In this document: piece after piece, positions 1-64,000 of the stretch
Layout: each line of letters starts with the position of its first letter
Numbering within the stretch: position 1 is the first letter of the stretch
Origin: Flagellimonas zhangzhouensis
Lineage (GTDB): Bacteria > Bacteroidota > Bacteroidia > Flavobacteriales > Flavobacteriaceae
Assembly (NCBI RefSeq): GCF_900102925.1
Contig: NZ_FNKI01000002.1
Span: 1,116,001-1,180,000 of the forward strand
Direction of reading: 5' to 3'
Length of the DNA stretch: 64,000 bases
Position numbers and translations under genes: made by a program
The notes under the pieces: generated by a model
Told to the model about the DNA's origin: nothing
Seen by the model: the letters and a program-made list of their open reading frames with translations, nothing else
The model's database searches: none

Positions 1-695
1 AAGCCTGTATCCCCAATACCTTCCAAAGCAACGGTGGTCTCAGCATAGGTCGCTACGAATAAGGGAACTTGTGCGTTTTCAACTTTAATTACCTGAACGC
101 CGGTGCCCAAGAGATACTGGGCATCCACCAGTACGGCATAATTTTCGACCTCATAACTATCCGTTCCATATTTTCGATCGGTATCGGGTCTTAAGGTGCT
201 GAAAATAGGCCAAGAGGGGTCGGTATTGATAGTTAAATTTATGGCCTCTGTTTCCATTCCTTCGATAAAACCAAATACGGAATACCCAAACAGTCCCAGA
301 TAGTCTTGTCTGGCTTTGGAACTCATGGCGGCATCGAGTAATTCATTTTCCATTTTTTGTATGTCGACCGTATAACTTACTTTATTTAGAAGGTCATTAT
401 CGTCTCCAAACATAAAAAAGCTGCCATCCCCGATCATACCGGGTAACTGTTTACCTGTAGCGGTATAACCCACAACATCATCAATAAAGGCCATGTAGTT
501 GGTAAGACTATAGGTTCCCGGTGCACTTCTTGGAATCACTAAATTGGCATCACTGGCCGGTAGCGCATCAAATGTGATTTGAACAGTTACTTTATCTAAA
601 TCTGCTTGCTTGTTGAGCAAATATGTGATCTTTTGCTGTGCATTTAGACTCGTGATAGCGATGAAAAATGAAAATAGAACTATAATTCTTCCCAT
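1..695 (-). CDS. M61-family peptidase (glycyl aminopeptidase-like), N-terminal part
   Basis: Only the first ~231 residues are in the window; the gene runs off the left edge, so the zinc-binding HExxH core is not visible. Translating the minus strand from the ATG at 695 gives a signal peptide (MGRIIVLFSFFIAITSLNA) and then a beta-rich domain with the motif PRSAPGTYSLTNYMAF, the W/A-PG-S/T-Y signature of the Peptidase_M61 N-terminal domain. The product would be an exported metallo-aminopeptidase. The family assignment rests on this N-terminal domain alone and the catalytic domain is inferred. Confidence 0.7.
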   Translation of the reverse strand, partial: MGRIIVLFSFFIAITSLNAQQKITYLLNKQADLDKVTVQITFDALPASDANLVIPRSAPGTYSLTNYMAFIDDVVGYTATGKQLPGMIGDGSFFMFGDDNDLLNKVSYTVDIQKMENELLDAAMSSKARQDYLGLFGYSVFGFIEGMETEAINLTINTDPSWPIFSTLRPDTDRKYGTDSYEVENYAVLVDAQYLLGTGVQVIKVENAQVPLFVATYAETTVALEGIGDTG

Positions 696-793
696 GTTGA
701 TGATGTTTTGTAACTGCCTCGGCTATAGGCAGTTGTTTTCTTAAAAGTTCCAATTTGGTTTAGGGGTGGGTAATTGCCATTGTAGTGATTTCA

Positions 794-1276
794 TTATTCT
801 TCTATCCCAGCTTTTTTTCTTTGGGTTCTACCGTACTCAATAAATGAACCATCAAAAAACTTACTGAACGGATGTTTTAACAATGCGCCAAATCCTGCGG
901 AGAGCACTATGCCATCTACCAGTGATTTTCTGGATCTCCAATTTTTTGCACTCAACATCTTGTTCTCATTTTGCAAAAACAAATTTTCAACGTGTCGAAC
1001 TTCTGCGCCGAACAAATAAAACCCATGAATTTGTTCTTCTTCGCTCAATGAGTCGGGATCATCTCTAAACATTGTGATCAATCTTGCCAATTCTGGAGAA
1101 CTGCTAAAATTGAGCAGTATGTTGATGTCCAAAGCTGCAATCTCATGAAAAGTAGATGCTTGCGTTGCCTTTGTATTTTCTCTGATCTGAACACCAACAA
1201 ATATTAAAGATATTATGATGGCAACCGCTGATATAATTTCTGCGATCAATGCATATGCTTCCAGTGTTTCTAACAT
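794..1276 (-). CDS. Small single-pass membrane protein, unknown function
   Basis: 160 aa. Residues ~8-28 form one hydrophobic segment (IAEIISAVAIIISLIFVGVQ), followed directly by IRENTKATQAS and a soluble helical part. Proteins with this layout are common in bacteria but have no assigned function. The start codon lies 4 nt downstream of the stop of the DUF6090 gene at 1281-2024, so the two are probably co-transcribed. The plan, a membrane anchor followed by a Q-I-R/N-x-N motif, resembles DUF6090 (A-L-Q-I-N-N), although the sequences do not obviously align. No catalytic motif is seen. Confidence 0.65.
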   Translation of the reverse strand: MLETLEAYALIAEIISAVAIIISLIFVGVQIRENTKATQASTFHEIAALDINILLNFSSSPELARLITMFRDDPDSLSEEEQIHGFYLFGAEVRHVENLFLQNENKMLSAKNWRSRKSLVDGIVLSAGFGALLKHPFSKFFDGSFIEYGRTQRKKAGIEE

Positions 1277-1280
1277 ATCC

Positions 1281-2024
1281 TTAGTTTTTTTCCAGTTCTG
1301 ATGTTATTTCTTTTGCCTGGGATTTCATTTCTTTTATTGCGTAACTAATATTTTCAACGGCAATGGGTATATAACTACCTGAAACAATTAGAAAGTCATC
1401 GAATTGATCTTTGGTATGAATCAACTCATGATTTATGATATATTCCACTTTTATACCATCGGTTGTATCGGGGATAATTTTTTTCTCAAATATGGCAGCG
1501 ACCAAATCATTTTTTTTATACAGTTGTCTTCTTATAAATTCATTGACCCAAAACTCAACTGCTTTTAATTTTACCTCGTATAAATTTGTAATGCTGTTTC
1601 TAAGTTCGGGATTTGAAATTTTATCCAATCCTGTAGACTTGATGGACTCATACGGACTATAATTGATTGCAACCGCAATACCTCCTTGTCTTACATTATT
1701 AAAATGGTAGGCCAATGAATCCTGAGGGTAAGTTGATCCATTTCGAACAGTTGTCAACACAATAACGCTTTGTTTTAATTCTTCAAGATTTTTAATTCCG
1801 CCCTCCAAGTTGTAGATGTCTTTATCCAGGGCTTCTTTAACTTCCCTCAGCATGGTTAGTTCATAAGCTCTATTGATTCTTTCCTGATTCTTATTGTTGA
1901 TCTGAAGTGCAATTAAAATCCCTATAACTACCAAAACAATTTCGCCAACGGCATAAAGTAGGTACTTGCTGAACTTATTTTCGGAAAGCAATCGCTGACG
2001 GATGCTGCGGAAGAACTTGATCAT
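1281..2024 (-). CDS. DUF6090 family membrane protein (copy 1 of 9)
   Basis: 247 aa. The N-terminus MIKFFRSIRQRLLSENKFSK is basic, and a membrane segment follows at ~23-41 with the family motif GEIVLVVIGILIALQINN. The other ~200 residues are predicted helical and charged. By the positive-inside rule the short N-terminus is cytoplasmic and the large C-terminal part lies outside the inner membrane. The family (DUF6090) is uncharacterised. The first ~26 codons plus the leader are almost identical at DNA level to those of the gene at 2793-3578, but the C-terminal parts share no obvious similarity. It is probably co-transcribed with the small membrane protein downstream. Confidence 0.85.
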   Translation of the reverse strand: MIKFFRSIRQRLLSENKFSKYLLYAVGEIVLVVIGILIALQINNKNQERINRAYELTMLREVKEALDKDIYNLEGGIKNLEELKQSVIVLTTVRNGSTYPQDSLAYHFNNVRQGGIAVAINYSPYESIKSTGLDKISNPELRNSITNLYEVKLKAVEFWVNEFIRRQLYKKNDLVAAIFEKKIIPDTTDGIKVEYIINHELIHTKDQFDDFLIVSGSYIPIAVENISYAIKEMKSQAKEITSELEKN

Positions 2025-2055
2025 TGGAGGTTGGTTTCTCTAAAGATATGATTTT
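1951..2055. repeat. Duplicated leader/N-terminus block, copy 1
   Basis: 105 nt covering the first codons of the DUF6090 gene and its 5' leader. It matches 3505-3609 at 103 of 105 positions by direct counting; the differences are at 2007 and at the base just before the start codon. Outside the block the two genes diverge quickly. Confidence 0.9.
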
Positions 2056-2111
2056 AAAATATTGGAATTGAACGTGTTTACACACTACGATTTATTATAA
2101 GCTTTCCCGTT

Positions 2112-2759
2112 TTATTCCTCTTTTGTAATATATGCTTTGTGTATGTAATCCAATTTGGGGTAATTTTTCTTCAAATAGGTATTGCCTTGTGCAAAAATTT
2201 TATCCTGCTTATCATCCAATTCCGCTTCGTAGCCATCATAGAATGATTCCGCTACATCAAAACCTGAAATGACTTGGGCTACTACAGGAAACCCCGTTAC
2301 ATCCATAAATGAAATAGTATCTAAACGAGGGGAATTGTCCTTTAGGTTAATAAACAATTGTGTTTTCCTGGATTCTGGTCCTCCACGGGCAAAACTTACC
2401 GAACCTTGTGTGTTGGGTTTTAGTACTGGCTCATCTTTTATTTTAACCCTATTCCAGGATGATGAAATGGTACTATCATTGTGGATTCCAAATTGGGCAA
2501 CAAAATTGGGGAGTACCCTAAAGATGGCTATGTCTGTATAAAATCCGTGTTCTATTAATTGATAGAGCCTATCAACAGCAGCTGGTGACCATTCCCTTCT
2601 TGATTCGATTACAAAATCACCTTTGGTGGTTTCAAATTTCGCAGTGAAATATTCTGGTGCTTTTTCATTCGTCCACTTTAATTTAAAGTTGGATTTGCAT
2701 GAAAGAATTGTCACTAATACTACCCCAAGGAATAGGTACCTGTATTTTATTTTTTTCAT
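2112..2759 (-). CDS. Cyclophilin-type peptidyl-prolyl isomerase lipoprotein
   Basis: 215 aa. A lipoprotein signal ends in the lipobox VTILSCKSN, so it is probably membrane-anchored in the periplasm. The rest is a cyclophilin domain: F-x-T-x-KGDFVIE at the start, WSPAAVDRLYQLIEHGFYTD, the catalytic-region motif FRVLPNFVAQFG, and SFARGGPESRKTQLFINLKDN matching the usual MARxxxPxSxxxQFFI region. It would isomerise X-Pro bonds in exported proteins. It sits between two DUF6090 genes on the same strand. The family call is secure; the client proteins are unknown. Confidence 0.88.
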   Translation of the reverse strand: MKKIKYRYLFLGVVLVTILSCKSNFKLKWTNEKAPEYFTAKFETTKGDFVIESRREWSPAAVDRLYQLIEHGFYTDIAIFRVLPNFVAQFGIHNDSTISSSWNRVKIKDEPVLKPNTQGSVSFARGGPESRKTQLFINLKDNSPRLDTISFMDVTGFPVVAQVISGFDVAESFYDGYEAELDDKQDKIFAQGNTYLKKNYPKLDYIHKAYITKEE

Positions 2760-2792
2760 CTGTAATTTATTATTTGGTTAGTTGTGGTTTCA

Positions 2793-3578
2793 TTATAGTT
2801 CAGGTTTTTCTAACTCTTTTTTCAATTCATCTAAAATTTCGTAGATCCTAATATTTATTCTTTGGGTGTATTGAAAGTTTAGTTCTGCATCTACACCAAT
2901 CAAGGTGCTGACATGGTATATTGATTTTGAATCATTTTTATAGCCATTGATATCTGTTTTAAAATCCTTAATGGCCTCGTTCGAAATAATTCTATCTTTT
3001 CTACCATTGTTTTTCCACAAATATGTCATGATCTCCGAATCGAAGTATTTATATAAATGGAGATTGTATCGCTCTTTATGTTCATGGGCTTCCATGAATA
3101 AAAATGAATTTATCAAACTAAGATCACTTTTATAGCTAGAGATTTTTGCTTTTAAATCTTCATTCGTAATCAGGTTCAAATTACCAGATGAAATAATTTC
3201 ATCATACGTAGGCGTGTGGCTTTGGAACAACAGTGCTTTACTATTATAAAACAAAAAGCTGACCAAGGAATCTGCTCCCAAATTGGTCTTTCCTTCCAAA
3301 AAGGATTTTACCATCTTTCCATCTTGCATTTTTAAATTGGTCAACGAAGCTTGTGTGGATATTCGACTACTATCCTTTTTAAATTCTTTGTGCAATTGTT
3401 GCAACAGATAAAATTCCTTTTTGGAGTTCTTTTTTGATTCGTTCCAATTGTTGATCTGAAGTGCAATCAAAATACCGATCACCACCAGAACAATTTCGCC
3501 AATGGCATAAAGTAGGTACTTGCTGAACTTATTTTCGGAAAGCAATCGCTGACGGATGCTACGGAAGAACTTGATCAT
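2793..3578 (-). CDS. DUF6090 family membrane protein (copy 2 of 9)
   Basis: 261 aa. It has the same plan as its paralogues: basic N-terminus MIKFFRSIRQRLLSENKFSK identical to copy 1, a membrane segment at ~23-41 (GEIVLVVIGILIALQINN), then WNESKKNSKKEFYLLQQL opening a long helical extracytoplasmic part. Past residue ~50 it does not resemble copy 1. The leader and first codons are a near-perfect duplicate of copy 1, which suggests recent duplication or gene conversion confined to the 5' end. Function unknown. Confidence 0.85.
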   Translation of the reverse strand: MIKFFRSIRQRLLSENKFSKYLLYAIGEIVLVVIGILIALQINNWNESKKNSKKEFYLLQQLHKEFKKDSSRISTQASLTNLKMQDGKMVKSFLEGKTNLGADSLVSFLFYNSKALLFQSHTPTYDEIISSGNLNLITNEDLKAKISSYKSDLSLINSFLFMEAHEHKERYNLHLYKYFDSEIMTYLWKNNGRKDRIISNEAIKDFKTDINGYKNDSKSIYHVSTLIGVDAELNFQYTQRINIRIYEILDELKKELEKPEL

Positions 3579-3609
3579 TAGAGGTTGGTTTCTCTAAAGA
3601 TATGATTTT
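3505..3609. repeat. Duplicated leader/N-terminus block, copy 2
   Basis: Partner of 1951-2055 (103 of 105 positions identical). It includes the start codon region and about 30 nt of leader, so it may carry expression signals as well as the membrane-targeting N-terminus. Confidence 0.9.
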
Positions 3610-3659
3610 TAATGGATTGGATTCAGGAAGAATAAATTAAGGGATTTTAGTGTGCTGCT

Positions 3660-4046
3660 TTATTCCGTTATCTCGATCCAATTGCCTTCTGGGTCGGCAA
3701 TAACACTTTCGTAATACCCATCGCCAGTGGTTCTGGGTTCTCCGATTACGGTGAATCCGTTTTTGCGGATGGTTTCGGTAAGGGCATCTACCTTTTGCTT
3801 TGAACCCACGGATATGGCAAAATGGGCAAGGCCAAGTTGGGTATCCCTATTTTTAATAAATTCTGAAATATCAGGCCTGTGCATTAATTCGATGCGTGCT
3901 CCTTTTTTAAAGGAGAGGAAATAGGAACTGAATTTTTTCTTTGGATTGTAATATTTTTCGTTGGATTCCAAATCGAAAAAATGCAGATAAAAAGCTCTCA
4001 TTTTTTCTAGATCGGATGTCCAAATGGCGATATGCTCTAGCTTCAT
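3660..4046 (-). CDS. VOC family (glyoxalase/bleomycin-resistance fold) protein
   Basis: 128 aa, the usual length of a single VOC domain unit. The opening KLEHIAIWTSDLEKMRAFYL, the central GLAHFAISVGSKQKVDAL and the final GDGYYESVIADPEGNWIEI are the two beta-alpha-beta-beta-beta modules with likely metal ligands H5, H76 and E126 (approximate). No signal peptide, so it is cytoplasmic. Substrate cannot be told from sequence: glyoxalase-like, fosfomycin-like and dioxygenase-like members share this outline. It stands alone between the DUF6090 region and the AT-rich TIR insert. Confidence 0.85.
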   Translation of the reverse strand: MKLEHIAIWTSDLEKMRAFYLHFFDLESNEKYYNPKKKFSSYFLSFKKGARIELMHRPDISEFIKNRDTQLGLAHFAISVGSKQKVDALTETIRKNGFTVIGEPRTTGDGYYESVIADPEGNWIEITE

Positions 4047-4100
4047 TACACAGCTTTTTTAAAAGTAGGGAATTTGGTTTAGGGGAGGAGGGAACAATGA

Positions 4101-4123
4101 ATTATAGCTAGTGTTAGCTATAG
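4101..4123. repeat. GTTAGCT-type repeat, site A (perfect hairpin)
   Basis: TATAGCTA-GTGT-TAGCTATA forms an 8-bp perfect inverted repeat at 4103-4122, overlapping the stop codon of the gene at 4118-4960. It closely resembles site B at 4969-4992, and site C at 5893-5904 is the inverse of half of it. There is no T-tract, so it is not a clear terminator. Confidence 0.6.
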
Positions 4124-4960
4124 TACTTTGTAAAGATTTGCAAATCTTAATAACAATCTCTTTTTTCCACCCCTCTCAAAATTAAACTCTCCTTTAATAT
4201 CCTTTAAATTTTTGGAATCCCCTTCAATTTTAAGAACAGTCCCGATTCCAAACTTTATGTGTGCTACTTTATCACCTTTTTTTAAATTTGCCAATTCAGA
4301 AGGAGTGAACTTTTCATCGCTGAAGTCCATCTCATCAAATAATGGTTCTTCCTTTATTGGTTCTTGTAAATAATATTTTGGCTGATGTTTTCCTGAATTT
4401 TCAATTAAATTCAATCGTCTGTCAATTAAACTCAATTGGTTTAGGATAAGTTCTGTTTCTACGGAAATATTAGTAGAGTCTGATAATTCAGCGGGATTTA
4501 TACCTAATAATTTTACCAAGGAATTAACCTGATGTTCTCTTTCAGAATAAGTGATTTTTATTATTTCAGATAGATTTTCGACAATTTCCTGAACGTTATC
4601 GATTCTCAAATTTTCATCGTATTCTAAATCCCTAAACCCTTGAATGTCGAAAACGCGACTTGTTTTAGTATCTTTAATTAGTGCTACTGGTTTGTTAAAT
4701 GCTTGTCTAATTCCTAATTCATAGAGTACATTGGGATTTTGACTGCTCAAATCACAAATGGCCATATCTGAATCGATGATTTTCTTTAAAATGTCAAGTG
4801 CTATGTGATTAGTATTCAAAACATCATCTGCTCTAATTGGGTCAAATTCTGCTAGTACACAAGCTGGCTTTATTATATGTTCATAAACTCTTTTAAAATG
4901 CCCTTTTGGATAATTCGCATTATCACTTATTGGCATTATTATGAAACAGGTCTTTTTCAT
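4118..4960 (-). CDS. Deoxyribosyltransferase/TIR-like domain fused to a UvrD/PcrA-type Tudor domain
   Basis: 280 aa. Residues 1-135 match the nucleoside 2-deoxyribosyltransferase-like (TIR-like) fold: KKTCFIIMPIS at the start, ADDVLNTNHIALDILKKI, and SDMAICDLSSQNPNVLYELG, where E81 sits at the position of the conserved catalytic glutamate. A helical linker follows. Residues 226-280 (KKGDKVAHIKFGIGTVLKIE, then KRLLLRFANLYKV) strongly resemble the C-terminal Tudor-like domain of UvrD/PcrA helicases, which in PcrA contacts RNA polymerase. An immunity-type NAD/nucleotide-cleaving role is inference. The gene is AT-rich, has repeats at both ends, and follows a TIR gene. Confidence 0.75.
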   Translation of the reverse strand: MKKTCFIIMPISDNANYPKGHFKRVYEHIIKPACVLAEFDPIRADDVLNTNHIALDILKKIIDSDMAICDLSSQNPNVLYELGIRQAFNKPVALIKDTKTSRVFDIQGFRDLEYDENLRIDNVQEIVENLSEIIKITYSEREHQVNSLVKLLGINPAELSDSTNISVETELILNQLSLIDRRLNLIENSGKHQPKYYLQEPIKEEPLFDEMDFSDEKFTPSELANLKKGDKVAHIKFGIGTVLKIEGDSKNLKDIKGEFNFERGGKKRLLLRFANLYKVL

Positions 4961-4968
4961 TATTTAGT

Positions 4969-4992
4969 ATTATAGCCATTGTTAGCTGTAAT
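4969..4992. repeat. GTTAGCT-type repeat, site B
   Basis: ATTATAGCC-ATT-GTTAGCTGTAAT lies in the 35-nt gap between the TIR gene and the Tudor-fusion gene. It shares the framework ATTATAGC-NNN-TGTTAGCT-R-TA with site A. Its right half (4981-4992) is the exact inverse complement of site C, so the TIR gene is bracketed by 12-bp perfect inverted repeats. Confidence 0.6.
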
Positions 4993-4995
4993 TTT

Positions 4996-5892
4996 TTATT
5001 TATTAATAGCAGTATGAACCTTACTAATTATTAGTTCCACACTTTTTTTATATTCTTCTTCTGATAAATCTTCTTTATTTGGCCAAATTAAAGCAACAGT
5101 GTCCGCCAATGATGGTGAATATTCGTAAACCTCTTCTGTTGTTACTCCAAACCAAATTGGTAAAACAACACGCTCATTAAAAATCATCTCGCGTGTAAAG
5201 ATTGAATTAAACTCTTTTTTTCCCCAACCTGGATTGTTCAAAAAATTCTTTGTAATTAAGATTACACACTTTTTTACTTCTTTAATTCCTTTTTCTATTG
5301 ATTCTCTTAAACTATCTCCAATATTTAGCGAATATTCATCATACCAAACTGAACATAGTCTAGAGCTCAATCCATTCGCGAGAGGTTTTGCAATTAATTC
5401 TTTATCTCTGCTATCATGAGAAATAAATGCTAAAGGTTTATCGATTTCCATTTTCTTTTTTACGTAATCTCTACTCCTTATTGTAAAGAATAAATTATTC
5501 TCTTCTGCAATTTTAGCTAATACTTGTAAATCAGCTGCTCCTATGGGATTTTCAGTGTAGAAGTAAATTCGATTAGAATAAACAGAAGTATGTTTACCAA
5601 AATTTAAATCGTTGGCAAATCCTCCAATCATTTCTACTCCGTTAGCAAAATCAATATGGTCTTTAAACTTCATTAAAATTTCTCTGCAAAATAGCGCTGC
5701 TAAATTCGAGGCAGGAATATAAAATGTAAAGAAACGAGCTGAACTATTATGTTCTATTAGTACTTTTTCTTCAATTTCGATTATTTCATCCGTTTCATTA
5801 TCGTGTTTTATTCCGAACGTTAACTTTCTGTCAAGAGTTATGTATTTAAAATCATTTTTAAAATATGAATAAAGTTTAGTCATTCGATTCAA
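4996..5892 (-). CDS. TIR domain protein with an uncharacterised N-terminal domain
   Basis: 298 aa, no signal peptide. Residues 1-150 form a mixed alpha/beta domain that I do not recognise. Residues 152-298 are a TIR domain: KPLAFISHDSRDKELIAKPL is the beta-A/box 1 region, SVWYDEYSLNIGDSLRESIE the BB loop and helix B, KKCVILITKNFLNN strand D, and GWGKKEF carries the likely catalytic glutamate E227. Bacterial TIR domains commonly hydrolyse NAD or make cyclic ADP-ribose signals in phage defence; that role here is inference. It is upstream of the deoxyribosyltransferase-Tudor gene on the same strand, 35 nt apart, suggesting a two-gene unit. Confidence 0.8.
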   Translation of the reverse strand: MNRMTKLYSYFKNDFKYITLDRKLTFGIKHDNETDEIIEIEEKVLIEHNSSARFFTFYIPASNLAALFCREILMKFKDHIDFANGVEMIGGFANDLNFGKHTSVYSNRIYFYTENPIGAADLQVLAKIAEENNLFFTIRSRDYVKKKMEIDKPLAFISHDSRDKELIAKPLANGLSSRLCSVWYDEYSLNIGDSLRESIEKGIKEVKKCVILITKNFLNNPGWGKKEFNSIFTREMIFNERVVLPIWFGVTTEEVYEYSPSLADTVALIWPNKEDLSEEEYKKSVELIISKVHTAINK

Positions 5893-5904
5893 ATTACAGC
5901 TAAC
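5893..5904. repeat. GTTAGCT-type repeat, site C (inverted)
   Basis: ATTACAGCTAAC, one base upstream of the TIR start codon, is the exact reverse complement of 4981-4992. Together they look like recombination-site remnants or terminal inverted repeats. The stretch from 5905 to ~6076 holds no gene that I can support. Confidence 0.55.
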
Positions 5905-6076
5905 TTATTTATATAAGCATAAAACACATCTAACTACCCCAAAATAGGAGTTATAGCGATATTTAAAATCATCTGATACTAATATCACCGAATTTTCCCT
6001 CAAAATCAATAAGTTAATTTATCGAGTTGTGAAAAAGTTATCAACCAGCCCCATTTTTCCGTTTCAGGAGAAAATG

Positions 6077-6084
6077 TATATTTG
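6077..6084 (+). promoter_or_regulatory. -7 element TATATTTG upstream of the structured leader
   Basis: TATATTTG matches the Bacteroidota TAnnTTTG consensus exactly. Transcription would begin about 5-8 nt downstream, almost at the first base of the long inverted repeat (6088-6100). No convincing TTG -33 element is seen. Confidence 0.6.
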
Positions 6085-6087
6085 GAG

Positions 6088-6261
6088 TGCGAAACACATC
6101 TTTTATTCTATTGCCCCCAACCTCAACATGTCTTAAATAGTAGATACAGGGTAGGCAAACGGGTGCAAGTCCCGAAGACCAATCAGGGCGTAGCTTTGGT
6201 GTGTTTCGCGGTGACCTATCCTCATTTTAATTTTTAACCACTCTTGTTATGCGAAACACAC
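6088..6261 (+). ncRNA. Candidate structured leader RNA / RNA switch
   Basis: Several helices can be drawn. (1) 6088-6100 pairs with 6198-6210 (GCGAAACACA with TGTGTTTCGC as core). (2) AGGGTAGG 6148-6155 pairs with CCTATCCT 6215-6222. (3) CGGG-TGCAAGT-CCCG at 6160-6174 is a 4-bp hairpin with a 7-nt loop, like a tRNA T-arm. (4) ACCAA 6178-6182 pairs with TTGGT 6196-6200. GTGTGTTTCGC (6199-6209) can instead pair with GCGAAACACAC (6251-6261), starting at the G of the ATG of the next ORF. The third strand could therefore pair with the 5' end or with the start codon region. The RNA class is not recognised. Confidence 0.5.
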
Positions 6262-6524
6262 AAGGTCAAGAAAAAAGTTGCCCTAATTGCGGCAACGCGA
6301 ATGCGCAAAGCGCTCCCAAAATTTCCCAAATGCTTACCCCAGCGCAAATCCAATTGTTGGACTACGCCGATGCCTTGGATGGTCCCGATCTGGTAAAATC
6401 CCTAAAACTGCTGCACAATATTGCGGTGTACCATTCCTCCGAACCTTTGGATGAGGCGGAAAAAGATGCGCTCTTCAGCATAAAAGGACTGTGGGAGTGT
6501 ATTGAACGGATCATTGAAAGTTAA
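6249..6524 (+). CDS. Small protein with one CPNCG knuckle, unknown function
   Basis: 91 aa. It begins MRNTQGQEKSCPNCGNANAQ, a single CxxC zinc-knuckle-like motif, then a helical C-terminal domain (TPAQIQLLDYADALDGPDLV, then LWECIERIIES). No membrane segment. I do not recognise the family. The codons after the ATG contain GCGAAACACAC, a third copy of the repeat that makes up the leader structure upstream, so translation may be controlled by that RNA. Codon use looks ordinary for this genome and the reading is open throughout, which supports a real gene. The opposite-strand LRR gene follows after a G-rich repeat. Confidence 0.6.
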   Translation: MRNTQGQEKSCPNCGNANAQSAPKISQMLTPAQIQLLDYADALDGPDLVKSLKLLHNIAVYHSSEPLDEAEKDALFSIKGLWECIERIIES

Positions 6525-6526
6525 AA

Positions 6527-6658
6527 GTGGAAAGGGTTAATGGTTAAGGGTTAAGGGTTGTTGGGTGAAGGGTGAAGGGTGAAGGGTGAAGGGAGAAGGG
6601 TTAATGGTTGTTGGGTTAAGGGTGAAAGGTGAATGGTAAATGGTAAATGGTGGTAGTT
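6527..6658. repeat. G-rich degenerate tandem repeat (GGGTGAA/GGGTTAA units)
   Basis: Short units of GGGTGAA, GGGTTAA and GGTAAAT run between the 91-aa ORF and the convergent LRR gene. Four successive GGG runs spaced by TGAA make a G-quadruplex on the plus strand plausible. The units are too short and irregular for a CRISPR array. Confidence 0.75.
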
Positions 6659-6673
6659 GTACTATCCGAATGC

Positions 6674-7594
6674 TTATTGGCAATCTTCGTTCAATGCTTG
6701 GTATTCGGATAAGGATACTGTTGGTATTTGCTGTCCGCCCTGTATTTTAATACAGCTTAAATCTGGGTTTCTATCCACACGTAGGTCAATGATTGCTGTG
6801 TTCTGGCTCACATCCAAACGGGTCAATGCGTTGGAAGAGGCATAAAAATACATCAGGCTTGGACTGTTTTCCAGATTGATGTTTTGCAGCGTATTGTTGG
6901 AGATCACCAAGGTTTCCAAAAGGGGATTGGAGCTTAAGTCCACCGAGTTCAATTGATTGGTTGTCAACAACATACTTTTAAGATTGGGCGCTCCAGAGGC
7001 ATCAAAAGCCGTTAAAAGGTTGTCGCTCATCAGCAAATGTTCCATGGATGTATTGGTAAGGCTAAAATCCTCAAAGTAGTTATAGGATAGGTTCAACTCC
7101 TTTAATTGTGTTGCCTGCTCCAGTCCAACAATCTCGGTCAATTCGTTTACCAACGCATGCACCAAGATCAGATCGGTATTTTTACTCAGGTCGAGGGTGG
7201 TGAGATAATTGTTCTGAAGATACAAAGTGTCCAATTTTGTATTGGAACTTACATCGATGTCCACAAGGTTTTGTCCTACTGCCGATAAATAGGTGATGTT
7301 CACAAACCCCTCGATGCCTGTAAGGTCTTCGATTTCGCCAAAGTGGCTGTTTAGGTTCAAATCCAATCGCTGAACTTGTTCGGCATCTTCCCGTAGCATT
7401 TGCCCATTAACGGTGCCATCGGTGTCTATGCCTTGATCAATCAATATTTGCTCAAAATGGCTGTCAGGGATCAAAAGGTATTGGCTGCTTGGCAAGTTGT
7501 CATTGGCATTATCGTCGGAACACGAACCTATAATTAAGAGGGAGAAAATAGAAATTAGGGCAAAGCAGGTGTTTGCCATTTTGGAAATGAACAT
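6674..7594 (-). CDS. Leucine-rich-repeat lipoprotein
   Basis: 306 aa. A lipoprotein signal ends in IGSCSDDN; translation may begin at Met6 (MANTCF), since the first five residues are not needed. From ~85 to 280 there are about nine LRR-type units of 20-21 residues, such as LDTLYLQNNYLTTLDLSKNT, LKELNLSYNY and LETLVISNNTLQNINLENSP, with the L-x-x-L-x-L-x-x-N-x-L pattern. The C-terminus ends in a capping segment with cysteines (DLSCIK and NEDCQ). It is a surface or periplasmic binding protein; the partner is unknown. Closely similar LRR lipoproteins are frequent in flavobacteria. Confidence 0.85.
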   Translation of the reverse strand: MFISKMANTCFALISIFSLLIIGSCSDDNANDNLPSSQYLLIPDSHFEQILIDQGIDTDGTVNGQMLREDAEQVQRLDLNLNSHFGEIEDLTGIEGFVNITYLSAVGQNLVDIDVSSNTKLDTLYLQNNYLTTLDLSKNTDLILVHALVNELTEIVGLEQATQLKELNLSYNYFEDFSLTNTSMEHLLMSDNLLTAFDASGAPNLKSMLLTTNQLNSVDLSSNPLLETLVISNNTLQNINLENSPSLMYFYASSNALTRLDVSQNTAIIDLRVDRNPDLSCIKIQGGQQIPTVSLSEYQALNEDCQ

Positions 7595-7713
7595 TCTGAT
7601 TGTTTTTTGATGATGAGCATATATGACTCGGAATCATCAAAATTGTTACATTATGTAAGTTCGGGACATCAATTTTGCAACATGATCAAGGGATTCAACC
7701 TAGCATGGGAACA

Positions 7714-8445
7714 CTAATCCGTTTGCAATAGTTCCAGTAGTTGTGTTGTGTTTTCCTTAGCCTTTTCAAGGGAAGCCAATTGAAAATTGTAATATTCATA
7801 GAAACCAGCTACGTAATTGTTTTGCATACGAAACTGTGGTGAATCAAGGTTGTTCGCCCAGCCTTTAACCTCCGCATGTTCTTTGGTCGAAAAACCGTTT
7901 GTGTACAGCGCATCAATATGTTTTTCCAACTCATTGAACTTGGTGATTTGGAAATCGTTGATTTTTAATTGTGTCTGTATTCTTTGGTCTTGTTTGTTTT
8001 TATATTCCAAAATGGCATTTTTTAAAGTAGGGGAAAACAACTTTAAATTTCCCGTAGTGAACAGATCCTGCACCGTATAGGTTTTGGTGTTGAAATCGCT
8101 AAGGGATAATTGGGCACTGTCTATTTTTTGATTCAACACTTCAATGTCCAAATTATCCTGCTCGTAATAATCAATATAATCCTGAATTGATTTTTTTCGC
8201 ACTTTAATGATGCTATCCAACCTATTTATTTCCTCAAGGTCTGCTTGAAGTTCTGCAACAATGTTCTTTTTGTACAGCTCCACCATTTCGTTGGATTTAC
8301 TGCGCTCGTTGGCATTGTTGATCTGTAGGGCGATCAAAATACCTATAACCACCAAAATGATTTCGCCCAAAGCGTACAACAGGTATTTGGTAAATCTATT
8401 TTCCATTAACAATCGTTGTCTGATTTTTCGAAAGAATTTTATCAT
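7714..8445 (-). CDS. DUF6090 family membrane protein (copy 3 of 9)
   Basis: 243 aa. N-terminus MIKFFRKIRQRLLMENRFTK, then a membrane segment (GEIILVVIGILIALQINN), then NANERSKSNEMVELYKKNIV opening a long helical outer part rich in Q, K and E. Its start codon overlaps the stop of copy 4 by 4 nt, so copies 5, 4 and 3 are translated in that order from one transcript. The N-terminal 26 codons share about 90% of bases with copy 4, while the C-terminal parts differ. Function unknown. Confidence 0.85.
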   Translation of the reverse strand: MIKFFRKIRQRLLMENRFTKYLLYALGEIILVVIGILIALQINNANERSKSNEMVELYKKNIVAELQADLEEINRLDSIIKVRKKSIQDYIDYYEQDNLDIEVLNQKIDSAQLSLSDFNTKTYTVQDLFTTGNLKLFSPTLKNAILEYKNKQDQRIQTQLKINDFQITKFNELEKHIDALYTNGFSTKEHAEVKGWANNLDSPQFRMQNNYVAGFYEYYNFQLASLEKAKENTTQLLELLQTD

Positions 8446-9191
8446 TTTTCTTCTAAAGTTTGAAGCGCACTAATGAGTTCTTCCGTTTTTTTGGAAACTT
8501 CTTCATAAATCATGTTTCTAGTGTAAGTAAAGTCTAACTTGGAATTTAGCAAATTGTCAAAAATCGTGATGAATTCAACTTCATCCAAAGCATCCCAAGT
8601 TTTAGATTTGAATTTGTCATGGATTCCAAAAAAATTATACTTTTCAGGTCTTGTGGCCAAATAATTTAGCGATTGTGTTGTGGGTAAATAGTCCGCTAGG
8701 TACAGTTCTATAAGATCGTTGTTTTCCTCCTGTATCGCCGTAAGTTCAAGCATTAATTCTTGTACTTGTTTAGGGTATAATTGTATTTCACCAGAAGTTT
8801 GTAAAGATTTAAGTGTCTTGTCGTTGTAGTTTTTCTTGTTGTCTATAACCACATTAAATTCATATCGTGCAATCTGCTTCATGGTGTCTATGGTTGCACT
8901 TTCTGATTTTAATCTTTCTCGAAAACCGCTTAAGACTTCAAGTTCTTGCTTGAGAAATTTTGTGTTCTTTCTAAAATCTGTGGTGTCTTGTTTCAGATCT
9001 TTTAAAAGGGACTTGGTGTATGCACTTCTTTTATTTAAACCTTTTCTGTATTCATTCCAGTTATTGATTTGAAGAGCAAGAAGAATTCCAATGACCACCA
9101 AAACAATTTCTCCTAAAGCGTAAAGTAGGTATTTGGTAAATCTGTTTTCCATTAATAATCGTTGTCTGATTTTTCTAAAGAACTTGATCAT
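8442..9191 (-). CDS. DUF6090 family membrane protein (copy 4 of 9)
   Basis: 249 aa. N-terminus identical to copy 3 for 20 residues, membrane segment GEIVLVVIGILLALQINN, then WNEYRKGLNKRSAYTKSLLK and a helical part ending KKTEELISALQTLEEK. It overlaps copy 5 upstream by 17 nt and copy 3 downstream by 4 nt, the signature of translational coupling. Its membrane-segment DNA is also nearly identical to that of copy 6 (10933-11712), so the conserved 5' module is shared between non-adjacent copies as well. Confidence 0.85.
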   Translation of the reverse strand: MIKFFRKIRQRLLMENRFTKYLLYALGEIVLVVIGILLALQINNWNEYRKGLNKRSAYTKSLLKDLKQDTTDFRKNTKFLKQELEVLSGFRERLKSESATIDTMKQIARYEFNVVIDNKKNYNDKTLKSLQTSGEIQLYPKQVQELMLELTAIQEENNDLIELYLADYLPTTQSLNYLATRPEKYNFFGIHDKFKSKTWDALDEVEFITIFDNLLNSKLDFTYTRNMIYEEVSKKTEELISALQTLEEK

Positions 9192-9939
9192 TTGAGTTTA
9201 TTTTAAGTAAAAGCTGGTTGGCGAGATCTATGGCATTTTTATACAGCCCGTGTTGTTGCTGTATCTGAAAATACCGCCCAAATACCATGGTCTCAAACGG
9301 ATTGTCGTTTATAAAACTGGTTGGGTCAATTTCTTGAGGGGTTCTTGGGTCATCCTTATAATAATCGCGAATGGGTTTCCAATTGGTCTTTGAATTTACC
9401 GTGAAGCTATAATGGTCAAAAAAATACGGTTCGTATCGTATTTTGATGAACGTATTGGAAATGTCTTCCCGAGCTAAAATATGATCTAGAGTTGTGTAAT
9501 AATTTAAGATCATATCCTGAACATCTTGATCAACATAGGATAGTTCGCCTGAATTATTGATGGTTTCCAAACCACTTTTATTGGGCGATGTGGACTTCTC
9601 CAGCAACAGATAAAACATATACATGGTGGTATTGTCGTCAATAGGGTCCAACGTCTGGAATTGTCTGGTCAGCTTTTCGGCATAGATCAACGTGGTATCG
9701 GTAAACTGGTACATGTAATTGAGTTGCACTAGATCTTCCTTGATGTTTTGGGCTATGGTTTTTAAATGCAGATTCGCAGAGGCTGTGTTGTTCCTGTTTT
9801 GGTTCCAGTTGTTGATGCCCAAAGCGATTAAAATCCCGATCACCACCAACATGATCTCGCCAAGTGCATATTTGAGGTATTTTCGTGTCTTCCCTTCGTT
9901 GAGAAGATCTTGCCGAATGGTTCTGAAGAATTTAATCAT
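9175..9939 (-). CDS. DUF6090 family membrane protein (copy 5 of 9)
   Basis: 254 aa, first gene of the triplet 9939-7714. N-terminus MIKFFRTIRQDLLNEGKTRK with the membrane segment GEIMLVVIGILIALGINNWN; the usual Q of ALQINN is G here. The outer part carries YYTTLDHILAREDISNTF and a proline-rich stretch (DDPRTPQEIDP) not seen in the other copies. The last 17 nt overlap the start of copy 4. It lies 33 nt downstream of the beta-lactamase-like gene, so it may belong to the same transcript. Confidence 0.85.
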   Translation of the reverse strand: MIKFFRTIRQDLLNEGKTRKYLKYALGEIMLVVIGILIALGINNWNQNRNNTASANLHLKTIAQNIKEDLVQLNYMYQFTDTTLIYAEKLTRQFQTLDPIDDNTTMYMFYLLLEKSTSPNKSGLETINNSGELSYVDQDVQDMILNYYTTLDHILAREDISNTFIKIRYEPYFFDHYSFTVNSKTNWKPIRDYYKDDPRTPQEIDPTSFINDNPFETMVFGRYFQIQQQHGLYKNAIDLANQLLLKINSNDQVL

Positions 9940-9972
9940 GTTTGGTTAGTGGTTAGGTTGAAAAAATTAAGA

Positions 9973-10875
9973 TTATTGTTCCATCAAATAATCATAAATG
10001 GTTTTTGAAATGCCTGCAAGTTGTTCGGTTCCCTTGTCAAAATCCTTTAGGTTTTTGGAGAGCAGGACCAGCACATAGCTTCGCCCATCTGGCAAATACA
10101 CAATCCCAGCATCGTGGTGAACGCCTGTTATAGAACCCGTTTTGTGGGCCACTTCAACATTATCAGGTAATTCATGCGGAATAATTTCATTGAATTGTTG
10201 GTCTTTTAAAATATTGATCATGGCCTCGCAGTCGGTTTCGGTTCCTGCTTTATTGGTGGCAATAGCCTGCATGATGATCAATAAATCTTTGGCGGTGGTG
10301 GAATTGCTCAACCCCAGATCATAGGCCTTTTGGTCCTCGACGCCTCGTAGCACTTCTATTTTATCGGCACCCAGATCCCGCATGGTGGCGGTAACTTTTT
10401 TGGCATCCACCAGTTCGATCAACACATTGGTGGCCAAGTTACTACTCACGGTAATCATGCTGTACATTAAATCTTTGAGTGCTACGTTAGTGTTGATCTT
10501 GCTATAAATTACATCATTACTGTCGTCTCCAATATCCATGCTGTACGGACTGCTGTCCACAATACTTTTAAATTCATTGATCAATAAAATGGAATCGTTC
10601 AAATTGATTTTTCCTGAAGCCTGTTGTTTGAAAAGCTCGATCATTACGGGCACTTTCATGGTGCTTGCGGCATGAAATTCTTCACTTTCATTTATGAATA
10701 GGGTATCCGATGGTTCTGCTAGATTCAATAATGCCACAGCCACATCTCCTTCAATAGAATCGATTTGTGTACGGATTTTGGTTTCCAACGCTTCTTTTGG
10801 GGTTGGTTTTGGTTGACAGGCTGTTATGCAGTAGCAAAAAATGACAGTTAGTATTAATTTGGTTTGGTTGATCAT
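9973..10875 (-). CDS. Class A beta-lactamase-like serine hydrolase, lipoprotein
   Basis: 300 aa. A lipoprotein signal ends CITACQPK. The active-site motifs of class A enzymes are in order: S71-T-M-K74 (AASTMKVP), S144-S-N146 in the SDN position, E180 in the region of the omega-loop glutamate (GVEDQKAYDLGLSNSTTA), and K245-T-G247 (AHKTGSITG). All residues needed for acylation and deacylation seem present, so it may hydrolyse beta-lactams, but many flavobacterial homologues are described only as serine hydrolases. It is flanked by DUF6090 genes on the same strand and no LysR or BlaR regulator is nearby. Resistance is not shown by sequence alone. Confidence 0.82.
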   Translation of the reverse strand: MINQTKLILTVIFCYCITACQPKPTPKEALETKIRTQIDSIEGDVAVALLNLAEPSDTLFINESEEFHAASTMKVPVMIELFKQQASGKINLNDSILLINEFKSIVDSSPYSMDIGDDSNDVIYSKINTNVALKDLMYSMITVSSNLATNVLIELVDAKKVTATMRDLGADKIEVLRGVEDQKAYDLGLSNSTTAKDLLIIMQAIATNKAGTETDCEAMINILKDQQFNEIIPHELPDNVEVAHKTGSITGVHHDAGIVYLPDGRSYVLVLLSKNLKDFDKGTEQLAGISKTIYDYLMEQ

Positions 10876-10932
10876 ATTGGGTTGGTTTTGTTTTTAGAAA
10901 GTTCTAGTCAGCGAGTCAAGTTTTTCAAAGGA

Positions 10933-11712
10933 TTAATTTTCTTTTAATTCCTTATTTATCAAATCAATGGTTCTGTTTGTGATCGTTTCAAGACCAAACT
11001 TTACCCAAATCTCATCGCTGTGCTGGTTTTGATAAACCCTATATAGATCCATGTAGGTTTCACTGTCTTTAACCAAAGCTGCAATTTCATCATCGGATAA
11101 CTTAAAATCTGGGTGTATGGGAATTGACGGAAGAGTCTTTAACTGCTCAGGAAGTTCAAATACCAAACCTAATTTCGCCCAAAGCTTGTCGAATTTATTA
11201 TCAATGTCATTGGTGTACAATAGACTCCCTCGATCTTGGATAGCATTTCTCGATTCCATATAATCCTTTAGTATGGAGAGGTTTTGTTTGACCGTGTCAC
11301 TCAACATAACAAATTTCCCTGATGAGATGGCTTCTTCCTGAACAGAAGTTAGAATGGCCAATTCGCCATTGTGCTGCATGTCATTTAAATACAGTTTTAG
11401 GCTATCCATGGGAATATGTAAAGATCCCGTGGAGAATTGGAGCACCTTATTCAGAATTGCATTGCTAGTGTGCAAACCGAGGATATGGTGTTCCATTCTC
11501 AATTTATTTTCCATCAGTTCTGCTCTGATGTTGAGCATCAATTTTTTCTTACTGGTTTCTTCCTTTCGGTGTTCGTTCCAATTATTGATTTGAAGAGCAA
11601 GCAGAATTCCAATGACCACCAAAATGATTTCCCCCAAAGCATATAACAAGTATTTGGTAAATTGATTTTCTGTCAACATACGTTGCCTAATTTTTCTAAA
11701 GAATTTAATCAT
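10933..11712 (-). CDS. DUF6090 family membrane protein (copy 6 of 9)
   Basis: 259 aa. N-terminus MIKFFRKIRQRMLTENQFTK, membrane segment GEIILVVIGILLALQINN, then WNEHRKEETSKKKLMLNIRA and a helical outer part ending in TIDLINKELKEN. The start overlaps the stop of copy 7 by 4 nt, so the two are translationally coupled. The DNA for the membrane segment matches copy 4 for about 40 nt with a single change, although their C-terminal parts are unrelated by eye. Function unknown. Confidence 0.85.
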   Translation of the reverse strand: MIKFFRKIRQRMLTENQFTKYLLYALGEIILVVIGILLALQINNWNEHRKEETSKKKLMLNIRAELMENKLRMEHHILGLHTSNAILNKVLQFSTGSLHIPMDSLKLYLNDMQHNGELAILTSVQEEAISSGKFVMLSDTVKQNLSILKDYMESRNAIQDRGSLLYTNDIDNKFDKLWAKLGLVFELPEQLKTLPSIPIHPDFKLSDDEIAALVKDSETYMDLYRVYQNQHSDEIWVKFGLETITNRTIDLINKELKEN

Positions 11713-12428
11713 TGGTTGGGTAGTTTTTCATCAATTATAGCCACGAGTTCCTGGGATTCGAGCAAGGCTTTTTCCATAGCCTCTATGGTGCCATCCGCAT
11801 TTCCAAGGTTCACTTTTAAGCTGATCAGGATAAATTCATCATTTAAAAAAGAATCCATGTCTTTTGGGGTTCCATATGCTTCAAATAGCCAATCTGAAAA
11901 ATGCTCACGCACGTAGGGCAGCCAAATGGATTGAAACTCATTCGTGTCATCATCTATTTCGGCCTGAATTCTGGGTAATGAAAGATCGTAATAGGAGGTT
12001 AGTTTACTGCGGAACCCATCATCCTTAATTTTGCCGATGCCCATATCCTTGAGTAAATCAAAGCCGTTTTTGGTGAATTCAACATTGTGTTTAAGCATTA
12101 AGTACCCCAAGAGCTTATCAAAATCTTCGACCATTGCCTTTTTATGGTCCAAAATGTCAATCACCGTTTGTTGTTTGTGATATTCTTCATTCTTACGGTT
12201 CAGGGCATCGTGTAAAACCTTTTGGTCTAATAGGAGATCATTTTTAATTTCAACCAAGGCATTTTCCACTTCCCTTTGTTGTTTGTTGTTTTCATTCCAA
12301 TTATTGATTTGCAGTGCTAGAAGAATTCCAATGACCACTAGTATGATCTCACCTATGGCATATAAGAGGTATTTTTTAACTCGATGGGTATCCACTAATT
12401 TTTTTCTGGTTTTTCGAAATAATTTCAT
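11709..12428 (-). CDS. DUF6090 family membrane protein (copy 7 of 9)
   Basis: 239 aa, the most divergent N-terminus of the set: MKLFRKTRKKLVDTHRVKK instead of MIKFFR-RQ-LL-E, followed by the standard membrane segment GEIILVVIGILLALQINN and WNENNKQQREVENALVEIKN. The outer part has NGFDLLKDMGIGKIKDDGFR, reminiscent of the S/T-G-x-L/I-x-x-I motif found in several copies near the middle of the outer domain. It is upstream of copy 6 (4-nt overlap) and 24 nt downstream of the amidohydrolase gene. Confidence 0.85.
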   Translation of the reverse strand: MKLFRKTRKKLVDTHRVKKYLLYAIGEIILVVIGILLALQINNWNENNKQQREVENALVEIKNDLLLDQKVLHDALNRKNEEYHKQQTVIDILDHKKAMVEDFDKLLGYLMLKHNVEFTKNGFDLLKDMGIGKIKDDGFRSKLTSYYDLSLPRIQAEIDDDTNEFQSIWLPYVREHFSDWLFEAYGTPKDMDSFLNDEFILISLKVNLGNADGTIEAMEKALLESQELVAIIDEKLPNQ

Positions 12429-12452
12429 GTATTGGTTTTGGTTGGGGGCTGA

Positions 12453-14189
12453 CTATTTTTTAAAAACAGTTTGGCCTTCTTTTATGGATTCCAACACCTC
12501 GATGGTATGAATATCCAAGGGGTCTATTTTTAATGGGTTTTTGTCCAAGATCACCAAATCTGCCAGTTTACCCTCGGTCAATGTACCTTTGGTGTCTTCC
12601 TCAAAATATTGGTTGGCTGCCCATATGGTCAGTGTTTTTAATCCTTCATAAGCTGAAATCCGTTGGTCAGGGCCCAAAATTTGACCGCTTCGAGTCACTC
12701 GGTTTACCGTAGCATCTAAAACCCGAATAGAATTAGGGAATGTTACTGGTGCATCGTGGTGGGAAGTCAAATTTAAACCCGCATCTAGTACATCCCTACA
12801 TGGAGAAATATAATCGGCCCGTGGCTTGCCCAAAACGGACTCTTTGTGCCAATCGCCCCAATAAAAGGTATGCATGGGGAAGAGGGAGGGATAAATATCA
12901 AGTTCAACCAAATCAGGAATTTGGTCTTTTCTTAATGTTTGACCGTGAATCAGCACGGTTCTGTGGTCGGGATAGCCAAATTCATCCTCTGCAGCTTTCA
13001 CTGCCATTAAATATTGATCAATGGCGGCATCTCCATTACTGTGACAAAGTATTTGCCATTTGTTTTTAAAGGCGGTTTTTACGTGCCCAATGGCTGCTTC
13101 GTCGGTCATCACGGGATAGCCTTTGTAGCAGCCTGTTCTGCCTTCAGGATTTTTAAAGTAACAATCAGTAAGCCATGCGGTTTTTCCTTGGGGCGACCCG
13201 TCGAGGGTGAGTTTTACGCCACCAATTTTAAATTTGTTCTTGTACGCATGTGTGGGGACATAATCACCTTCTTCCAAGTAATCTGTTCCAAGGGTAATGT
13301 CGGGATAGGCGACCACATCAATAAAATAGGCATTGTTTTCTGCTGCTGCGATCAACGATGCAACCTGATCCGTTGTGGTTCTGCCGTCCTGGGCAGTGAG
13401 ATATCCTTTTTTTGCGTATTCTTCCTGTCCTTTTTGTATGCACTGCATGGCCAGTTCCGTATCCATTTTGCCTAATAGCGGGAATAAAACATTAAATAAT
13501 CCGGCTTCTTCCAAAACGCCGTTCGGATTTCCTTCGGCATCACGTCTCAAAACACCACCTTCAGGGTCAGGGGTGTCCTTGTTGTACCCCAAAATCTCCA
13601 TGGCCTTGGTGTTGATGGAGCCCAAATGTCCAGATTGATGCAATATAAGTACGGGCAATTCCGTGCTTACTTTATCCAAATCAGTGGCTTTGGGATGGTC
13701 TTTTTCAGCTAATTGGGAATCATCGTAACCATTGCCAACAATCCAGCCCACTTTATTGATAAGATATTTGCCCGCTTCTGAATCTTTATATTCAACTAAA
13801 GTCTTTACAATTGACGAATAATCCGCACCAGGTCCATCAGGTGGAGGTAAAACATTTGCACAAAGTGCAGTGAAACCAACGCTAAAGAAGTGCCCATGTC
13901 CATCCAAAAACGCAGGAACTAGGGTGTTGCCGCTTAAATCAATTTGGTTTATTCCATCGGTAAATTGGGTCAAGGCGTCTGCTTTGGTGCCTACAAATGC
14001 AATCTTACCATCTTTTTCGACCAATGCTTCCGCATAGGTTGGTGTATCACCTTCCATGGTTAAAATATCCCCATTGAAGTAAAGGTTTGTGGAGAACTCA
14101 ACGGTTGGCTCTGATGATTCTTTAGAGCTGTTTTTGCAAGAGGTAGCTAAAAGGCATAGCACCCATATTACGGCACATACTTTTTTCAT
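12453..14189 (-). CDS. YtcJ-type amidohydrolase, lipoprotein
   Basis: 578 aa. A lipoprotein signal ends LLATSCKNSS. The amidohydrolase-3 fold is complete: NLYFNGDILTMEGDTPTYAE at the start, the metal-ligand motif FLDGHGHFFSVGF, a long insert, the KLTLDGSPQGKTAWL region with the conserved lysine, LCHSNGDAAIDQYL, VLIHGQTLR, and the final TSHHDAPVTFPNSIRVLDA and GKLADLVILDKNPL. This family cleaves amide or related bonds of unknown small substrates and is exported here. It heads the 12.4-10.9 kb segment on the minus strand, immediately before two DUF6090 genes. Confidence 0.87.
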   Translation of the reverse strand: MKKVCAVIWVLCLLATSCKNSSKESSEPTVEFSTNLYFNGDILTMEGDTPTYAEALVEKDGKIAFVGTKADALTQFTDGINQIDLSGNTLVPAFLDGHGHFFSVGFTALCANVLPPPDGPGADYSSIVKTLVEYKDSEAGKYLINKVGWIVGNGYDDSQLAEKDHPKATDLDKVSTELPVLILHQSGHLGSINTKAMEILGYNKDTPDPEGGVLRRDAEGNPNGVLEEAGLFNVLFPLLGKMDTELAMQCIQKGQEEYAKKGYLTAQDGRTTTDQVASLIAAAENNAYFIDVVAYPDITLGTDYLEEGDYVPTHAYKNKFKIGGVKLTLDGSPQGKTAWLTDCYFKNPEGRTGCYKGYPVMTDEAAIGHVKTAFKNKWQILCHSNGDAAIDQYLMAVKAAEDEFGYPDHRTVLIHGQTLRKDQIPDLVELDIYPSLFPMHTFYWGDWHKESVLGKPRADYISPCRDVLDAGLNLTSHHDAPVTFPNSIRVLDATVNRVTRSGQILGPDQRISAYEGLKTLTIWAANQYFEEDTKGTLTEGKLADLVILDKNPLKIDPLDIHTIEVLESIKEGQTVFKK

Positions 14190-14342
14190 AGTGTTTAGTG
14201 TTTAAAGGTTTTATAGCTAACCCTACTAAGTTCGATGAAATAAGTTTTGAATACAAGCTTTTATTATTGAATTTCAGTTCATTAAGGTTGCATGGGGAGA
14301 ATGTAAAAAACGTTTTTTCTAAATCGGTACATTTTTTATGAC

Positions 14343-15086
14343 TTAAAGAGATTCAAGCTTTTTTATCTCAGCATGTATCTTGTCATGTAATCTTTTTACA
14401 TATTTCTGGGTATTTCTATACCGAGCAATGGCGAATGTCTTCATACTTATCGCTACAGAAACAATATTGGACATTTCCTGGTTTTTAATCAATTCGTCAT
14501 AATTATTTGGAATAGTCAATAATGCATCATCTTCTAGGGACTCAAACACAAAGTTTTTTATATAAAATGGGGTGAACGTATTAGAAATAATGTTTTCCAT
14601 TTCTGCAGGGAAATCAGTAAAAATTGATTTTAATCTAGTTTCATAAATAAAGGAGATATCGAGCTTTAAGGAATCATTGGAAATATAAGGCAGACCTTCA
14701 GATTTTAAATTTTCAAAAGCAGCATTGTTATAGGAGTTTTGATAACTGATCAGAGGAATGGATAAATAGGATACTATGGTATCATTAAAAGGACGCTTAT
14801 TTTTTAAATGGTTCAATAGAAATTTCCCATGCTCCAGTTGTTCAGTTTCCAACTCAATAGCGAAATCTAAAGCTTTATAATTGGATAGTAATGAGTTTTT
14901 AATTTCCTTAAGAAGCGTTATTTCGGTTTGTCGGTCCTCTTGTTTGTTGTTCCAATTGTTAATGTTTACGGCAATTAAAATACCAATTACCACAAGTATT
15001 ATTTCCCCAATGGCATATAAAATGTATTTGGTGATTATATTTTCTAGAATTGTTTTCTGTCGGTTTTTTCTAAAGAATTTAGGCAT
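14343..15086 (-). CDS. DUF6090 family membrane protein (copy 8 of 9)
   Basis: 247 aa. N-terminus MPKFFRKNRQKTILENIITK, membrane segment GEIILVVIGILIAVNINNWN (V-N replaces the usual L-Q), then NKQEDRQTEITLLKEIKNSL. The outer part has AAFENLKSEGLPYISNDSLK, a version of the S-x-G-L-x-x-I-S/T-N motif seen in several copies. It is followed by 153 nt with no gene or strong signal before the amidohydrolase gene. It lies 24 nt downstream of copy 9, so the two are probably co-transcribed. Confidence 0.85.
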   Translation of the reverse strand: MPKFFRKNRQKTILENIITKYILYAIGEIILVVIGILIAVNINNWNNKQEDRQTEITLLKEIKNSLLSNYKALDFAIELETEQLEHGKFLLNHLKNKRPFNDTIVSYLSIPLISYQNSYNNAAFENLKSEGLPYISNDSLKLDISFIYETRLKSIFTDFPAEMENIISNTFTPFYIKNFVFESLEDDALLTIPNNYDELIKNQEMSNIVSVAISMKTFAIARYRNTQKYVKRLHDKIHAEIKKLESL

Positions 15087-15110
15087 TGAATATTGGCTTT
15101 GCTTAAAATG

Positions 15111-15863
15111 TTAATCGATACGTTCTAGGTAGGTGTCTATTAGGGTCTTTGTATTTTTTATCTGATCTAGAGTCAGTCCTAGATCATAAAGATTGTCCTC
15201 TTTAATTTGCTCGCTGTAATGAAGCAGCCTTAAAAATTCAGGGTCATTTTTCAGGGCAATAAAGTCTTTTGGGGAATAGAGTTTCGAGGGAATGGAGCCT
15301 GAAGTATTTCTCTCTGTTTTTAGGTCTTCAAAATATTCAAGGTATCTGGGTATTACGTATTCGTAGGTGGTTTTTTTGGCGGAAGTCTCCCGTTCCTTGA
15401 TAAAGGAATAATAGGTTTCGTAAAGGTTGGTGATGGATTCTCTAATGGAGTCATTGGCAAGAATATGAAACCCAATATTGGAAAGGTTTTTGTAACCGCT
15501 CCATTTTAAGGTGTAAGTGGCACTAAATGTAACCAAGCCAAACCTACGTTTTAAACTATCTGGGACTGTTTCGACGTTTTCTAGTGCATTCTCAAGGATA
15601 TGGATATTTTTAATGGCCCCTTGATTCAAGTACACATCATTTTCCAATGAAAGAATATCCTCTTCGAGGTTTTCAGCTATCTCTCGAAGTACCTCAATCT
15701 CCATTTGGTCATCTTTGCGGTTTTCGTTCCAATTGTTGATTTGTAGCGCAATCAGGATGCCGATGACAACCAAAATAATTTCGCCGATGGCATATTGAAG
15801 GTATTTTTTGGTTTTACCCTCAGAAAGTAAATCCTGCCTGATTTTTCTAAAGAATTTCAGCAT
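15111..15863 (-). CDS. DUF6090 family membrane protein (copy 9 of 9)
   Basis: 250 aa from the ATG at 15863. A longer reading from 15911 adds 16 residues that no paralogue has, so the shorter start, which gives MLKFFRKIRQDLLSEGKTKK, is preferred. Membrane segment GEIILVVIGILIALQINN, then WNENRKDDQMEIEVLREIAE, and a helical outer part containing LKWSGYKNLSNIGFHILAND, which looks like the shared S-x-G-x-x-x-L motif. First gene of the 15.9-14.3 kb pair and the last copy in the array. Function unknown. Confidence 0.85.
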   Translation of the reverse strand: MLKFFRKIRQDLLSEGKTKKYLQYAIGEIILVVIGILIALQINNWNENRKDDQMEIEVLREIAENLEEDILSLENDVYLNQGAIKNIHILENALENVETVPDSLKRRFGLVTFSATYTLKWSGYKNLSNIGFHILANDSIRESITNLYETYYSFIKERETSAKKTTYEYVIPRYLEYFEDLKTERNTSGSIPSKLYSPKDFIALKNDPEFLRLLHYSEQIKEDNLYDLGLTLDQIKNTKTLIDTYLERID

Positions 15864-15947
15864 GGTTGAGGTTGGATAGTGTTGGCTATTTTGGATTAAT
15901 TTACAAAACAATCCAATAAGTGGTTGACAAACATTTGGTTATCTACC

Positions 15948-15973
15948 AAAAAAGCCGCATTGAGCGGCCCTTT
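15948..15973 (-). terminator. Rho-independent terminator of the Gfo/Idh gene
   Basis: GCCGC-ATTGA-GCGGC (15954-15968) with six A's on the plus strand at 15948-15953, which is a T-tract for the minus-strand gene ending at 15996. Confidence 0.8.
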
Positions 15974-15995
15974 GTAATTTATAAGGTTTGATGGA

Positions 15996-17453
15996 TTACA
16001 TTTCCCAACCCTCACGGTAGGTACGGGTCACAAACTGGTTGGCATCATCAAAATTGGTGACTTTCATGTTCTCGCCATCCCAAAGCAGTTTCTTACGACC
16101 GTAGAATTCCATATTGCCCTCGGCATTTTCCCTGCGCAACATGTAACTTCTAATGGCCAAATTACCCATAAGTACGGTTTCGGTCATTGGTCCAGCATAA
16201 TCAAAGGATGAGGTCAACCCAAGGTGTTCCTCGCTTCCAAATCCAGCTTTACAGGCATCCACCCATTTGCGTTGGTGGCCATATTCTGGCTCTTCCATTT
16301 CTTCCACTTCAGGGCCGAAGATTCGGGTGCCATCGTTCAAGTATAATTTTGGAGTCAAAGGAGAACTATCGTTAATGTTGGTGGAAATCACCCCGTTTTC
16401 ACCATGGATCAATACGCCGTTGTAACTTCCTGGACCTCCAATATCATCATCGGCAGGGATAATGGGAGGGTGGGACGGACGGATACCGCCATCGCTCCAC
16501 GTCATAGTCACTGGTGAACCTGTTTTTTCAGTTTCTTCATATGTCAAAGTAATAAAGGAAGACGCTGGACAACCTTCAGGGTTGTAATCTGGTGTCCACA
16601 TTTGAGAAAATACGGTGCCCACACTACATTCTGCAGAAGTAGGATATTTAAGACCCAAAGTTCGGTATGGAATATCCAATAAGTGACAACCTACATCTCC
16701 CAAAGCACCTGTACCATAATCCCACCAACCTCTCCAATTAAATGGATGCAGGTTAGGGGTGTAGGGCCTCATCGGAGCTGGCCCCAACCATAAATCCCAG
16801 TTGAAATCGGCAGGTTTGCTTTCAGGGTCTGGTGATGGAAAGGCATAGCCTTGTGGCCAAACTGGGCGGTTGGTCCAAACCTCAATTTTTGAAATCTTTC
16901 CCAATTTACCTGAGTCAACCCATTCTTGTACCATACCCAAAAGTGGATTGGAACCTCCTTGGTTCCCCATTTGGGTCACCACTTGTTTTTCGCGGGCCAT
17001 TTCAGTGAGCATTCTAGCTTCACGAATGTTGTGGGTAATCGGTTTTTGAACGTAAACGTGTTTGCCTCGTTCCATAGCATAGGATGCCGCTGGGCCGTGT
17101 ACATGGTCTGGAGTACTGATGGTCACTGCATCAATACCTTTCATCTTATCCAACATTTCGCGATAATCGCTAAATAGCTTTGCCTTTGGAAAACGCTCCA
17201 CAGAACGCTTAGCGGACCCTGAAAAATCCACATCACAAAGCGCAACGATGCGTTCACGTCCGTCTACGGATGCATTTGCAATATCACTGGCACCTTTACC
17301 ACCAGCTCCAATGGCTGCAATGTGCAAACGGTCACTAGGGGCTATAAAACCAGGTCCACCCAAAACGTGGCGTGGCACGATAAAAACACTGGAGGCCAGT
17401 GCGGTATTTTTGATGAAATTTCTTCTACTTTTTGAGGAGTTTGTTTTTTTCAT
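15996..17453 (-). CDS. Gfo/Idh/MocA family oxidoreductase, Tat-exported
   Basis: 485 aa. A Tat-type signal (NSSKSRRNFIKNTALASSVF) precedes the Rossmann domain (RLHIAAIGAGGKGASDIANA). Further family marks are DAVTISTPDHVHGPAASYAM, GKHVYVQKPITHNIREARML with the conserved lysine of the EKP-like motif (QKP here), and the substrate domain with WRGWWDYGTGALGDVGCHLL. The family binds NAD(P) and oxidises or reduces sugars and related compounds; exported members are frequent in Bacteroidota and Planctomycetes. No sugar-utilisation partners are adjacent, so the substrate is unknown. A terminator follows at 15948-15973. Confidence 0.88.
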   Translation of the reverse strand: MKKTNSSKSRRNFIKNTALASSVFIVPRHVLGGPGFIAPSDRLHIAAIGAGGKGASDIANASVDGRERIVALCDVDFSGSAKRSVERFPKAKLFSDYREMLDKMKGIDAVTISTPDHVHGPAASYAMERGKHVYVQKPITHNIREARMLTEMAREKQVVTQMGNQGGSNPLLGMVQEWVDSGKLGKISKIEVWTNRPVWPQGYAFPSPDPESKPADFNWDLWLGPAPMRPYTPNLHPFNWRGWWDYGTGALGDVGCHLLDIPYRTLGLKYPTSAECSVGTVFSQMWTPDYNPEGCPASSFITLTYEETEKTGSPVTMTWSDGGIRPSHPPIIPADDDIGGPGSYNGVLIHGENGVISTNINDSSPLTPKLYLNDGTRIFGPEVEEMEEPEYGHQRKWVDACKAGFGSEEHLGLTSSFDYAGPMTETVLMGNLAIRSYMLRRENAEGNMEFYGRKKLLWDGENMKVTNFDDANQFVTRTYREGWEM

Positions 17454-17609
17454 GTTGTTGTTACAGGTTGGTAATTTTTATTTGCACAACAAGATAGAAA
17501 AAATGCCATTGAAAACGTTTGGTTTTTCAAGAGTGGGTATAAGATTCTGGAATTTGAGTGTTAATTCGTGTTATTGCTATGATTAATGATAAAGTTTACT
17601 AGTTGAAAA

Positions 17610-17649
17610 TAGCGCAGAGCGAGAAAGTCTATTTTTCCGCTCCGCGCTA
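17610..17649 (-). terminator. Stem-loop terminator after the outer-membrane protein gene
   Basis: TAGCGC-A-GAGCG at the left pairs with CGCTC-C-GCGCTA at the right around a U-rich loop; both arms have one bulge or mismatch. On the minus strand the hairpin is followed by TTTTCAA. It lies 25 nt past the stop at 17675. Confidence 0.6.
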
Positions 17650-17674
17650 CAATTTTAAACTTGAAAAAATAACT

Positions 17675-18517
17675 CTATTTATGTTTGGGTTCCCAAATCA
17701 ACCTTAGAAAAGAACTGAAACGTTCATTTTCGCGACTTACGGGAATTCCTGCAATAATTCCAATCATGAGGTTGTCTACAATTCCCACCCGCATTTGAGG
17801 TCGAATGGTCATATCAAAATCATGTGAAGCCAGAGTTTTATTAAACTCCACACCAATAAAATTTCGTGTACCTGAAATCATATAATGGATACTGGTATTG
17901 ATGTCATAAGTGGTATGGAATTCGTTGGTGCTGAACTCTTGTGCAATCATGGGACCCGTGTACACCAAAGAATGAAAGTTGCTTCCCCATCTTTTGGCAA
18001 CCACCAAAAAGGGGTTGTACACATTTCCCGTGATAAAAGGCTGTGCAAACTCCCTGAAAGTAGATAATTCAAACTCGTTGATGTAGCCAATGGCCATGGA
18101 CATTCCCATGGGTTCGTTGACTAAAAAGGACCATTGCCCAGCAATTTTAATACTATTTAATCTGTTGGAGGGAACAGCTTCCCTTGGTGCATCACCCACA
18201 GGAGTATAAAAAGTGAAAGGGAGCTCCACTTCAAGTCCCAATCTATCGGCTGGCGCCCATTCGTATTCGATTAAGGCTTCATAACTGTCAAAATTCAGGT
18301 TGTCGGTTAAACCCAATCCAAGGTTCCATTCCTTTTCACCTTTTCTAGCGCCTAAATCTCGAATAAGGTCAATATATAGGGGTTCAGCGTGTAAAACCTT
18401 TGGGGGTAATTCATTTTCTTCTTTGTGATCAATTAAGGAGTTAGAATCTGTTTGAGCACGGGTATATAAAGTGAATGTCAATATAAAGATTGACATCATT
18501 GGTTTAATGATATTCAT
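17675..18517 (-). CDS. Outer-membrane beta-barrel protein of unknown cargo
   Basis: 280 aa with an N-terminal signal (MNIIKPMMSIFILTFTLYTR-AQ). The mature part begins with a conserved-looking segment (HAEPLYIDLIRDLGARKGEK) and then alternates amphipathic strands (NLGLGLTDNLNFDSYEALIE, GLEVELPFTFYTPVGD, FIGVEFNKTLASHDFDMTIR), ending in a strand and WEPKHK. It looks like a small porin-like barrel. The small protein gene at 18591-18977 is upstream on the same strand, 73 nt away, and may be its partner. The family name is not recognised with certainty. Confidence 0.65.
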   Translation of the reverse strand: MNIIKPMMSIFILTFTLYTRAQTDSNSLIDHKEENELPPKVLHAEPLYIDLIRDLGARKGEKEWNLGLGLTDNLNFDSYEALIEYEWAPADRLGLEVELPFTFYTPVGDAPREAVPSNRLNSIKIAGQWSFLVNEPMGMSMAIGYINEFELSTFREFAQPFITGNVYNPFLVVAKRWGSNFHSLVYTGPMIAQEFSTNEFHTTYDINTSIHYMISGTRNFIGVEFNKTLASHDFDMTIRPQMRVGIVDNLMIGIIAGIPVSRENERFSSFLRLIWEPKHK

Positions 18518-18590
18518 TTTGATTTGTTTTAAATTATAATAAAGTAGCCCTGTACTTGGTCAATACAAGAGATTGGAGGTTAAAAACAAA

Positions 18591-18977
18591 TCAAACTTTC
18601 GGTGGGGGTGTATCTATGTTTAGGAAGCCATTGGCTAAAAAAGCAGACGCGTAATCGAAGTTGTTCCTTTTGGAAACCAAATTGAAATTTTGAGAATTTG
18701 ACTCATTATGTGCATCAACAAAAAAGTTGATTTTGCCGTTATTCTTTTTATTGTGCTCTTCGGAGTCAGGTTCATCGTGTTCTTCAAAAGCCTCTTCATA
18801 ACCCAACATTTTTTCCACAACAAACTCCAAAATACTTTCTTGGTCGTTATAGCTTAGGTCTTCAGGGATGTAATCAGGATATGCATCAGGAGTGTCCACA
18901 CTGGAGTTTAGGAAATATAGTCCCAGCAAGGCCCAAAAGAATTTGGTTAGGGTATGGTTTCTAATGGCTTCGAACAC
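18591..18977 (-). CDS. Small exported protein ending in PPPKV, unknown function
   Basis: 128 aa. A hydrophobic stretch near the N-terminus (KFFWALLGLYFLNSSV) suggests a signal or anchor. The rest is acidic (EEAFEEHDEPDSEEHNKK), followed by FFVDAHNESNSQNFNLVSK, and it ends NIDTPPPKV, a C-terminal motif that I have seen in many small flavobacterial exported proteins. It is upstream of the outer-membrane protein and probably in the same transcript. No enzymatic motif is seen. The acidic, histidine-containing middle could bind metal, but this is speculation. Confidence 0.6.
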   Translation of the reverse strand: MFEAIRNHTLTKFFWALLGLYFLNSSVDTPDAYPDYIPEDLSYNDQESILEFVVEKMLGYEEAFEEHDEPDSEEHNKKNNGKINFFVDAHNESNSQNFNLVSKRNNFDYASAFLANGFLNIDTPPPKV

Positions 18978-19453
18978 AATTCAAAAATATGCCTCGTTTT
19001 TATTCTTGCGCACAAAAACAGACATCTTAACCAAGAATTAACTTTTGATGCGGAATCTAAATAAGGAATCAGTAGTGGATTCCTGCTTTTTTATCACGTT
19101 GAAGTACGGGGCGTAGGAATGACATTAGTCATTTCGAAACGAGGCACAAAGTGCCGATTGAGATATCTCTTTTGGGTTAGTTTTCTCACGCTCGCAAAGC
19201 TTGGTTCGAAAAGACAAAATAGGATGTTTACGGTGCTTCGACTACGCTCAGCATGCAGAACTTGTCGGGCGCTCAACAGCCAAAAATAAAAAGACAAAAA
19301 ACTACTTGAAAAAGGTGTATTGTCATTCCGCACTTGACGCGGAATCCAAATAAGGAATCAGTAGTGGATTCCTGCTTTCGCAGGAATGACAAGGGAAATT
19401 GAAGTTGTAACGGGTGCTTCGACTACGCTCAGCATCCATCACGATGACATTGG
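18978..19453. repeat. Gene-free 476-nt spacer made of dispersed flavobacterial repeats
   Basis: Two direct repeats are visible. A 39-nt unit starting CGGAATC and ending CCTGCTTT is at 19051-19089 and 19340-19378 (38/39 identical, with an internal GGAATC/GATTCC palindrome). GGTGCTTCGACTACGCTCAG plus CAT is at 19232-19254 and 19413-19435 (identical). TGTCATTCCG-like ends flank the units. A 79-codon open frame on the minus strand across them is not accepted as a gene. Confidence 0.85.
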
Positions 19454-21625
19454 CTATTTCTTGGCCTCCACCAAATCCAATTGATCCACACTCACATTGG
19501 TGGTGAAAATACCGTAGTTTACCACTGCTTTGCCCTTTTCCAAGGTGTCAATGGTGCCAACAGCCTTGCCGTCCATCATACGAACACGGTCTCCGATTTT
19601 AAAGTTGGGGCGTGGTTTGTTCTTTTCGGCCTGAATCTCCTTTTTCTTCTGGATTTTCTTCTCCACCCGAACCTTTTTGATTTTTTGTTCGAGTTCTTGG
19701 GCTACCTGTTTCTTTTCCTCCTGTTGGGCTTTGGCTTTTTTGGCGGTGGTTTTTTTACGCTTGCTGTTTTCGGTTTCCACAATACGTAGCAATTCCGAAA
19801 TCAACGGACGTTTTTTATTATTGATGAAGTATTTTTCGGCAGCCGTGTTCACTTTATCACCCAATTGAATCATCCGTTGGTTATGATCGTACAACTCTTG
19901 ATAGCTCTCCAACTTAGATTTGATTTTGGTATTGAGCATCTCCAGTCTTTCGGATTCTTCGCGGGCTTTTGTTTCCTCTTCCTTGAGTTTGGAGCCAGTC
20001 TCCACCATTTTGCTGCGTTCTTTTTGAAGCTTGGCAATAGTGGCATCAAAACGAACCTTTCCGCGCTCAATTTTCTTTTTGGCCTTATTGATCAACGAAT
20101 AGGGAATGCCGTTCTTTTGGGCTACTTCAAACGTAAAGGAGCTTCCTGCTTCACCCAACACCAATTGAAATGTGGGTTCCAAGGTTTTGGAGTTGAACAA
20201 CATATTTGCATTGGTAGCATGGGGCAATTCGTTGGCCAGAGCTTTTAAATTGGCATAGTGGGTGGTGATAACGCCATAAGCTTTCCTTTCATAGAAGACT
20301 TCTAAAAAAGCTTCCGCCAAAGCACCTCCCAATTCGGGGTCACTACCCGTACCAAACTCATCGATCAAGAACAAAGTTTTATCATTGCACTTCTTTAAGA
20401 AAGAGTTCATGTTTTTAAGTCGATAACTGTATGTACTTAGATGATTTTCAATAGATTGATTATCTCCAATATCTGTCAAAATCTTATCAAAAAAACATAC
20501 GGAACTACGTTCATGAACTGGAATCAACATACCACTTTGCAACATCACCTGAAGCAGTCCGATGGTCTTTAGGGTGATACTTTTTCCACCTGCATTTGGC
20601 CCTGAAATCACGATGATTCGGTTTTCATGGTGCAGTTTTATAGTCTGTGGCCAGGTCTTTTCGTTCTTTCTCTTATTGGATAAATAGAGTAGTGGGTGAA
20701 ACGCATCCCTGAGGTACAACTCCCTTTCCTCATTAATTTCTGGTAGAATCGCATCCATATCGCTGGCGTACCTAGCTTTTGCAGCCGTAATATCGATATC
20801 GGACAGGTAGTTCTGGTATTCCCGAAGCAATTCCAAGTAGGGTCGAATCTCGTCGGTGAGTGTGTTCAGAATACGTTGGATTTCTTCTTTTTCCTCAAAC
20901 TCCAGATTGCCCAGCTCTCGGGTATATTTAAGTGTGGCTTCAGGAACAATGTACACTATGCTTCCCGTTTTGGAAGTGCCCATCACCGTTCCCTTTACTT
21001 TTTTGCGGTACATGGCCTTTACGGCCAATACGCGACGGTTTTCCACTACGGACTCACGAATTTCATCCAGTAAGTCTTGAGATTGGTATCTGCCCAGAGC
21101 AGCATTAAAACTTTGGTTGATTTTACTGCGTACCTCATTGATTTGACTTCGAATGTAACGTAATTCATCGGAAGCGGAATCCATAATTTCGCCGAACTTA
21201 TCTATAACGCCGTCAATGGCTTGTGGAATTTCGGGGTGCAGTTCCAGTGCATCAACTTTTTCAAAAAGCAGGGGATAGTATTCCTTGAATTTCTTTAAGA
21301 ATTTCTGGTGTATCGCCACGGTTTTGCAGATGCTTCCAATTTTTCGGAACCCAGCAATCTCCAATGTGCTGTTGTCAATCTTTAAAAGACCCAGCTCACT
21401 GTTGATTTGGTCAAAACCATGATTGGGAATGCGGTTGTCGTTCGAAAAAGAGGCCAGATACTCGGAGGTTTGGCCCAAAGCATGCATCAGCTCTTCTTTT
21501 TGCTTGAACGGTTTTAGGGTCAAGGCATCCTCTTTACCCAATTCGGTATTGCAACGTGCAGCAATTTGGGTAAGTACCGTTGGAAATTCGAGATCTTGAA
21601 GTGTTTTGGGGTGAATGTTCTGCAT
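19454..21625 (-). CDS. mutS2: MutS2-type ATPase without a recognisable Smr domain
   Basis: 723 aa. It has the MutS2 layout: a helical lever/core domain (1-330), Walker A SGPNAGGKSITLKTIGLLQV (G342-S349), the Walker B/signature region KTLFLIDEFGTGSDPELGGA, and TTHYANLKALA. A long lysine/glutamate-rich coiled segment follows (~520-670), and the C-terminus is a small beta domain (FKIGDRVRMMDGKAVGTIDT). Family members act on branched DNA to suppress recombination or on collided ribosomes. The C-terminal Smr nuclease domain of the Bacillus type (785 aa) is not visible. A TATATTTG -7 element lies just upstream on the same strand. Confidence 0.9.
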   Translation of the reverse strand: MQNIHPKTLQDLEFPTVLTQIAARCNTELGKEDALTLKPFKQKEELMHALGQTSEYLASFSNDNRIPNHGFDQINSELGLLKIDNSTLEIAGFRKIGSICKTVAIHQKFLKKFKEYYPLLFEKVDALELHPEIPQAIDGVIDKFGEIMDSASDELRYIRSQINEVRSKINQSFNAALGRYQSQDLLDEIRESVVENRRVLAVKAMYRKKVKGTVMGTSKTGSIVYIVPEATLKYTRELGNLEFEEKEEIQRILNTLTDEIRPYLELLREYQNYLSDIDITAAKARYASDMDAILPEINEERELYLRDAFHPLLYLSNKRKNEKTWPQTIKLHHENRIIVISGPNAGGKSITLKTIGLLQVMLQSGMLIPVHERSSVCFFDKILTDIGDNQSIENHLSTYSYRLKNMNSFLKKCNDKTLFLIDEFGTGSDPELGGALAEAFLEVFYERKAYGVITTHYANLKALANELPHATNANMLFNSKTLEPTFQLVLGEAGSSFTFEVAQKNGIPYSLINKAKKKIERGKVRFDATIAKLQKERSKMVETGSKLKEEETKAREESERLEMLNTKIKSKLESYQELYDHNQRMIQLGDKVNTAAEKYFINNKKRPLISELLRIVETENSKRKKTTAKKAKAQQEEKKQVAQELEQKIKKVRVEKKIQKKKEIQAEKNKPRPNFKIGDRVRMMDGKAVGTIDTLEKGKAVVNYGIFTTNVSVDQLDLVEAKK

Positions 21626-21643
21626 CTTTTTCTGCTAGCAGCG

Positions 21644-21651
21644 CAAATATA
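21644..21651 (-). promoter_or_regulatory. -7 promoter element for mutS2
   Basis: CAAATATA on the plus strand is TATATTTG on the minus strand, an exact TAnnTTTG match, 19 nt before the mutS2 start codon. No -33 TTG at ideal spacing is evident. Confidence 0.6.
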
Positions 21652-21705
21652 GGATTTTGATGCATTTTTGATGGTAGCCATTTCAGCAAAAAGCATTGCA
21701 ATGTG

Positions 21706-21713
21706 TACTTTTG
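21706..21713 (+). promoter_or_regulatory. -7 promoter element for the micro-ORF/ung unit
   Basis: TACTTTTG fits TAnnTTTG and is 25 nt upstream of the 34-aa ORF start. This supports transcription of that ORF together with ung. Confidence 0.5.
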
Positions 21714-21737
21714 AGACTATTGAATAAATTAAAGCGT

Positions 21738-21842
21738 ATGAGAAGCGACAATACCGTAACCTATATTATTGCAGCTGTTATTATACTGCATTTTGTTGCA
21801 GGTATTGGCTACTTGATCTATAAATTGACCAAAAAGAAGTAA
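21738..21842 (+). CDS. 34-aa single-pass membrane peptide upstream of ung
   Basis: ATG at 21738 to TAA at 21840-21842 encodes MRSDNTVTYIIAAVIILHFV, then AGIGYLIYKLTKKK. It is a polar N-terminus, one ~22-residue membrane helix and a basic KKK tail, which is a believable membrane micropeptide with the C-terminus inside. The stop is 8 nt before the ung start, and a -7 element sits 25 nt upstream of the ATG. It was found by reading the gap between the divergent mutS2 and ung genes. The function is unknown and conservation could not be tested here. Confidence 0.6.
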   Translation: MRSDNTVTYIIAAVIILHFVAGIGYLIYKLTKKK

Positions 21843-21850
21843 AGCAGCAT

Positions 21851-22516
21851 ATGGAAGTTAGTATTGAGCCGAGTTGGAAAACACAGTTGGATGATGAATT
21901 TAAACAACCGTATTTTAACGCGCTTACGTCTTTTGTAAAACAGGAATACACCCAAAACACTTGTTACCCAAAGGGTAAAGATATCTTTTCTGCTTTTGAC
22001 CACTGCCCGTTTTATGAAACCAAAGTGGTAATCATTGGGCAGGACCCTTATCATGGTCCAAATCAAGCGAATGGACTTTGCTTTTCGGTGAAAGATGGGA
22101 TCCCACATCCACCATCCTTGGTCAATATTTTTAAAGAAATTAAAGTGGATATGCAAAAACCGTATCCTGAGAGCGGTAACTTGGAACGATGGGCTGACCA
22201 AGGGGTGTTGTTATTGAATGCAACCCTTACTGTGCGGGCTCATGAGGCTGGAAGTCACCAGAAAAAGGGGTGGGAACAATTTACCGATGGGGTGATTAAA
22301 ACAGTTTCCAGTGAATTGGAGGGTGTTGTGTTTTTGCTTTGGGGTGGATTTGCGAAGAAAAAATCAAGTTTGATTGATAAATCCAAGCATCATATTTTAA
22401 CTTCTGGACACCCATCACCTTTAAGTGCTAATCGTGGATTGTGGTTCGGGAATCAACATTTTAGTAAGACGAATGCGTTGCTGGCTCAAATGGGAAAAGA
22501 ACCTATTGATTGGTAA
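21851..22516 (+). CDS. ung: Uracil-DNA glycosylase
   Basis: 221 aa, the normal length for family 1 UDG. The water-activating loop is GQDPYHGPNQANGLCFSV with catalytic D65 and Y67. FSV and VLLLNATLTVRAHEAGSH follow, and the minor-groove loop is HPSPLSANRG with H187. It removes uracil from DNA at the first step of base-excision repair in the cytoplasm. It lies 8 nt after the 34-aa peptide ORF and is divergent from mutS2, so two DNA-maintenance genes share one intergenic region. Confidence 0.96.
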   Translation: MEVSIEPSWKTQLDDEFKQPYFNALTSFVKQEYTQNTCYPKGKDIFSAFDHCPFYETKVVIIGQDPYHGPNQANGLCFSVKDGIPHPPSLVNIFKEIKVDMQKPYPESGNLERWADQGVLLLNATLTVRAHEAGSHQKKGWEQFTDGVIKTVSSELEGVVFLLWGGFAKKKSSLIDKSKHHILTSGHPSPLSANRGLWFGNQHFSKTNALLAQMGKEPIDW

Positions 22517-22825
22517 TCTAATTTGAAATGCGTGTCATCTCGAGCGCAGTCGAGAGATGATGTAGAATAGAGGTGCAATTAAGTCTCGACTGCGCTCGAC
22601 TTGACAATTAAAGTTTAAGTATCAAATACAAGTGTCAAGCTCAATAACATCGAACAATCCAAGAATCTAATTATCCAGAAATCGTTTGTTTGACACGAAT
22701 CCCCTTAATTTATCGAAGAAAGAAAGTTCAAGTACAAGGTCTCAACTGCGCTCGACCTGACACCTTTTACCGTTAACCATTTTGCTTTAACCCTCAAAAA
22801 ATCCAACTTTCCAAGAATCAAACAA
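22517..22825. repeat. Gene-free spacer with an inverted-repeat element
   Basis: TCGAGCGCAGTCGAGA (22540-22555) is repeated as its exact reverse complement at 22584-22599, and a partial copy (CTCAACTGCGCTCGAC) is at 22741-22756. Such elements are scattered between genes in flavobacteria. The hairpin may end transcription of ung. Nothing else is seen in the spacer. Confidence 0.8.
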
Positions 22826-23674
22826 TCACCTCCAAAGAAAAGTTTCAACAGGCTTTATGTCATTCACTAGATTGAGGTCGTGTAATCTAGCCTGCACCTC
22901 ATTTACAGTTTTATCAGATAATTGTTCTTGCCCCCAAGTGGTTTTAGACAACCAAGCTTTTACATCTTTCAGTTTTTGCTCGTAACGATTGGATAAGGTT
23001 CTGTCGATACTTGGTATTTGTTTGAATTCCGCCGTGTAGGTATTGATGACTTCCAAAATATGACGAACCACACCTGAGTTCTCTTTTAGAAAAGCATCGG
23101 AAACTGCAATCACAAAACAAGGCCATGGAGTAGGGCAGTCCCCAACACGTTTAAAGGTTCCATTGTCCACCAAAGGTTTGGTAGTAAAGTGTTCCCACAT
23201 GAAATACGCATTGGAGCCACTGTTTAGATTTTCTACGGCACCATCCAAGTTGTTGATGATTTCGAATTCAAGACTTTCTGTATTCCAACCTTGATTTTGT
23301 GCATTGATGTAAGCCATTAAATGGCTTCCACTTCCAAAGCGGCTAATGGCAACTTTATCTTCTTTTAAATCGGCAATGGAATCTCTATCGCTGTGTGCAT
23401 CTACGTGAATACCCCAAAGCAAGGGGGACGAAACATAAGTTTGAACAATTTTACTTGGATTGCCCTGCGAAATACTTTTGATGATTCCCTCGGTAAGAAT
23501 AATGCCCATGTCCGCTTCACCATCTTTGAGCATTTGAGTCATTTTACCTGTTCCTTCTGGGACATCGGTCCATTCCAAATTTATTCCCCTGTCCTCAAAG
23601 GCATTGTCTTCCATGGCCAAATGCCAAGGAAGATTAAAATGTTCAGGAACTCCAATGATTTTTACCGTTTTCAT
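22826..23674 (-). CDS. ABC-type substrate-binding protein fold, no signal peptide
   Basis: 282 aa from the ATG at 23674 (an in-frame ATG at 23698 would add eight residues). MKTVKIIGVPEHFNLPWHLA, then GTGKMTQMLKDGEADMGIIL and DLKEDKVAISRFGSGSHLMA are typical of NMT1/THI5/SsuA-like periplasmic-binding folds. Yet the N-terminus goes straight into the first beta strand and no signal or lipobox is present. No permease or ATPase gene is adjacent. It may be a cytoplasmic binding protein or an enzyme that kept the fold. It is downstream of the uridine phosphorylase and DUF1835 genes on the same strand. Confidence 0.75.
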   Translation of the reverse strand: MKTVKIIGVPEHFNLPWHLAMEDNAFEDRGINLEWTDVPEGTGKMTQMLKDGEADMGIILTEGIIKSISQGNPSKIVQTYVSSPLLWGIHVDAHSDRDSIADLKEDKVAISRFGSGSHLMAYINAQNQGWNTESLEFEIINNLDGAVENLNSGSNAYFMWEHFTTKPLVDNGTFKRVGDCPTPWPCFVIAVSDAFLKENSGVVRHILEVINTYTAEFKQIPSIDRTLSNRYEQKLKDVKAWLSKTTWGQEQLSDKTVNEVQARLHDLNLVNDIKPVETFLWR

Positions 23675-23744
23675 ATTTAGGCATTTATTGTGAGTCAAAT
23701 TTCGGATTCCATTCGGTATTTTTCAAAAACTTGGCCTATTAAAA

Positions 23745-24629
23745 TTATACCAGTGAACTGTTGGCTATGCTTTCCAGGGTAAATTGTATGAGTGCATCAA
23801 TGGTCTTGTCGCCTTCCTTGGAAAACTCTCCAGTAGCTCGGTTGGCCAAGATAGCATTGAGGGAAATTGCTCGATGACCAAGGAGTTTGGCTAAGCCGTA
23901 CATGGCAGCTGTTTCCATTTCAAGGTTGGTAACTCGTTCATTTTTGTGTTGAAAGCTGGCCAATTTATCGTGGAAGTCATCTACTTTTGGAATTAACCGC
24001 AAACTTCTACCTTGTGGTCCATAAAAACCAGTATTTGTGGCGGTTATACCAAATCGTATACGATTATTAGTGAAAATTGTTTTCAATTCGGTATCACAAT
24101 CTATCACATAGGGGTAAAGATTATGAGTTTCCCATTGCAGGTGTTTGCGTAACGCTTGCTCTAACTCCTGACTCTTAACTTGTCCATAGTTGTAAAAGTG
24201 CATTAAATTATCAAGTCCAATTCCAGAGGACCCAAGTAAAAAAGAGTCCACAGGAATATCAGGTTGAATGGCGCCAGATGTACCGACCCGTATAAAATTT
24301 AATTGTGTTTTATTGGACTTGACCTTTCTGGTTTTAAAATCAATGTTAGCCAAGGCGTCCAATTCATTAAAAACGATGTCGATATTGTCGGTTCCAATGC
24401 CCGTGGAGATAACCGTTATTCGTTTTCCAGAATAAAAACCTGTGTGGGTAACAAATTCACGCTTGCTTTTCTCAACTTCGATAGTGTCGAAGTATTTGGA
24501 TACTTCATGTACGCGTTTAGGGTCACCAACCGTAATAATGATTGGCGCAATGTCTTCTGGAAGTAAATGGAGGTGGTAAACACTACCATCAGGGTTCAGA
24601 ATTAGCTCTGAGTCACCTAATGAGGACAT
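23745..24629 (-). CDS. Nucleoside (uridine) phosphorylase
   Basis: 294 aa. The PNP/UDP-phosphorylase family motifs are PIIITVGDPKRVHEVSKYFD (phosphate-binding GDPxR), GKRITVISTGIGTDNIDIVF, NFIRVGTSGAIQPDIPVDSF and VTNLEMETAAMYGLAKLLGH, the last being the nucleoside-binding E-M-E loop. It splits nucleosides with phosphate to a free base and ribose-1-phosphate in salvage. I favour uridine phosphorylase-like, but the exact base preference is not certain. The gene is 4 nt downstream of the DUF1835 gene, so they are co-transcribed. Confidence 0.85.
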   Translation of the reverse strand: MSSLGDSELILNPDGSVYHLHLLPEDIAPIIITVGDPKRVHEVSKYFDTIEVEKSKREFVTHTGFYSGKRITVISTGIGTDNIDIVFNELDALANIDFKTRKVKSNKTQLNFIRVGTSGAIQPDIPVDSFLLGSSGIGLDNLMHFYNYGQVKSQELEQALRKHLQWETHNLYPYVIDCDTELKTIFTNNRIRFGITATNTGFYGPQGRSLRLIPKVDDFHDKLASFQHKNERVTNLEMETAAMYGLAKLLGHRAISLNAILANRATGEFSKEGDKTIDALIQFTLESIANSSLV

Positions 24630-24633
24630 TCCA

Positions 24634-25566
24634 TTATAGTTTAAGGATTTTATTCGTGTCTGTGTTGTATAGGAAGTTATACTTTAAAGAACCCCCTAAA
24701 TATGCTTGATTATCACGTATTTGAGAATAGTAATTTGCTTCTTGCTGTAACACTTCCATCCCTTGTTTGGTCAATTTAACAGGGTTGAAGGACTTGAATA
24801 AAGGTCTAATGGATGAGATTATGCGTTCGTATTGTGAATCCCCGAAACCATAGAAACCTTGATTGGTGATCAATTCTCCCATTAATTCCTTTTTGGATTT
24901 TGGTTTTTTCTCCAAGGCCATTTCCAAAACGTGGTTTTCCAGTTCATTCAAACCATTTTTAATGGTTGGGAAGCGTTTTAGATGGGTTTTTAGGGCGTCA
25001 GACAAATATTCAAACTGAAAATCGTTGTTCGCTATCTGATTTTCCAAACGAATAGGGTTATCGCTACAATACAGTTGCCAAATATAATCGGCATATTCAA
25101 TATCATCTTGAGATAGTACTGTTTTATTTTTGTAAAGCTCAAGAAGTTTTTCATCGCTCAATTCGTTAAGACCGTACATTTTATCGGACTCATCCTCTTT
25201 GCCGCTGCAAACCAATGATATTTCGGCATGTCTACGGTGAGTTTTCAACCAACTTATTACAGCCAACATGTTTATTTGGCAGAAAAGGTCATACTCAAAC
25301 CAAAGAACAATCTGGTCTTCTTGTTTGTGGTTACAAAGTGAGCGGTATTCTTTTAGTGTTTTTTCTACAAACCAAGATTTGGAAACTTTGTAGTTTTTGT
25401 TAAGGAATTCGAACCTGGTTTTCCAGAAGGATTCGCTTCCAACATTGCACAGAGTCTTTCCTTCGCAGAGCATTTCTCTCCACGTGATCACATCTCCTTT
25501 TAGGTCCAATGCCTGAAGTTTAGATGTGAAATTGTCTCCGTTGGTAATGTGCAACAGTGAGTTCAT
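24634..25566 (-). CDS. DUF1835 domain protein
   Basis: 310 aa, no signal peptide. The N-terminal HITNGDNFTSKLQALDLKGD, VITWREMLCEGKTLCNVGSE and QIVLWFEYDLFCQINMLAVI are the hallmark of DUF1835, a family of unknown function found across bacteria. The C-terminal half is helical (FEYLSDALKTHLKRFPTIKN) with a winged-helix-like end (MEVLQQEANYYSQIRDN). It is the first gene of a minus-strand group with uridine phosphorylase and the orphan binding protein. Confidence 0.82.
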   Translation of the reverse strand: MNSLLHITNGDNFTSKLQALDLKGDVITWREMLCEGKTLCNVGSESFWKTRFEFLNKNYKVSKSWFVEKTLKEYRSLCNHKQEDQIVLWFEYDLFCQINMLAVISWLKTHRRHAEISLVCSGKEDESDKMYGLNELSDEKLLELYKNKTVLSQDDIEYADYIWQLYCSDNPIRLENQIANNDFQFEYLSDALKTHLKRFPTIKNGLNELENHVLEMALEKKPKSKKELMGELITNQGFYGFGDSQYERIISSIRPLFKSFNPVKLTKQGMEVLQQEANYYSQIRDNQAYLGGSLKYNFLYNTDTNKILKL

Positions 25567-25709
25567 TTTCAGTTGGGTTTTCGTTGGTTAGGAAATTAAA
25601 AGTAAGATTTATAGCAGGAACACAAAAATATTTTCACAAAACATTGGGGTGAAGTGCAATTTTTTAACATGTGAAAAAATGCCTGTTCAATTTTTAAGAA
25701 TTCCCCAAA

Positions 25710-26042
25710 TTATCCTCCTACGCGTTTTACTTTAAAACCGTTTTCTTTTAAAAAATTCATGATCTTGTCACGGTAATCCCCTTGGATTACGATGGTCTCC
25801 TTTTTAAAGCTCCCACCAACACCCAAAAGGGTTTTTATATCCTTGGCGAGTATCTTAAAATCACTATCGGCTCCATTGTACCCTTCTAAGATGGTAACTG
25901 GCTTGCCCTTGCGTTTTTCGTATTTGCAAATTATAGGGTCGTCTTGCAGCCAATATTTTGGTTCGGTATTATTTTCCTCTCCAGTGTCTTCTGGGACATG
26001 GTCGGGAAACAGGTTTTTAAGTTGATCTGATAAATCCATCAA
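25710..26042 (-). CDS. SUI1/YciH family translation factor
   Basis: 110 aa. The C-terminal 65 residues are the SUI1/eIF1 domain: KRKGKPVTILEGYNGADSDF, KTLLGVGGSFKKETIVIQGD and DKIMNFLKENGFKVKRVGG. The family is related to eukaryotic eIF1 and affects start-codon fidelity; the bacterial role is not essential. It begins exactly after the stop of the 2OG oxygenase gene (stop ends at 26043, start at 26042), so translation is likely coupled. Confidence 0.9.
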   Translation of the reverse strand: MMDLSDQLKNLFPDHVPEDTGEENNTEPKYWLQDDPIICKYEKRKGKPVTILEGYNGADSDFKILAKDIKTLLGVGGSFKKETIVIQGDYRDKIMNFLKENGFKVKRVGG

Positions 26043-26993
26043 TTACTTTTTTACCAGACCTAATTCTATCAGGCGTTCATGCAAATATTCGCCTGCTGTA
26101 ATGTCTTCAAATTCCTTCGGATGCTCTTGGTCGATACAATTTTCCAAACAATTCAATGGCATATCGCTCACAGGGTGCATGAAAAATGGAATGGAATATC
26201 GTGAAGTGCCCCAAAGTTCCCTTGGTGGGTTCACTACTTGGTGGATGGTCGATTTCAATTTATTGTTGGAAAGTCGTGAGAGCATATCCCCAACATTGAT
26301 CATCAATTGGTCGGGTTTTGCAATGGCGTCCACCCAATTGCCTTCATGATCTTTAACTTGAAGGCCTTTTCCATGGGCGCCCATCAACAAAGTAATTAAG
26401 TTGATGTCTCCATGAGCCGCAGCACGCACTGCATTTTTAGGTTCTTCAGTAATGGGAGGGTAGTGTATGGGTCTTAAAATGGAATTTCCATTTTTAATAT
26501 AATCGTCAAAATAGGTTTCTTCAAGTCCTAAGTGCAAAGCCAAGGCGCGCAACACATATTTAGCTGTCTTTTCGAGCATTTTATAGGTTTCTTTACCTGT
26601 GTTGTTGAATCCAGATAATTCTTTTACTTCAACATTATCAGGATATTCGGCTTCAAGTTTCGGATTGTCTTCAACGTATTGGCCAAAATGCCAAAATTCC
26701 TTCAGGTCACCTTCCTTTTTACCTTTCGCATGCTCTTTTCCAAAAGAAGTATAACCTCGTTGTCCTCCAATCCCTTCAATTTCATAGCTATCCTTAACAT
26801 CTTGGGGCAATTCAAAAAACTTTTTGATTTCTGCATAGAGGTTGTCCACCAATTCATCGGATAAAAAATGTCCGCTTAAGGCGACAAAGCCGATATCTTC
26901 GAAAGCAGCACCAATTTCTTTGACAAATTTTTCTTTTCTAGCGGCATCGCCTGAAACAAAATCCTCAAGGTTTACACTAGGTATAGCACTCAT
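26043..26993 (-). CDS. 2-oxoglutarate/Fe(II)-dependent oxygenase (isopenicillin N synthase family)
   Basis: 316 aa. N-terminal DIOX_N-like part (SAIPSVNLEDFVSGDAARKE) and a C-terminal jelly-roll with iron ligands in AAHGDINLITLLMGAHGKGL (His and Asp) and LKSTIHQVVNPPRELW (His). The R-Y-S-I-P-F-F segment supplies the 2-oxoglutarate-binding arginine and serine. It would hydroxylate or otherwise oxidise an unknown substrate in the cytoplasm. It is paired with the SUI1-type factor downstream with no gap. A -7 element lies upstream. Confidence 0.88.
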   Translation of the reverse strand: MSAIPSVNLEDFVSGDAARKEKFVKEIGAAFEDIGFVALSGHFLSDELVDNLYAEIKKFFELPQDVKDSYEIEGIGGQRGYTSFGKEHAKGKKEGDLKEFWHFGQYVEDNPKLEAEYPDNVEVKELSGFNNTGKETYKMLEKTAKYVLRALALHLGLEETYFDDYIKNGNSILRPIHYPPITEEPKNAVRAAAHGDINLITLLMGAHGKGLQVKDHEGNWVDAIAKPDQLMINVGDMLSRLSNNKLKSTIHQVVNPPRELWGTSRYSIPFFMHPVSDMPLNCLENCIDQEHPKEFEDITAGEYLHERLIELGLVKK

Positions 26994-27015
26994 ATCATCG
27001 TTTTTGGAATAAAAT

Positions 27016-27023
27016 CAAAAATA
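27016..27023 (-). promoter_or_regulatory. -7 element for the 2OG oxygenase/SUI1 unit
   Basis: CAAAAATA on the plus strand reads TATTTTTG on the minus strand, fitting TAnnTTTG, about 23 nt before the start codon at 26993. Confidence 0.45.
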
Positions 27024-27103
27024 CGGAATAATGGGCAACCTGAATTATATTTTGGTCTTTTTGATGGGCTTTTTACTACTTTTAGCTGACATAATTTTAT
27101 GGA

Positions 27104-29083
27104 ATGCGGTATCATACAGGTGACCTGGACAATCAAAATTTAATAGATCTTTATTTGGGAATGCTCAAACCCAGAATGATAGAGGAGAAGATGTTGATTT
27201 TGCTTCGTCAAGGCAAGATTTCGAAGTGGTTTAGTGGCATAGGCCAAGAGGCAATTTCCGTAGGTGTGACCATGGCTTTGAAGGAAACCGAATATGTATT
27301 GCCCATGCACCGAAACTTGGGAGTCTTTACTTCCAGAAAAATTCCTTTGAATCGCCTTTTTGCGCAATGGCAAGGAAAACTAAGTGGATTTACGCAAGGA
27401 AGGGACCGTAGTTTTCATTTTGGGACCCAGGAATATAAAATCATCGGTATGATTTCCCATTTGGGCCCGCAATTGGGTGTGGCAGATGGTATTGCTTTGG
27501 CCGATATGCTCCGAAGAAAAAGAAAAATAACTGCAGTTTTTACAGGAGAGGGGGCAACTAGTGAGGGAGACTTTCATGAGGCTTTGAACATTGCATCGGT
27601 TTGGAATTTGCCAGTCCTTTTTTGTATTGAAAACAATGGGTATGGACTTTCTACCCCAACCAATGAACAATATAATTGTGAACATTTGGCCGATCGCGCA
27701 AAAGGATATGGCATCGAATCTCGAATTATTGACGGCAACAACATTCTGGAAGTCTATTCCAAAGTAGATGAACTCTGCAAAGCGATTCGAAAAAGGCCAA
27801 GACCTGTACTGTTGGAGTTTAAGACTTTCCGCATGCGAGGTCATGAAGAGGCAAGCGGCACTAAATACGTTCCTGAAAAGCTGATGAAAACATGGGCTGA
27901 AAAAGACCCTATTTCCAATTACGAAGCTTTCTTGTTCAAAGAGGGTGTGTTGACGGAAGAAAGTATTGAAAAGTTCAAAACAGATATTTCCCAGGAAATC
28001 AACGATAACTTACAACTGGCATTTGATGAAGATACGGTTCATTTTAATGAAAGTAAAGAATTAAGTGAGGTATATCAAGATTCACAATATCAACAAATAG
28101 AACCCAAATCAGATTCTAAAGAAGAACTTCGATTCATTGATGCCATTTCGCAGGGATTGGAGCAATCCATGTTCAAGCATAACGAGCTCATAATAATGGG
28201 GCAAGACGTAGCAGAATATGGTGGCGTGTTCAAAATCACGGAAGGTTTTGTGCCTAAATTCGGCAAGAGTCGGGTGCGAAATACACCCATTTGTGAATCT
28301 GGAATTGTGTCCACGGCCATGGGGTTGAGCATAAATGGGATGAAGGCTGTTGTAGAGATGCAGTTTGCGGATTTTGTCAGCTCTGGATTCAATCCAATTG
28401 TGAACTATTTGGCCAAAGTACATTACCGTTGGAATGAAAAAGCCGATGTGGTGATTCGAATGCCCTGTGGTGGGGGAGTTGGTGCTGGACCCTTCCATTC
28501 CCAGACCAACGAGGCCTGGTTTACCAAAACGCCAGGACTTAAAGTGGTGTATCCTGCATTTCCGTATGATGCCAAAGGATTGTTGAATACTGCTATCAAT
28601 GACCCAAATCCCGTTTTATTTTTTGAACATAAAGGCTTGTATCGTAGTGTAAGGGGTGAAGTACCCGCAGATTATTATACCCTGCCCTTAGGAAAAGCCA
28701 GTTTACTCAAGGAAGGCGAAGACTTAACAGTGGTCTCTTATGGGGCAGGAGTGCATTGGGCCTTGGAAATTTTAGAAAAACATCCAGAAATTCAGCCAGA
28801 TGTATTAGATTTACGTTCACTTCAACCTCTGGACTCCGATGCAATTTTTGCATCCGTAAAAAAGACAGGGAAACTCATTATTTTACAAGAAGACACCCTG
28901 TTTGGTGGCATAGCCAGTGATATTTCGGCAATGGTTATGGAAGAATGTTTCCAGTATTTGGATGCTCCCGTAAAACGGGTAGGTAGCTTGGAAACTCCTG
29001 TTCCATTTGCTAAATCATTGGAAAACGAATATTTACCTCAAAAAAGATTTGAAATGGCACTTGTGGAACTGTATGAATATTAA
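27104..29083 (+). CDS. Fused alpha/beta E1 subunit of a branched-chain 2-oxoacid dehydrogenase
   Basis: 659 aa, alpha and beta E1 chains in one protein. The alpha half (1-~330) has GQEAISVGVTMAL, MHRNLGVFTSRKIPLNRLFA and the thiamine-diphosphate motif GEGATSEGDFHEALNIASVW ... ENNGYGLS. The beta half (~345-659) starts at LRFIDAISQGLEQSMFKHNE and has GQDVAEYGGVFKITEGFVPK and GGGVGAGPFHSQTNEAWFTK. It decarboxylates branched-chain 2-oxoacids and passes the acyl group to lipoyl E2, feeding branched fatty acid synthesis or catabolism. Fused E1 proteins of this length are usual in flavobacteria. E2 and E3 are not in the window. Confidence 0.92.
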   Translation: MRYHTGDLDNQNLIDLYLGMLKPRMIEEKMLILLRQGKISKWFSGIGQEAISVGVTMALKETEYVLPMHRNLGVFTSRKIPLNRLFAQWQGKLSGFTQGRDRSFHFGTQEYKIIGMISHLGPQLGVADGIALADMLRRKRKITAVFTGEGATSEGDFHEALNIASVWNLPVLFCIENNGYGLSTPTNEQYNCEHLADRAKGYGIESRIIDGNNILEVYSKVDELCKAIRKRPRPVLLEFKTFRMRGHEEASGTKYVPEKLMKTWAEKDPISNYEAFLFKEGVLTEESIEKFKTDISQEINDNLQLAFDEDTVHFNESKELSEVYQDSQYQQIEPKSDSKEELRFIDAISQGLEQSMFKHNELIIMGQDVAEYGGVFKITEGFVPKFGKSRVRNTPICESGIVSTAMGLSINGMKAVVEMQFADFVSSGFNPIVNYLAKVHYRWNEKADVVIRMPCGGGVGAGPFHSQTNEAWFTKTPGLKVVYPAFPYDAKGLLNTAINDPNPVLFFEHKGLYRSVRGEVPADYYTLPLGKASLLKEGEDLTVVSYGAGVHWALEILEKHPEIQPDVLDLRSLQPLDSDAIFASVKKTGKLIILQEDTLFGGIASDISAMVMEECFQYLDAPVKRVGSLETPVPFAKSLENEYLPQKRFEMALVELYEY

Positions 29084-29164
29084 TTTTTTAACACTTTCAC
29101 ATACCTTTAACAACTAAAAAAGCGACCCAAATCGTATATTTTATTGAACATTAACTTAATTCTT

Positions 29165-29650
29165 ATGATCAAGAAACCATTATTTTTATTGGCATTGATG
29201 GGTATTTTAATCTCATCGTGCACGGTATCAAAGTCTGCGCGCACGCAGCAAAACCTATTTAGCGGAACTTGGAATTTAGACGACGTATATTACGAAAATG
29301 CATCTGGCAACTTCAAATCTGTCATCTTTAACGATGCAGAAGACATTTGTTTTGAAGACAGCGAGTGGTTCTTTCGTGACAACAACAGTACAGGTCGTTA
29401 TACCATAGGTCAAAGTTCACTTTGCCAAGGTGGTGACCGTTTTTTCAGATGGTCGGTTGTAGAACCTTCCGAAAACTACCAAAGCCAACTTCAGTTTAAG
29501 TTTATCGATGAAAATCGAAAAGACATTTCTGGAGGGTACGGTTACCGATTGAATATTGTGAACCTTACCGAACAAAACATGACCCTAAAATCCAACGTAA
29601 CTGCCGATGGTCAACCCGTAACCATCGTTTACAAATTCTCAAAAAAATAA
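29165..29650 (+). CDS. Lipocalin-like lipoprotein
   Basis: 161 aa from the ATG at 29165; the earlier start at 29144 puts seven extra residues before a normal lipoprotein signal (MIKKPLFLLALMGILISSC). After the lipobox, the mature part is a small beta-barrel: LFSGTWNLDDVYYENASGNF, FEDSEWFFRDNNSTGRYTIG, DRFFRWSVVEPSENYQSQLQ, typical of flavobacterial lipocalin-family proteins. It stands 7 nt before the OmpA-like lipoprotein gene, so the two probably form an envelope operon. Ligand unknown. Confidence 0.78.
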   Translation: MIKKPLFLLALMGILISSCTVSKSARTQQNLFSGTWNLDDVYYENASGNFKSVIFNDAEDICFEDSEWFFRDNNSTGRYTIGQSSLCQGGDRFFRWSVVEPSENYQSQLQFKFIDENRKDISGGYGYRLNIVNLTEQNMTLKSNVTADGQPVTIVYKFSKK

Positions 29651-29656
29651 AATTTC

Positions 29657-30352
29657 ATGAAAAATCTAATAGTTAAAAGCATGGCCTCACTAATGGCCAT
29701 AAGTTTAATATTGAGTTGTGACGCTGTAAAAAATGCAAACAACGCCCAAAAAGGTGGTGCTATCGGAGCAGGTAGTGGTGCTGTTATTGGTGGCATCATT
29801 GGTAATAATGTAGGTGATGGAAACAATACCGCCCTTGGTGCTATTATCGGAGCTGTTGTTGGTGGTGCTGCTGGTGGTTATATTGGTAGTAGAATGGACC
29901 GTCAAGCTGAGCAAATCGAACAAGAAATCCCAGGAGCCGAGGTTCAACGTGTAGGAGAAGGGATCAATGTTACCTTTAGCGGAGAAAACGGTGTTTATTT
30001 CGATACCAACAAATCCGATATCAAAGGAACTTCTGCTACCACATTGGATAAATTGGCTGGTATCTTTAAAGAATACCCAAAGAGTAATATTTTAGTGGAA
30101 GGACACACCGATAGTGATGGTGCTGCCGAATACAATATGGGTCTATCCCAACGTCGTGCCCAATCCGTAACCAGTTATTTGGTTGGTAAAGGTATTTCCA
30201 GCGGAAGATTTACCACCAAGTGGTATGGAGAGGAACAACCTAAAGCTAGTAATGAAACTGCCGAAGGAAAATCCCAAAACCGTAGAGTGGAGTTGGCCAT
30301 TATTGCCAGTGAGGAATTGAAACAAGAAGCCTACGAAGAGACTAAAAACTAA
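29657..30352 (+). CDS. OmpA-family lipoprotein with glycine-zipper segment
   Basis: 231 aa. Lipoprotein signal ending LILSCDAVKN. Residues ~33-75 are a glycine-zipper membrane-like segment (GGAIGAGSGAVIGGIIGNNV, GAIIGAVVGGAAGGYIGSRM). The C-terminal OmpA domain (NGVYFDTNKSDIKGTSATTL, VEGHTDSDGAAEYNMGLSQR, NRRVELAI) binds peptidoglycan. It anchors the outer membrane to the wall. It is followed by a strong terminator and shares an operon with the lipocalin-like gene. Confidence 0.92.
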   Translation: MKNLIVKSMASLMAISLILSCDAVKNANNAQKGGAIGAGSGAVIGGIIGNNVGDGNNTALGAIIGAVVGGAAGGYIGSRMDRQAEQIEQEIPGAEVQRVGEGINVTFSGENGVYFDTNKSDIKGTSATTLDKLAGIFKEYPKSNILVEGHTDSDGAAEYNMGLSQRRAQSVTSYLVGKGISSGRFTTKWYGEEQPKASNETAEGKSQNRRVELAIIASEELKQEAYEETKN

Positions 30353-30374
30353 AAAACATATACAGTTTTAAATC

Positions 30375-30400
30375 AAGCCCGATTAGATCGGGCTTTTTTT
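30375..30400 (+). terminator. Rho-independent terminator of the lipocalin/ompA operon
   Basis: AAGCCCGAT-TAG-ATCGGGCTT, a 9-bp perfect stem, followed by T's to 30400. Confidence 0.92.
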
Positions 30401-30511
30401 ATGTCTTAAATTTTGATAAACAGAATATTAAATCATGTTAAACGGTTGAATAATCTCATATTTATGGTTAACTTTAAGAAGTTCAATGTATTAAAACCCA
30501 TAAAAATCACC

Positions 30512-30874
30512 ATGAGCAACGCTATTCCCAACAATACGGCAAGAGAGCAAGAGCTGCTGGTTAGGGTGCAACGCAATTATACATTGGTGGAAAGATTGTT
30601 CGAGAAATTGAAATCATACAAATACGAACCCAAATGTCCACTCGGTTTTGAAAAGTTGTATGAGCTCAAAAGAAATTTCAGACTGTTTGAGAATAATCAA
30701 TCAAAGATTATTCATCTTTTCGAAGAGGACGAACATGGTATCACTTCATTAAGTGAAAAAGAAATTCAAAAACATTTGGAGCGATTTAAGCAATTGGAAA
30801 ATGAGTACACTTCCTATATTATTGAAATGTGTGGTCGTTCCAAAACCGAAGCCTTGAACAATTTGTACCAATAA
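30512..30874 (+). CDS. Small helical cytoplasmic protein, unknown function
   Basis: 120 aa from the ATG at 30512 (MSNAIPNNTAREQELLVRVQ). An upstream ATG at 30413 would add 33 residues with no helical pattern and would start almost inside the terminator tail, so the shorter form is chosen. It is all helix: LVERLFEKLKSYKYEPKCPL, LYELKRNFRLFENNQSKIIH, KEIQKHLERFKQLENEY. No membrane segment or known motif. It may be a stand-alone coiled-coil protein. The family is not recognised. Confidence 0.6.
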   Translation: MSNAIPNNTAREQELLVRVQRNYTLVERLFEKLKSYKYEPKCPLGFEKLYELKRNFRLFENNQSKIIHLFEEDEHGITSLSEKEIQKHLERFKQLENEYTSYIIEMCGRSKTEALNNLYQ

Positions 30875-30895
30875 AGTTGTAAAAAGTTCCCTTTT

Positions 30896-30931
30896 GGATG
30901 GTTTGTACTCCTACAAACATCCGTAATATTG
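30896..30931 (+). other. Inverted repeat adjoining a possible -7 element
   Basis: GGAT-G-GTTTGTA-CTCC-TACAAAC-ATCC (30896-30922) is an 11-bp stem with one bulged G, directly followed by TAATATTG (30924-30931), one base from TAnnTTTG. It could be an operator for the transporter gene or a terminator without a T-tract. Confidence 0.4.
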
Positions 30932-30956
30932 CATGGACTTTAAACTAGTCTTTGCA

Positions 30957-31874
30957 ATGGCGAAATCCTCTAATTCAGCTTTGGTCATTCTGGCTTTTTT
31001 TGCCATTTACGTCATATGGGGTTCTACCTATCTGATGAACAAGATTGCGGTCACCGAATTGGACCCCTTTATGCTGGCCTCCATTCGTTTTATCACTGCA
31101 GGACTTTTGATTTTTGCTTTGGCCAAGATCATGAAGATTCCATTGACTATTACCAAAAAACAACTTTGGAACACTATCATCGCTGGAATTCTTTTTCTAA
31201 GTTTTGGAAATGGGGTAGTGGTGTGGGCCTTGCGCTATGTGGATAGTGGTTTTGCTGCTTTGGAGATATCTGCCCAACCCCTTATTGTGTTATTGATGAT
31301 GCGCATTTTACAAGGGAAGAAGATTCAACCCATGTCCGTCATTGGTGTTGCATTGGGCATCATTGGGATTTATCTTCTCGTTTCCCAGAAACAGATTATT
31401 GCACAAGAAGGCTCCGTTTTGGGTATGGTAATGATTTTCTTCTGTTTGATCAGCTGGGCCTACGGAAGTCTTTTTGTTTCTAAGGCAGATTTACCCACCA
31501 ATTACTTTGTAAACACAGGCTACCAAATGTTTACAGGTGGCATTATTTTAGCATTCATGAGTTTTGGTTTTGGAGAAACATGGTCTTTGCCCACTACATG
31601 GAGTGGGGAGGTACAATTTTCCATGCTGCTCCTAGTGGTTTTTGGAAGTATAGTGGCTTTTACTTCCTTCAACTTTCTTTTAAAAACCGTCTCGCCTGAA
31701 AAAGTAGCTACCTCAACCTATGTCAATCCAATCGTAGCATTGATTTTAGGATGGTATTTTCTGGATGAACAAATCACAATGCAATCTATTTTTGCGGCTA
31801 TAATTTTGTTGACAGGGGTTTACTTTATCAACACCAAAAAGACCTTGGCCATTTTTGAAAGGTTTAAAAGGTAA
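30957..31874 (+). CDS. EamA (DMT) family transporter
   Basis: 305 aa from the ATG at 30957. An ATG at 30933 lies 1 nt after a possible -7 element and is less likely to be used. Ten membrane helices in two EamA repeats: the first opens ALVILAFFAIYVIWGSTYLM-NK with the conserved W-G-S, and the second ALGIIGIYLL ... SWAYGSLFVSKADLPTNYFV. P-E-K-V-A-T-S-T-Y-V-N-P-I-V-A-L near the end is the second-repeat signature. Inner-membrane metabolite exporter; substrate unknown. It is convergent with the DUF5916 gene (7 nt). Confidence 0.88.
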   Translation: MAKSSNSALVILAFFAIYVIWGSTYLMNKIAVTELDPFMLASIRFITAGLLIFALAKIMKIPLTITKKQLWNTIIAGILFLSFGNGVVVWALRYVDSGFAALEISAQPLIVLLMMRILQGKKIQPMSVIGVALGIIGIYLLVSQKQIIAQEGSVLGMVMIFFCLISWAYGSLFVSKADLPTNYFVNTGYQMFTGGIILAFMSFGFGETWSLPTTWSGEVQFSMLLLVVFGSIVAFTSFNFLLKTVSPEKVATSTYVNPIVALILGWYFLDEQITMQSIFAAIILLTGVYFINTKKTLAIFERFKR

Positions 31875-31880
31875 ACGCTC

Positions 31881-34097
31881 TTAACGCAATAAATCAAAAC
31901 GGTGCGTGTATTTGATAGTCAAGGTTTGATTGTTCAATGCATCTAAAACATCATCATCTTTTACTACATTAAAAACCACAAACAGTCCCGTATTTGCATT
32001 TTGGAGCCATCCAAACCTCGCATTTACCGAAGTGATGTTCGAAACATTGTTTCGTTGAATTAAACTCTGCACAAAAATTCGTGGTGTAAACGAATAAGAA
32101 AGTCGAAGACCACCAACCAAAGCGGTTAGGTCGCCAGTGTCCAATTGAATATCGCTATGGCTCATCGTCAACGAACTGTTGAATTTATCACCCACCCTAA
32201 AATTGGCAGTACCGCTGTTGGTAATTTGATGTCCGTTAAAATAACCTCCAATAATGGTTCGTGTATTAAAGGCAAGGGCATTGTTCGGATTGGTGGTGAT
32301 GACCAATTGCAATTCTTCGTTGTTGTAATAACCCACAGGAACAGTAACATCGGAAATGGTGAAATCTTCAAACACCTGTTCTGTGGTAAAATTGATTCCC
32401 GTATGAATTTCCAGTCCGCTTTTGAACACCCAATGGTTATCCACATGCAAAAAACTGGTCACCACTTCATCATCAAAGTTCCAATACCCACGATACGAAA
32501 CGTGTGGTCTAATCTCCAACAATTGCCCCGCATTTTTAAATCGATGGGTTTTAAATATCAAAGCTTCAGGTTTTCTAAAGGCGGTACGCTGCAAGAAACC
32601 CACCTCTGGATTAAAACCTTCACCTACTTCGGTATAACCTAGATTCATGCGCCAGCCGCTCCAATCGTAATTCCCCATTATTTTAAAGGCGTGGTCATTT
32701 TTTTCAATGCCAGGAGTAACACTTTTGGCCACAAACCCTGTGACTTCCGCTTTATTTCCGATGCCCCATTTGCCATCTACGGCAAAAACACGGTTGTAAT
32801 CATCTTCCAAACCACCTAATCCAGCACGGTTGATGAAGATTCCTCCAACAGAGGAACGGGTTCCTGAAACATTGTGGTTGACCCTTGCCACAGTAAAATT
32901 GTTCTTTTCAATGCCAATATCACTTACATCATCTGTGAACATGCTTAAAAAACCCACATTGGTTTGGCCAACTTTACCCGATAATCGCGCACCACCAATA
33001 ATTGGAACCAAACTACCATCATTGCTAATACCGATGCGTCTACTAAAAAATAAGTCTACTTCACCAGGGCTTCCCACACTGAATTGACCTGCATTTTCCA
33101 AGAAAAAGGCTCGCTTTTCAGGAAAAAATAGATTGAACCTATCCAAGTTTACTTGTTGATCATCTACCTCAACTTGGGCAAAATCTGTATTGTAAGTTAG
33201 GTCAAGGGTTAAACTGGGGGTTACACTATATTTTACATCCATCCCTGCATCAAAATGAGTGTCAGTTTCATTGGGATCTACCGATTTATCATTTACATAT
33301 TGCCCCAATACATAAGGAATCAACTTTAGGTTGCCTGGGTTTTTAAGGTTCAGCCCTTCCAAATTTCCAGCGAGCGATAAGCGTTTCATGTCAAAACCTA
33401 AAGGTAGAGAGGTCCAATATGCTGTTTCAGTATTCTTGCTGATGTTTCGCTGAAAGTTCAGCCCCCATGTTTTATTATCTCCAGGGGCAAAACGTAATGA
33501 TCTAAATGGAATGGCAAATTCGGCACTCCAGCCATAATCTCCCAATTGCGATTTGACTTTCCAAGTGGCATCCCAATTAATATTGGTTCCTCCGATCACC
33601 CCACCTTGTTGACGGTTGGCATTGTTATTTCCTTTTCCTTCGTTATCAATTTGTGCATCATACTCCATGCCTTGGGCATTGGTGCCAAATAAAAACCCAT
33701 TTTGACGGTCGTGGTAGGTGTCTATAATGAAAAGAAAACTGTCTTCGTCGTTCAAATCGGCATCCCTACGCGAATCGGACACCACAATATTTTTGGCATC
33801 GGTATCATAGCACACCACGGAAACATAAAAAGTCGTAGCAGTGTACGCAATTCTTACCTCGGTTTTTTCGGAAACGGGAGCCCCGTAATTGGGTCGAATC
33901 TGCAACAAATCGGTTATGGCAGGGATTGCTTGCCAAGTAGGGTCATTGATGACATCGCCATCCACTTGAAGGTCTTGTTCCAGTAACGTGGCTTGATAGG
34001 TTGGTTTGGCAATGGATGATGTTTTTTGCTGAGATTGAACAGATAAAAAGGAGCAGAGTAAAAGCCCAAACAGTAATTGGCTTAGAAATTTGTACAT
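31881..34097 (-). CDS. DUF5916 outer-membrane protein with CBM9-like N-terminal domain
   Basis: 738 aa with a signal peptide (FLSQLLFGLLLCSFLSVQS-Q). Residues ~35-230 form a carbohydrate-binding family 9-like domain (QVDGDVINDPTWQAIPAITD, SFLFIIDTYHDRQNGFLFGT, WSAEFAIPFRSLRF). The following DUF5916 part carries many amphipathic beta strands (NLKLIPYVLGQYVNDKSVDP, ERRAFF-type RAFFLENAGQFSVGSPGEVD) and ends with a strand and an aromatic-hydrophobic residue pattern, as in outer-membrane barrels. Often linked to membrane-associated proteases or glycan binding; role here not known. No close partner gene. Confidence 0.86.
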   Translation of the reverse strand: MYKFLSQLLFGLLLCSFLSVQSQQKTSSIAKPTYQATLLEQDLQVDGDVINDPTWQAIPAITDLLQIRPNYGAPVSEKTEVRIAYTATTFYVSVVCYDTDAKNIVVSDSRRDADLNDEDSFLFIIDTYHDRQNGFLFGTNAQGMEYDAQIDNEGKGNNNANRQQGGVIGGTNINWDATWKVKSQLGDYGWSAEFAIPFRSLRFAPGDNKTWGLNFQRNISKNTETAYWTSLPLGFDMKRLSLAGNLEGLNLKNPGNLKLIPYVLGQYVNDKSVDPNETDTHFDAGMDVKYSVTPSLTLDLTYNTDFAQVEVDDQQVNLDRFNLFFPEKRAFFLENAGQFSVGSPGEVDLFFSRRIGISNDGSLVPIIGGARLSGKVGQTNVGFLSMFTDDVSDIGIEKNNFTVARVNHNVSGTRSSVGGIFINRAGLGGLEDDYNRVFAVDGKWGIGNKAEVTGFVAKSVTPGIEKNDHAFKIMGNYDWSGWRMNLGYTEVGEGFNPEVGFLQRTAFRKPEALIFKTHRFKNAGQLLEIRPHVSYRGYWNFDDEVVTSFLHVDNHWVFKSGLEIHTGINFTTEQVFEDFTISDVTVPVGYYNNEELQLVITTNPNNALAFNTRTIIGGYFNGHQITNSGTANFRVGDKFNSSLTMSHSDIQLDTGDLTALVGGLRLSYSFTPRIFVQSLIQRNNVSNITSVNARFGWLQNANTGLFVVFNVVKDDDVLDALNNQTLTIKYTHRFDLLR

Positions 34098-34190
34098 AGT
34101 GGGTAGTTTAGTTGGTGTGTTAAATATAAGCTATAATCCAAAGGAATACACATGTGATTTTGTAAATTGTAAGTGATTAAACATGAGACT

Positions 34191-34748
34191 ATGAGGGCGT
34201 TTTTTAAATTTGGATTGATTGGGTTATTTCTTTTCTTCTCAGCTTGTGCTTCTACCACTAAAACCAGTGCAACCCCTGAAGAGTTGGCTGCTTTTGAAAA
34301 AATGGTGGACAACCAACAGTTTGAAATGAATGCTACTTGGGCGCAACCCATGGCTACCCAAAGTCTGAACAGTATTGCAAATGCAGGTTTGTTGCCCCCT
34401 GGAAGTACTGCCAACCGAATTGACATCACTGGTACGGGCGGCTATCTTCGGATGTGGGATGGAAAAGTTAAAGCAGACCTTCCCTTTTTTGGGGAAAGAC
34501 GAATGGGAGGCACTTATTCTTCGGACAAAGTGGGCATCAAGTTTGATGGCGAACCAACAGACTTGACATTTGAACCTGCCAAAAAAGGGAGTGGCTATAC
34601 CGTAAAATTTAATATTAGCGAAGGAGCGGAATCCTATCAAGTCGTTGCGAATATTTACCCCAATCAGTCTGCAAGACTTATGGTTGCTAGTTCACAGCGT
34701 ACCAATATTTGGTATCAAGGCAATCTTTCCGAATATACACCCGAATAA
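34191..34748 (+). CDS. DUF4251 family lipoprotein
   Basis: 185 aa from the ATG at 34191. The first in-frame start is a GTG at 34173, but the ATG gives a neat lipoprotein signal (MRAFFKFGLIGLFLFFSAC). The mature part holds the DUF4251 pattern: EKMVDNQQFEMNATWAQPMA, GYLRMWDGKVKADLPFFGER, GIKFDGEPTDLTFEPAKKGS and VVANIYPNQSARLMVASSQR. Bacteroidota-specific family of unknown role, probably outer-membrane associated. Confidence 0.85.
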   Translation: MRAFFKFGLIGLFLFFSACASTTKTSATPEELAAFEKMVDNQQFEMNATWAQPMATQSLNSIANAGLLPPGSTANRIDITGTGGYLRMWDGKVKADLPFFGERRMGGTYSSDKVGIKFDGEPTDLTFEPAKKGSGYTVKFNISEGAESYQVVANIYPNQSARLMVASSQRTNIWYQGNLSEYTPE

Positions 34749-34840
34749 ATACGGGGGAAGAAGATGTAAAATCCTGCAGAGGTTCCATGAATTTATTATA
34801 GTTTTATAGATTCAGAAACCAAAACAACTCATCTAACAAA

Positions 34841-36028
34841 ATGAAAATTAATCCAATTTTTAAGCGGTCTCTTTTTGTGCTCGCTGTTTCGGCCTTTATC
34901 GTTTCCTGTAATGGAAAAAAGGAAAGTGCCGATAACGCAACGGCTGAAGAGACCACAGAAGTTGAAACAGATTCCTTAAGTATTCTTTTAAAACGATTGA
35001 ATCTTCCCGAAGGATTTTCTATTTCGGTCTATGCCAAAGATTTAGATGGAGCGCGTTCCATGGCCATGGGAGCAGATGGAACCCTTTTCGTAGGAACCCG
35101 TAACGAAGGGAAGGTTTATGCCGTTAAAGATACCGATGGCGATTATAAAGTGGACGAAACCTATACCATTGCAACCGATTTGGAGCAACCCAATGGTGTT
35201 GCATTTAAAGATGGGGCATTGTACGTAGCAGCGGTAAGTCGTTTGTTCAAATACAACAATATTGAAGCGCAATTGGACAATCCACAAGAACCAGAATTGA
35301 TTTACGACGATTATCCGACCGAGTTCCACCACGGCTGGAAATACATCGCTTTTGGTCCAGATGACAAATTATACGTGCCTGTGGGTGCGCCTTGTAATAT
35401 TTGTGATAGTGCTACTGTGGATAAACGCTATGCGTCCATTACCCGTATGGATCCCGATGGCAGCAATCGTGAAATTGTGGCCAACGGAGTTCGAAATACG
35501 GTTGGATTCACTTGGCATCCTGATACGAAGGAACTTTGGTTCACCGATAATGGTAGGGATATGATGGGTGACGACATTCCACCAGGGGAGTTGAACAAAT
35601 TGACCGAAGTTGGACAACATTTTGGTTATCCATTCTGTCATGGAGGCATTATTAAAGATCCAGAATTTGGTGACCAACACCCTTGTTCCGATTTTGTGCC
35701 ACCCGTACAACCTTTGGGTGCACACGTTGCAGCTTTAGGGGTGAAATTTGGACAAGGCCCAATGTTCCCAGAAGCTTATCAAGGGCATGCCTTTTTGGCC
35801 GAGCATGGTTCTTGGAACCGTTCCAAAAAAGTGGGCTATAGAATTACGATGGTGAAACTTGAAAATGGAGAGGCAGTAAGCTACGAACCGTTTATTGATG
35901 GTTGGTTGGATGAAGAAGCCCAAGAAGCATTTGGTAGACCTGTAGATCTATTGTTCTTGAAAGATGGCTCTCTATTGATTTCCGATGATTTTGGCGATGC
36001 CATTTATAGAGTGACCTATAAAGGTTAA
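34841..36028 (+). CDS. PQQ-type sugar/sorbosone dehydrogenase-like lipoprotein
   Basis: 395 aa. Lipoprotein signal ending FIVSCNGKKE. The six-bladed soluble glucose dehydrogenase fold is seen in LPEGFSISVYAKDLDGARSM, DGTLFVGTRNEGKVYAVKDT, TEFHHGWKYIAFGPDDKLYV, VRNTVGFTWHPDTKELWFTD-NGRD, GYPFCHGGIIKDPE and FLAEHGSWNRSKKVGYRI. Family members oxidise aldoses with PQQ; exported homologues often lack proof of cofactor use. No PQQ synthesis genes in the window. A strong stem-loop lies just after the stop codon. Confidence 0.84.
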   Translation: MKINPIFKRSLFVLAVSAFIVSCNGKKESADNATAEETTEVETDSLSILLKRLNLPEGFSISVYAKDLDGARSMAMGADGTLFVGTRNEGKVYAVKDTDGDYKVDETYTIATDLEQPNGVAFKDGALYVAAVSRLFKYNNIEAQLDNPQEPELIYDDYPTEFHHGWKYIAFGPDDKLYVPVGAPCNICDSATVDKRYASITRMDPDGSNREIVANGVRNTVGFTWHPDTKELWFTDNGRDMMGDDIPPGELNKLTEVGQHFGYPFCHGGIIKDPEFGDQHPCSDFVPPVQPLGAHVAALGVKFGQGPMFPEAYQGHAFLAEHGSWNRSKKVGYRITMVKLENGEAVSYEPFIDGWLDEEAQEAFGRPVDLLFLKDGSLLISDDFGDAIYRVTYKG

Positions 36029-36037
36029 GCAACAAGA

Positions 36038-36367
36038 TTATATATTTAAAAGGTACCTGGGCAATGGGATTTCCTCCATTTTCCAGGTACTTTTTTTGTT
36101 GCGGTAATCCGTAATTTCCAAAAAGAACTTTGGTCGCCCATCTTCTGTAAGGGGTAATAGGTACTCCATTACATAAAGGGAATCCTTGTTGATAAAAACG
36201 AATTCCAGTTTATTTCCACTGGCCGATTTTTCAATTACCCCATCCCTTAGTATCAAACAGGGAAGGCTAAAAATACTCTTGCTTTTGTGCCAACAGAGAT
36301 AGCGGAGTTTTCCACATTTAAGTTCATCAATCCGAATAATAAATTGATCATCTCTACAAAAAGCCAA
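36038..36367 (-). CDS. Hypothetical protein, probably truncated at its N-terminus
   Basis: 109 codons from a TTG at 36367. The open frame continues upstream for ~15 further codons (LTIYWHDSNIKAV) without an ATG until a TAA, so the true start is either non-standard or lost. The body looks protein-like (LEFVFINKDSLYVMEYLLPL, RPKFFLEITDYRNKKSTWKM). It ends inside the stem of the terminator of the convergent sugar dehydrogenase gene. Could be a gene remnant. No family recognised. Confidence 0.4.
   Translation of the reverse strand: MAFCRDDQFIIRIDELKCGKLRYLCWHKSKSIFSLPCLILRDGVIEKSASGNKLEFVFINKDSLYVMEYLLPLTEDGRPKFFLEITDYRNKKSTWKMEEIPLPRYLLNI
36053..36097 (+). terminator. Terminator of the sugar dehydrogenase gene
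   Basis: GTACCTGG (36053-36060) pairs with CCAGGTAC (36083-36090) and is followed by seven T's. It overlaps the 3' end of the minus-strand hypothetical gene. Confidence 0.85.
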
Positions 36368-36461
36368 AACAGCTTTAATATTTGAATCGTGCCAGTAGAT
36401 GGTTAAGTAGGTTTAGGTTGGTTTGGGTTTTGTTTTAACGTTGTTTTGGTTTTAATAGTAT

Positions 36462-36581
36462 TTAATAGCGGTTTCGCGTGCCCCAATGTGCGCCGTGGAG
36501 CCATCCTGCCAAATACACAATAAAGGCTACAAGGAAAGCACAAACGATCTGTAAGGTATTTATGGTTTCTAAAGTGGTCAT
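36462..36581 (-). CDS. 39-aa single-pass membrane peptide
   Basis: Minus-strand ATG at 36581 to TAA at 36464-36462 encodes MTTLETINTLQIVCAFLVAF, then IVYLAGWLHGAHWGTRNRY. One hydrophobic helix (QIVCAFLVAFIVYLAGWL) is followed by H-G-A-H-W-G-T-R-N-R-Y. It lies alone in the gap before the isochorismatase promoter and is too short for usual ORF callers. The reading looks protein-like, but conservation across species was not testable. Confidence 0.5.
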   Translation of the reverse strand: MTTLETINTLQIVCAFLVAFIVYLAGWLHGAHWGTRNRY

Positions 36582-36766
36582 TTTCTGATTTTTCACCAAG
36601 TTATTCCCTTTTGTCTATGTTTTGTTTTTCCAATTGACCAATGCCCTGTTTGGATATATGAATAGGTGGTCTGGATTGATGGATGCAAAATAAAAGTACG
36701 AATATGGCTACATTCCAGACAAGTATGGTTCTTGCCTTTAAAGGATTTCAACAGTAAAAAGAAAAT

Positions 36767-36825
36767 TGTCCATTCAGTGGCGTAGTTCATCCATTTTTTC
36801 CCACGTGGTACTGCCGCAACTTTGT
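36767..36825 (+). promoter_or_regulatory. AraC-type promoter block of the isochorismatase gene
   Basis: This 59-nt block aligns without gaps to 37705-37763 (39 of 59 identical). It has half-sites TGTCCA (36767-36772) and CATCCA (36788-36793) 21 bp apart, and ends in a -7-like element CAACTTTG (36817-36824). Direct repeats two helical turns apart suit an AraC-family activator. Confidence 0.65.
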
Positions 36826-36865
36826 TCCATCAAAAATTAAGTTTAATCAATTAAAAAAGAATACC

Positions 36866-37600
36866 ATGAAAAATTTGATGCGAACACTAACACTGTTCAT
36901 GATTACCGTAACGGGTGTATATGCCCAATTGCCAGAACCAGGTTTTATCATTGACGGATCTACCGCCATTGTGATCACCGATCCGCAAAACGATTTCCTA
37001 AGTCCTGATGGAGTGGCTTGGGGTGCCGTTGGACAAAGCGTTCAGGAAAACAACACCATCGAAAACTTGGAGACCATTTTTAAATTGGGCGAACAATACA
37101 ACATTCCCGTATTTGTTTCCCCGCACTACTACTACGAGCACGATCACGTGTGGAAATTCGAGGGGACCCTTGAAAAATTGATGCACAACATCAATATGTT
37201 CGACCGTGGGGACCAATTGAACGTAAAAGGTTTTGAAGGTTCAGGTGCCGATTGGTTGCCTCGCTACAAAAAATACATCAACAAGGATAGGGTAGTAGTG
37301 ACCAGTCCCCACAAAGTATTTGGTTCTGAGTCCAACGATTTGGCTCTACAATTAAGAAAACAAGGGGTGGACAAAGTGATATTGGCAGGAATGTCTGGTA
37401 ACCTTTGTGCCGAATCGCACATGAGGGAATTGGTAGAGAACGGTTTTGAAGTTGCCGTTGTCGGTGACGCTACCGCTTCTGCAAAATTGCCTGGATTGGA
37501 TGGCGACCAAGCTGCCCAGACCAACTATAAAATGATTTCCAGTAAAGTATTCACTACCCAAGAATTGGTGAAAGAATTGAAAATGCAACCGAAAAAATAA
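36866..37600 (+). CDS. Secreted isochorismatase-family cysteine hydrolase
   Basis: 244 aa with a signal peptide (MKNLMRTLTLFMITVTGVYA-Q). The catalytic triad is clear: D39 (AIVITDPQNDFLSPDG), K150 (SPHKVFGSES) and C181 (GMSGNLCAESHMRE). The family hydrolyses isochorismate, nicotinamide or related amides; a secreted member points to an environmental or periplasmic substrate, not known. A conserved promoter block lies 41 nt before the start and a terminator follows. It forms the first unit of the 36.7-40.9 kb set. Confidence 0.86.
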   Translation: MKNLMRTLTLFMITVTGVYAQLPEPGFIIDGSTAIVITDPQNDFLSPDGVAWGAVGQSVQENNTIENLETIFKLGEQYNIPVFVSPHYYYEHDHVWKFEGTLEKLMHNINMFDRGDQLNVKGFEGSGADWLPRYKKYINKDRVVVTSPHKVFGSESNDLALQLRKQGVDKVILAGMSGNLCAESHMRELVENGFEVAVVGDATASAKLPGLDGDQAAQTNYKMISSKVFTTQELVKELKMQPKK

Positions 37601-37636
37601 ACGTCTGTGTTTGTGATGTTGTAGTTAGTTAGGAGG

Positions 37637-37667
37637 GGTCGAACCATAGGTTCGGCCTTTCTTTTTT
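37637..37667 (+). terminator. Terminator after the isochorismatase-family gene
   Basis: GGTCGAACC-ATA-GGTTCGGCC (one G-U pair) followed by TTTCTTTTTT. Confidence 0.85.
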
Positions 37668-37704
37668 GTTGATAATCAGTAATGTATTACGCAATGGGGA
37701 AAAA

Positions 37705-37763
37705 TGTCCAAGGAGTTGCGGCATCTGTCCATTTTATCCGAACAGGTATCAACGCACCTTTGT
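37705..37763 (+). promoter_or_regulatory. AraC-type promoter block of the AhpD-like/YHS operon
   Basis: Two perfect TGTCCA direct repeats at 37705-37710 and 37726-37731, 21 bp apart, then a -7-like CACCTTTG at 37755-37762. The block aligns without gaps to 36767-36825, with the same 53-nt distance between first half-site and CTTTGT. The coding start is 46 nt further. Confidence 0.7.
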
Positions 37764-37809
37764 AATGTCAATAGTGACAAACCATTTATGAATTAAAAAA
37801 CAGAAAGTT

Positions 37810-38355
37810 ATGACACGTTTACAAGCATTAGATCCTAAAGTAGCCACTGGAAGATCAAAAGAATTGTTTGACGGTATCCAGGCTAAATTGGGCATGGTAC
37901 CCAACATGATGCGGACCATGGGGAACTCTTCAGCCGTTTTGGAGGGATATTTGAACTTGAGCGAAGCCTTGGGCAAAGGATCCTTGGGAAATAGATTGGG
38001 CGAATTATTGGCCTTGTCCGTAGCAGAGTCCAACGCCTGTAATTATTGCCTTTCCGCGCACTCCTTTATCGGCGAGAAATTGGTAGGCATCGACACCAAC
38101 ACGCTTCAAGCAGCTAGAGAGGGCATCAACTCCGACCCAAAGGTGGCCGCAGCGCTTCAGTTTGCAAAAACCTTGATCAACAAAAACGGACGCGTTTCTT
38201 CCGAAGATGTGGAAGCCGTTAAAGCCGCTGGCTATACCGATGGTGCCGTGGGAGAGATTGTGGCGCACGTAGCCTTGAACATCTTGACGAATTATTTCAA
38301 CAATACTGCCAACACCGACATTGATTTCCCAGTAGTGGAAGTGGCTACAGTCTAA
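37810..38355 (+). CDS. Carboxymuconolactone decarboxylase/AhpD-like protein
   Basis: 181 aa, no signal peptide. The CMD/AhpD domain motif E-S-N-A-C-N-Y-C-L-S-A-H (redox CxxC plus downstream His) is present at ~77-88, preceded by LGKGSLGNRLGELLALSVAE. Family members act as alkylhydroperoxidases, reducing peroxides through the CxxC pair. It is the first gene after the second conserved promoter block and is followed 28 nt later by the YHS gene, so an operon responding to oxidative or electrophile stress is plausible, by inference. Confidence 0.86.
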   Translation: MTRLQALDPKVATGRSKELFDGIQAKLGMVPNMMRTMGNSSAVLEGYLNLSEALGKGSLGNRLGELLALSVAESNACNYCLSAHSFIGEKLVGIDTNTLQAAREGINSDPKVAAALQFAKTLINKNGRVSSEDVEAVKAAGYTDGAVGEIVAHVALNILTNYFNNTANTDIDFPVVEVATV

Positions 38356-38383
38356 TCAAATAATAATCTTAAAATCAAAAGAC

Positions 38384-38851
38384 ATGAAAACAATTAAAAA
38401 ACTGGTTCTATTTGGAATTGTATTGTTTGCGGCCATCAGCGCGCAAGCGCAAACCCCACCTGTAGACGATAACGGTCTTGCCATTGGTGGGTACGATGTG
38501 GTTTCCTATTTTTCGGGAAAAGCAACACACGGAAGCAAAAGTTATGCGGTAAAGCACAACGGCGCTACCTATTATTTTGCCAACAAGGACAACCAAAGTG
38601 CCTTTAAAAAATCTCCGAACAGTTATTTACCTCAGTTTGATGGGTACTGTGCTTGGGGTGTGGGTGCCAAGGAAGCTAAATTTCCTATCAACCCAGAAAC
38701 CTATACCGTGATCGATGGTAAACTGTACCTATTCTTTAACGGACCGTTCAACGGGGAGCCTTTCAATACGTACGAAGATTGGGGACAACGCACTACGGAG
38801 CTTAAAAAGGCAGCACATGCCAACTGGCCCAAAGTTAAAAACAGCAAATAG
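38384..38851 (+). CDS. Secreted YHS-domain protein
   Basis: 155 aa. Signal peptide (KLVLFGIVLFAAISAQA-Q), then the YHS fold: GLAIGGYDVVSYFSGKATHG, YAVKHNGATYYFANKDNQSA-FKKSPNSYLPQFDGYCAWGV. YHS proteins are small metal- or substrate-binding modules found with copper and redox proteins; this one is exported. The C-terminus has GPFNGEPFNTYEDWGQR. It is co-transcribed with the AhpD-like gene and followed by a hairpin terminator. Confidence 0.85.
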   Translation: MKTIKKLVLFGIVLFAAISAQAQTPPVDDNGLAIGGYDVVSYFSGKATHGSKSYAVKHNGATYYFANKDNQSAFKKSPNSYLPQFDGYCAWGVGAKEAKFPINPETYTVIDGKLYLFFNGPFNGEPFNTYEDWGQRTTELKKAAHANWPKVKNSK

Positions 38852-38862
38852 TTTTAATTAAG

Positions 38863-38897
38863 TAAAAGGGGTGGGGTCGTAAGGTCCTGCCCTTTTT
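38863..38897 (+). terminator. Stem-loop terminator after the YHS gene
   Basis: AAAAGGG-GTGGGGTC pairs imperfectly with GTCCTGCCCTTTTT around GTAAG, with a T-tract. Partial read-through into the next gene (20 nt on) is possible. Confidence 0.65.
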
Positions 38898-38916
38898 CAA
38901 TCTAAAAAATACGAAC

Positions 38917-39333
38917 ATGGAAACAGAAATAAAATATCCCATTCCACCTTTTACGGCTGAAACCGCTCGCGACAAGGTACAATTGGCAGAAGATGCCTGG
39001 AACAGTCAAGACCCAGAAAAAGTAAGTAAAGCTTATACCATCGACACCGAATGGCGCAACCGTTCCCAGTTTGTTAACGGGCGCGAAGAAGTGGTTGCAT
39101 TTTTGACCGAGAAGTGGCAAAAAGAAAAAAATTACAAACTGAGAAAGGAACTATGGGCCTTTACCGACAATAAGATTGCGGTTCGGTTTGAATACGAATA
39201 CCAGAATGCCGAGGGAGCGTGGATTCGCGCCTATGGAAACGAGAATTGGGAGTTCAACGAGCAGGGGCTTATGCAAAAGCGTTATGCCAGCATCAACGAT
39301 CTTCCGATAGATGAATCGGAGAGAAGACTTTGA
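38917..39333 (+). CDS. DUF1348 / nuclear transport factor 2-like protein
   Basis: 138 aa. [40 protein letters not shown] and [20 protein letters not shown], then [24 protein letters not shown], are the NTF2-fold DUF1348 pattern. It is a cone-shaped small-molecule pocket protein of unknown function. No signal peptide, so it is cytoplasmic. It is 20 nt past the hairpin at 38863-38897 and upstream of a repeat-filled spacer, and it belongs by position to the AraC-linked set. Confidence 0.88.
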
Positions 39334-39339
39334 TTTTAG

Positions 39340-39575
39340 ACGTCAGATATCAGATATAAGATTTCAGACATCGGATATAAGACTTCAGACATCAGATTTC
39401 GGACATCGGATATCAGATTTAAGAAGTAGAACATCAGATTTCAGAAGTAAGATTTCAGATTTCCAATTATTGAGAACTGAACACTGACCACTGACTTCTG
39501 ACGACAGACTACTAATAACTGAATACTGATTACTGCCTACTGATAACTGATAACTGAACATTGATAATTGTTTAT
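39340..39575. repeat. Two blocks of degenerate tandem repeats before the AraC gene
   Basis: Block 1 (~39340-39460) is built from CAGATATCAGAT / CAGATTTCAGA-like units. Block 2 (~39474-39575) is built from ACTGAACACTGA / TAACTGATAACTGA-like units. Units vary in sequence and length, so this is not a CRISPR. Similar sequence blocks are known between genes in flavobacteria. It contains no gene. Confidence 0.8.
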
Positions 39576-39586
39576 TGAACATTGAT

Positions 39587-40471
39587 ATGGACATCTACAA
39601 CACCAACACGCTCATCGACGAACAAACGGGAAACCTGGCCTTTAAACTCTCCGAATTTGAGAGCAGCTGTCAGTTTTGCGACACGCACCGTTTAAATTAC
39701 TATTCCTTGATCTGGATAAAAAAGGGGAGGGGTACCGCCCAAGTGGACTTTTCGGAGTACACGTTTACGCCAAACACCCTAATTGCCGTAACGCCCTATC
39801 AACCCTTTGCGTTCACCGAGGAAGAACCGTTGGAGGGCGTGGTGTTGAATTTCCATCCCGATTTTTTCTGCATCCACAAGCACCACGAACAGGTGGCCTG
39901 CAATGGGGTGCTGTTCAACAATATTTACAGTCCGCCCATGCTCTGTGTAACCGACGACATGTGCCAAAGTTTTGAACTGGTGCTGGAGCAGATGTATGCC
40001 GAAGTGCAAAAATCGGAACTGGCGCAGTACGAGCTGTTGGTCTCTTACCTTAAAATATTCTTGATCACAGCCTCCCGTGCCAAGGCCAAGCAACAGCCCG
40101 AAGCCTTGGAGGGCACTCCTGAAGAAAAGGAGCCCTTTATCCTCCAAAAGCTCAAAAACCTGATCGAAACGCATTACAAGACCATGCACTCCGCTGGGGA
40201 GTATGCCGATCTGTTGAACATTAGCCCCAAGGCGCTGGCCAAGATGACCAAGAACCATTTTAACAAGACCATGACCAACCTGATCAGCGAACGGATCATT
40301 ATAGAGGCCAAGCGCGAGCTGTACCTTACCAACAAAACGGTAAAGGAGATTGCCTACGACCTTGGGTATGACGATGAACACTATTTTAGCCGATTTTTTA
40401 AGAACAATGCGGACATTTCGCCCAAAACCTATCGCGAAACGGTGGGCTTTGCCCGTGCCGCCATGGCCTAA
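39587..40471 (+). CDS. AraC-family transcriptional regulator
   Basis: 294 aa from the ATG at 39587; the longer reading uses a TTG at 39575 within repeat sequence. The N-terminal half (~1-180) is a cupin-type sensor domain (LIWIKKGRGTAQVDFSEYTF, TFTPNTLIAVTPYQPFAF). The C-terminal ~100 residues are the double HTH: YADLLNISPKALAKMTKNHF for the first, KEIAYDLGYDDEHYFSRFFK-NNADISPKTYRE for the second. It likely binds the TGTCCA repeats of the two conserved promoters upstream, by inference. Base composition is visibly more GC-rich than the neighbours. Confidence 0.92.
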   Translation: MDIYNTNTLIDEQTGNLAFKLSEFESSCQFCDTHRLNYYSLIWIKKGRGTAQVDFSEYTFTPNTLIAVTPYQPFAFTEEEPLEGVVLNFHPDFFCIHKHHEQVACNGVLFNNIYSPPMLCVTDDMCQSFELVLEQMYAEVQKSELAQYELLVSYLKIFLITASRAKAKQQPEALEGTPEEKEPFILQKLKNLIETHYKTMHSAGEYADLLNISPKALAKMTKNHFNKTMTNLISERIIIEAKRELYLTNKTVKEIAYDLGYDDEHYFSRFFKNNADISPKTYRETVGFARAAMA

Positions 40472-40480
40472 CCCCAACCT

Positions 40481-40858
40481 ATGAAAGCACATGTAATACG
40501 CCAAACCCTGCCCGTGCCCTTTGGGCAGTTGTACGGTGCGTTAAAGAAACGGATCGTGGATCACGACTTTTTGCTCCTGCACGAGATAGACACCCAGGCC
40601 ATTGTGGCCAAACATGGGGTGCGCATAGCGCCGTTGCGGCAATTGCTCTTTTTTCACCCGAAATATATTGCGGAGATCATGGCGAACGATCCTTTGGCCA
40701 TTAACGATATTCCCCTAAAACTGGTACTGCACCAGCTGGATGATACCACCACCCAACTGAGTTTTAAAAACCCTGTACAAAGCTTACAGGATTATGGGTT
40801 GAAGCCCGAAATGGCAGCCGAGTTGTTGAAGCGGGTGCAGGGGATACTTTCTTTTTAA
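40481..40858 (+). CDS. DUF302 domain protein
   Basis: 125 aa. DFLLLHEIDTQAIVAKHGVR, then PLRQLLFFHPKYIAEIMAND, PLAINDIPLKLVLHQLDDTT and TTQLSFKNPVQSLQDYGL fit DUF302, whose members have been linked to redox and metal responses. No signal peptide. The gene starts 9 nt after the AraC stop, so the two are co-transcribed, and it shares the GC-rich composition of the regulator. Function unknown. Confidence 0.82.
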   Translation: MKAHVIRQTLPVPFGQLYGALKKRIVDHDFLLLHEIDTQAIVAKHGVRIAPLRQLLFFHPKYIAEIMANDPLAINDIPLKLVLHQLDDTTTQLSFKNPVQSLQDYGLKPEMAAELLKRVQGILSF

Positions 40859-40894
40859 GGAGGGTTGGATTGTTGGATTTTTTGGAATGTTGGA

Positions 40895-40917
40895 GAAAGC
40901 CCTTTAGGGTTTTTTTA
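40895..40917 (+). terminator. Terminator after the AraC/DUF302 unit
   Basis: AAAGCCCT-TT-AGGGTTTT stem followed by T's, 37 nt after the stop codon. Confidence 0.7.
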
Positions 40918-41010
40918 TTTAGTTGTGGAATGTGTAATCGGTTACTTGTTAAAAATTTATATATTTAGCTCCCCACCTTTTTAAATCCAACCTATAAACC
41001 ATTAATAAAT

Positions 41011-44000
41011 ATGAATGAAAATTATCCAGTATTCCTATCCAAAATAGCAACAGGGGAAGATAAATTTGAAGGAAAGTCACAGGAGAATTTAGCAAAAGTT
41101 ATATCGAATGTAATTAATGAAGAGAATCTTGAAAAAAAAATTCTTGGATTAGAGGGGGATTGGGGTGCTGGAAAAACAAATCTCATAAAAATAATACAAT
41201 CAAAACTTGGTAAAGATTACCATACTTTCATTTTTGATGCTTGGGGAAGTCAAGAAGATTTGACAAGAAAATCATTCTTAGAGCAATTAATTAATGAGCT
41301 TTTTGAAGCGGAATATTTAACTAATAAAGAAAAATGGAAAGAATTAAAAAATAGACTCTTATCGACTACTTCCACGACACATACTCAAAAATTCCCCCAA
41401 ATAAAAAGACATGTCCTCATCTTGTCGTTTTCTATATTAGTATTGAGTATTTTATCAGGTACATACGAATACATTGGTCAACATTTTGACTTCATTACTT
41501 CTCAATATTACGGTTATTGGAAACCAATATTGTGGATTTATTTACTTCCATTTTTAATTTTTCTTTTAGGTATTCGTTTGACATGGCTTGAATATAAAAG
41601 AGAAAGACAGTTAAATTCACGTAAAGACCTCATTGAACAGGATACCGAATGGCAAACAATTGGCAAGTTATTTTATTGGTTTAATGGTGACGATATTAAT
41701 TCTGAAGAAGTACAAAATATTATAGAAGATGACCCGTCTGTAAAACAGTTTAGAGAGTATTTTAAAAACATTGAAGACGAAATTAAAGATAGGGGAAAAT
41801 TGATTTTGGTCTTTGATAATCTTGATAGGTTAGAGGAGGACAAGTTAAAATCTCTATGGTCTTCAATACACACATTTTTTGCAGAGGATAATAATTCATT
41901 TGATTCCTGGGTAATTATTCCATACGATAGATCCAAATTATCTTCACATCTTGATGATGGTTTTGAAGGATTTATAGGTAAAACATTTTCTTTAAATTTT
42001 AGAGTAACTCCACCTGTTGTTAGACAATGGGAAAAATTTTTAGATGAAAAATTAGACAAAGCTTTTGGAAAGAAGCTTTTAACAATGGAGGAAAGAGAAT
42101 TTATTTTAAAGCTATTTGATATTCTGACTCCAACAACAACCATAAAACCAAGGCAAATTATTAATTATATAAATGACATTGTTTCACTTTATAAAATTTG
42201 GGAAAAGGACATAAAAAATCATGAACTGAAGATTCGCTATCTGGCATTATTCGTTTTAACCAAAGATGAAATAGTTAATAATCCACATGATTCAATTTTG
42301 AATAGGAATTATTTGGATGGTGCCGAGAGTTTTTTTAGTGATGATGAAGATTTAGACACTAGTATTTCAATGATAACATTTGGGGTTAGGAAAGATTTAG
42401 CAGATGAAGTTTTATTAGATAGAAAGCTTAAAAATGCGATAAGACATGGTGATACCCAAATAATAAAATCTTCAATTCACCATAAGGCTTTTCAAAAATA
42501 TTTTATAAAAGCTTATTATGAAACCTCCTTTATAGAGAAGAGTCATAGTCTTGCAATTATTTTACCAAATATAAAAGAAGTTTTCTCAGATATAATGATG
42601 AATACCTTTTGGGAGGATTTTGGTAAGGGAATATTAACTCTTGAAAATGAATTTTGGGCATTTAATGACAATCACAGAGCTATACTTAAAAATACTAATA
42701 ATAAAATTGGAACACGGATAATATTTAGACTCATTAAAGCTTTATATAATAATTTAAATTCTGAGGAGAGTCAAAATAAATATGTCTCTCAACTAATTGA
42801 AATTGAAAAATATATCAAAAAAGAAAGTATTGAAATTGATATTTTTGAAATAACACAAAATACTAGTTTTAGCTCAAAGGCTTATCTCAACTTTTTAAAA
42901 TCCGTTGAAGACAACTATGATGATTTCAAAATAGATTGTCCAGAGAACGAATTAATTGAATTGTTTATTCCTGAAAATGGAGACATAAATATTGATTTAG
43001 TCGAAAAACATATAGACGAATTAATTAAAGTTAGAGAAGTATATAATTTTGAAGAAATTACCCAAGGAATTCAAGAAAAAGTTAAATCCATTCCTTACAA
43101 TGATAATGTATTGCTCGAAAGGTATTTAAAAATTTTAAACGGACTCCTAGATCCTCCAGTTAAACTAGAACTATCTTTACCATTCTATAGAAATTTAACT
43201 ACCCAGTTAATTGATTCAAATAGCATCTATATTGATGCATGCTGTATTGCAATTTCAAATTTCTTAATATCATATTCTAATTCTTCTAATTTTCAAAACA
43301 CGTTAACTAATTTTTCCCAGGATCAAATTCGAAAATTATCAGAAAAAATTGAACAGTATTTTTCCTATAATGATTTATTAAAGTTGAAAGCCACTCGAGT
43401 TGAAACTGATCAATATCCTAAGTTGAATGATTTATTATTTGAGCTGACAACTGGACCTCAAACAATGAAAAATGTAGATATAAATTGGGTGATTGAGAAT
43501 CTTGAAAAGATTAAATCAAAAGTATTTGATGAGGAAGAAAAACTCTCAATTTTTATTGAGAATATAGATGCTTGGCATAAAGAATTTACATTAGAGATTC
43601 CACAGTGTTCAAATGAAATATTTGGATTCTTTGGAAGAAGTGATTTGAAATTGATAGAGCTTATTATTGAAAAGACTTTGGAATATTTTAATGGATTGTC
43701 AAAAGATAATTTATTAATTTCTTTTAGGGAGGAGAATAAAGATTTCTTGATATTAAAATCATTAATCAATAATTATCAACCGAAAAGCTTTTCTGCTGCA
43801 TTCTACAGTGCATATGATGATTTTATTAAAGGAATAGCGTTAGGTGATGAGAATATTCCAAATATAGGAATATGGGATAGGTTAATAAACCTAATGGATG
43901 AGAAAAAATTAAGAAGCACGTTTACTGTTGTGAGAGATATACTTTTTAATCAAAGAGGAGAACTGACAGAGGCGGATTTGTATTTTTTAGAAAAAGGACT

Positions 44001-44280
44001 AATTAAATATGGGAATTTAAATAAAAAACCTGAAAGTGCTACTTTAAAGATTTTAATTCCCTTAATTGAATCTGATAGTAATTTTGAAAATATTTTTCTT
44101 GAGAGACTTGATGAATGTGTATCAATAATAAACATGTCTAAAGAGCATAAAGATTCGGCAATAAGTGAACTTCAATTGAAATATGATTCCAAAAAATTTA
44201 ATGATAATGCCCAATTAAAAAAATTAGTTAAAATATTTCAACTTCGAGAAAACGTTGACATTAGTGATGAAGAAGAATAA
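41011..44280 (+). CDS. KAP-family P-loop NTPase
   Basis: 1089 aa. Walker A at 49-56 (GDWGAGKT in KILGLEGDWGAGKTNLIKI) and Walker B at ~264-272 (KLILVFDNLDRLEEDKLK) are of the KAP type. Two membrane helices (~135-153 and ~171-193) are inserted between them, as is usual for KAP proteins. The C-terminal ~700 residues are helical with no recognised domain. KAP NTPases occur in phage-defence and plasmid-exclusion loci. The gene is markedly AT-rich against its GC-rich left neighbours, and the RadC-type gene converges on it. A defence role is inference. Confidence 0.88.
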   Translation: MNENYPVFLSKIATGEDKFEGKSQENLAKVISNVINEENLEKKILGLEGDWGAGKTNLIKIIQSKLGKDYHTFIFDAWGSQEDLTRKSFLEQLINELFEAEYLTNKEKWKELKNRLLSTTSTTHTQKFPQIKRHVLILSFSILVLSILSGTYEYIGQHFDFITSQYYGYWKPILWIYLLPFLIFLLGIRLTWLEYKRERQLNSRKDLIEQDTEWQTIGKLFYWFNGDDINSEEVQNIIEDDPSVKQFREYFKNIEDEIKDRGKLILVFDNLDRLEEDKLKSLWSSIHTFFAEDNNSFDSWVIIPYDRSKLSSHLDDGFEGFIGKTFSLNFRVTPPVVRQWEKFLDEKLDKAFGKKLLTMEEREFILKLFDILTPTTTIKPRQIINYINDIVSLYKIWEKDIKNHELKIRYLALFVLTKDEIVNNPHDSILNRNYLDGAESFFSDDEDLDTSISMITFGVRKDLADEVLLDRKLKNAIRHGDTQIIKSSIHHKAFQKYFIKAYYETSFIEKSHSLAIILPNIKEVFSDIMMNTFWEDFGKGILTLENEFWAFNDNHRAILKNTNNKIGTRIIFRLIKALYNNLNSEESQNKYVSQLIEIEKYIKKESIEIDIFEITQNTSFSSKAYLNFLKSVEDNYDDFKIDCPENELIELFIPENGDINIDLVEKHIDELIKVREVYNFEEITQGIQEKVKSIPYNDNVLLERYLKILNGLLDPPVKLELSLPFYRNLTTQLIDSNSIYIDACCIAISNFLISYSNSSNFQNTLTNFSQDQIRKLSEKIEQYFSYNDLLKLKATRVETDQYPKLNDLLFELTTGPQTMKNVDINWVIENLEKIKSKVFDEEEKLSIFIENIDAWHKEFTLEIPQCSNEIFGFFGRSDLKLIELIIEKTLEYFNGLSKDNLLISFREENKDFLILKSLINNYQPKSFSAAFYSAYDDFIKGIALGDENIPNIGIWDRLINLMDEKKLRSTFTVVRDILFNQRGELTEADLYFLEKGLIKYGNLNKKPESATLKILIPLIESDSNFENIFLERLDECVSIINMSKEHKDSAISELQLKYDSKKFNDNAQLKKLVKIFQLRENVDISDEEE

Positions 44281-44292
44281 GTTGGAAACATT

Positions 44293-44913
44293 TTAAATCC
44301 CCCCAATCACCTTTAAACTCAAGCCCGTATACTTTTTAATGGTTTCATCGTCGAGACCATCAGACTTCATCTTCTTCGCAATACTAATCGCCTTTTCCTT
44401 TTCGGCCCGTTTTTTCTCGGTATCAATTTTAAATTGTTCCAGTTCCTGCTTTTCGGGGCCCATAATTTCAAAAAGACCACTTTTTTGCAGTTCGTCCATT
44501 ACGCCTTGGTCGGCAAAACTGGTGTAGTTGGTCTCGGTGATCACCAAATGGTCGAGTACTTCCACTTTTATGAGTTTCCCCACTTTTAGCATATGGTCGG
44601 TAAAGGTAATATCGGCATCGGTAACTTCGTGCGAGCCGCTGGGGTGGTTGTGCACCAAGATCAGTTTACTGGCCAGTTTGTAGATCGCCATCCGAAACAC
44701 ATCGGGCGGGTCGGCATTTACGCGGTTGCTGGCACCCAATCCAATGAGCTCCACAAACAAAATTTTGTTGTTGTGGTTGAGCCCCACCACCCAAAAATGC
44801 TCTTGGTTGCGGCGTATCTTGTTTTCGCGCAGCAATACCTGTTGCATGATCGCATATATGTCCGCAGAGTTGAGCACTTTTATCTTTTGTTCTTTGGTAA
44901 GCCGTACGTTCAT
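44293..44913 (-). CDS. RadC/JAB-domain protein with an Rpn-like C-terminal tail
   Basis: 206 aa from the ATG at 44913 (MNVRLTKEQKIKVLNSADIY); an ATG at 44955 would add 14 residues. The JAMM motif is intact: FVELIGLGASNRVNADPPDV, then LVHNHPSGSHEVTDADITF with H-x-H and D ligands. The last ~55 residues (KKRAEKEKAISIAKKMKSDG, then LDDETIKKYTGLS) resemble the helical tail of Rpn/PD-(D/E)XK transposase-like nucleases (A-x-x-M-x-x-x-G-L-x-x-E-x-I-x-x-x-T-G-L-S). RadC-type proteins commonly sit in mobile islands; the role is unclear. Confidence 0.8.
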   Translation of the reverse strand: MNVRLTKEQKIKVLNSADIYAIMQQVLLRENKIRRNQEHFWVVGLNHNNKILFVELIGLGASNRVNADPPDVFRMAIYKLASKLILVHNHPSGSHEVTDADITFTDHMLKVGKLIKVEVLDHLVITETNYTSFADQGVMDELQKSGLFEIMGPEKQELEQFKIDTEKKRAEKEKAISIAKKMKSDGLDDETIKKYTGLSLKVIGGI

Positions 44914-44988
44914 GGTAGGTGTTTGTAAGTTTTGGGTTGGGGAAAGGTAGTCCATGCCCGTGAAAAAAACAAAAATGCGATTTGTGCA

Positions 44989-45025
44989 TAAAAAAACCGC
45001 CCCAAACGTTGTTCGCAGGGGCGGT
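44989..45025 (-). terminator. Terminator of the M28 peptidase gene
   Basis: On the plus strand ACCGCCCC (44996-45003) and GGGGCGGT (45018-45025) form a perfect 8-bp stem, with A's at 44989-44996 giving the T-tract for the minus-strand gene ending at 45050. Confidence 0.85.
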
Positions 45026-45049
45026 CTTGGCTTTTCAGGAGAAATCTAT

Positions 45050-47245
45050 CTACTGCACAATGCTGTTCAGTTTTTGTACCTGCGCATTAAAAGCTTTTAG
45101 GGTGGTGGCCAATACCCCAATTTGTTCCTGTGCTTCTTTCCATTCCTTCTGTTCAATGGCCTCGCGCACGCCTGGAAGTGTTTTTACCCCATACCCTGTG
45201 TAAAATCCAGGAGCATAGATCTGGTGCTTGAACCAATCTCTACGGGGAAGTCCTTTATCCTGCAACAAAATTTGCTCCATGCCCATCAACTCTTGGTTCA
45301 GTTGTGCCTTTTTGGCTGGGGACAGCGCCAATGCATCTGCCTTGGAAAAGGTTTCTATGCTTTTCTTTAGTTCCGCTACCACATTTTGGATAGGCGAGAA
45401 GTCCAAATAAGGTACTTCGCCCTCCATTTTTGCAGGAGCTATCGGTTTCTTAGGATCCATCACCAATCCGTAGGTATCCGCTTTTACCAATTTGTTGTGT
45501 TTTTCCACATCGGCACGCATGGTTTCCAAGGTTTTTATTACCTCGCCCAAATAGGTTTCGATGGTGCTGTGCCATTGGGTCAACTCAAACGGTAAAACTT
45601 CGGCATTTGCCAAACGCAAAGAGATACGTCCAGCGGTATTTGCCAAAGCAACACCATAAGCGAACCCAGGATCTTTAAAACGGGTGTAGTGGGAGTAGGT
45701 ATCGTAAATGGTGTGATATTCACCGCCACTACCCTCACCACCGTAGCCCAAGTTCAAAGAGGCGATACCTGTGTGTTGGATAAACGGGGTATAATCCGAA
45801 CCTGAACCCAATGCAGACAACTTAAACGAATTGTCCCCACCGCGCATTACGTTGGCCGCTTTGCGACGCTCCGCAACGGAAACTCCTTTTTGTGGGTCGG
45901 TCACCACGTTGGCTACTTGGCTCACCATGGCCTGTAGGGAGTGCGAACCTCCAGCACCCAAATACCCACGGCTGTTTCCATCGGTGTTGATGTAGGCCAC
46001 GGCCTTTTCTTTCAATTCTGGGATATGATCTTCAACCCATTCGGTGGAACCGATCAATCCTGGCTCTTCGGCATCCCAAGCACAGTACACCAAGGTACGT
46101 TTGGGTTTGTTGCCAGCTTTGGCCAATTTACCCACTACGCGGGCTTCTTCCATTAAAGCCACCATACCACTTACAGGGTCACTTGCACCGTGCACCCAAG
46201 CATCGTGGTGGTTTCCACGGATAACCCACTCATCTGGAAACTCGTCACCCTCTAAAGTAGCGATCAAGTTGTGGGCAGGTTTCAATTGCCAGTCAAACTC
46301 CAATTTTAAGTGCACTTTGGCAGGTCCAGGGCCAATATGATAGGTAATTGGCAAACCACCTCTCCAGTTAGATGGCGCAACAGGGCCCTCCAAAGCAGCC
46401 AACAACGGCTGTGCATCTTCGTAGGAAATGGGCAATACTGGAATTTTTGTGATGGTCGGTGCATCTTTTCTGTCCAAACGCTTTGCGTCCTTGGTAGCGG
46501 CATAACCAGGGGTCAATACATCACCAGGGTACAATGGCATGTCCATTACAGAACCACGCTGAACCCCTGTTTTATTTTTAAATGGCCCTTTTGGATACAC
46601 ATCACCTTGGTAATATCCATCATCTTTAGGGTCGGAGTAAATAATACAACCGATAGCGCCCATTTCAGCGGCCAGTTTTGGTTTGATACCCCTCCAAGAA
46701 CCTTGGTATTTGGCGATAACGATCTTTCCTTTTACATCGATGCCCAATTTGGCAAGTTCTTCGTAGTCACTTGGAATTCCGTAGTTCACGAACACCAAAT
46801 CGGCCTCTACATCTCCGTCGGTGGAGAAAGCGTTGTAGCTGGGCAACAATTTGTCGCCTTGAGCGGTGTAAGGGTCACCCTCTACTGGAATGGCCTCCAA
46901 GGAAGCGGTGTATTTGGTTGGGCCAGTTAATTCCAGTACCCTTACTTTTGGATAGGGGAAAAGTACCTGATAGGTGTCAATTCGGGTTTTGTAGCCCCAC
47001 GATTTGAACTGTTTTTCCATCCATTTTACGTTCTTTTCACCATATTCGGTACCTACCCAGTGTGGTTCTGCCACCATGAGTTTCATCCATTCGTCCAAAT
47101 TTTTAGTGGAAAGTTGTTTTTCGTACTCAGCTTCGAGTTGGGTCTGTTCTTCCGAAGCTTTTTCACTGAACCCAATTATTTTGTCCTGGGCCGAGACACC
47201 TACAATTCCTAAAAGGAGCAGTAGGGGTAATAATTTATTTTTCAT
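45050..47245 (-). CDS. M28-family peptidase, glutamate carboxypeptidase II/PSMA-like
   Basis: 731 aa with a signal peptide (KLLPLLLLLGIVGVSA-QD). It has the three-part plan of PSMA/transferrin receptor-like enzymes: a PA domain (FVNYGIPSDYEELAKLGIDV-KGKIVIAKYQG), an M28 zinc core (NHHDAWVHGASDPVSGMVAL, WDAEEPGLIGSTEWVEDH, YHTIYDTYSHYTRF) and a C-terminal helical dimerisation domain. It has the expected ligands H, D, E, D and H. It cleaves small peptides outside the cytoplasm. It is monocistronic, with a terminator 25 nt after the stop. Confidence 0.92.
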   Translation of the reverse strand: MKNKLLPLLLLLGIVGVSAQDKIIGFSEKASEEQTQLEAEYEKQLSTKNLDEWMKLMVAEPHWVGTEYGEKNVKWMEKQFKSWGYKTRIDTYQVLFPYPKVRVLELTGPTKYTASLEAIPVEGDPYTAQGDKLLPSYNAFSTDGDVEADLVFVNYGIPSDYEELAKLGIDVKGKIVIAKYQGSWRGIKPKLAAEMGAIGCIIYSDPKDDGYYQGDVYPKGPFKNKTGVQRGSVMDMPLYPGDVLTPGYAATKDAKRLDRKDAPTITKIPVLPISYEDAQPLLAALEGPVAPSNWRGGLPITYHIGPGPAKVHLKLEFDWQLKPAHNLIATLEGDEFPDEWVIRGNHHDAWVHGASDPVSGMVALMEEARVVGKLAKAGNKPKRTLVYCAWDAEEPGLIGSTEWVEDHIPELKEKAVAYINTDGNSRGYLGAGGSHSLQAMVSQVANVVTDPQKGVSVAERRKAANVMRGGDNSFKLSALGSGSDYTPFIQHTGIASLNLGYGGEGSGGEYHTIYDTYSHYTRFKDPGFAYGVALANTAGRISLRLANAEVLPFELTQWHSTIETYLGEVIKTLETMRADVEKHNKLVKADTYGLVMDPKKPIAPAKMEGEVPYLDFSPIQNVVAELKKSIETFSKADALALSPAKKAQLNQELMGMEQILLQDKGLPRRDWFKHQIYAPGFYTGYGVKTLPGVREAIEQKEWKEAQEQIGVLATTLKAFNAQVQKLNSIVQ

Positions 47246-47377
47246 TGTATTGAATTAGCTCCCTAAATTTAAGGGTTTGCTTGAAGTAAATGAAGTAAAA
47301 AGAGGTGAACCTATATCGAATGTTCAAAGAATTTGCATTTTCTTTGAAAAAGCACCTTTAAATTGACAAAACAAAAT

Positions 47378-48002
47378 ATGAATCCGAAGATAGACCATGT
47401 ATTTGTCCGATGGCTGTGGACGTTGCTCCCTGTACAGCACTCCTGAATGCAAGGTGCATACTTGGCAAGAGGAACTCAAATACCTCAGACGACTTGTTTT
47501 GGACTGTGGTCTGGATGAGGAATTGAAGTGGAGCGTACCTTGTTACACCTATAATGGACATACCTTGGTTATGGTGGTCGCTTTTAAGGAAAGTGCCACG
47601 CTTAGCTTTTTTAAAGGAGCCCTTTTAAGGGATGAGCATGGCATTTTGATGAAGCCAGGGAAAAATTCCCAAGCGAGCAGGGTTGTGCGGTTTACTAGTG
47701 TGGATGAAATCGCAAAGCTGGAAGACGTGCTGAAAGCCTACATTTTTGAAGCCATTGAAGTTGATAAAGCTGGACTCAAGATCAAAAAGAAAGCCACTTC
47801 GGAATATGAAATGCCCGAAGAACTCCAACAAAAATTGGATGAAGATTCAGATTTTAAAATGGCATTTGAAGCCTTGACCCCAGGGCGTCAAAGAGGGTAT
47901 ATGCTCTTTATTTCTCAGGCCAAACAATCCCAAACCCGTAGCAATCGTATAGAAAAGTGCATTCCCAATATCTACAAAGGGAAAGGCTATAACGAGAGGT
48001 AG
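47378..48002 (+). pseudogene. YdeI/DUF1801-type protein with an N-terminal frameshift
   Basis: The frame from ATG 47397 encodes 201 aa starting YLSDGCGRCSLYSTPECKVH. It continues with the family marks LDCGLDEELKWSVPCYTYN, SFFKGALLRDEHGILMKPGK and LKAYIFEAIEVDKAGLKIKK. Homologues generally begin MNPK-x-D. Exactly that peptide (MNPKID) is encoded just upstream, at ATG 47378, but in a different frame, because one base too many lies near 47396; that frame runs to a stop after 22 codons. Either the gene is damaged, the base is a sequencing error, or translation starts inside at 47397. The body of the gene is intact. Confidence 0.72.
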
Positions 48003-48180
48003 ATTTACCTTTAAAACCTTTGGTTTCAACTATTTAATTTATTTTCAGTAACTTTCTGAAATATAGACAGATAAGTTATTCTATTTATTGTGATTCTCGC
48101 CCCGCACTTTTATTGATTATCGTTCACTTCCTACTTTTCGAGCGATAGATTCGGTACGTAACAACCTAAACAAACATAAA

Positions 48181-48555
48181 ATGGAACGCACACTTTTTGA
48201 ACGTCTGGGCGGATCCGATGGTATTTCTACCATTGTGAACACCGCAGTAAACAATCACATGGAAAATCCTGCCGTAAACGCACGATTTTTGCCTTTAAAG
48301 GAACATCCCGAAAAACTCAGAATTGTAAAAGAACATTCCGTGGAATTTTTTAGCGCGGGGAGTGGGGGCAATGTTGCATACACTGGAATGGATATGGAAA
48401 CCGCACATAAAGGCATGAACATTAGTCCTGGCGAATACTACCATGTGTTGGACGATATTATGCGTGCTTTGGACCAACTCAGCATTGATGAAACTACACA
48501 AAAGGATGTTTTGGCCGTATTATGGTCCCTAAAGGGAATGATCGTAGCCAAATAA
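48181..48555 (+). CDS. Truncated haemoglobin (group 1)
   Basis: 124 aa, the normal length of a truncated globin. TLFERLGGSDGISTIVNTAV is the start of the 2-on-2 fold, then VNNHMENPAVNARFLPLKEH, VEFFSAGSGGNVAYTGMDME and TAHKGMNISPGEYYHVLDDI, in which the H of A-H-K-G-M is the likely proximal ligand. The protein binds haem and O2 or NO. No signal peptide, so it is cytoplasmic. It stands alone, with no respiratory gene adjacent. Confidence 0.88.
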   Translation: MERTLFERLGGSDGISTIVNTAVNNHMENPAVNARFLPLKEHPEKLRIVKEHSVEFFSAGSGGNVAYTGMDMETAHKGMNISPGEYYHVLDDIMRALDQLSIDETTQKDVLAVLWSLKGMIVAK

Positions 48556-48635
48556 ATTCGATTGGTTTTTGGGGTTGATGTGCTTTTTTAAAGGATTATT
48601 TTAACTTTAACGGCAAACCAACCTTAAAACCCAAT

Positions 48636-49913
48636 ATGTCTCAACGTAGAAAATTCTTAAAACAAGGCGCAGCGGCGATGATGTCCTTGCCCTTGCTATC
48701 CTTTGACCCTAAAAAAGACTGGTCCATTGCCCCATTGCAAACCAATGCCCCCAAAGATGAGGCGTATTGGAAAATGGTGCGCAAACAGTTTCCTTTAAAG
48801 GAGGGGCAAACCTATTTTAATAACGGAACCATGGGCCCAACACCTGGTTATGTGCTCGACAAAATGTTCGACCACATGATGCACTGGAATGTGGAGGCCG
48901 CTACGGTGGACTATAAAAATGGTTCTGGTCCTGTTTTATTGACGGGCTATTTTCCCTACGAGGAACTTCGAACCAAATTGGGCAAGATCATCAACTGCGA
49001 TTTTAAGGAAATCTCCCTGACCCAAAATGCCACTTTTGGTATGAACTACGTGGGTATGGGCCTCAACCTGAAAAAAGGGGATGAACTGCTCAATACCAAT
49101 CAAGAACACGGCGGTGGATTTGGTGCTTGGCAATTGTTGGCTAAGCGTAAAGGCTGCGTGTACAAACAAGCCACCATGCCCGAACCTGCAAACGACCCTC
49201 AAGAAATTGTGGATGCTATTTTTAAGGAAGTCACCCCAAAGACCAAAGTGATTGCGGTTCCGCATATTATTTCAGGGTTTGGAACGGTAATGCCAGTGAA
49301 AGAAATCTGTGCTGAAGCTAAAAAACGTGGCATTTTTACGGTTTTGGACGGCGCGCAATGTGTAGGTCAAGTTCCTGTGGACGTTAAGGATATTGGCTGC
49401 GATGCCTATTACTCCAGTTTGCATAAATGGTTGTTGGCTCCATCAGGAAGTGGATTGCTGTACATCAACAAAGATGTGGTGGGCGATATCTGGACGACCA
49501 TTGCAAGTTACAATTGGGACAACCAAGACGATCATGGTTTCCGTTTGATGCAAAACGGAACAGGAAATGCAGGACTCATGGCAGGTTATGATGCTGCGGT
49601 GGACTTCTTCAATACGATTGGCCATGATGTGTGGTTAAACCGAGTTAAAGAACTTGGAAAGTATTTGCGTGATGGTTTAAAAGAGATGAACCATGTTACG
49701 TTTTACTCTTCCACCAATGAAGCTATGGCGGCTGGAATCACCACCTATGGCGTGGAGGGCATGTCAGGACCTGAACTTCAAAAATACATGTGGGAAAAAG
49801 AGCGTTTGCAACCCCGTTCGGTGGGTAGTGAAATGTTGCGTCATTCCGTTCATATTTATAATTCTAAAGAAGAAATAGATAGGGCTTTACAACTCATTGA
49901 GGGTCTTGCATAA
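48636..49913 (+). CDS. Class V aminotransferase-fold PLP enzyme, exported
   Basis: 425 aa with a Tat-like N-terminus (SQRRKFLKQGAAAMMSLPLL). The fold I/class V core is FPLKEGQTYFNNGTMGPTPG, LTQNATFGMNYVGMGLNLKK, FTVLDGAQCVGQVPVDVKDI (Asp-Ala-Gln pair) and the PLP lysine K264 in SSLHKWLLAPSG. The C-terminus has GMSGPELQKYMWEKERLQPR and SVHIYNSKEEIDRALQLI. Isopenicillin N epimerase-like proteins look like this; the substrate is unknown. The next small gene (SnoaL-like) follows 11 nt later, so it is probably co-transcribed. Confidence 0.88.
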   Translation: MSQRRKFLKQGAAAMMSLPLLSFDPKKDWSIAPLQTNAPKDEAYWKMVRKQFPLKEGQTYFNNGTMGPTPGYVLDKMFDHMMHWNVEAATVDYKNGSGPVLLTGYFPYEELRTKLGKIINCDFKEISLTQNATFGMNYVGMGLNLKKGDELLNTNQEHGGGFGAWQLLAKRKGCVYKQATMPEPANDPQEIVDAIFKEVTPKTKVIAVPHIISGFGTVMPVKEICAEAKKRGIFTVLDGAQCVGQVPVDVKDIGCDAYYSSLHKWLLAPSGSGLLYINKDVVGDIWTTIASYNWDNQDDHGFRLMQNGTGNAGLMAGYDAAVDFFNTIGHDVWLNRVKELGKYLRDGLKEMNHVTFYSSTNEAMAAGITTYGVEGMSGPELQKYMWEKERLQPRSVGSEMLRHSVHIYNSKEEIDRALQLIEGLA

Positions 49914-49924
49914 AAAAATTACAT

Positions 49925-50425
49925 ATGAAATCACTAGTCTTTTGCTCCGTATTGTTGATCTGTGGCGTTTTAAGTGCACAAAACAAGGATGTTTTCCAGA
50001 GTGTAAATGAACTAGTGAAAGAAACCCAGCGTGTAATTTCCATTGAAAAAGGTCAAGTGATAGACACGGCCTATTTTCGAACCTTGTTTTTGCCGACTGC
50101 ACATTTTAGTATGGTCGGCCAAGAAGACGGCGAATTTATGCAAGAGACCATGGGCCTTGATGAATTTTTGGCAACCCTTACCGATGAATATTATTCCAAT
50201 GGTTACCACGAAGCGGGTATGGGTGCCATTGTGGAAGAATACAATGGTATGGCACAAGTGATTCAAAGTTTTGAGGGGATGGACTCCGAAAATGAAACAG
50301 GTAAAGGCGTAAACAGCTTTCAATTTGTCTATTCCGAGGGACGTTGGTGGATCGCCAACATGGTTTGGGCCATGAGCTATGATAATGGCAAGGATATTCC
50401 ACGCAAGTATTTAAAAAAGAATTAG
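49925..50425 (+). CDS. Secreted small NTF2/SnoaL-like protein
   Basis: 166 aa with a signal peptide (SLVFCSVLLICGVLSA-QN). The mature part resembles NTF2-like pocket proteins (DTAYFRTLFLPTAHFSMVGQ, TMGLDEFLATLTDEYYSNGY, GVNSFQFVYSEGRWWIANMV), which include SnoaL and ketosteroid isomerase-like members. The gene starts 11 nt after the PLP enzyme. Function unknown. Confidence 0.7.
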   Translation: MKSLVFCSVLLICGVLSAQNKDVFQSVNELVKETQRVISIEKGQVIDTAYFRTLFLPTAHFSMVGQEDGEFMQETMGLDEFLATLTDEYYSNGYHEAGMGAIVEEYNGMAQVIQSFEGMDSENETGKGVNSFQFVYSEGRWWIANMVWAMSYDNGKDIPRKYLKKN

Positions 50426-50511
50426 ACCACACCGCAAAAGAGATTTCATTTTTTGTACCTTTTCGATAAGTAATAACACAATTATTTCTTTTACGAAGAT
50501 CAACCTCAATT

Positions 50512-51285
50512 ATGTGCTATTCCACACGCCAGACCAAAAAAACGTCTGAGCTGAAAAAAATCTTTGATGCGGTCCCTCTGGAGGAAAACCAAGAGGAACT
50601 GGACTTGATTTATTTTCATGCCAATGGTTGGTCGCACCCTATTATGTGGATGATTCCACAAGAAGACCCCAATAAATTGGTGGCGGCGCAATGGGGCATT
50701 ATGCCAGCTAGTGAAAAACAGCAAGATTTTCAGGAATACTTTAAAAAATACCCCAAAGCTTTCGGTGGATTAAATGCGCAATCGGAAAAACTGTTTGGGT
50801 ATTATGCGCAGCGGTACCAACCCATGCATAAAAGATGTGTGGTTCCCATTGATGGTTTTTTTGAACCCCATAACACCCATGTAAAGGTCAAGGGTAGGGA
50901 TTTTAAGGTGCCCTTTTATTTTCATCGGAAAGACAACGACCCCATTTGTTTGGCAGGAATCTATTCCACCAATGCCGATGGGCGAAATACCTTTACGGTC
51001 CTAACGCGACAGGCCATGCCCGAAGAGGATAGTCTATTTTACAAAATTCATAATAAAGAGCCCAAAACGGAACGCCGTCGACCTGTCATCCTAAAGGATG
51101 AGGATGTGGATTCCTGGTTGTATCAAGGCAATACTTCAGCAGATGTGCTCCAAATTATCCACGATGATCTTTGGGAGGGAGAGTTGGAGGGCTATCCCAT
51201 TTCCCGTGACCTTTACTCAAGATCCGTGGACAGTAATTTTCCTGAGATTATTGAGCGAGTGGAATATAAACAGGTGTCACTGTAG
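50512..51285 (+). CDS. SOS response-associated peptidase-fold protein (YedK/HMCES)
   Basis: 257 aa. It begins Met-Cys2 (MCYSTRQTKKTSELKKIFDA), where Cys2 is the residue that makes a covalent bond with abasic sites in HMCES/YedK. Other conserved parts are AAQWGIMPAS, GGLNAQSEKLFGYYAQ (catalytic Asn), HKRCVVPIDGFFEPHNTHVK (Glu) and IHNKEPKTERRRPVILKDED (His). It shields abasic sites in single-stranded DNA. Cytoplasmic. Usual length of the family is ~220-230, here slightly longer with extra residues in the middle. Confidence 0.92.
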   Translation: MCYSTRQTKKTSELKKIFDAVPLEENQEELDLIYFHANGWSHPIMWMIPQEDPNKLVAAQWGIMPASEKQQDFQEYFKKYPKAFGGLNAQSEKLFGYYAQRYQPMHKRCVVPIDGFFEPHNTHVKVKGRDFKVPFYFHRKDNDPICLAGIYSTNADGRNTFTVLTRQAMPEEDSLFYKIHNKEPKTERRRPVILKDEDVDSWLYQGNTSADVLQIIHDDLWEGELEGYPISRDLYSRSVDSNFPEIIERVEYKQVSL

Positions 51286-51302
51286 TTTTATCCCTCTGGA
51301 AA

Positions 51303-52046
51303 TTAAGATGATGGTTTGGCTTTTTTTCTTTTTTGGTATCGCAATACAAGAATTATTATCACGGCAATCACAGCAATTGGAATGCCGATAATAATTCCGA
51401 CACCCAAAACTGTTCCTATGGTATATCCTATGTTATAAGTTGATGTGCTAATGCCTGATCCATTACTGGTGTAAATTAGATATCCTAAGTTTTGATCCAA
51501 TTTGACCATATCATTATAATAGATGTCAAACCCTGAAACAGGCACATGGTCATCTTGATGTTTGTAGTAATAATCCAGATCTATAATCTTATCTGCAGCA
51601 TTATATTTCGAATTAAAATCATAATAAAAATAATCCGAATTAATGGTCACATTTTCAGGCTGGACCCTTATGGCTTCGGCCAATTTTACTTTGATGTGTT
51701 CTTTGCGAACAAAAGGAAAACTTATGGCATAGGGTGTTAGTCGCTTCAATTGGGTGGGCATGCTCAAATTGGAGATTAGACCTGTTGGAAAAATGGATAA
51801 ATTCATAGTGTTGCTCTTTTCCACAGATGGACTCCAAATGGAATCTAAATGATAACGTTCTAACATCAAGAATTCATTTTTGAGGGTATCATCTTCAATG
51901 GTTGGTGGAGCCAAGGAAGAAACTTTACCATATTTCTCCACGTAAAAGGACATCAGCTCCTGCTGAATAAGATCTTTACTGTTATTTCGAAAAACGGAAC
52001 GCATAAAATCAGCTTCACCATCATTGTAATGTGTACGGACTTCCAA
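51303..52046 (-). pseudogene. C-terminal part of the split DUF3857/transglutaminase gene
   Basis: 247 codons in the same frame as the gene at 52053-53381, separated from it only by TGA-GCT-GAC. The product begins LEVRTHYNDGEADFMRSVFR, which continues FTLEKGG without a gap, and ends with a membrane segment (VIIILVLRYQKRKKAKPSS). It cannot start well on its own: its first codon is a TTG. Therefore one gene was probably cut by an in-frame nonsense codon, at 52053-52055. It may be a pseudogene, or a product made by read-through or from an internal start. Confidence 0.7.
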
Positions 52047-52052
52047 GTCAGC

Positions 52053-53381
52053 TCACATACCACCTTTTTCCAGAGTGAAGGTGCTAAATGTTTCAATCAT
52101 ATTACTGCGAAAATCCGCAATCGTATCCAAATCAGACATACTTTGGTCCAAGACCAATCCATATCTATAGTCAGGTGTATACGTATTGGCGTATGTACCT
52201 CCTTGGTCTGTAAGGGTGGGGTCGTACCACAAAGTTGACCCGTCTTTATCCACGACTTTTACAATGCAATGATCAAACAATTTGGAAGATGGTGTGAGTT
52301 TGGGCAACTCTTGTTTGAGGGTGGTATTTACCAAAGTGGGGTAGGCTTCAATGCCCATTTGGTTCAGCATGGTAGCAAACAGAACACTCTTGTCCTTACA
52401 ATCTCCAAAGCGCTGTTCCATTACTTTGTTTGGAGGGTTCGGTTTATATCCCCCTATGCCTGAAGCAATGGCGAGATACCTCACTTCATTTTGCACAAAA
52501 GACAAGGCGGATTTAATACGATTGCCCTCTGTTTTGTTATTGGTTTCAATTTTAGAAATGGTTCGTTGGAGCTCTTGGCTTAAAGGTTCATTAAAGGTGA
52601 AAATGTTCTTCCCCCAATCGATTACTTGTTCCCATGAATCATATTCGGTAACCAAAACGGTTTCATTTTGAATATACCAAGCTGGTGTTTGCTCTTCCAT
52701 TAAAATTGCGGGAACCTCTTCTTGAGCCCATTTATAATGGTTTATACCGTTACTTACCTTTACATCGGCGACCAAATCAGAATTAAGCATTTTATAATGC
52801 AATGCTCTTTTGGTAAAAATATGTGCGGAAATTCGATCTATGGGTTGGGTTGAATTCAAAACAAAACTTGTAGAGAATTTATTCTTTTGAATGGGATTAA
52901 AACCCTTAACGCTATAACTGTAGACCACAATATCGCCAATTCTTACATCAGGAATATTTACAAAAGCAGAAATGGAACCATCATATATATAGCTTTCGGC
53001 GTTTGTTTCACGTCTAGCAGTTTGGATGTCCTGTTGATTTAACCTATTAATAGTTTCTCCATTTCTGATTACATCGATGCGATGGAACCTTAGCTCTTGG
53101 TAGCTAGGGTCGTAATCGGCAACGACACTGGAAATATTTTGGATACCACTATATTCAACCGCTTTTGCTACATTTTTAATGTAGGCTTCTTCACGATCCA
53201 CATGAACCTGTTCTGTATATAAAAGCACATGTGCTCCGCCATACAGCCCATCTTCAGGGGCTATTGCATAGGGATTATGTTCTTCGTTGACAATCCAAGA
53301 GGGCTCTTTGGTAATGGAAACTTGACTGTAGGAGATATAAAATGATACGAATAGTAGGAGTAGGGTAATGGGTTTGTGCAT
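52053..53381 (-). CDS. DUF3857/transglutaminase-like secreted protein, ended early by an in-frame TGA
   Basis: 442 aa with a signal peptide (ITLLLLFVSFYISYS-Q). DUF3857 domain (~45-220: SSVVADYDPSYQELRFHRID, FVNIPDVRIGDIVVYSYSVK) is followed by a transglutaminase-like core with a Cys-His-Asp set: Cys in QRFGDCKDKSVLFATMLNQM, His in SSKLFDHCIVKVV and Asp in WYDPTLTDQGG. The usual C-terminal DUF2569-like or membrane part is missing here and is found in frame after the TGA, in the next 247 codons (51303-52046). Divergent neighbours give no clue to the substrate. Confidence 0.8.
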   Translation of the reverse strand: MHKPITLLLLFVSFYISYSQVSITKEPSWIVNEEHNPYAIAPEDGLYGGAHVLLYTEQVHVDREEAYIKNVAKAVEYSGIQNISSVVADYDPSYQELRFHRIDVIRNGETINRLNQQDIQTARRETNAESYIYDGSISAFVNIPDVRIGDIVVYSYSVKGFNPIQKNKFSTSFVLNSTQPIDRISAHIFTKRALHYKMLNSDLVADVKVSNGINHYKWAQEEVPAILMEEQTPAWYIQNETVLVTEYDSWEQVIDWGKNIFTFNEPLSQELQRTISKIETNNKTEGNRIKSALSFVQNEVRYLAIASGIGGYKPNPPNKVMEQRFGDCKDKSVLFATMLNQMGIEAYPTLVNTTLKQELPKLTPSSKLFDHCIVKVVDKDGSTLWYDPTLTDQGGTYANTYTPDYRYGLVLDQSMSDLDTIADFRSNMIETFSTFTLEKGGM

Positions 53382-53548
53382 TTGGTTAGTTGGTAATGAT
53401 TATGTGGTTCTAAAATAGCAAACAAATACAATTGTTCAGAAATTTCTTAGTTGAAAAGACCGAAAAAGGGATATTCAACTTTTAAAAGAATTAAAGGCAT
53501 TAACTATTTTTTGGCAAAATGCTCTAATAGCTCGACTTGATTATTGGG

Positions 53549-53556
53549 TATATTTG
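53549..53556 (+). promoter_or_regulatory. -7 element for the M13 peptidase gene
   Basis: TATATTTG is an exact TAnnTTTG match 18 nt before the ATG at 53575. It excludes the TTG at 53554, which overlaps it, as the start codon. Confidence 0.55.
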
Positions 53557-53574
53557 AGGAAATATACCAACCTT

Positions 53575-55584
53575 ATGAAATACACTTTTACCATAGCTCT
53601 TGCAGCTATATTCTTGGTCTCCTGCCAAGAAGAACAACCAAAAGAACCATCAAAAATTGCCTTTACGGGGATTTCGGAATCCATTAAACCAGGAGACAAT
53701 TTTTTCGAACATGTAAACAAAACGTGGTACGATACCATTCAAATTGCAGATGACCAAGTTGGTGTTGGATCCTATAGCTTTTTGAACATTCCACAACGTA
53801 AATTATTGCAGAACATTTTGGAAGAAGTCTCGGCTTCGGAACATGCCAAAGGAACTGTGGAGCAAAAAGTAGGTGATTTCTTTGCATCGGGAATGGATAC
53901 CGCTACCCTAAATCAAAGAGGGTATGAACCAATTAAACCTTTATTGGAAGAAATTAATGCCATCACAAACTCTAAAGAGGTTATGGCATTTGTTACCGAA
54001 CAAATCACCAAAGGAAACAACACCGTTATGGGACTTCGCGTGGCTCCAGACAACAAGAACAGCCAAATGAACATTTTGCATGCCAGCCAATCTGGTTTGG
54101 GATTGCCCGATCGTGATTATTATTTTAAAACCGATGAGCCTACCGTAAAGATTCAGAATGCCTACAAAACCTATTTGGCAACCTTGTTTGATCTTTCAGA
54201 AATTGAGAATGGTGCTGAAAAAGCTGAAACGGTTTATGACATCGAAAAACAACTTGCAGAAGCCCATAAAACCCGTATCGAAAGAAGAAACATTCAAGCA
54301 AACTACAATAAATTGGCGGTGAGTGATATTACTGCATCCAATCCCAACATTGCTTGGGAGATGTTGTTGAGCGACTTAGATCTTGAAGCTGATTCCATTA
54401 ATGTGCGTCAACCTGATTATTACAACAAGCTGGACGAATTGTTATCCGAAGTTTCGGTGGAAGATTGGAAAACTTATCTGAAAGCCCATAGTTTAGATCA
54501 CTATTCCAGATTTTTAAGTGTTCCGTTTGAAGATGCCCTATTTGAGTACAACAAAGTGTTATTGGGACAATCACAACAACAACCTAGAGCCCAAATTATG
54601 GCACAACAAGTAGACAGACAATTAGGTTTTGCCTTGGGTCAACTTTATGTGAAACGCTATTTTGATGAAGCTGCCAAACAACGTGTATTGGATTTGGTGA
54701 ACAACCTGCAAAAAGCGTTTGAAAATAGAATGTCGCAATTGGATTGGATGAGCGATAGCACCAAAACCAAGGCCAAGGAAAAATTATATGCCATCACCAA
54801 AAAAATTGGCTATCCCGATGTGTGGCGCGAATATGATGTGGACATTGCGCGAGATCAATACTTTGAAAATGTGGTTGCGCTTCAAAAGAACAATTATGCG
54901 TATAATGTAAAAGACCTTAATAACCCACCGAACAAAGGTCGCTGGGGTACAACGCCATCCACGGTAACGGCTTATTACAATCCCTCTTTGAATGAAATTG
55001 TTTTCCCAGCAGGTATTTTGCAATTTCCATACTTTGATATGGCTGCCGATGATGCGGTGAATTATGGTGGCATCGGGATGGTGATCGGGCACGAGTTGAC
55101 CCATGCATTTGATGATAATGGTTCACAATATGATGGAGAGGGCAACCTTAAAAATTGGTGGACTGAGTCCGATTTGGAAAAATTCAAAGGGAAAACCCAA
55201 CAATTGATTGATAGATATAGCTCGTTCACCGTTTTGGATACTGTGCACCTAAAAGGAGCCATGACCATTGGTGAAAACACAGCCGATAATGGTGGTATTG
55301 CCATTGCCTACGATGCTTTTAAAATGACCGAACAAGGTCAGGATACTACTAAGATTGGTGGCAATACTCCAGATGAGCGTTTTTTTATGTCCATCGCAAG
55401 AATATGGAGGGTAAAAACAAGGGATGAGTTCATGCGAAACTATGTGAATACAAATTCACACTCACCTGCTATTTGGAGAGTTAATGGTCCTTTGATGAAT
55501 TTCACTCCTTTCTATGAAACTTTTGATCTGCAACCTGGGGATGAAAATTATAAATCTGAAGAAGAGCGTATTAAAATCTGGTAA
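53575..55584 (+). CDS. M13-family metallopeptidase (neprilysin/PepO-like), lipoprotein
   Basis: 669 aa from the ATG at 53575. A lipoprotein signal ends IFLVSCQEEQ. The zinc motif HELTH is at 506-510 (GMVIGHELTHAFDDNGSQYD), the third ligand Glu is in MTIGENTADNGGIAIAYDAF (about E567), and the N-terminal part has GLGLPDRDYYFKTDEPTVK, typical of M13 peptidases. The C-terminus ends EERIKIW, with the family-typical W. It degrades small peptides in the periplasm or at the surface. A bidirectional terminator lies between it and the convergent amidohydrolase gene. Confidence 0.94.
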   Translation: MKYTFTIALAAIFLVSCQEEQPKEPSKIAFTGISESIKPGDNFFEHVNKTWYDTIQIADDQVGVGSYSFLNIPQRKLLQNILEEVSASEHAKGTVEQKVGDFFASGMDTATLNQRGYEPIKPLLEEINAITNSKEVMAFVTEQITKGNNTVMGLRVAPDNKNSQMNILHASQSGLGLPDRDYYFKTDEPTVKIQNAYKTYLATLFDLSEIENGAEKAETVYDIEKQLAEAHKTRIERRNIQANYNKLAVSDITASNPNIAWEMLLSDLDLEADSINVRQPDYYNKLDELLSEVSVEDWKTYLKAHSLDHYSRFLSVPFEDALFEYNKVLLGQSQQQPRAQIMAQQVDRQLGFALGQLYVKRYFDEAAKQRVLDLVNNLQKAFENRMSQLDWMSDSTKTKAKEKLYAITKKIGYPDVWREYDVDIARDQYFENVVALQKNNYAYNVKDLNNPPNKGRWGTTPSTVTAYYNPSLNEIVFPAGILQFPYFDMAADDAVNYGGIGMVIGHELTHAFDDNGSQYDGEGNLKNWWTESDLEKFKGKTQQLIDRYSSFTVLDTVHLKGAMTIGENTADNGGIAIAYDAFKMTEQGQDTTKIGGNTPDERFFMSIARIWRVKTRDEFMRNYVNTNSHSPAIWRVNGPLMNFTPFYETFDLQPGDENYKSEEERIKIW

Positions 55585-55608
55585 TTCCAGAATATTAGTT
55601 TGAATAAA

Positions 55609-55634
55609 AAAGGCGCACCCAACGGTGCGCCTTT
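55609..55634. terminator. Bidirectional terminator between convergent genes
   Basis: GGCGCACC-CAAC-GGTGCGCC, a perfect 8-bp stem flanked by A's on the left and TTT on the right, so it can serve both the M13 gene (+) and the amidohydrolase gene (-). Confidence 0.88.
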
Positions 55635-55657
55635 CATTTATGTAAACGAGAAAATTT

Positions 55658-58600
55658 CTATTTCTTCATGCCTGGAACTCCCTCAGGTCTTTTAGTCTGC
55701 CAATGGAAAGTTTCTGCTTCTTTTTCAACAGGAGCAACTTCATCAAGCGTATCGGCATCGTACACTTTTCCATTTTTGATTACGTGGGTCAAAGTATTGG
55801 TATTGCGAAGATCTTCCAATGGATTCTTCTCCATGATAAGGATATCTGCCAATTTACCAGCTTCGATACTTCCAATATCCCCATCCAATCCAATATCCTC
55901 TGCTCCAATAATGGTAGCTACTTTTAAGGCGTCCATATTCTTCATTCCGCCACTTGCTACAGACCACAACTCCCAATGGAAGCCCAATCCTTGCAATTGC
56001 CCATGGCTGCCAACACCTGCAAGTCCACCAGCTTCAACCAAATCTTTCATAAACTCGGCATGTTTTGGGAAAACGTGCTCTTCTGGCATAAACCATGCAC
56101 TTCTTCTACGGGATTTTCCTGCCAATTCTTTGTAAGGAGTAAAGTATTGCAATTTGCTATCGTGGTATGGGTTTTCAGAGGAATAATAAAATTCTTCCGC
56201 CCAAGGTCCACCATAAGAAACCAAAAGGGTAGGGGTCACTGCCATTTTAGATTCAGCAACACTTTGTATTACATCTTTATAAATTGGATAAATCGGGAAC
56301 GAATGCTCATGTCCTGGGTAACCATCCAACAATTGGGTCATATTCAATTTAAAATCAAGACCACCCTCGGTAGTAGGCATTAATTTCAGCTCTTTGGCTG
56401 CCATGATAACCCACTGACGCATTTGACGGTTCCCCACCAAATACATTTTAATGGTTTTGGTGTCATAATACTCACTGTACTGTTTCAAAACATCTTTGGT
56501 GTGCTCCAATGATTTCAGTTTGTAGGCCCAATACCCAACACCAGGACCAGTGCTGTATACACGCGGACCGTGCATCATTCCAGCCTTTACCATATCGGCA
56601 TAGGTCAACACATCGGTGGTAGAGGTTTGTGGATCCCTTGTGGTGGTAACTCCATACGCCAAATTCGCGGAGTAAATCCAGATTTGATTTTTATGGATGC
56701 CCCAGTTGGGTCTTAAGTGACCATGCGTATCCACAAATCCTGGAGTAATGGTTTTACCAGTGGCATCAATTTCGACCGTTCCTTTGGGAACTTCCAAAGT
56801 ACCAGTGGCACCAACAGCTTTGATGCGGTTGTTTTCGATAAGAATATCACCATTTTCAATCACTTCATCATTTTTCATGGTGATGATTCTGGCACCTTTT
56901 AAAAGGATGGTTCCTTCGGGCATGTCTTTGGTGAAACTCACCTTTACCTTCAACTCTTTAGCTTTATAGCCTTCGTCCTTATCCTCTTTTTTATCTTTCT
57001 CCTCCTCATCGTCTTCTTCATCATCTTTCTTTTCTTCTTTCAGCTTTGCTGCTTCCTTTTTTGCTATGGCAACACTATCTGCATAAGCTTCTGCAGCAGG
57101 AAGATTATAAATAAAATGACTTGCTCCCAACGACCAGTGCACATCTTTGCTGTTGCCTGCCCATGTAGGGAACTCACCTCCTAAAACGGTTAATTTTTTG
57201 GCTGGGAAAGCAGCTTTATCTGCACTGGCAACGGAAATTTTTGGTGTTTTTCCATAACGCGGAAGGGTCACCGTATAAATATCGTTGTTGATTTGTGCCA
57301 AAACAGTGGTGCCATCAGGAGAAATTTTCATTTCGGAAGGGGAAGAGGATTTATCCTCAGCTTCTGGTCCTGCTTCAGCACTTGGCAATAAGTCGTGCCC
57401 GCCTTCAGCATCATGTACATCCAAAATGGAAGAACCAAAAGTGGTGATTCCACTTAAAGTTAAATGTTCTTTTTCATCCGTACCATCCCATCGAATAGAT
57501 AACAATGTTTTTCCTTTACTTAAGTAAATACGATTATCTACTTTGGTAAAGTGAGGCATGGAACGCCCTTTGGATTTATCAATTAGGGTTACTTTTCCGC
57601 CTTCTGCAGGAACCCAAGCCAAATCATCTTGTGAACCTCTGGTGATTGGGCCAATGGCATCTCTGTAAACCTGTGCTGTTCCTTTGGTAAATACAATGCG
57701 GTCGTTCTTGTAAGACCATGCTGGGTTGGTATAAACGGCAGCTTCCTCGGTAAGTTTGGTGATTCTGCCACGGCCGCTAGCACTTACTTTATATAAATAT
57801 CCGCCATCGGTTTCCCAAGTGGTAAAAACGATACTTTTCCCATCGGGAGACCAAGCTGGTTGTGCTTCTACAAAATCATTTTTGGTCAAACGTTTTGGAG
57901 TGCCACCAGGCAAATCCATAACATATAATCTGTTCAATGCGGTAAAAGCCAATTTGCTACCATCTGGTGATGGCACTGCATCACGGATTTGGGTAACAAA
58001 AGCCTCTTTGGCATCATCGATAGGATATTTAAAGGATAACTGAGGACCCAATTCCAATTTTACATCAACTTCAAAAGGGATTTCGGATGCTGAATTCGAA
58101 GCTATACTGATGGAATAAATTTTTCCACCGTAACTGGCCACTAAATTTTTACTGTCTGGAGTAAATGCCATGGCAGGTAATACACCTAAAGGTGCGATTG
58201 ATTCTTGCTCATCGCGTTGAATCGGATAAGCCAACCATTTTTCATCCCCGTTTTCTAAATTACGCAATACTAAACCTGTTTCGGTTTCGAATCTGCTACC
58301 GTAGACCAACCATTTTCCGTCAGGCGAAAGGGTAGGGGTGAATGCGGAACCGTATCTGGAGGTGATTACCGCCATTTCACCATCTTCGGTGTTATAGGTG
58401 CCCAATTGATATTGTGGAAATTGCGCATTGTAGTTCCAGCCACCTCTTCGTTGAGAGAAGTAAATGAGTTTTCCGTCAGGGGCAAACTCAGGATCAATGG
58501 TTTTTAAATTGTCTGGTTTGTCAATTAGTTGGGCACCGCCACCACCATCTTTGTGGTACATGTGCAACTTAATGTTTCTTCTGCCACGGGCACCAACAAT

Positions 58601-59041
58601 GTAATCCCCATCTGGACTCCAATCTGCCGAAAAGTAGTTTTGGTTGTTGTCTTTGGTGATTTGCTTGGTTTCTTTGGAATCCAATTCTAGGGTCCAAATG
58701 TTTTCGGAACCACTTTTGTCGGAAATAAACACAATCGATTTTCCATCAGGGCTGAACCTAGGGTGTACATCATAGGCCATTCCCTCAGTAATTTGAGTAG
58801 CTTTTCCACCTGTAATTGGAATAGTGTATAAATCGCCCATCATATCAAAAATGATGGTCGTACCGTCTGGACTCACATCCAAGGACAACCAAGTGCCCTC
58901 TTCTGTGGTGTAAGCAATTGTTCTTTCGGGCTCCAATGGGAGCTCCTTGGTCGCCTTTTTGGTACTATCGGCTTCTTGTGCAAAAAGTTGCGATAGTCCC
59001 ATAAATAAGGCCATGACCATTAAAGTCTGGTTTCTTTTCAT
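55658..59041 (-). CDS. Beta-propeller plus amidohydrolase fusion, exported
   Basis: 1127 aa with a signal peptide (LMVMALFMGLSQLFA-QE). Residues ~40-600 contain repeated TolB/PD40-type propeller motifs (SPDGTTIIFDMMGDLYTIPI, FSPDGKSIVFISDKSGSENI, PAWSPDGKSIVFTTWETDGG). A lysine/glutamate-rich linker follows (KEEKKDDEEDDEEEKDKKED). Residues ~700-1127 are an amidohydrolase domain (GKTITPGFVDTHGHLRPNWG, GSHGQLQGLGFHWELWSVA, GKLADILIMEKNPLEDL). Such proteins are assigned to the imidazolonepropionase-like class in Bacteroidota, function unknown. It ends KRPEGVPGMKK. Confidence 0.9.
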   Translation of the reverse strand: MKRNQTLMVMALFMGLSQLFAQEADSTKKATKELPLEPERTIAYTTEEGTWLSLDVSPDGTTIIFDMMGDLYTIPITGGKATQITEGMAYDVHPRFSPDGKSIVFISDKSGSENIWTLELDSKETKQITKDNNQNYFSADWSPDGDYIVGARGRRNIKLHMYHKDGGGGAQLIDKPDNLKTIDPEFAPDGKLIYFSQRRGGWNYNAQFPQYQLGTYNTEDGEMAVITSRYGSAFTPTLSPDGKWLVYGSRFETETGLVLRNLENGDEKWLAYPIQRDEQESIAPLGVLPAMAFTPDSKNLVASYGGKIYSISIASNSASEIPFEVDVKLELGPQLSFKYPIDDAKEAFVTQIRDAVPSPDGSKLAFTALNRLYVMDLPGGTPKRLTKNDFVEAQPAWSPDGKSIVFTTWETDGGYLYKVSASGRGRITKLTEEAAVYTNPAWSYKNDRIVFTKGTAQVYRDAIGPITRGSQDDLAWVPAEGGKVTLIDKSKGRSMPHFTKVDNRIYLSKGKTLLSIRWDGTDEKEHLTLSGITTFGSSILDVHDAEGGHDLLPSAEAGPEAEDKSSSPSEMKISPDGTTVLAQINNDIYTVTLPRYGKTPKISVASADKAAFPAKKLTVLGGEFPTWAGNSKDVHWSLGASHFIYNLPAAEAYADSVAIAKKEAAKLKEEKKDDEEDDEEEKDKKEDKDEGYKAKELKVKVSFTKDMPEGTILLKGARIITMKNDEVIENGDILIENNRIKAVGATGTLEVPKGTVEIDATGKTITPGFVDTHGHLRPNWGIHKNQIWIYSANLAYGVTTTRDPQTSTTDVLTYADMVKAGMMHGPRVYSTGPGVGYWAYKLKSLEHTKDVLKQYSEYYDTKTIKMYLVGNRQMRQWVIMAAKELKLMPTTEGGLDFKLNMTQLLDGYPGHEHSFPIYPIYKDVIQSVAESKMAVTPTLLVSYGGPWAEEFYYSSENPYHDSKLQYFTPYKELAGKSRRRSAWFMPEEHVFPKHAEFMKDLVEAGGLAGVGSHGQLQGLGFHWELWSVASGGMKNMDALKVATIIGAEDIGLDGDIGSIEAGKLADILIMEKNPLEDLRNTNTLTHVIKNGKVYDADTLDEVAPVEKEAETFHWQTKRPEGVPGMKK

Positions 59042-59295
59042 CTAAGTTATTTATTCATGACTAAAGCTAACAAGATATGAAAAAATGAGATGTGCCGCGG
59101 TAAACTCCTTTAGGGAAAATCAACCTTGACATCAAGAATTATAAGGCTTCCAATTAATTATGATAAAGGCTTTGTTAGCTTCTAACTTTTTAAGTTAAAA
59201 TTGAATGAAATGATAAAAGCAAGTTATGATTTCGTCCAAAAAGCCTATTCCGTTCGTAGATTATATAGACTATCAGCTAAACCACCTATAATTCT

Positions 59296-61233
59296 ATGAT
59301 TCTGCCTTCTAAAAAATGGCTTTTCTCTCTATTGTTCGCATTTACGTTGTTTACCATGTCTTATGGTCAGGAGCGAAAATTATATGAAGGACCCTTAAAA
59401 GTGGGGCCTTATTTCGGGAAAGCGGTTTACCAATACACCCTTGTTGATTTAGATACCATTTTTGATGGTGATTTTCAATTACAGAAATCCAATCTAGAAA
59501 CTTTAATGGAAAAAGAGGATGCCTCTTTTTTATTTGAGGGCTTCTTTGATGGTGGCATAGCCAATGGGCCGTGGGAATTTCAATTTGGAGAATATAAGAC
59601 CAATAGCCAAAGCCAAGTGGTTGATTATGAATATCGCGTACTAGTAAGTGGAGTTCAAGAAATTGGTTCTGGGATGCTTTCTGAAGGAAAACCAGATGGC
59701 ACTTGGACCTATACCATTAACAAAATCAAGGATTCAGAAATTGATCAAGTTGAGTTCAAAAGCAGTATATCTTTTGATGAAGGCGTTCCACAACAAAATT
59801 TTCAAATAGAAAATGATAGCAGTGTGCTTGTCGGAAGGCTGCTACGTGATGGTTTGGCGCATGATGAATGGTCGTTTTACGGAACCGAAAACGTTGAAGA
59901 TATCGAAAATTGGTTTTTTGAAGATGGATTGCTTCGTCGCATTCAAATAAAATCAGACAGAGTTTCCAAAGAGATTTCCATTTTCGACCCAAATGATGCA
60001 GCACAATTGGAGACCATTCCATTAAATGCAGATTACCTCACCTTATTGGAAGCCCTTTTAAATGACGTGGAAGGAAAAAGCCATGTTTCCCAACTTTTAA
60101 AACAGAACCAGGGGTATTATCAAAAAATGAGCGAGGTAATTCAGGCATTGGGTTCACCTAGTTTTGAGGTAAACATGCAGGTGAAAGTGCCTTACTATCC
60201 TTTGGATTCGGTTCAAAAGCAGATTTTGGAACAAATAGTTTCGGATTACAAGGTTTCCCATAAACTGAGCCAGAACATCTTAAAAAACAGTCATCTCAAT
60301 ATTGTAAAACGAACGGACCCTGAAGCCTTCTTTTATTACAATGTTTCTCAAAAAATAAGTGATGAATTCTTATCGCCCTTGGGCGAACTGGTCAACTATG
60401 TGGAGCATGATGTTGTGCAATACCAGCAAGTTTCAGATATCATCAATAGCTTTTGGCCTAATGGAAAACCTCAAAAGGATATTATTGCCAAAGCCAATGA
60501 AGCTGGAGAAGAAAGGACGTTTAGCTTGCCCAGTGCCAATGAATTTGAATATGAAGGTGACGATTTGTTGTCCGTGGCAGCTTTGGGTACCTATGCCAAA
60601 ATGAGTCTGGAATTTATCAAAGGTTCTTTGGCTTCGCGACTTACCAATGAAGAGCAATTGCAACTATTGAATGGCGTAGAGGAAACCCTGATCAAACGCA
60701 ACGATGAATTGGTGCAAGAGATTGATTCCGCTTCGGGACTTTCCGAAACTTACAGAAATGCTTTGGCTCAAATTCAAAATGTGGCAGATAGTGCATTGAC
60801 CACCTATGCAGACATTGAAAATCCCACAGAAAAATTGGCTTATGGGCAATCATTGCAAACCTGCTTGTCCGATTTAAAAGTCTTGACGCTAACCATTAAA
60901 GACATCCCATCACAACAAAAAGCTATAAAAGAGGAGTACACCACTGCAGTTTGGAACCCCTTTATGGCCAATGTAATGGATGAAGAGGTTAAAAAACATA
61001 TTGTTGGGGCCTACGAAGGAAAATTGATTCCCTATTTCCTGACAACGATTACCAATGAGGTTGGTTGCGAAAATGCGAGTGCCCTGAACAGTCAAATTTT
61101 GGAGGTGCAACAAAACATTTTGGCACTTCGAAATAAAGATACCCGAAAGCTGGAACGGAAACTACGGCGTGAAAAACGTCCTGAGGAAATTCTACAATTG
61201 TTGAATCAGGAACTAACCCGTAAAAACCAATAA
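59296..61233 (+). CDS. Large exported MORN/YwqK-like repeat protein, unknown function
   Basis: 645 aa with a signal peptide (FSLLFAFTLFTMSYG-QE). The N-terminal third has degenerate MORN/YwqK-like units (FEGFFDGGIANGPWEFQFGE, GSGMLSEGKPDGTWTYTINK, VGRLLRDGLAHDEWSFYGTE). The remainder is helical with coiled-coil features. It is 2 nt before the DUF2490 gene and 0.8 kb before a proper MORN-repeat protein, which suggests a joint envelope function. No catalytic motif. Confidence 0.72.
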   Translation: MILPSKKWLFSLLFAFTLFTMSYGQERKLYEGPLKVGPYFGKAVYQYTLVDLDTIFDGDFQLQKSNLETLMEKEDASFLFEGFFDGGIANGPWEFQFGEYKTNSQSQVVDYEYRVLVSGVQEIGSGMLSEGKPDGTWTYTINKIKDSEIDQVEFKSSISFDEGVPQQNFQIENDSSVLVGRLLRDGLAHDEWSFYGTENVEDIENWFFEDGLLRRIQIKSDRVSKEISIFDPNDAAQLETIPLNADYLTLLEALLNDVEGKSHVSQLLKQNQGYYQKMSEVIQALGSPSFEVNMQVKVPYYPLDSVQKQILEQIVSDYKVSHKLSQNILKNSHLNIVKRTDPEAFFYYNVSQKISDEFLSPLGELVNYVEHDVVQYQQVSDIINSFWPNGKPQKDIIAKANEAGEERTFSLPSANEFEYEGDDLLSVAALGTYAKMSLEFIKGSLASRLTNEEQLQLLNGVEETLIKRNDELVQEIDSASGLSETYRNALAQIQNVADSALTTYADIENPTEKLAYGQSLQTCLSDLKVLTLTIKDIPSQQKAIKEEYTTAVWNPFMANVMDEEVKKHIVGAYEGKLIPYFLTTITNEVGCENASALNSQILEVQQNILALRNKDTRKLERKLRREKRPEEILQLLNQELTRKNQ

Positions 61234-61235
61234 GT

Positions 61236-62051
61236 ATGAGAAATTATAGAAATAGCTTCTTGTTGGTTTTGTTGGTCGTAGGAATGTTTAACCTTGGTCA
61301 CGCGCAGGAAGTTTTGCCCGAAACCTCACAATACAAAGAACCAAAGACCAAATTTTGGGTCAATACTTACGGGAATATTCGTATCGGAAAACACTTTTTT
61401 TGGGATGCACAGACCCATTTTCGCTTTGAAGAAACCAAAAACACCCCTTTTATGGGACAAATTGGTCAGATTTACAACCGACACGCCATTGGGTATATTA
61501 TTTCCAAAAAAACCAATGTGAGTTTAGGTGGGGTAGTGCGTATTAATTTTAATACTGACGAAGAATCAGAGGATAGAAATGTAGTGCCTGAATGGCGAAT
61601 TTGGCATCAATATCAGTTTGCTATGCCCTTTTATTCGGCCATGTTGTACCATCGAATTCGAATTGAGCACCGTTGGACCCAGGGTTTTGAAGAAAACAGC
61701 GAATACATTTTTCGAAATCGCTGGCGATACATGTTCAGGGCCAAAATTCCATTGAACGATAACAAACTACAACCCAAAACATTTTATGTGTCTCCTGAAG
61801 CCGAGTTGATCATGCAAAGTGGAAAGGAAGTAGTTGATAGTCCTATGGAAGATTTACGTTTGACCACCACCATAGGTTATATTGCCACACCTAGATTGAC
61901 TTTTGCGGCTGGGGTAATGTATTCGCAAGGGCAAGAACGCTACAATGGAGGTTATTACAAACAAAATTGGACGGTACGCCTTCACATGTATTTCTCTCCA
62001 GACTTTAGAAGAGTGAAAAATAAGCTTCCCGACGTCCATTTGAACGATTAA
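61236..62051 (+). CDS. DUF2490 family outer-membrane protein
   Basis: 271 aa. Signal peptide (FLLVLLVVGMFNLGHA-QE). The family fold is a beta-barrel of ~10 strands: FWVNTYGNIRIGKHFFWDAQ, HFRFEETKNTPFMGQIGQIY, WRIWHQYQFAMPFYSAMLYH-RIRIEHRW and NRWRYMFRAKIPLNDNKL. DUF2490 members are Bacteroidota outer-membrane proteins of unknown role. It starts 2 nt after the stop of the upstream gene and 34 nt before the MORN gene, so the three are an operon. Confidence 0.85.
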   Translation: MRNYRNSFLLVLLVVGMFNLGHAQEVLPETSQYKEPKTKFWVNTYGNIRIGKHFFWDAQTHFRFEETKNTPFMGQIGQIYNRHAIGYIISKKTNVSLGGVVRINFNTDEESEDRNVVPEWRIWHQYQFAMPFYSAMLYHRIRIEHRWTQGFEENSEYIFRNRWRYMFRAKIPLNDNKLQPKTFYVSPEAELIMQSGKEVVDSPMEDLRLTTTIGYIATPRLTFAAGVMYSQGQERYNGGYYKQNWTVRLHMYFSPDFRRVKNKLPDVHLND

Positions 62052-62085
62052 TTCGTAAATAATTTTGAACCAAGCAATTAACTAC

Positions 62086-62931
62086 ATGAGTTTTAAAACA
62101 TCTACTCCTTATATTTTACTAGTCATTTTTGCAGCAGGACTGTTGTTTTTTGTGTCAAAATCCAATCAAATTCAAACGGAATTGAAGAAGGTTCAGCAGG
62201 AAAACAAAACCATTGCGCAAAAAGTAAAAAGGTATGAGCAATTGGCGCAGATAGACTCCTTGGTGCTTCATGGTAATTATGATGCTGCTATTAAATCCTA
62301 CACAGCAACTTTAAATTCGGAGGAAGAAAACCACATGAATATTCCATTGCGAATTGCCTTGACGGAAAAATTGATGAGCAATAGCTCAGCTATCAATCCA
62401 ATAGCGCATACGAATTCAATTGCTAAGGATAGTACTCCAAAATCTGATTGGTCAGAAGAAGTGGCCACCCGTAAATATGACTCCATTAATTTCTCTTTGG
62501 AGAAGGCTAAGGTGCAATTGGCTCGATTAAAAAAGCAGTTACAGCAAAAATCCTTTGGTGAATATCTCACCTTCAAAAGTGCCAAAGGCAACCAGATACA
62601 TTATATCGGTCAAGTTAAGGATGGTAAGGCGAATGGATATGGTGTGGCCTTATTGGATACAGGAAGCAGATACGAAGGCCAATGGGTAAACAACCAACGC
62701 CATGGCGAGGGAACTTTCTTTTGGGCCGATGGTGAATCTTACGTGGGCAATTATCAAAATGATAAACGCAGTGGTTTCGGAACCTACTATTGGCCCAATG
62801 GTGAAAAATATACAGGAGATTGGAAAAATGATAAGCGAAGCGGAACGGGCAAGTTTTATGATGCTGAGGGAGATGTTGTCGCTGGTGGTGAATGGGACGA
62901 TGATGAGCTGGTAAAGCTTAACGAAAAATAG
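62086..62931 (+). CDS. Membrane-anchored coiled-coil MORN-repeat protein
   Basis: 281 aa from the ATG at 62086; an earlier TTG at 62065 is unlikely. N-terminal membrane helix (YILLVIFAAGLLFFVSKSNQ), a coiled coil (QTELKKVQQENKTIAQKVKR), a linker, a second coiled segment, then four MORN-type units: IGQVKDGKANGYGVALLDTG, YEGQWVNNQRHGEGTFFWAD, YVGNYQNDKRSGFGTYYWPN and YTGDWKNDKRSGTGKFYDAE. MORN repeats often bind lipids or serve as rulers at membranes. It is the third gene of the envelope cluster. Confidence 0.85.
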   Translation: MSFKTSTPYILLVIFAAGLLFFVSKSNQIQTELKKVQQENKTIAQKVKRYEQLAQIDSLVLHGNYDAAIKSYTATLNSEEENHMNIPLRIALTEKLMSNSSAINPIAHTNSIAKDSTPKSDWSEEVATRKYDSINFSLEKAKVQLARLKKQLQQKSFGEYLTFKSAKGNQIHYIGQVKDGKANGYGVALLDTGSRYEGQWVNNQRHGEGTFFWADGESYVGNYQNDKRSGFGTYYWPNGEKYTGDWKNDKRSGTGKFYDAEGDVVAGGEWDDDELVKLNEK

Positions 62932-63122
62932 AAATCAAAGTCTTTCTTGACTTGTTTTTGGTCGATAAGACCATGTAAATCAGACTATTTAAGGGTTTTT
63001 GAGGGTAATTCTGTAAACTTCACTCGGAATTACATGAAATCTACGTGATTTTTTCTCGCTATTTGGATATGGAACATCTTTTATCACTACCTTAAGGTGT
63101 TACTAATCAAAAACATAGGGAA

Positions 63123-63890
63123 ATGAAAAAAACACTAGCCATTTTTCTATTGCTTCTTTTTCTATTTCTGGCATGGTACAGCTGGGGATGGTACAAGGAA
63201 ACGGTAGTCTGCTGCCCAGAAGAGGTGGTGGAAATTGAGTACGGTCCACTGATTTTCGACTGTGACTCTGGAGAAGTTATTACCAACGATCTGTGGCCCG
63301 ACAAAAAGGCCGAGATCATTGCGGGTGAAGTGCCTGGAAAACAATTGTTACTGGTTGGACCTTATTTTTCAGGAGAAACAGAAAGTGCAGGTTTGGCAAG
63401 GGCCGAAAGAGTAAAACTTTTGTTCGCTGAGATTCTACCCGAAACAATTTTGGTCGATGCGAGACCTGGAGGGGATTGTGAAGCCACCAAAACCAATATG
63501 CTTCATGAACTCAGGTACAAATGGGTAACCCGTAGCGATGATGTTATTGAACATCTCGACCATACCAAAGTTTTTTACAAGTTCGATTCCGACGAAGAAA
63601 TTACCAATGCGGCCACTCTCGCTTATTTTGATGAATTGGCCACATTCCTGAAATCTTCTGGGGATGCAATTCTTATCACTGGATATACCGATGCAGACGG
63701 CGAGGAAGACTACAACCTTGCATTGGGACTCAAACGTGCCCAGGAGTACAAGAACCATTTGGTAAGTCTAGGAGTTGAGGAATCTAAAATCGCAGTAGAG
63801 ACCAAAGGTGAAGCTGACTCATGGAAACCCAACGATACAGAGGAAAACAAGAGGTTAAACAGACGCGTTGAAATCAAAATAATCGACTAA
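63123..63890 (+). CDS. OmpA-family protein with an N-terminal membrane anchor
   Basis: 255 aa. N-terminal helix (FLLLLFLFLAWYSWGWYKET), then an unusual domain with cysteines (VVCCPEEVVE, FDCDSG) and a first OmpA-like half (ESAGLARAERVKLLFAEILP), then a complete C-terminal OmpA domain: KVFYKFDSDEEITNAATLAY, ITGYTDADGEEDYNLALGLK and NRRVEIKIID. Peptidoglycan binding with inner-membrane attachment is likely. It precedes a partial membrane protein gene by 19 nt. Confidence 0.85.
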   Translation: MKKTLAIFLLLLFLFLAWYSWGWYKETVVCCPEEVVEIEYGPLIFDCDSGEVITNDLWPDKKAEIIAGEVPGKQLLLVGPYFSGETESAGLARAERVKLLFAEILPETILVDARPGGDCEATKTNMLHELRYKWVTRSDDVIEHLDHTKVFYKFDSDEEITNAATLAYFDELATFLKSSGDAILITGYTDADGEEDYNLALGLKRAQEYKNHLVSLGVEESKIAVETKGEADSWKPNDTEENKRLNRRVEIKIID

Positions 63891-63909
63891 ACTTTTTAAA
63901 AATAAAATC

Positions 63910-64000
63910 ATGGCATTACAAATAAATACAACCGCATGCGATGGTTCAGATGTGTTCTGGACCTGGATATTATGGCTTTTGGCCGCTTTTATTATCGGAT
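63910..64000 (+). CDS. Membrane protein, cut by the window end
   Basis: 30 codons are visible: MALQINTTACDGSDVFWTWI, then LWLLAAFIIG. It has a short polar start and the first part of a membrane helix. It is 19 nt after the OmpA-family gene and on the same strand, so it probably shares its transcript. The family cannot be told from so little sequence. Confidence 0.6.
   Translation, partial: MALQINTTACDGSDVFWTWILWLLAAFIIG

Follow-up and report, generated by a model that had tools for sequence, protein, structure and literature searches.

What keeps one end of a protein family constant while the other end differs from gene to gene? The question is raised by a window of 64,000 nucleotides of DNA from the marine bacterium Flagellimonas zhangzhouensis, the whole stretch analysed here, which lies on a contig of 1.47 Mb and carries an array of nine DUF6090 paralogues (D1 to D9). 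A sequence-only reading had proposed that the nine share a constant membrane anchor and that their outer domains are selected for variety. In our analysis it is the 'constant' anchor that appears to be exchanged at the DNA level, which is the main signal and was missed by the earlier reading. The leader and anchor repeats would act as homology arms for a traded repertoire of envelope proteins, in which the types are conserved, the set is variable and the role is recognition or immunity; we give this reading a probability of about 0.55.

The array and its constant anchor

All nine ORFs proposed earlier are open, lie on the minus strand and encode proteins of 239-261 aa (Table 1). The D9 ORF was listed as 15111-15911 from a TTG start, and the ATG start gives 15111-15863. 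Each of the nine proteins matches the PF19578 (DUF6090) profile (25.2-55.3 bits; Pfam cut-off 23.5); the whole genome contains 19 matches, of which the array accounts for nine and other loci for ten. Overlaps of 4-17 nt between several genes had also been described, and three of the eight array junctions do overlap: D3/D4 (8442-8445, 4 nt), D4/D5 (9175-9191, 17 nt) and D6/D7 (11709-11712, 4 nt). Four non-overlapping junctions hold passenger genes, and the gap ahead of 15111 (D8/D9) is 24 nt. All genes from 794 to 18977 have the same direction, except a 91-aa ORF at 6249-6524.

Table 1. Genes, anchor repeats and leaders in and around the array (window positions)
Feature	Position	Strand	Basis or remark
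D1, DUF6090 gene	1281-2024	-	PF19578 match
D2, DUF6090 gene	2793-3578	-	PF19578 match
D3, DUF6090 gene	7714-8445	-	PF19578 match
D4, DUF6090 gene	8442-9191	-	PF19578 match
D5, DUF6090 gene	9175-9939	-	PF19578 match
D6, DUF6090 gene, chimera	10933-11712	-	PF19578 match; structure modelled
D7, DUF6090 gene	11709-12428	-	PF19578 match
D8, DUF6090 gene	14343-15086	-	PF19578 match
D9, DUF6090 gene	15111-15863	-	PF19578 match; structure modelled
Anchor repeat of D1	1884-2024	-	repeat search
Anchor repeat of D2	3438-3578	-	repeat search
Anchor repeat of D3	8305-8445	-	repeat search
Anchor repeat of D4	9051-9191	-	repeat search
Anchor repeat of D5	9799-9939	-	repeat search
Anchor repeat of D6	11572-11712	-	repeat search
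Anchor repeat of D7	12291-12431	-	repeat search
Anchor repeat of D8	14946-15086	-	repeat search
Anchor repeat of D9	15723-15863	-	repeat search
D1 leader, AAAATCATATCTTTAGAGAAACCAACCTC, promoter-like	2027-2055	-	29 nt long, upstream of ATG
D2 leader, identical 29 nt	3581-3609	-	upstream of ATG
Small protein, hydrophobic N-terminus, passenger	794-1276	-	adjoins D1 also in G048 and G036
Cyclophilin-type peptidyl-prolyl isomerase, passenger	2112-2759	-	profile match
Glyoxalase-superfamily protein, passenger	3660-4046	-	profile match
Tudor-domain protein, passenger	4118-4960	-	profile match
TIR-domain protein, passenger	4996-5892	-	profile match
Leucine-rich-repeat protein, passenger	6674-7594	-	profile match
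Beta-lactamase-fold enzyme (Beta-lactamase2), passenger	9973-10875	-	profile match
Amidohydrolase, passenger	12453-14189	-	profile match

The alignment of the nine proteins and the column entropy bear out the division into a constant anchor and a divergent outer part. Invariant columns number 24 within residues 1-46, followed by only one (G132 of the first sequence), and D1 shares 25-35% identity with each of the remaining proteins. Among 74 family members (at least 180 aa long, as in the dS, chimera and permutation comparisons below), mean column entropy is 0.81 bits for residues 1-46 and 3.13 bits beyond; divergence is thus unequal along the protein. At most positions of the basic N-terminus and the GEI-LVVIGILIAL membrane segment, the nine array proteins and the 74 sequences alike show no variation or almost none. 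Since the membrane segment is where the PF19578 profile itself starts (residue 27 or 28), a constant anchor characterises the family as a whole.

A repeat search of positions 600-19000 found a direct repeat of about 141 nt at the 5' end of each of the nine genes, the copies being 60-100% identical to the reference. Considered as possible attC sites, direct repeats of at least 25 nt in this interval comprised only those of anchor and leader, one G-rich tract and two further repeats present twice each. D1 and D2 are near-identical in leader and 5' anchor. The exact 29-nt leader, which includes a TATCTTTA box, precedes these two genes, and the other seven array genes lack it; in the whole genome it occurs at 7 places (up to 3 mismatches), each directly 5' of a DUF6090 start. 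This promoter-like leader is a second, DNA-level constancy, marking D1 and D2.

Two of the passengers match Cass2, an integron-associated family. Among 121 neighbouring ORFs none recurs in more than three genomes, and no constant partner was found. The gene at 794-1276 was rejected as a DUF6090 relative (profile comparison, probability 0.2%). No RNA family reached the gathering score in 1-20000.

Distribution, transfer and selection of the outer domains

The array is not fixed and identical in all relatives: both copy number and order vary. The 60 genomes of the genus contain 0-20 DUF6090 matches each, with at least one in 58 and none in 2; a DUF6090 member is present at the array site in at least nine of 20 relatives, and the family was found in 44 of the 296 genomes of a phylum sample.

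Outer domains appear to have moved between species. That of D1 is common to genomes G049, G036 and G048 (outer dS 0.10, 0.17 and 0.19), and the value of 0.10 was observed while MutS2 was saturated and a flank gene was at dS 2.93. The D2 outer domain is 98% identical in G048 (outer dS 0.11), and D5 is 98% identical in a sister species (L048/G034). An outer dS below 0.35 together with a MutS2 dS above 1 was found in 18 of 91 pairs, across 11 of the 22 outer clusters, and anchor dS exceeded outer dS in 16 of these 18 transfer-type pairs. With five G034 array genes set aside, passenger genes also had low dS in the same genome pairs; the transfers may therefore involve stretches longer than the outer domains. 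D9 had no match in 50,697 phage records or in the plasmid collection searched, and the DUF6090 family alignment had none among viral contigs.

These distributions bear on a domestic explanation, in which the family has a routine task at the envelope, namely sensing, assembling or checking the quality of its proteins, and the number of copies depends on niche and not on conflict. It would fit the presence of at least one match in 58 of 60 genomes, the mostly purifying selection described below, the absence of matches in the phage, plasmid and viral searches, and the lack of a match at E 0.01 to defence models (PADLOC) for the three members tried (D1, D4, D9). However, two genomes have no copy whereas others have up to 20, frequent exchange and transfer would be unusual for housekeeping parts, and neighbours recur in at most three genomes. 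We consider this explanation possible but doubtful.

Despite their very different sequences, D6 and D9 were predicted to have one common helical fold (pLDDT of the D9 model, 91.8), so that the outer domains of these two are similar in predicted structure, an outcome that the sequence-only reading had itself named as counting against it. Searches with the D9 model gave no match at E ≤ 0.001: the top PDB fold, axonemal coiled coils, reached E 0.032 and the top viral model 0.18. The family profile had a single match in PDB sequences, at E 0.047. The N side is more positively charged than the C side in 206 of 208 cases. Judging from the predicted fold, and from charge for the topology, each protein would be a rod: a basic cytoplasmic tail, one membrane helix running into a very long helix and, outside the inner membrane, two more long helices packed into a bundle.

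Orthologous outer domains seem to be mostly under purifying selection. Their median dN/dS is 0.083 over 97 pairs, which share members and hence are not independent, and eleven of which have a saturated outer dS that lowers the median; it is 0.11 in the 31 closest pairs, and the highest value is 0.58. Five of these 31 reach 0.30-0.58, three of the five being D1, and single types such as D1 may change faster. An arms race, with outer domains driven apart by selection for variety as the sequence-only reading suggested, would agree with these five pairs, with the strong divergence of paralogous outer domains (3.13 versus 0.81 bits) and with the wide copy-number differences among species. The low dN/dS values, although pairwise and taken over the whole outer domain, and the predicted fold common to D6 and D9 both argue against it at the residue level, and we regard it as improbable. 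What is variable is the set of outer domains per species, and the anchor to which each is fused.

Exchange at the anchor

An anchor same-codon deficit above 0.2 was found in 19 of 37 DUF6090 orthologue pairs with an outer nucleotide identity of at least 0.80 (G034 included), compared with 3 of 167 control-gene pairs. The deficit was gone in the 0.70-0.80 identity band (0/24 DUF6090 pairs, 1/207 control pairs). Similarly, in the 31 of 97 orthologue pairs with an outer dS below 0.4, median anchor dS was 0.48 versus 0.18 for the outer domain; anchor dS was more than twice outer dS in 18 of them, and saturated in five. D8 and its G034 orthologue, for example, are identical at 0.97 of outer and 0.84 of anchor nucleotides. 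Some close pairs carry no sign of exchange: D7 and its G034 (L048) orthologue are a counter-example, with an anchor dS of 0.03, lower than the outer dS of 0.16.

Several genes look like products of such events. Gene L107 of G036 matches the first gene of a G015 tandem pair in its upstream region and 5' anchor, and the second gene from the 3' anchor through the outer domain. D6 has a 5' anchor like that of G021 gene Q and the outer domain of Q's tandem neighbour, with an upstream region that is not Q's. The upstream region and anchor of D3 resemble those of a G021 gene whose outer domain is unrelated. In the exchanged members of 13 hand-picked pairs, identity shifts at nt 60-150. Of 83 tandem combinations, only 5 carried the first gene's upstream region (one of these rests on L048 rows, a duplicate of G034) and 10 carried the second gene's.

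Inside the genus, paralogue anchors from one genome have on average no higher a same-codon level than those from different genomes (a difference at least as large as that observed arises in 719 of 2000 permutations), and the tail alone is enriched within genomes (5/514 versus 11/7054 between; 10 of 2000 permutations). Same-genome conversion would thus be occasional, with many donors unsampled. Greater likeness of anchors within genomes was dropped as a main argument, the mean difference not being significant inside the genus; the all-genera count of 24/723 within versus 42/20105 between was rejected because it mixes genera that differ in codon use. In genomes with at least four members, five G034 array genes being set aside, the anchor same-codon level clearly exceeded the codon-usage expectation in L065 (0.57/0.43), L051 (0.57/0.44), L058 (0.67/0.47) and G038 (0.52/0.39), and exceeded it slightly or not at all in this genome (0.43/0.39) and in L060 (0.44/0.47).

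The near-expected level in this genome, the equality of within- and between-genome levels in the genus, and the family-wide conservation of the anchor protein would be natural for ordinary old paralogues, whose anchor was kept for membrane function while the outer domains drifted, the likeness of 5' DNA reflecting constraint on codons or mRNA where the genes begin. Such constraint predicts that orthologous anchors are more alike at synonymous sites, whereas about half of the close pairs are clearly less alike there than their own outer domains; control genes have no such deficit, and the chimeras with parental tandem pairs are left unexplained. We consider this explanation quite improbable. 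Site-specific cassette movement, by a chromosomal integron or by an immunity array with an associated recombinase, could account for the near-uniform gene direction from 794 to 18977 and for the accessory-like passengers, two matching Cass2, but has a negligible chance of being correct: integron integrase (TIGR02249) exceeds its curated cut-off in 0 of 60 genus genomes (weaker matches occur in all 60, and in all 14 control genomes), a test of ten passenger and flank genes (2112-18517) found no recombinase, the breakpoints lie inside coding anchors rather than at intergenic sites, and at three junctions the genes overlap.

Breakpoints, chimeras and synonymous divergence all point to exchange at the anchor; we infer ordinary homologous recombination as its route, and likewise the direction of each event. 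If the repeats are homology arms, the arm would be the stretch of about 120-140 nt that encodes the tail and the membrane helix, in some genes together with the promoter-like leader, repeated at each gene start. Recombination between anchor repeats would swap, delete or insert outer-domain cassettes, often along with passenger genes, and an incoming outer domain from another species would be welded onto a resident anchor.

Role and comparison with known systems

The family was said to have no known role; Pfam indeed gives none for PF19578, and no paper in the open-access library searched mentions DUF6090 in its full text. No toxin family exceeded the Pfam cut-off in the nine array proteins (residues 13-82 of D2 have a sub-threshold ADP-ribosyltransferase match, 20.3 bits versus 25), and no immunity family was matched in Pfam or NCBIfam. 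Self-immunity to type VI secretion was rejected, since VipA (PF05591) was unmatched in all 60 genus genomes, its sole control match being E. coli; a divergent Bacteroidota type VI subtype could escape a search with this profile. With outer domains traded through the anchor, the role would most likely be envelope recognition or immunity against varied outside agents, for example competitor toxins or phages. A more specific proposal is tentative: a Bacteroidota-wide recombination trap formed by promoter and anchor, in which foreign outer domains are plugged in at preferred membrane-helix codons, so that each species holds its own set of sensors or immunity rods facing the periplasm. If true, this would be homology-arm capture for envelope immunity, with the logic of a cassette system and without a recombinase.

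A common family of unassigned role (44/296 phylum genomes; as many as 20 matches in a genome of the genus) now has a visible turnover mechanism. The outer domain carried should predict strain phenotype, and the existence of natural chimeras speaks for interchangeable anchors and outer domains. As a caution, a constant N-terminus with a variable C-terminus need not mean diversifying selection on residues; here the constant part is apparently what is exchanged.

Among known systems, a chromosomal integron differs by its integrase, IntI (TIGR02249), which is over cut-off in none of the 60 genus genomes. Arrays of rAID orphan immunity genes in Bacteroidota protect against competitors, and patterns of positive selection are reported for them (PMC12247911). 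In contrast, the DUF6090 array has no recombinase among ten neighbours tested and no immunity-family match (Pfam, NCBIfam), and its orthologous outer domains seem mostly under purifying selection. For orphan toxin/immunity modules of CDI systems, passages of PMC4927057 describe conserved upstream coding DNA that could allow fusion of variable downstream modules by homologous recombination, and displaced modules that form tandem arrays. Unlike CDI or Rhs loci, the DUF6090 array has no toxin family over cut-off, large secreted protein or toxin/immunity pairing, and all nine genes are complete, each with its own anchor.

The closest known design is that of the Erp (OspE/F-related) lipoproteins of Borrelia burgdorferi cp32 prophages, in which, according to passages of PMC10016077, one promoter and N-terminal leader/localisation sequence serves many outer parts and the genes often recombine with one another. 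In DUF6090 genes the anchor is an inner-membrane helix and not a lipoprotein signal, as seen from the alignment and the model; the arrays, with passengers, lie on a 1.47-Mb contig, and D9 is absent from the phage and plasmid records searched; the outer domains, to judge from the common fold predicted for two members, appear to be homologous, and the breakpoints fall inside anchor codons. A shared Erp-type promoter and leader has a putative counterpart in the 29-nt leader, present at 7 genome places yet absent from seven of the nine array genes. As in Erp, one N-terminus appears to be joined by recombination to different outer parts.

The DUF6090 array and its relatives

A Pfam profile search assigned nine ORFs of 239-261 aa (D1 to D9) to DUF6090 (PF19578), 9/9 scoring over the curated cut-off; they span 1281-15863 and are all encoded on the minus strand (see table). 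The nearest named match was that of D5, with 98% identity to Muricauda sp. NBRC 101325. The window's own genome (G000) holds 19 DUF6090 matches, ten of them beyond the array, including one shortened frame (87 aa counted from the chosen start). At least one match was present in 58 of 60 genomes of the genus, with 0 to 20 per genome, and in 44 of 296 genomes of the phylum, where per-genome counts are lower bounds, at most 11 candidates being scored in each. Two genomes, G177 and G101, gave 93 and 49 first-look candidates (11 scored in each) and likely hold far larger expansions; most of G101's listed candidates map to contig C2, at 77-130 kb. In two arrays of about ten genes from other genera, the anchors (5' gene part, encoding a basic tail and membrane helix) are alike within each record. 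When the array site was located in relatives via the MutS2 gene and read over about 20 kb (13.9 kb in genome G021), a member was present in at least 9 of 20 relatives (8 by ATG-only starts, plus G018).

Coordinates of the array genes, other features of the window and arrays elsewhere
Feature	Coordinates	Strand	Remark
D1	1281-2024	-	
D2	2793-3578	-	
D3	7714-8445	-	
D4	8442-9191	-	
D5	9175-9939	-	
D6	10933-11712	-	
D7	11709-12428	-	
D8	14343-15086	-	
D9	15111-15863	-	
Passenger gene	794-1276	-	160 aa
Cyclophilin gene	2112-2759		
Tudor-domain and TIR proteins	4118-5892		adjoining
Inverted repeat	6199-6209 / 6251-6261		perfect, 11 bp, found by eye
91-aa ORF	6249-6524	+	opposite to array; start overlapped by inverted repeat
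G-rich tract	6511-6652		GGGTTAA/GGGTGAA-like units, between 91-aa ORF and leucine-rich-repeat gene
1089-aa protein	41011-44280	+	
Array, Flavobacteriaceae MAR_2010_72	L052:10001-19088		
Array, Winogradskyella aurantia	L065:4688-16786		

Anchors, outer domains and breakpoints

A repeat search of positions 600-19000 found nine 141-nt direct repeats, one per gene start, with 60-100% identity to the reference. D1 and D2 agree at 112 of their first 120 coding bases and have the same 29 nt (the leader) in front of the ATG, with background identity beyond this stretch. Allowing up to three mismatches, the genome has seven copies of a 21-nt core of this leader, at six places and each directly before a DUF6090 start; a reversed-pattern control occurred once. 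The leader includes TATCTTTA, which agrees with the flavobacterial -7 box (consensus TAnnTTTG, PMC9723704) at five of its six fixed positions, and it is promoter-like. Seven of the nine array genes are without it. CCAACC was found within 30 nt before the start of 45 of 126 DUF6090 members of the genus, versus 19 of 243 other genes of at least 200 aa in the fetched loci, these counts using predicted starts, which may be wrong in either set.

We consider anchor-based exchange of outer domains (the remaining ~200 residues) to be the probable recombination mechanism (probability about 0.8). Orthologues were defined by outer domains at least 60% identical between genomes, and control genes were compared alongside. 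At an outer nucleotide identity of at least 0.88, the same-codon fraction of the anchor fell short of the outer-domain value by more than 0.2 in 12/24 DUF6090 pairs versus 1/39 control pairs; the corresponding figures were 7/13 versus 2/128 at 0.80-0.88, and 0/24 versus 1/207 at 0.70-0.80, in tests that are not independent because pairs have members in common. With a larger member set, outer dS was below 0.4 in 31 of 97 orthologue pairs; in these 31 the median dS was 0.48 for anchors versus 0.18 for outer domains, and anchor dS exceeded twice outer dS in 18, with five anchors saturated. The anchor, most constant at protein level, is therefore in many cases the DNA that differs most between orthologues, which is what replacement by another gene's anchor would produce.

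Among paralogous anchors of the genus, pairs from one genome had no higher mean same-codon fraction than pairs from different genomes (a difference as large arose in 719 of 2000 permutations); only the upper tail was enriched within genomes (5/514 versus 11/7054; 10 of 2000 permutations), indicating that same-genome homogenisation is occasional in the genus; it is plain for D1 and D2. Anchor homogenisation is stronger in some other records, for example those of W. aurantia (same-codon fraction 0.57, versus 0.43 expected by codon usage) and Maribacter arcticus (0.57 versus 0.44).

Individual chimeras were found. Genome G015 carries tandem genes a and b, unrelated past about nt 150, and G036 carries a single gene with the same upstream DNA as in G015. 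Upstream (83-100% in 30-nt windows) and over nt 0-90 (83-90%) this gene follows a; from nt 90 onward it follows b (83-97%). Similarly, the D6 anchor is 97% identical over nt 0-60 to gene Q of G021, and from nt 120 D6 shares the outer domain of the gene in tandem with Q (80-100% identity); the D6 upstream differs from that of Q. A scan found 83 combinations in which a gene bears the outer domain of the second member of a tandem pair elsewhere: the upstream was that of the first gene in five, three of which also follow it in the 5' anchor half, and that of the second in ten. A patch-type outcome was seen in the Q copies of G021 and G048, 93-100% identical upstream, 73-87% at nt 0-120 and 90-100% beyond. 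In 13 hand-picked pairs, identity shifted at nt 60-150 in the exchanged ones; on the 3' side four alignments end within 50 nt past the stop codon, one ends 38 nt before it and the rest continue. Genus-wide, 52 pairs had conserved upstream DNA but outer domains under the orthologue threshold, 40 of these showing less than 40% identity or no coverage; 130 had a conserved outer domain but not upstream, 42 had both and 7136 neither.

Movement between species and neighbouring genes

Outer dS was less than half of MutS2 dS in 44 of 91 orthologue pairs, and anchor dS exceeded outer dS in 35 of these. Under stricter limits (outer dS below 0.35, MutS2 dS above 1), 18 pairs from 11 of 22 outer clusters remained, the anchor exceeding the outer domain in 16; the core controls are few, two genes. 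For D1 in G000 versus G049, dS was 0.10 for the outer domain, 0.70 for the anchor and 2.93 for the flank oxidoreductase, and MutS2 was saturated. Five of the 18 strict pairs involve the Muricauda genome (G034), where MutS2 dS is only 1.09. The counter-examples are D7 with G034 (0.03 anchor, 0.16 outer) and the D6 outer type in G021 versus G048 (0.20 and 0.30). Between G000 and G048 the passengers also have low dS (cyclophilin 0.20, 794-1276 gene 0.30), so longer stretches also move.

Neighbours are non-recurrent: the largest cluster among 121 frames adjoining DUF6090 genes has three members, 100 representatives matched 112 Pfam families, each in at most four members, and PADLOC matches were scattered (53 families, each in at most two). 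The 160-aa passenger, without match in Pfam, NCBIfam and PADLOC searches, keeps its position beside D1 in G048 and G036. A Tudor-domain protein, which weakly matches a TIR effector (E 5.9e-6), and its TIR neighbour, which matches PADLOC PDC-S66 (2.2e-39) and ThsB (4.1e-23), form a possible defence pair within the array. The inverted-repeat element is single-copy in the genome and has no Rfam match. At its N-terminus the 1089-aa protein weakly matches models of QatA, PDC-S20 and PifA, with E from 1e-9 to 2e-7.

Predicted structure, role and known designs

AlphaFold models of D9 (pLDDT 91.8, pTM 0.84) and D6 (84.4, 0.75) have equal helix order: a helix at 2-14 is followed by one at 18-96 or 18-94, two short ones around 102-113 and 122-131, one that starts at about 138 and ends at 177 or 180 (interrupted at 166-170 in D6), and one that starts at about 207 and ends at 249 or 258. 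The two models are not fully independent, as they derive from the same 74 sequences in changed order. By the positive-inside rule, the more positive flank of a membrane helix stays on the cytoplasmic side; in 206 of 208 members that flank is the N side rather than the C side, which would place the predicted bundle outside the inner membrane. G131 (84%), L127, N137 and position 140, conserved among the 74 members, are a common core near the turn from the short helices into the second long helix. The D9 model had no significant match among solved or viral structures (structure search; family profile against PDB sequences). Outer-domain dN/dS had a median of 0.083 in the 97 pairs and 0.11 in the 31 close ones, reaching 0.30-0.58 in five of the latter, three of them D1.

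Recognition or immunity at the envelope is a role that would agree with patchy repertoires of conserved types, interspecies exchange and location in the envelope; we hold it tentatively, and a domestic envelope role is only slightly less probable. Searches of phage, plasmid and viral collections gave no match, the T6SS marker was absent from all 60 genus genomes and no constant partner was found among the 121 neighbouring frames, which argues against a few specific systems.

In 5.39 million mainly open full-text papers we found no mention of DUF6090 and no paper on gene conversion among tandem paralogous membrane protein genes in Flavobacteriaceae. The nearest known design is that of the Borrelia Erp proteins, described in PMC10016077 as having one promoter, leader and localisation sequence, many outer parts and frequent recombination; the DUF6090 array works alike but is not a member. 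It also has the logic of variable modules in common with CDI orphan modules (PMC4927057) and rAID arrays (PMC12247911).
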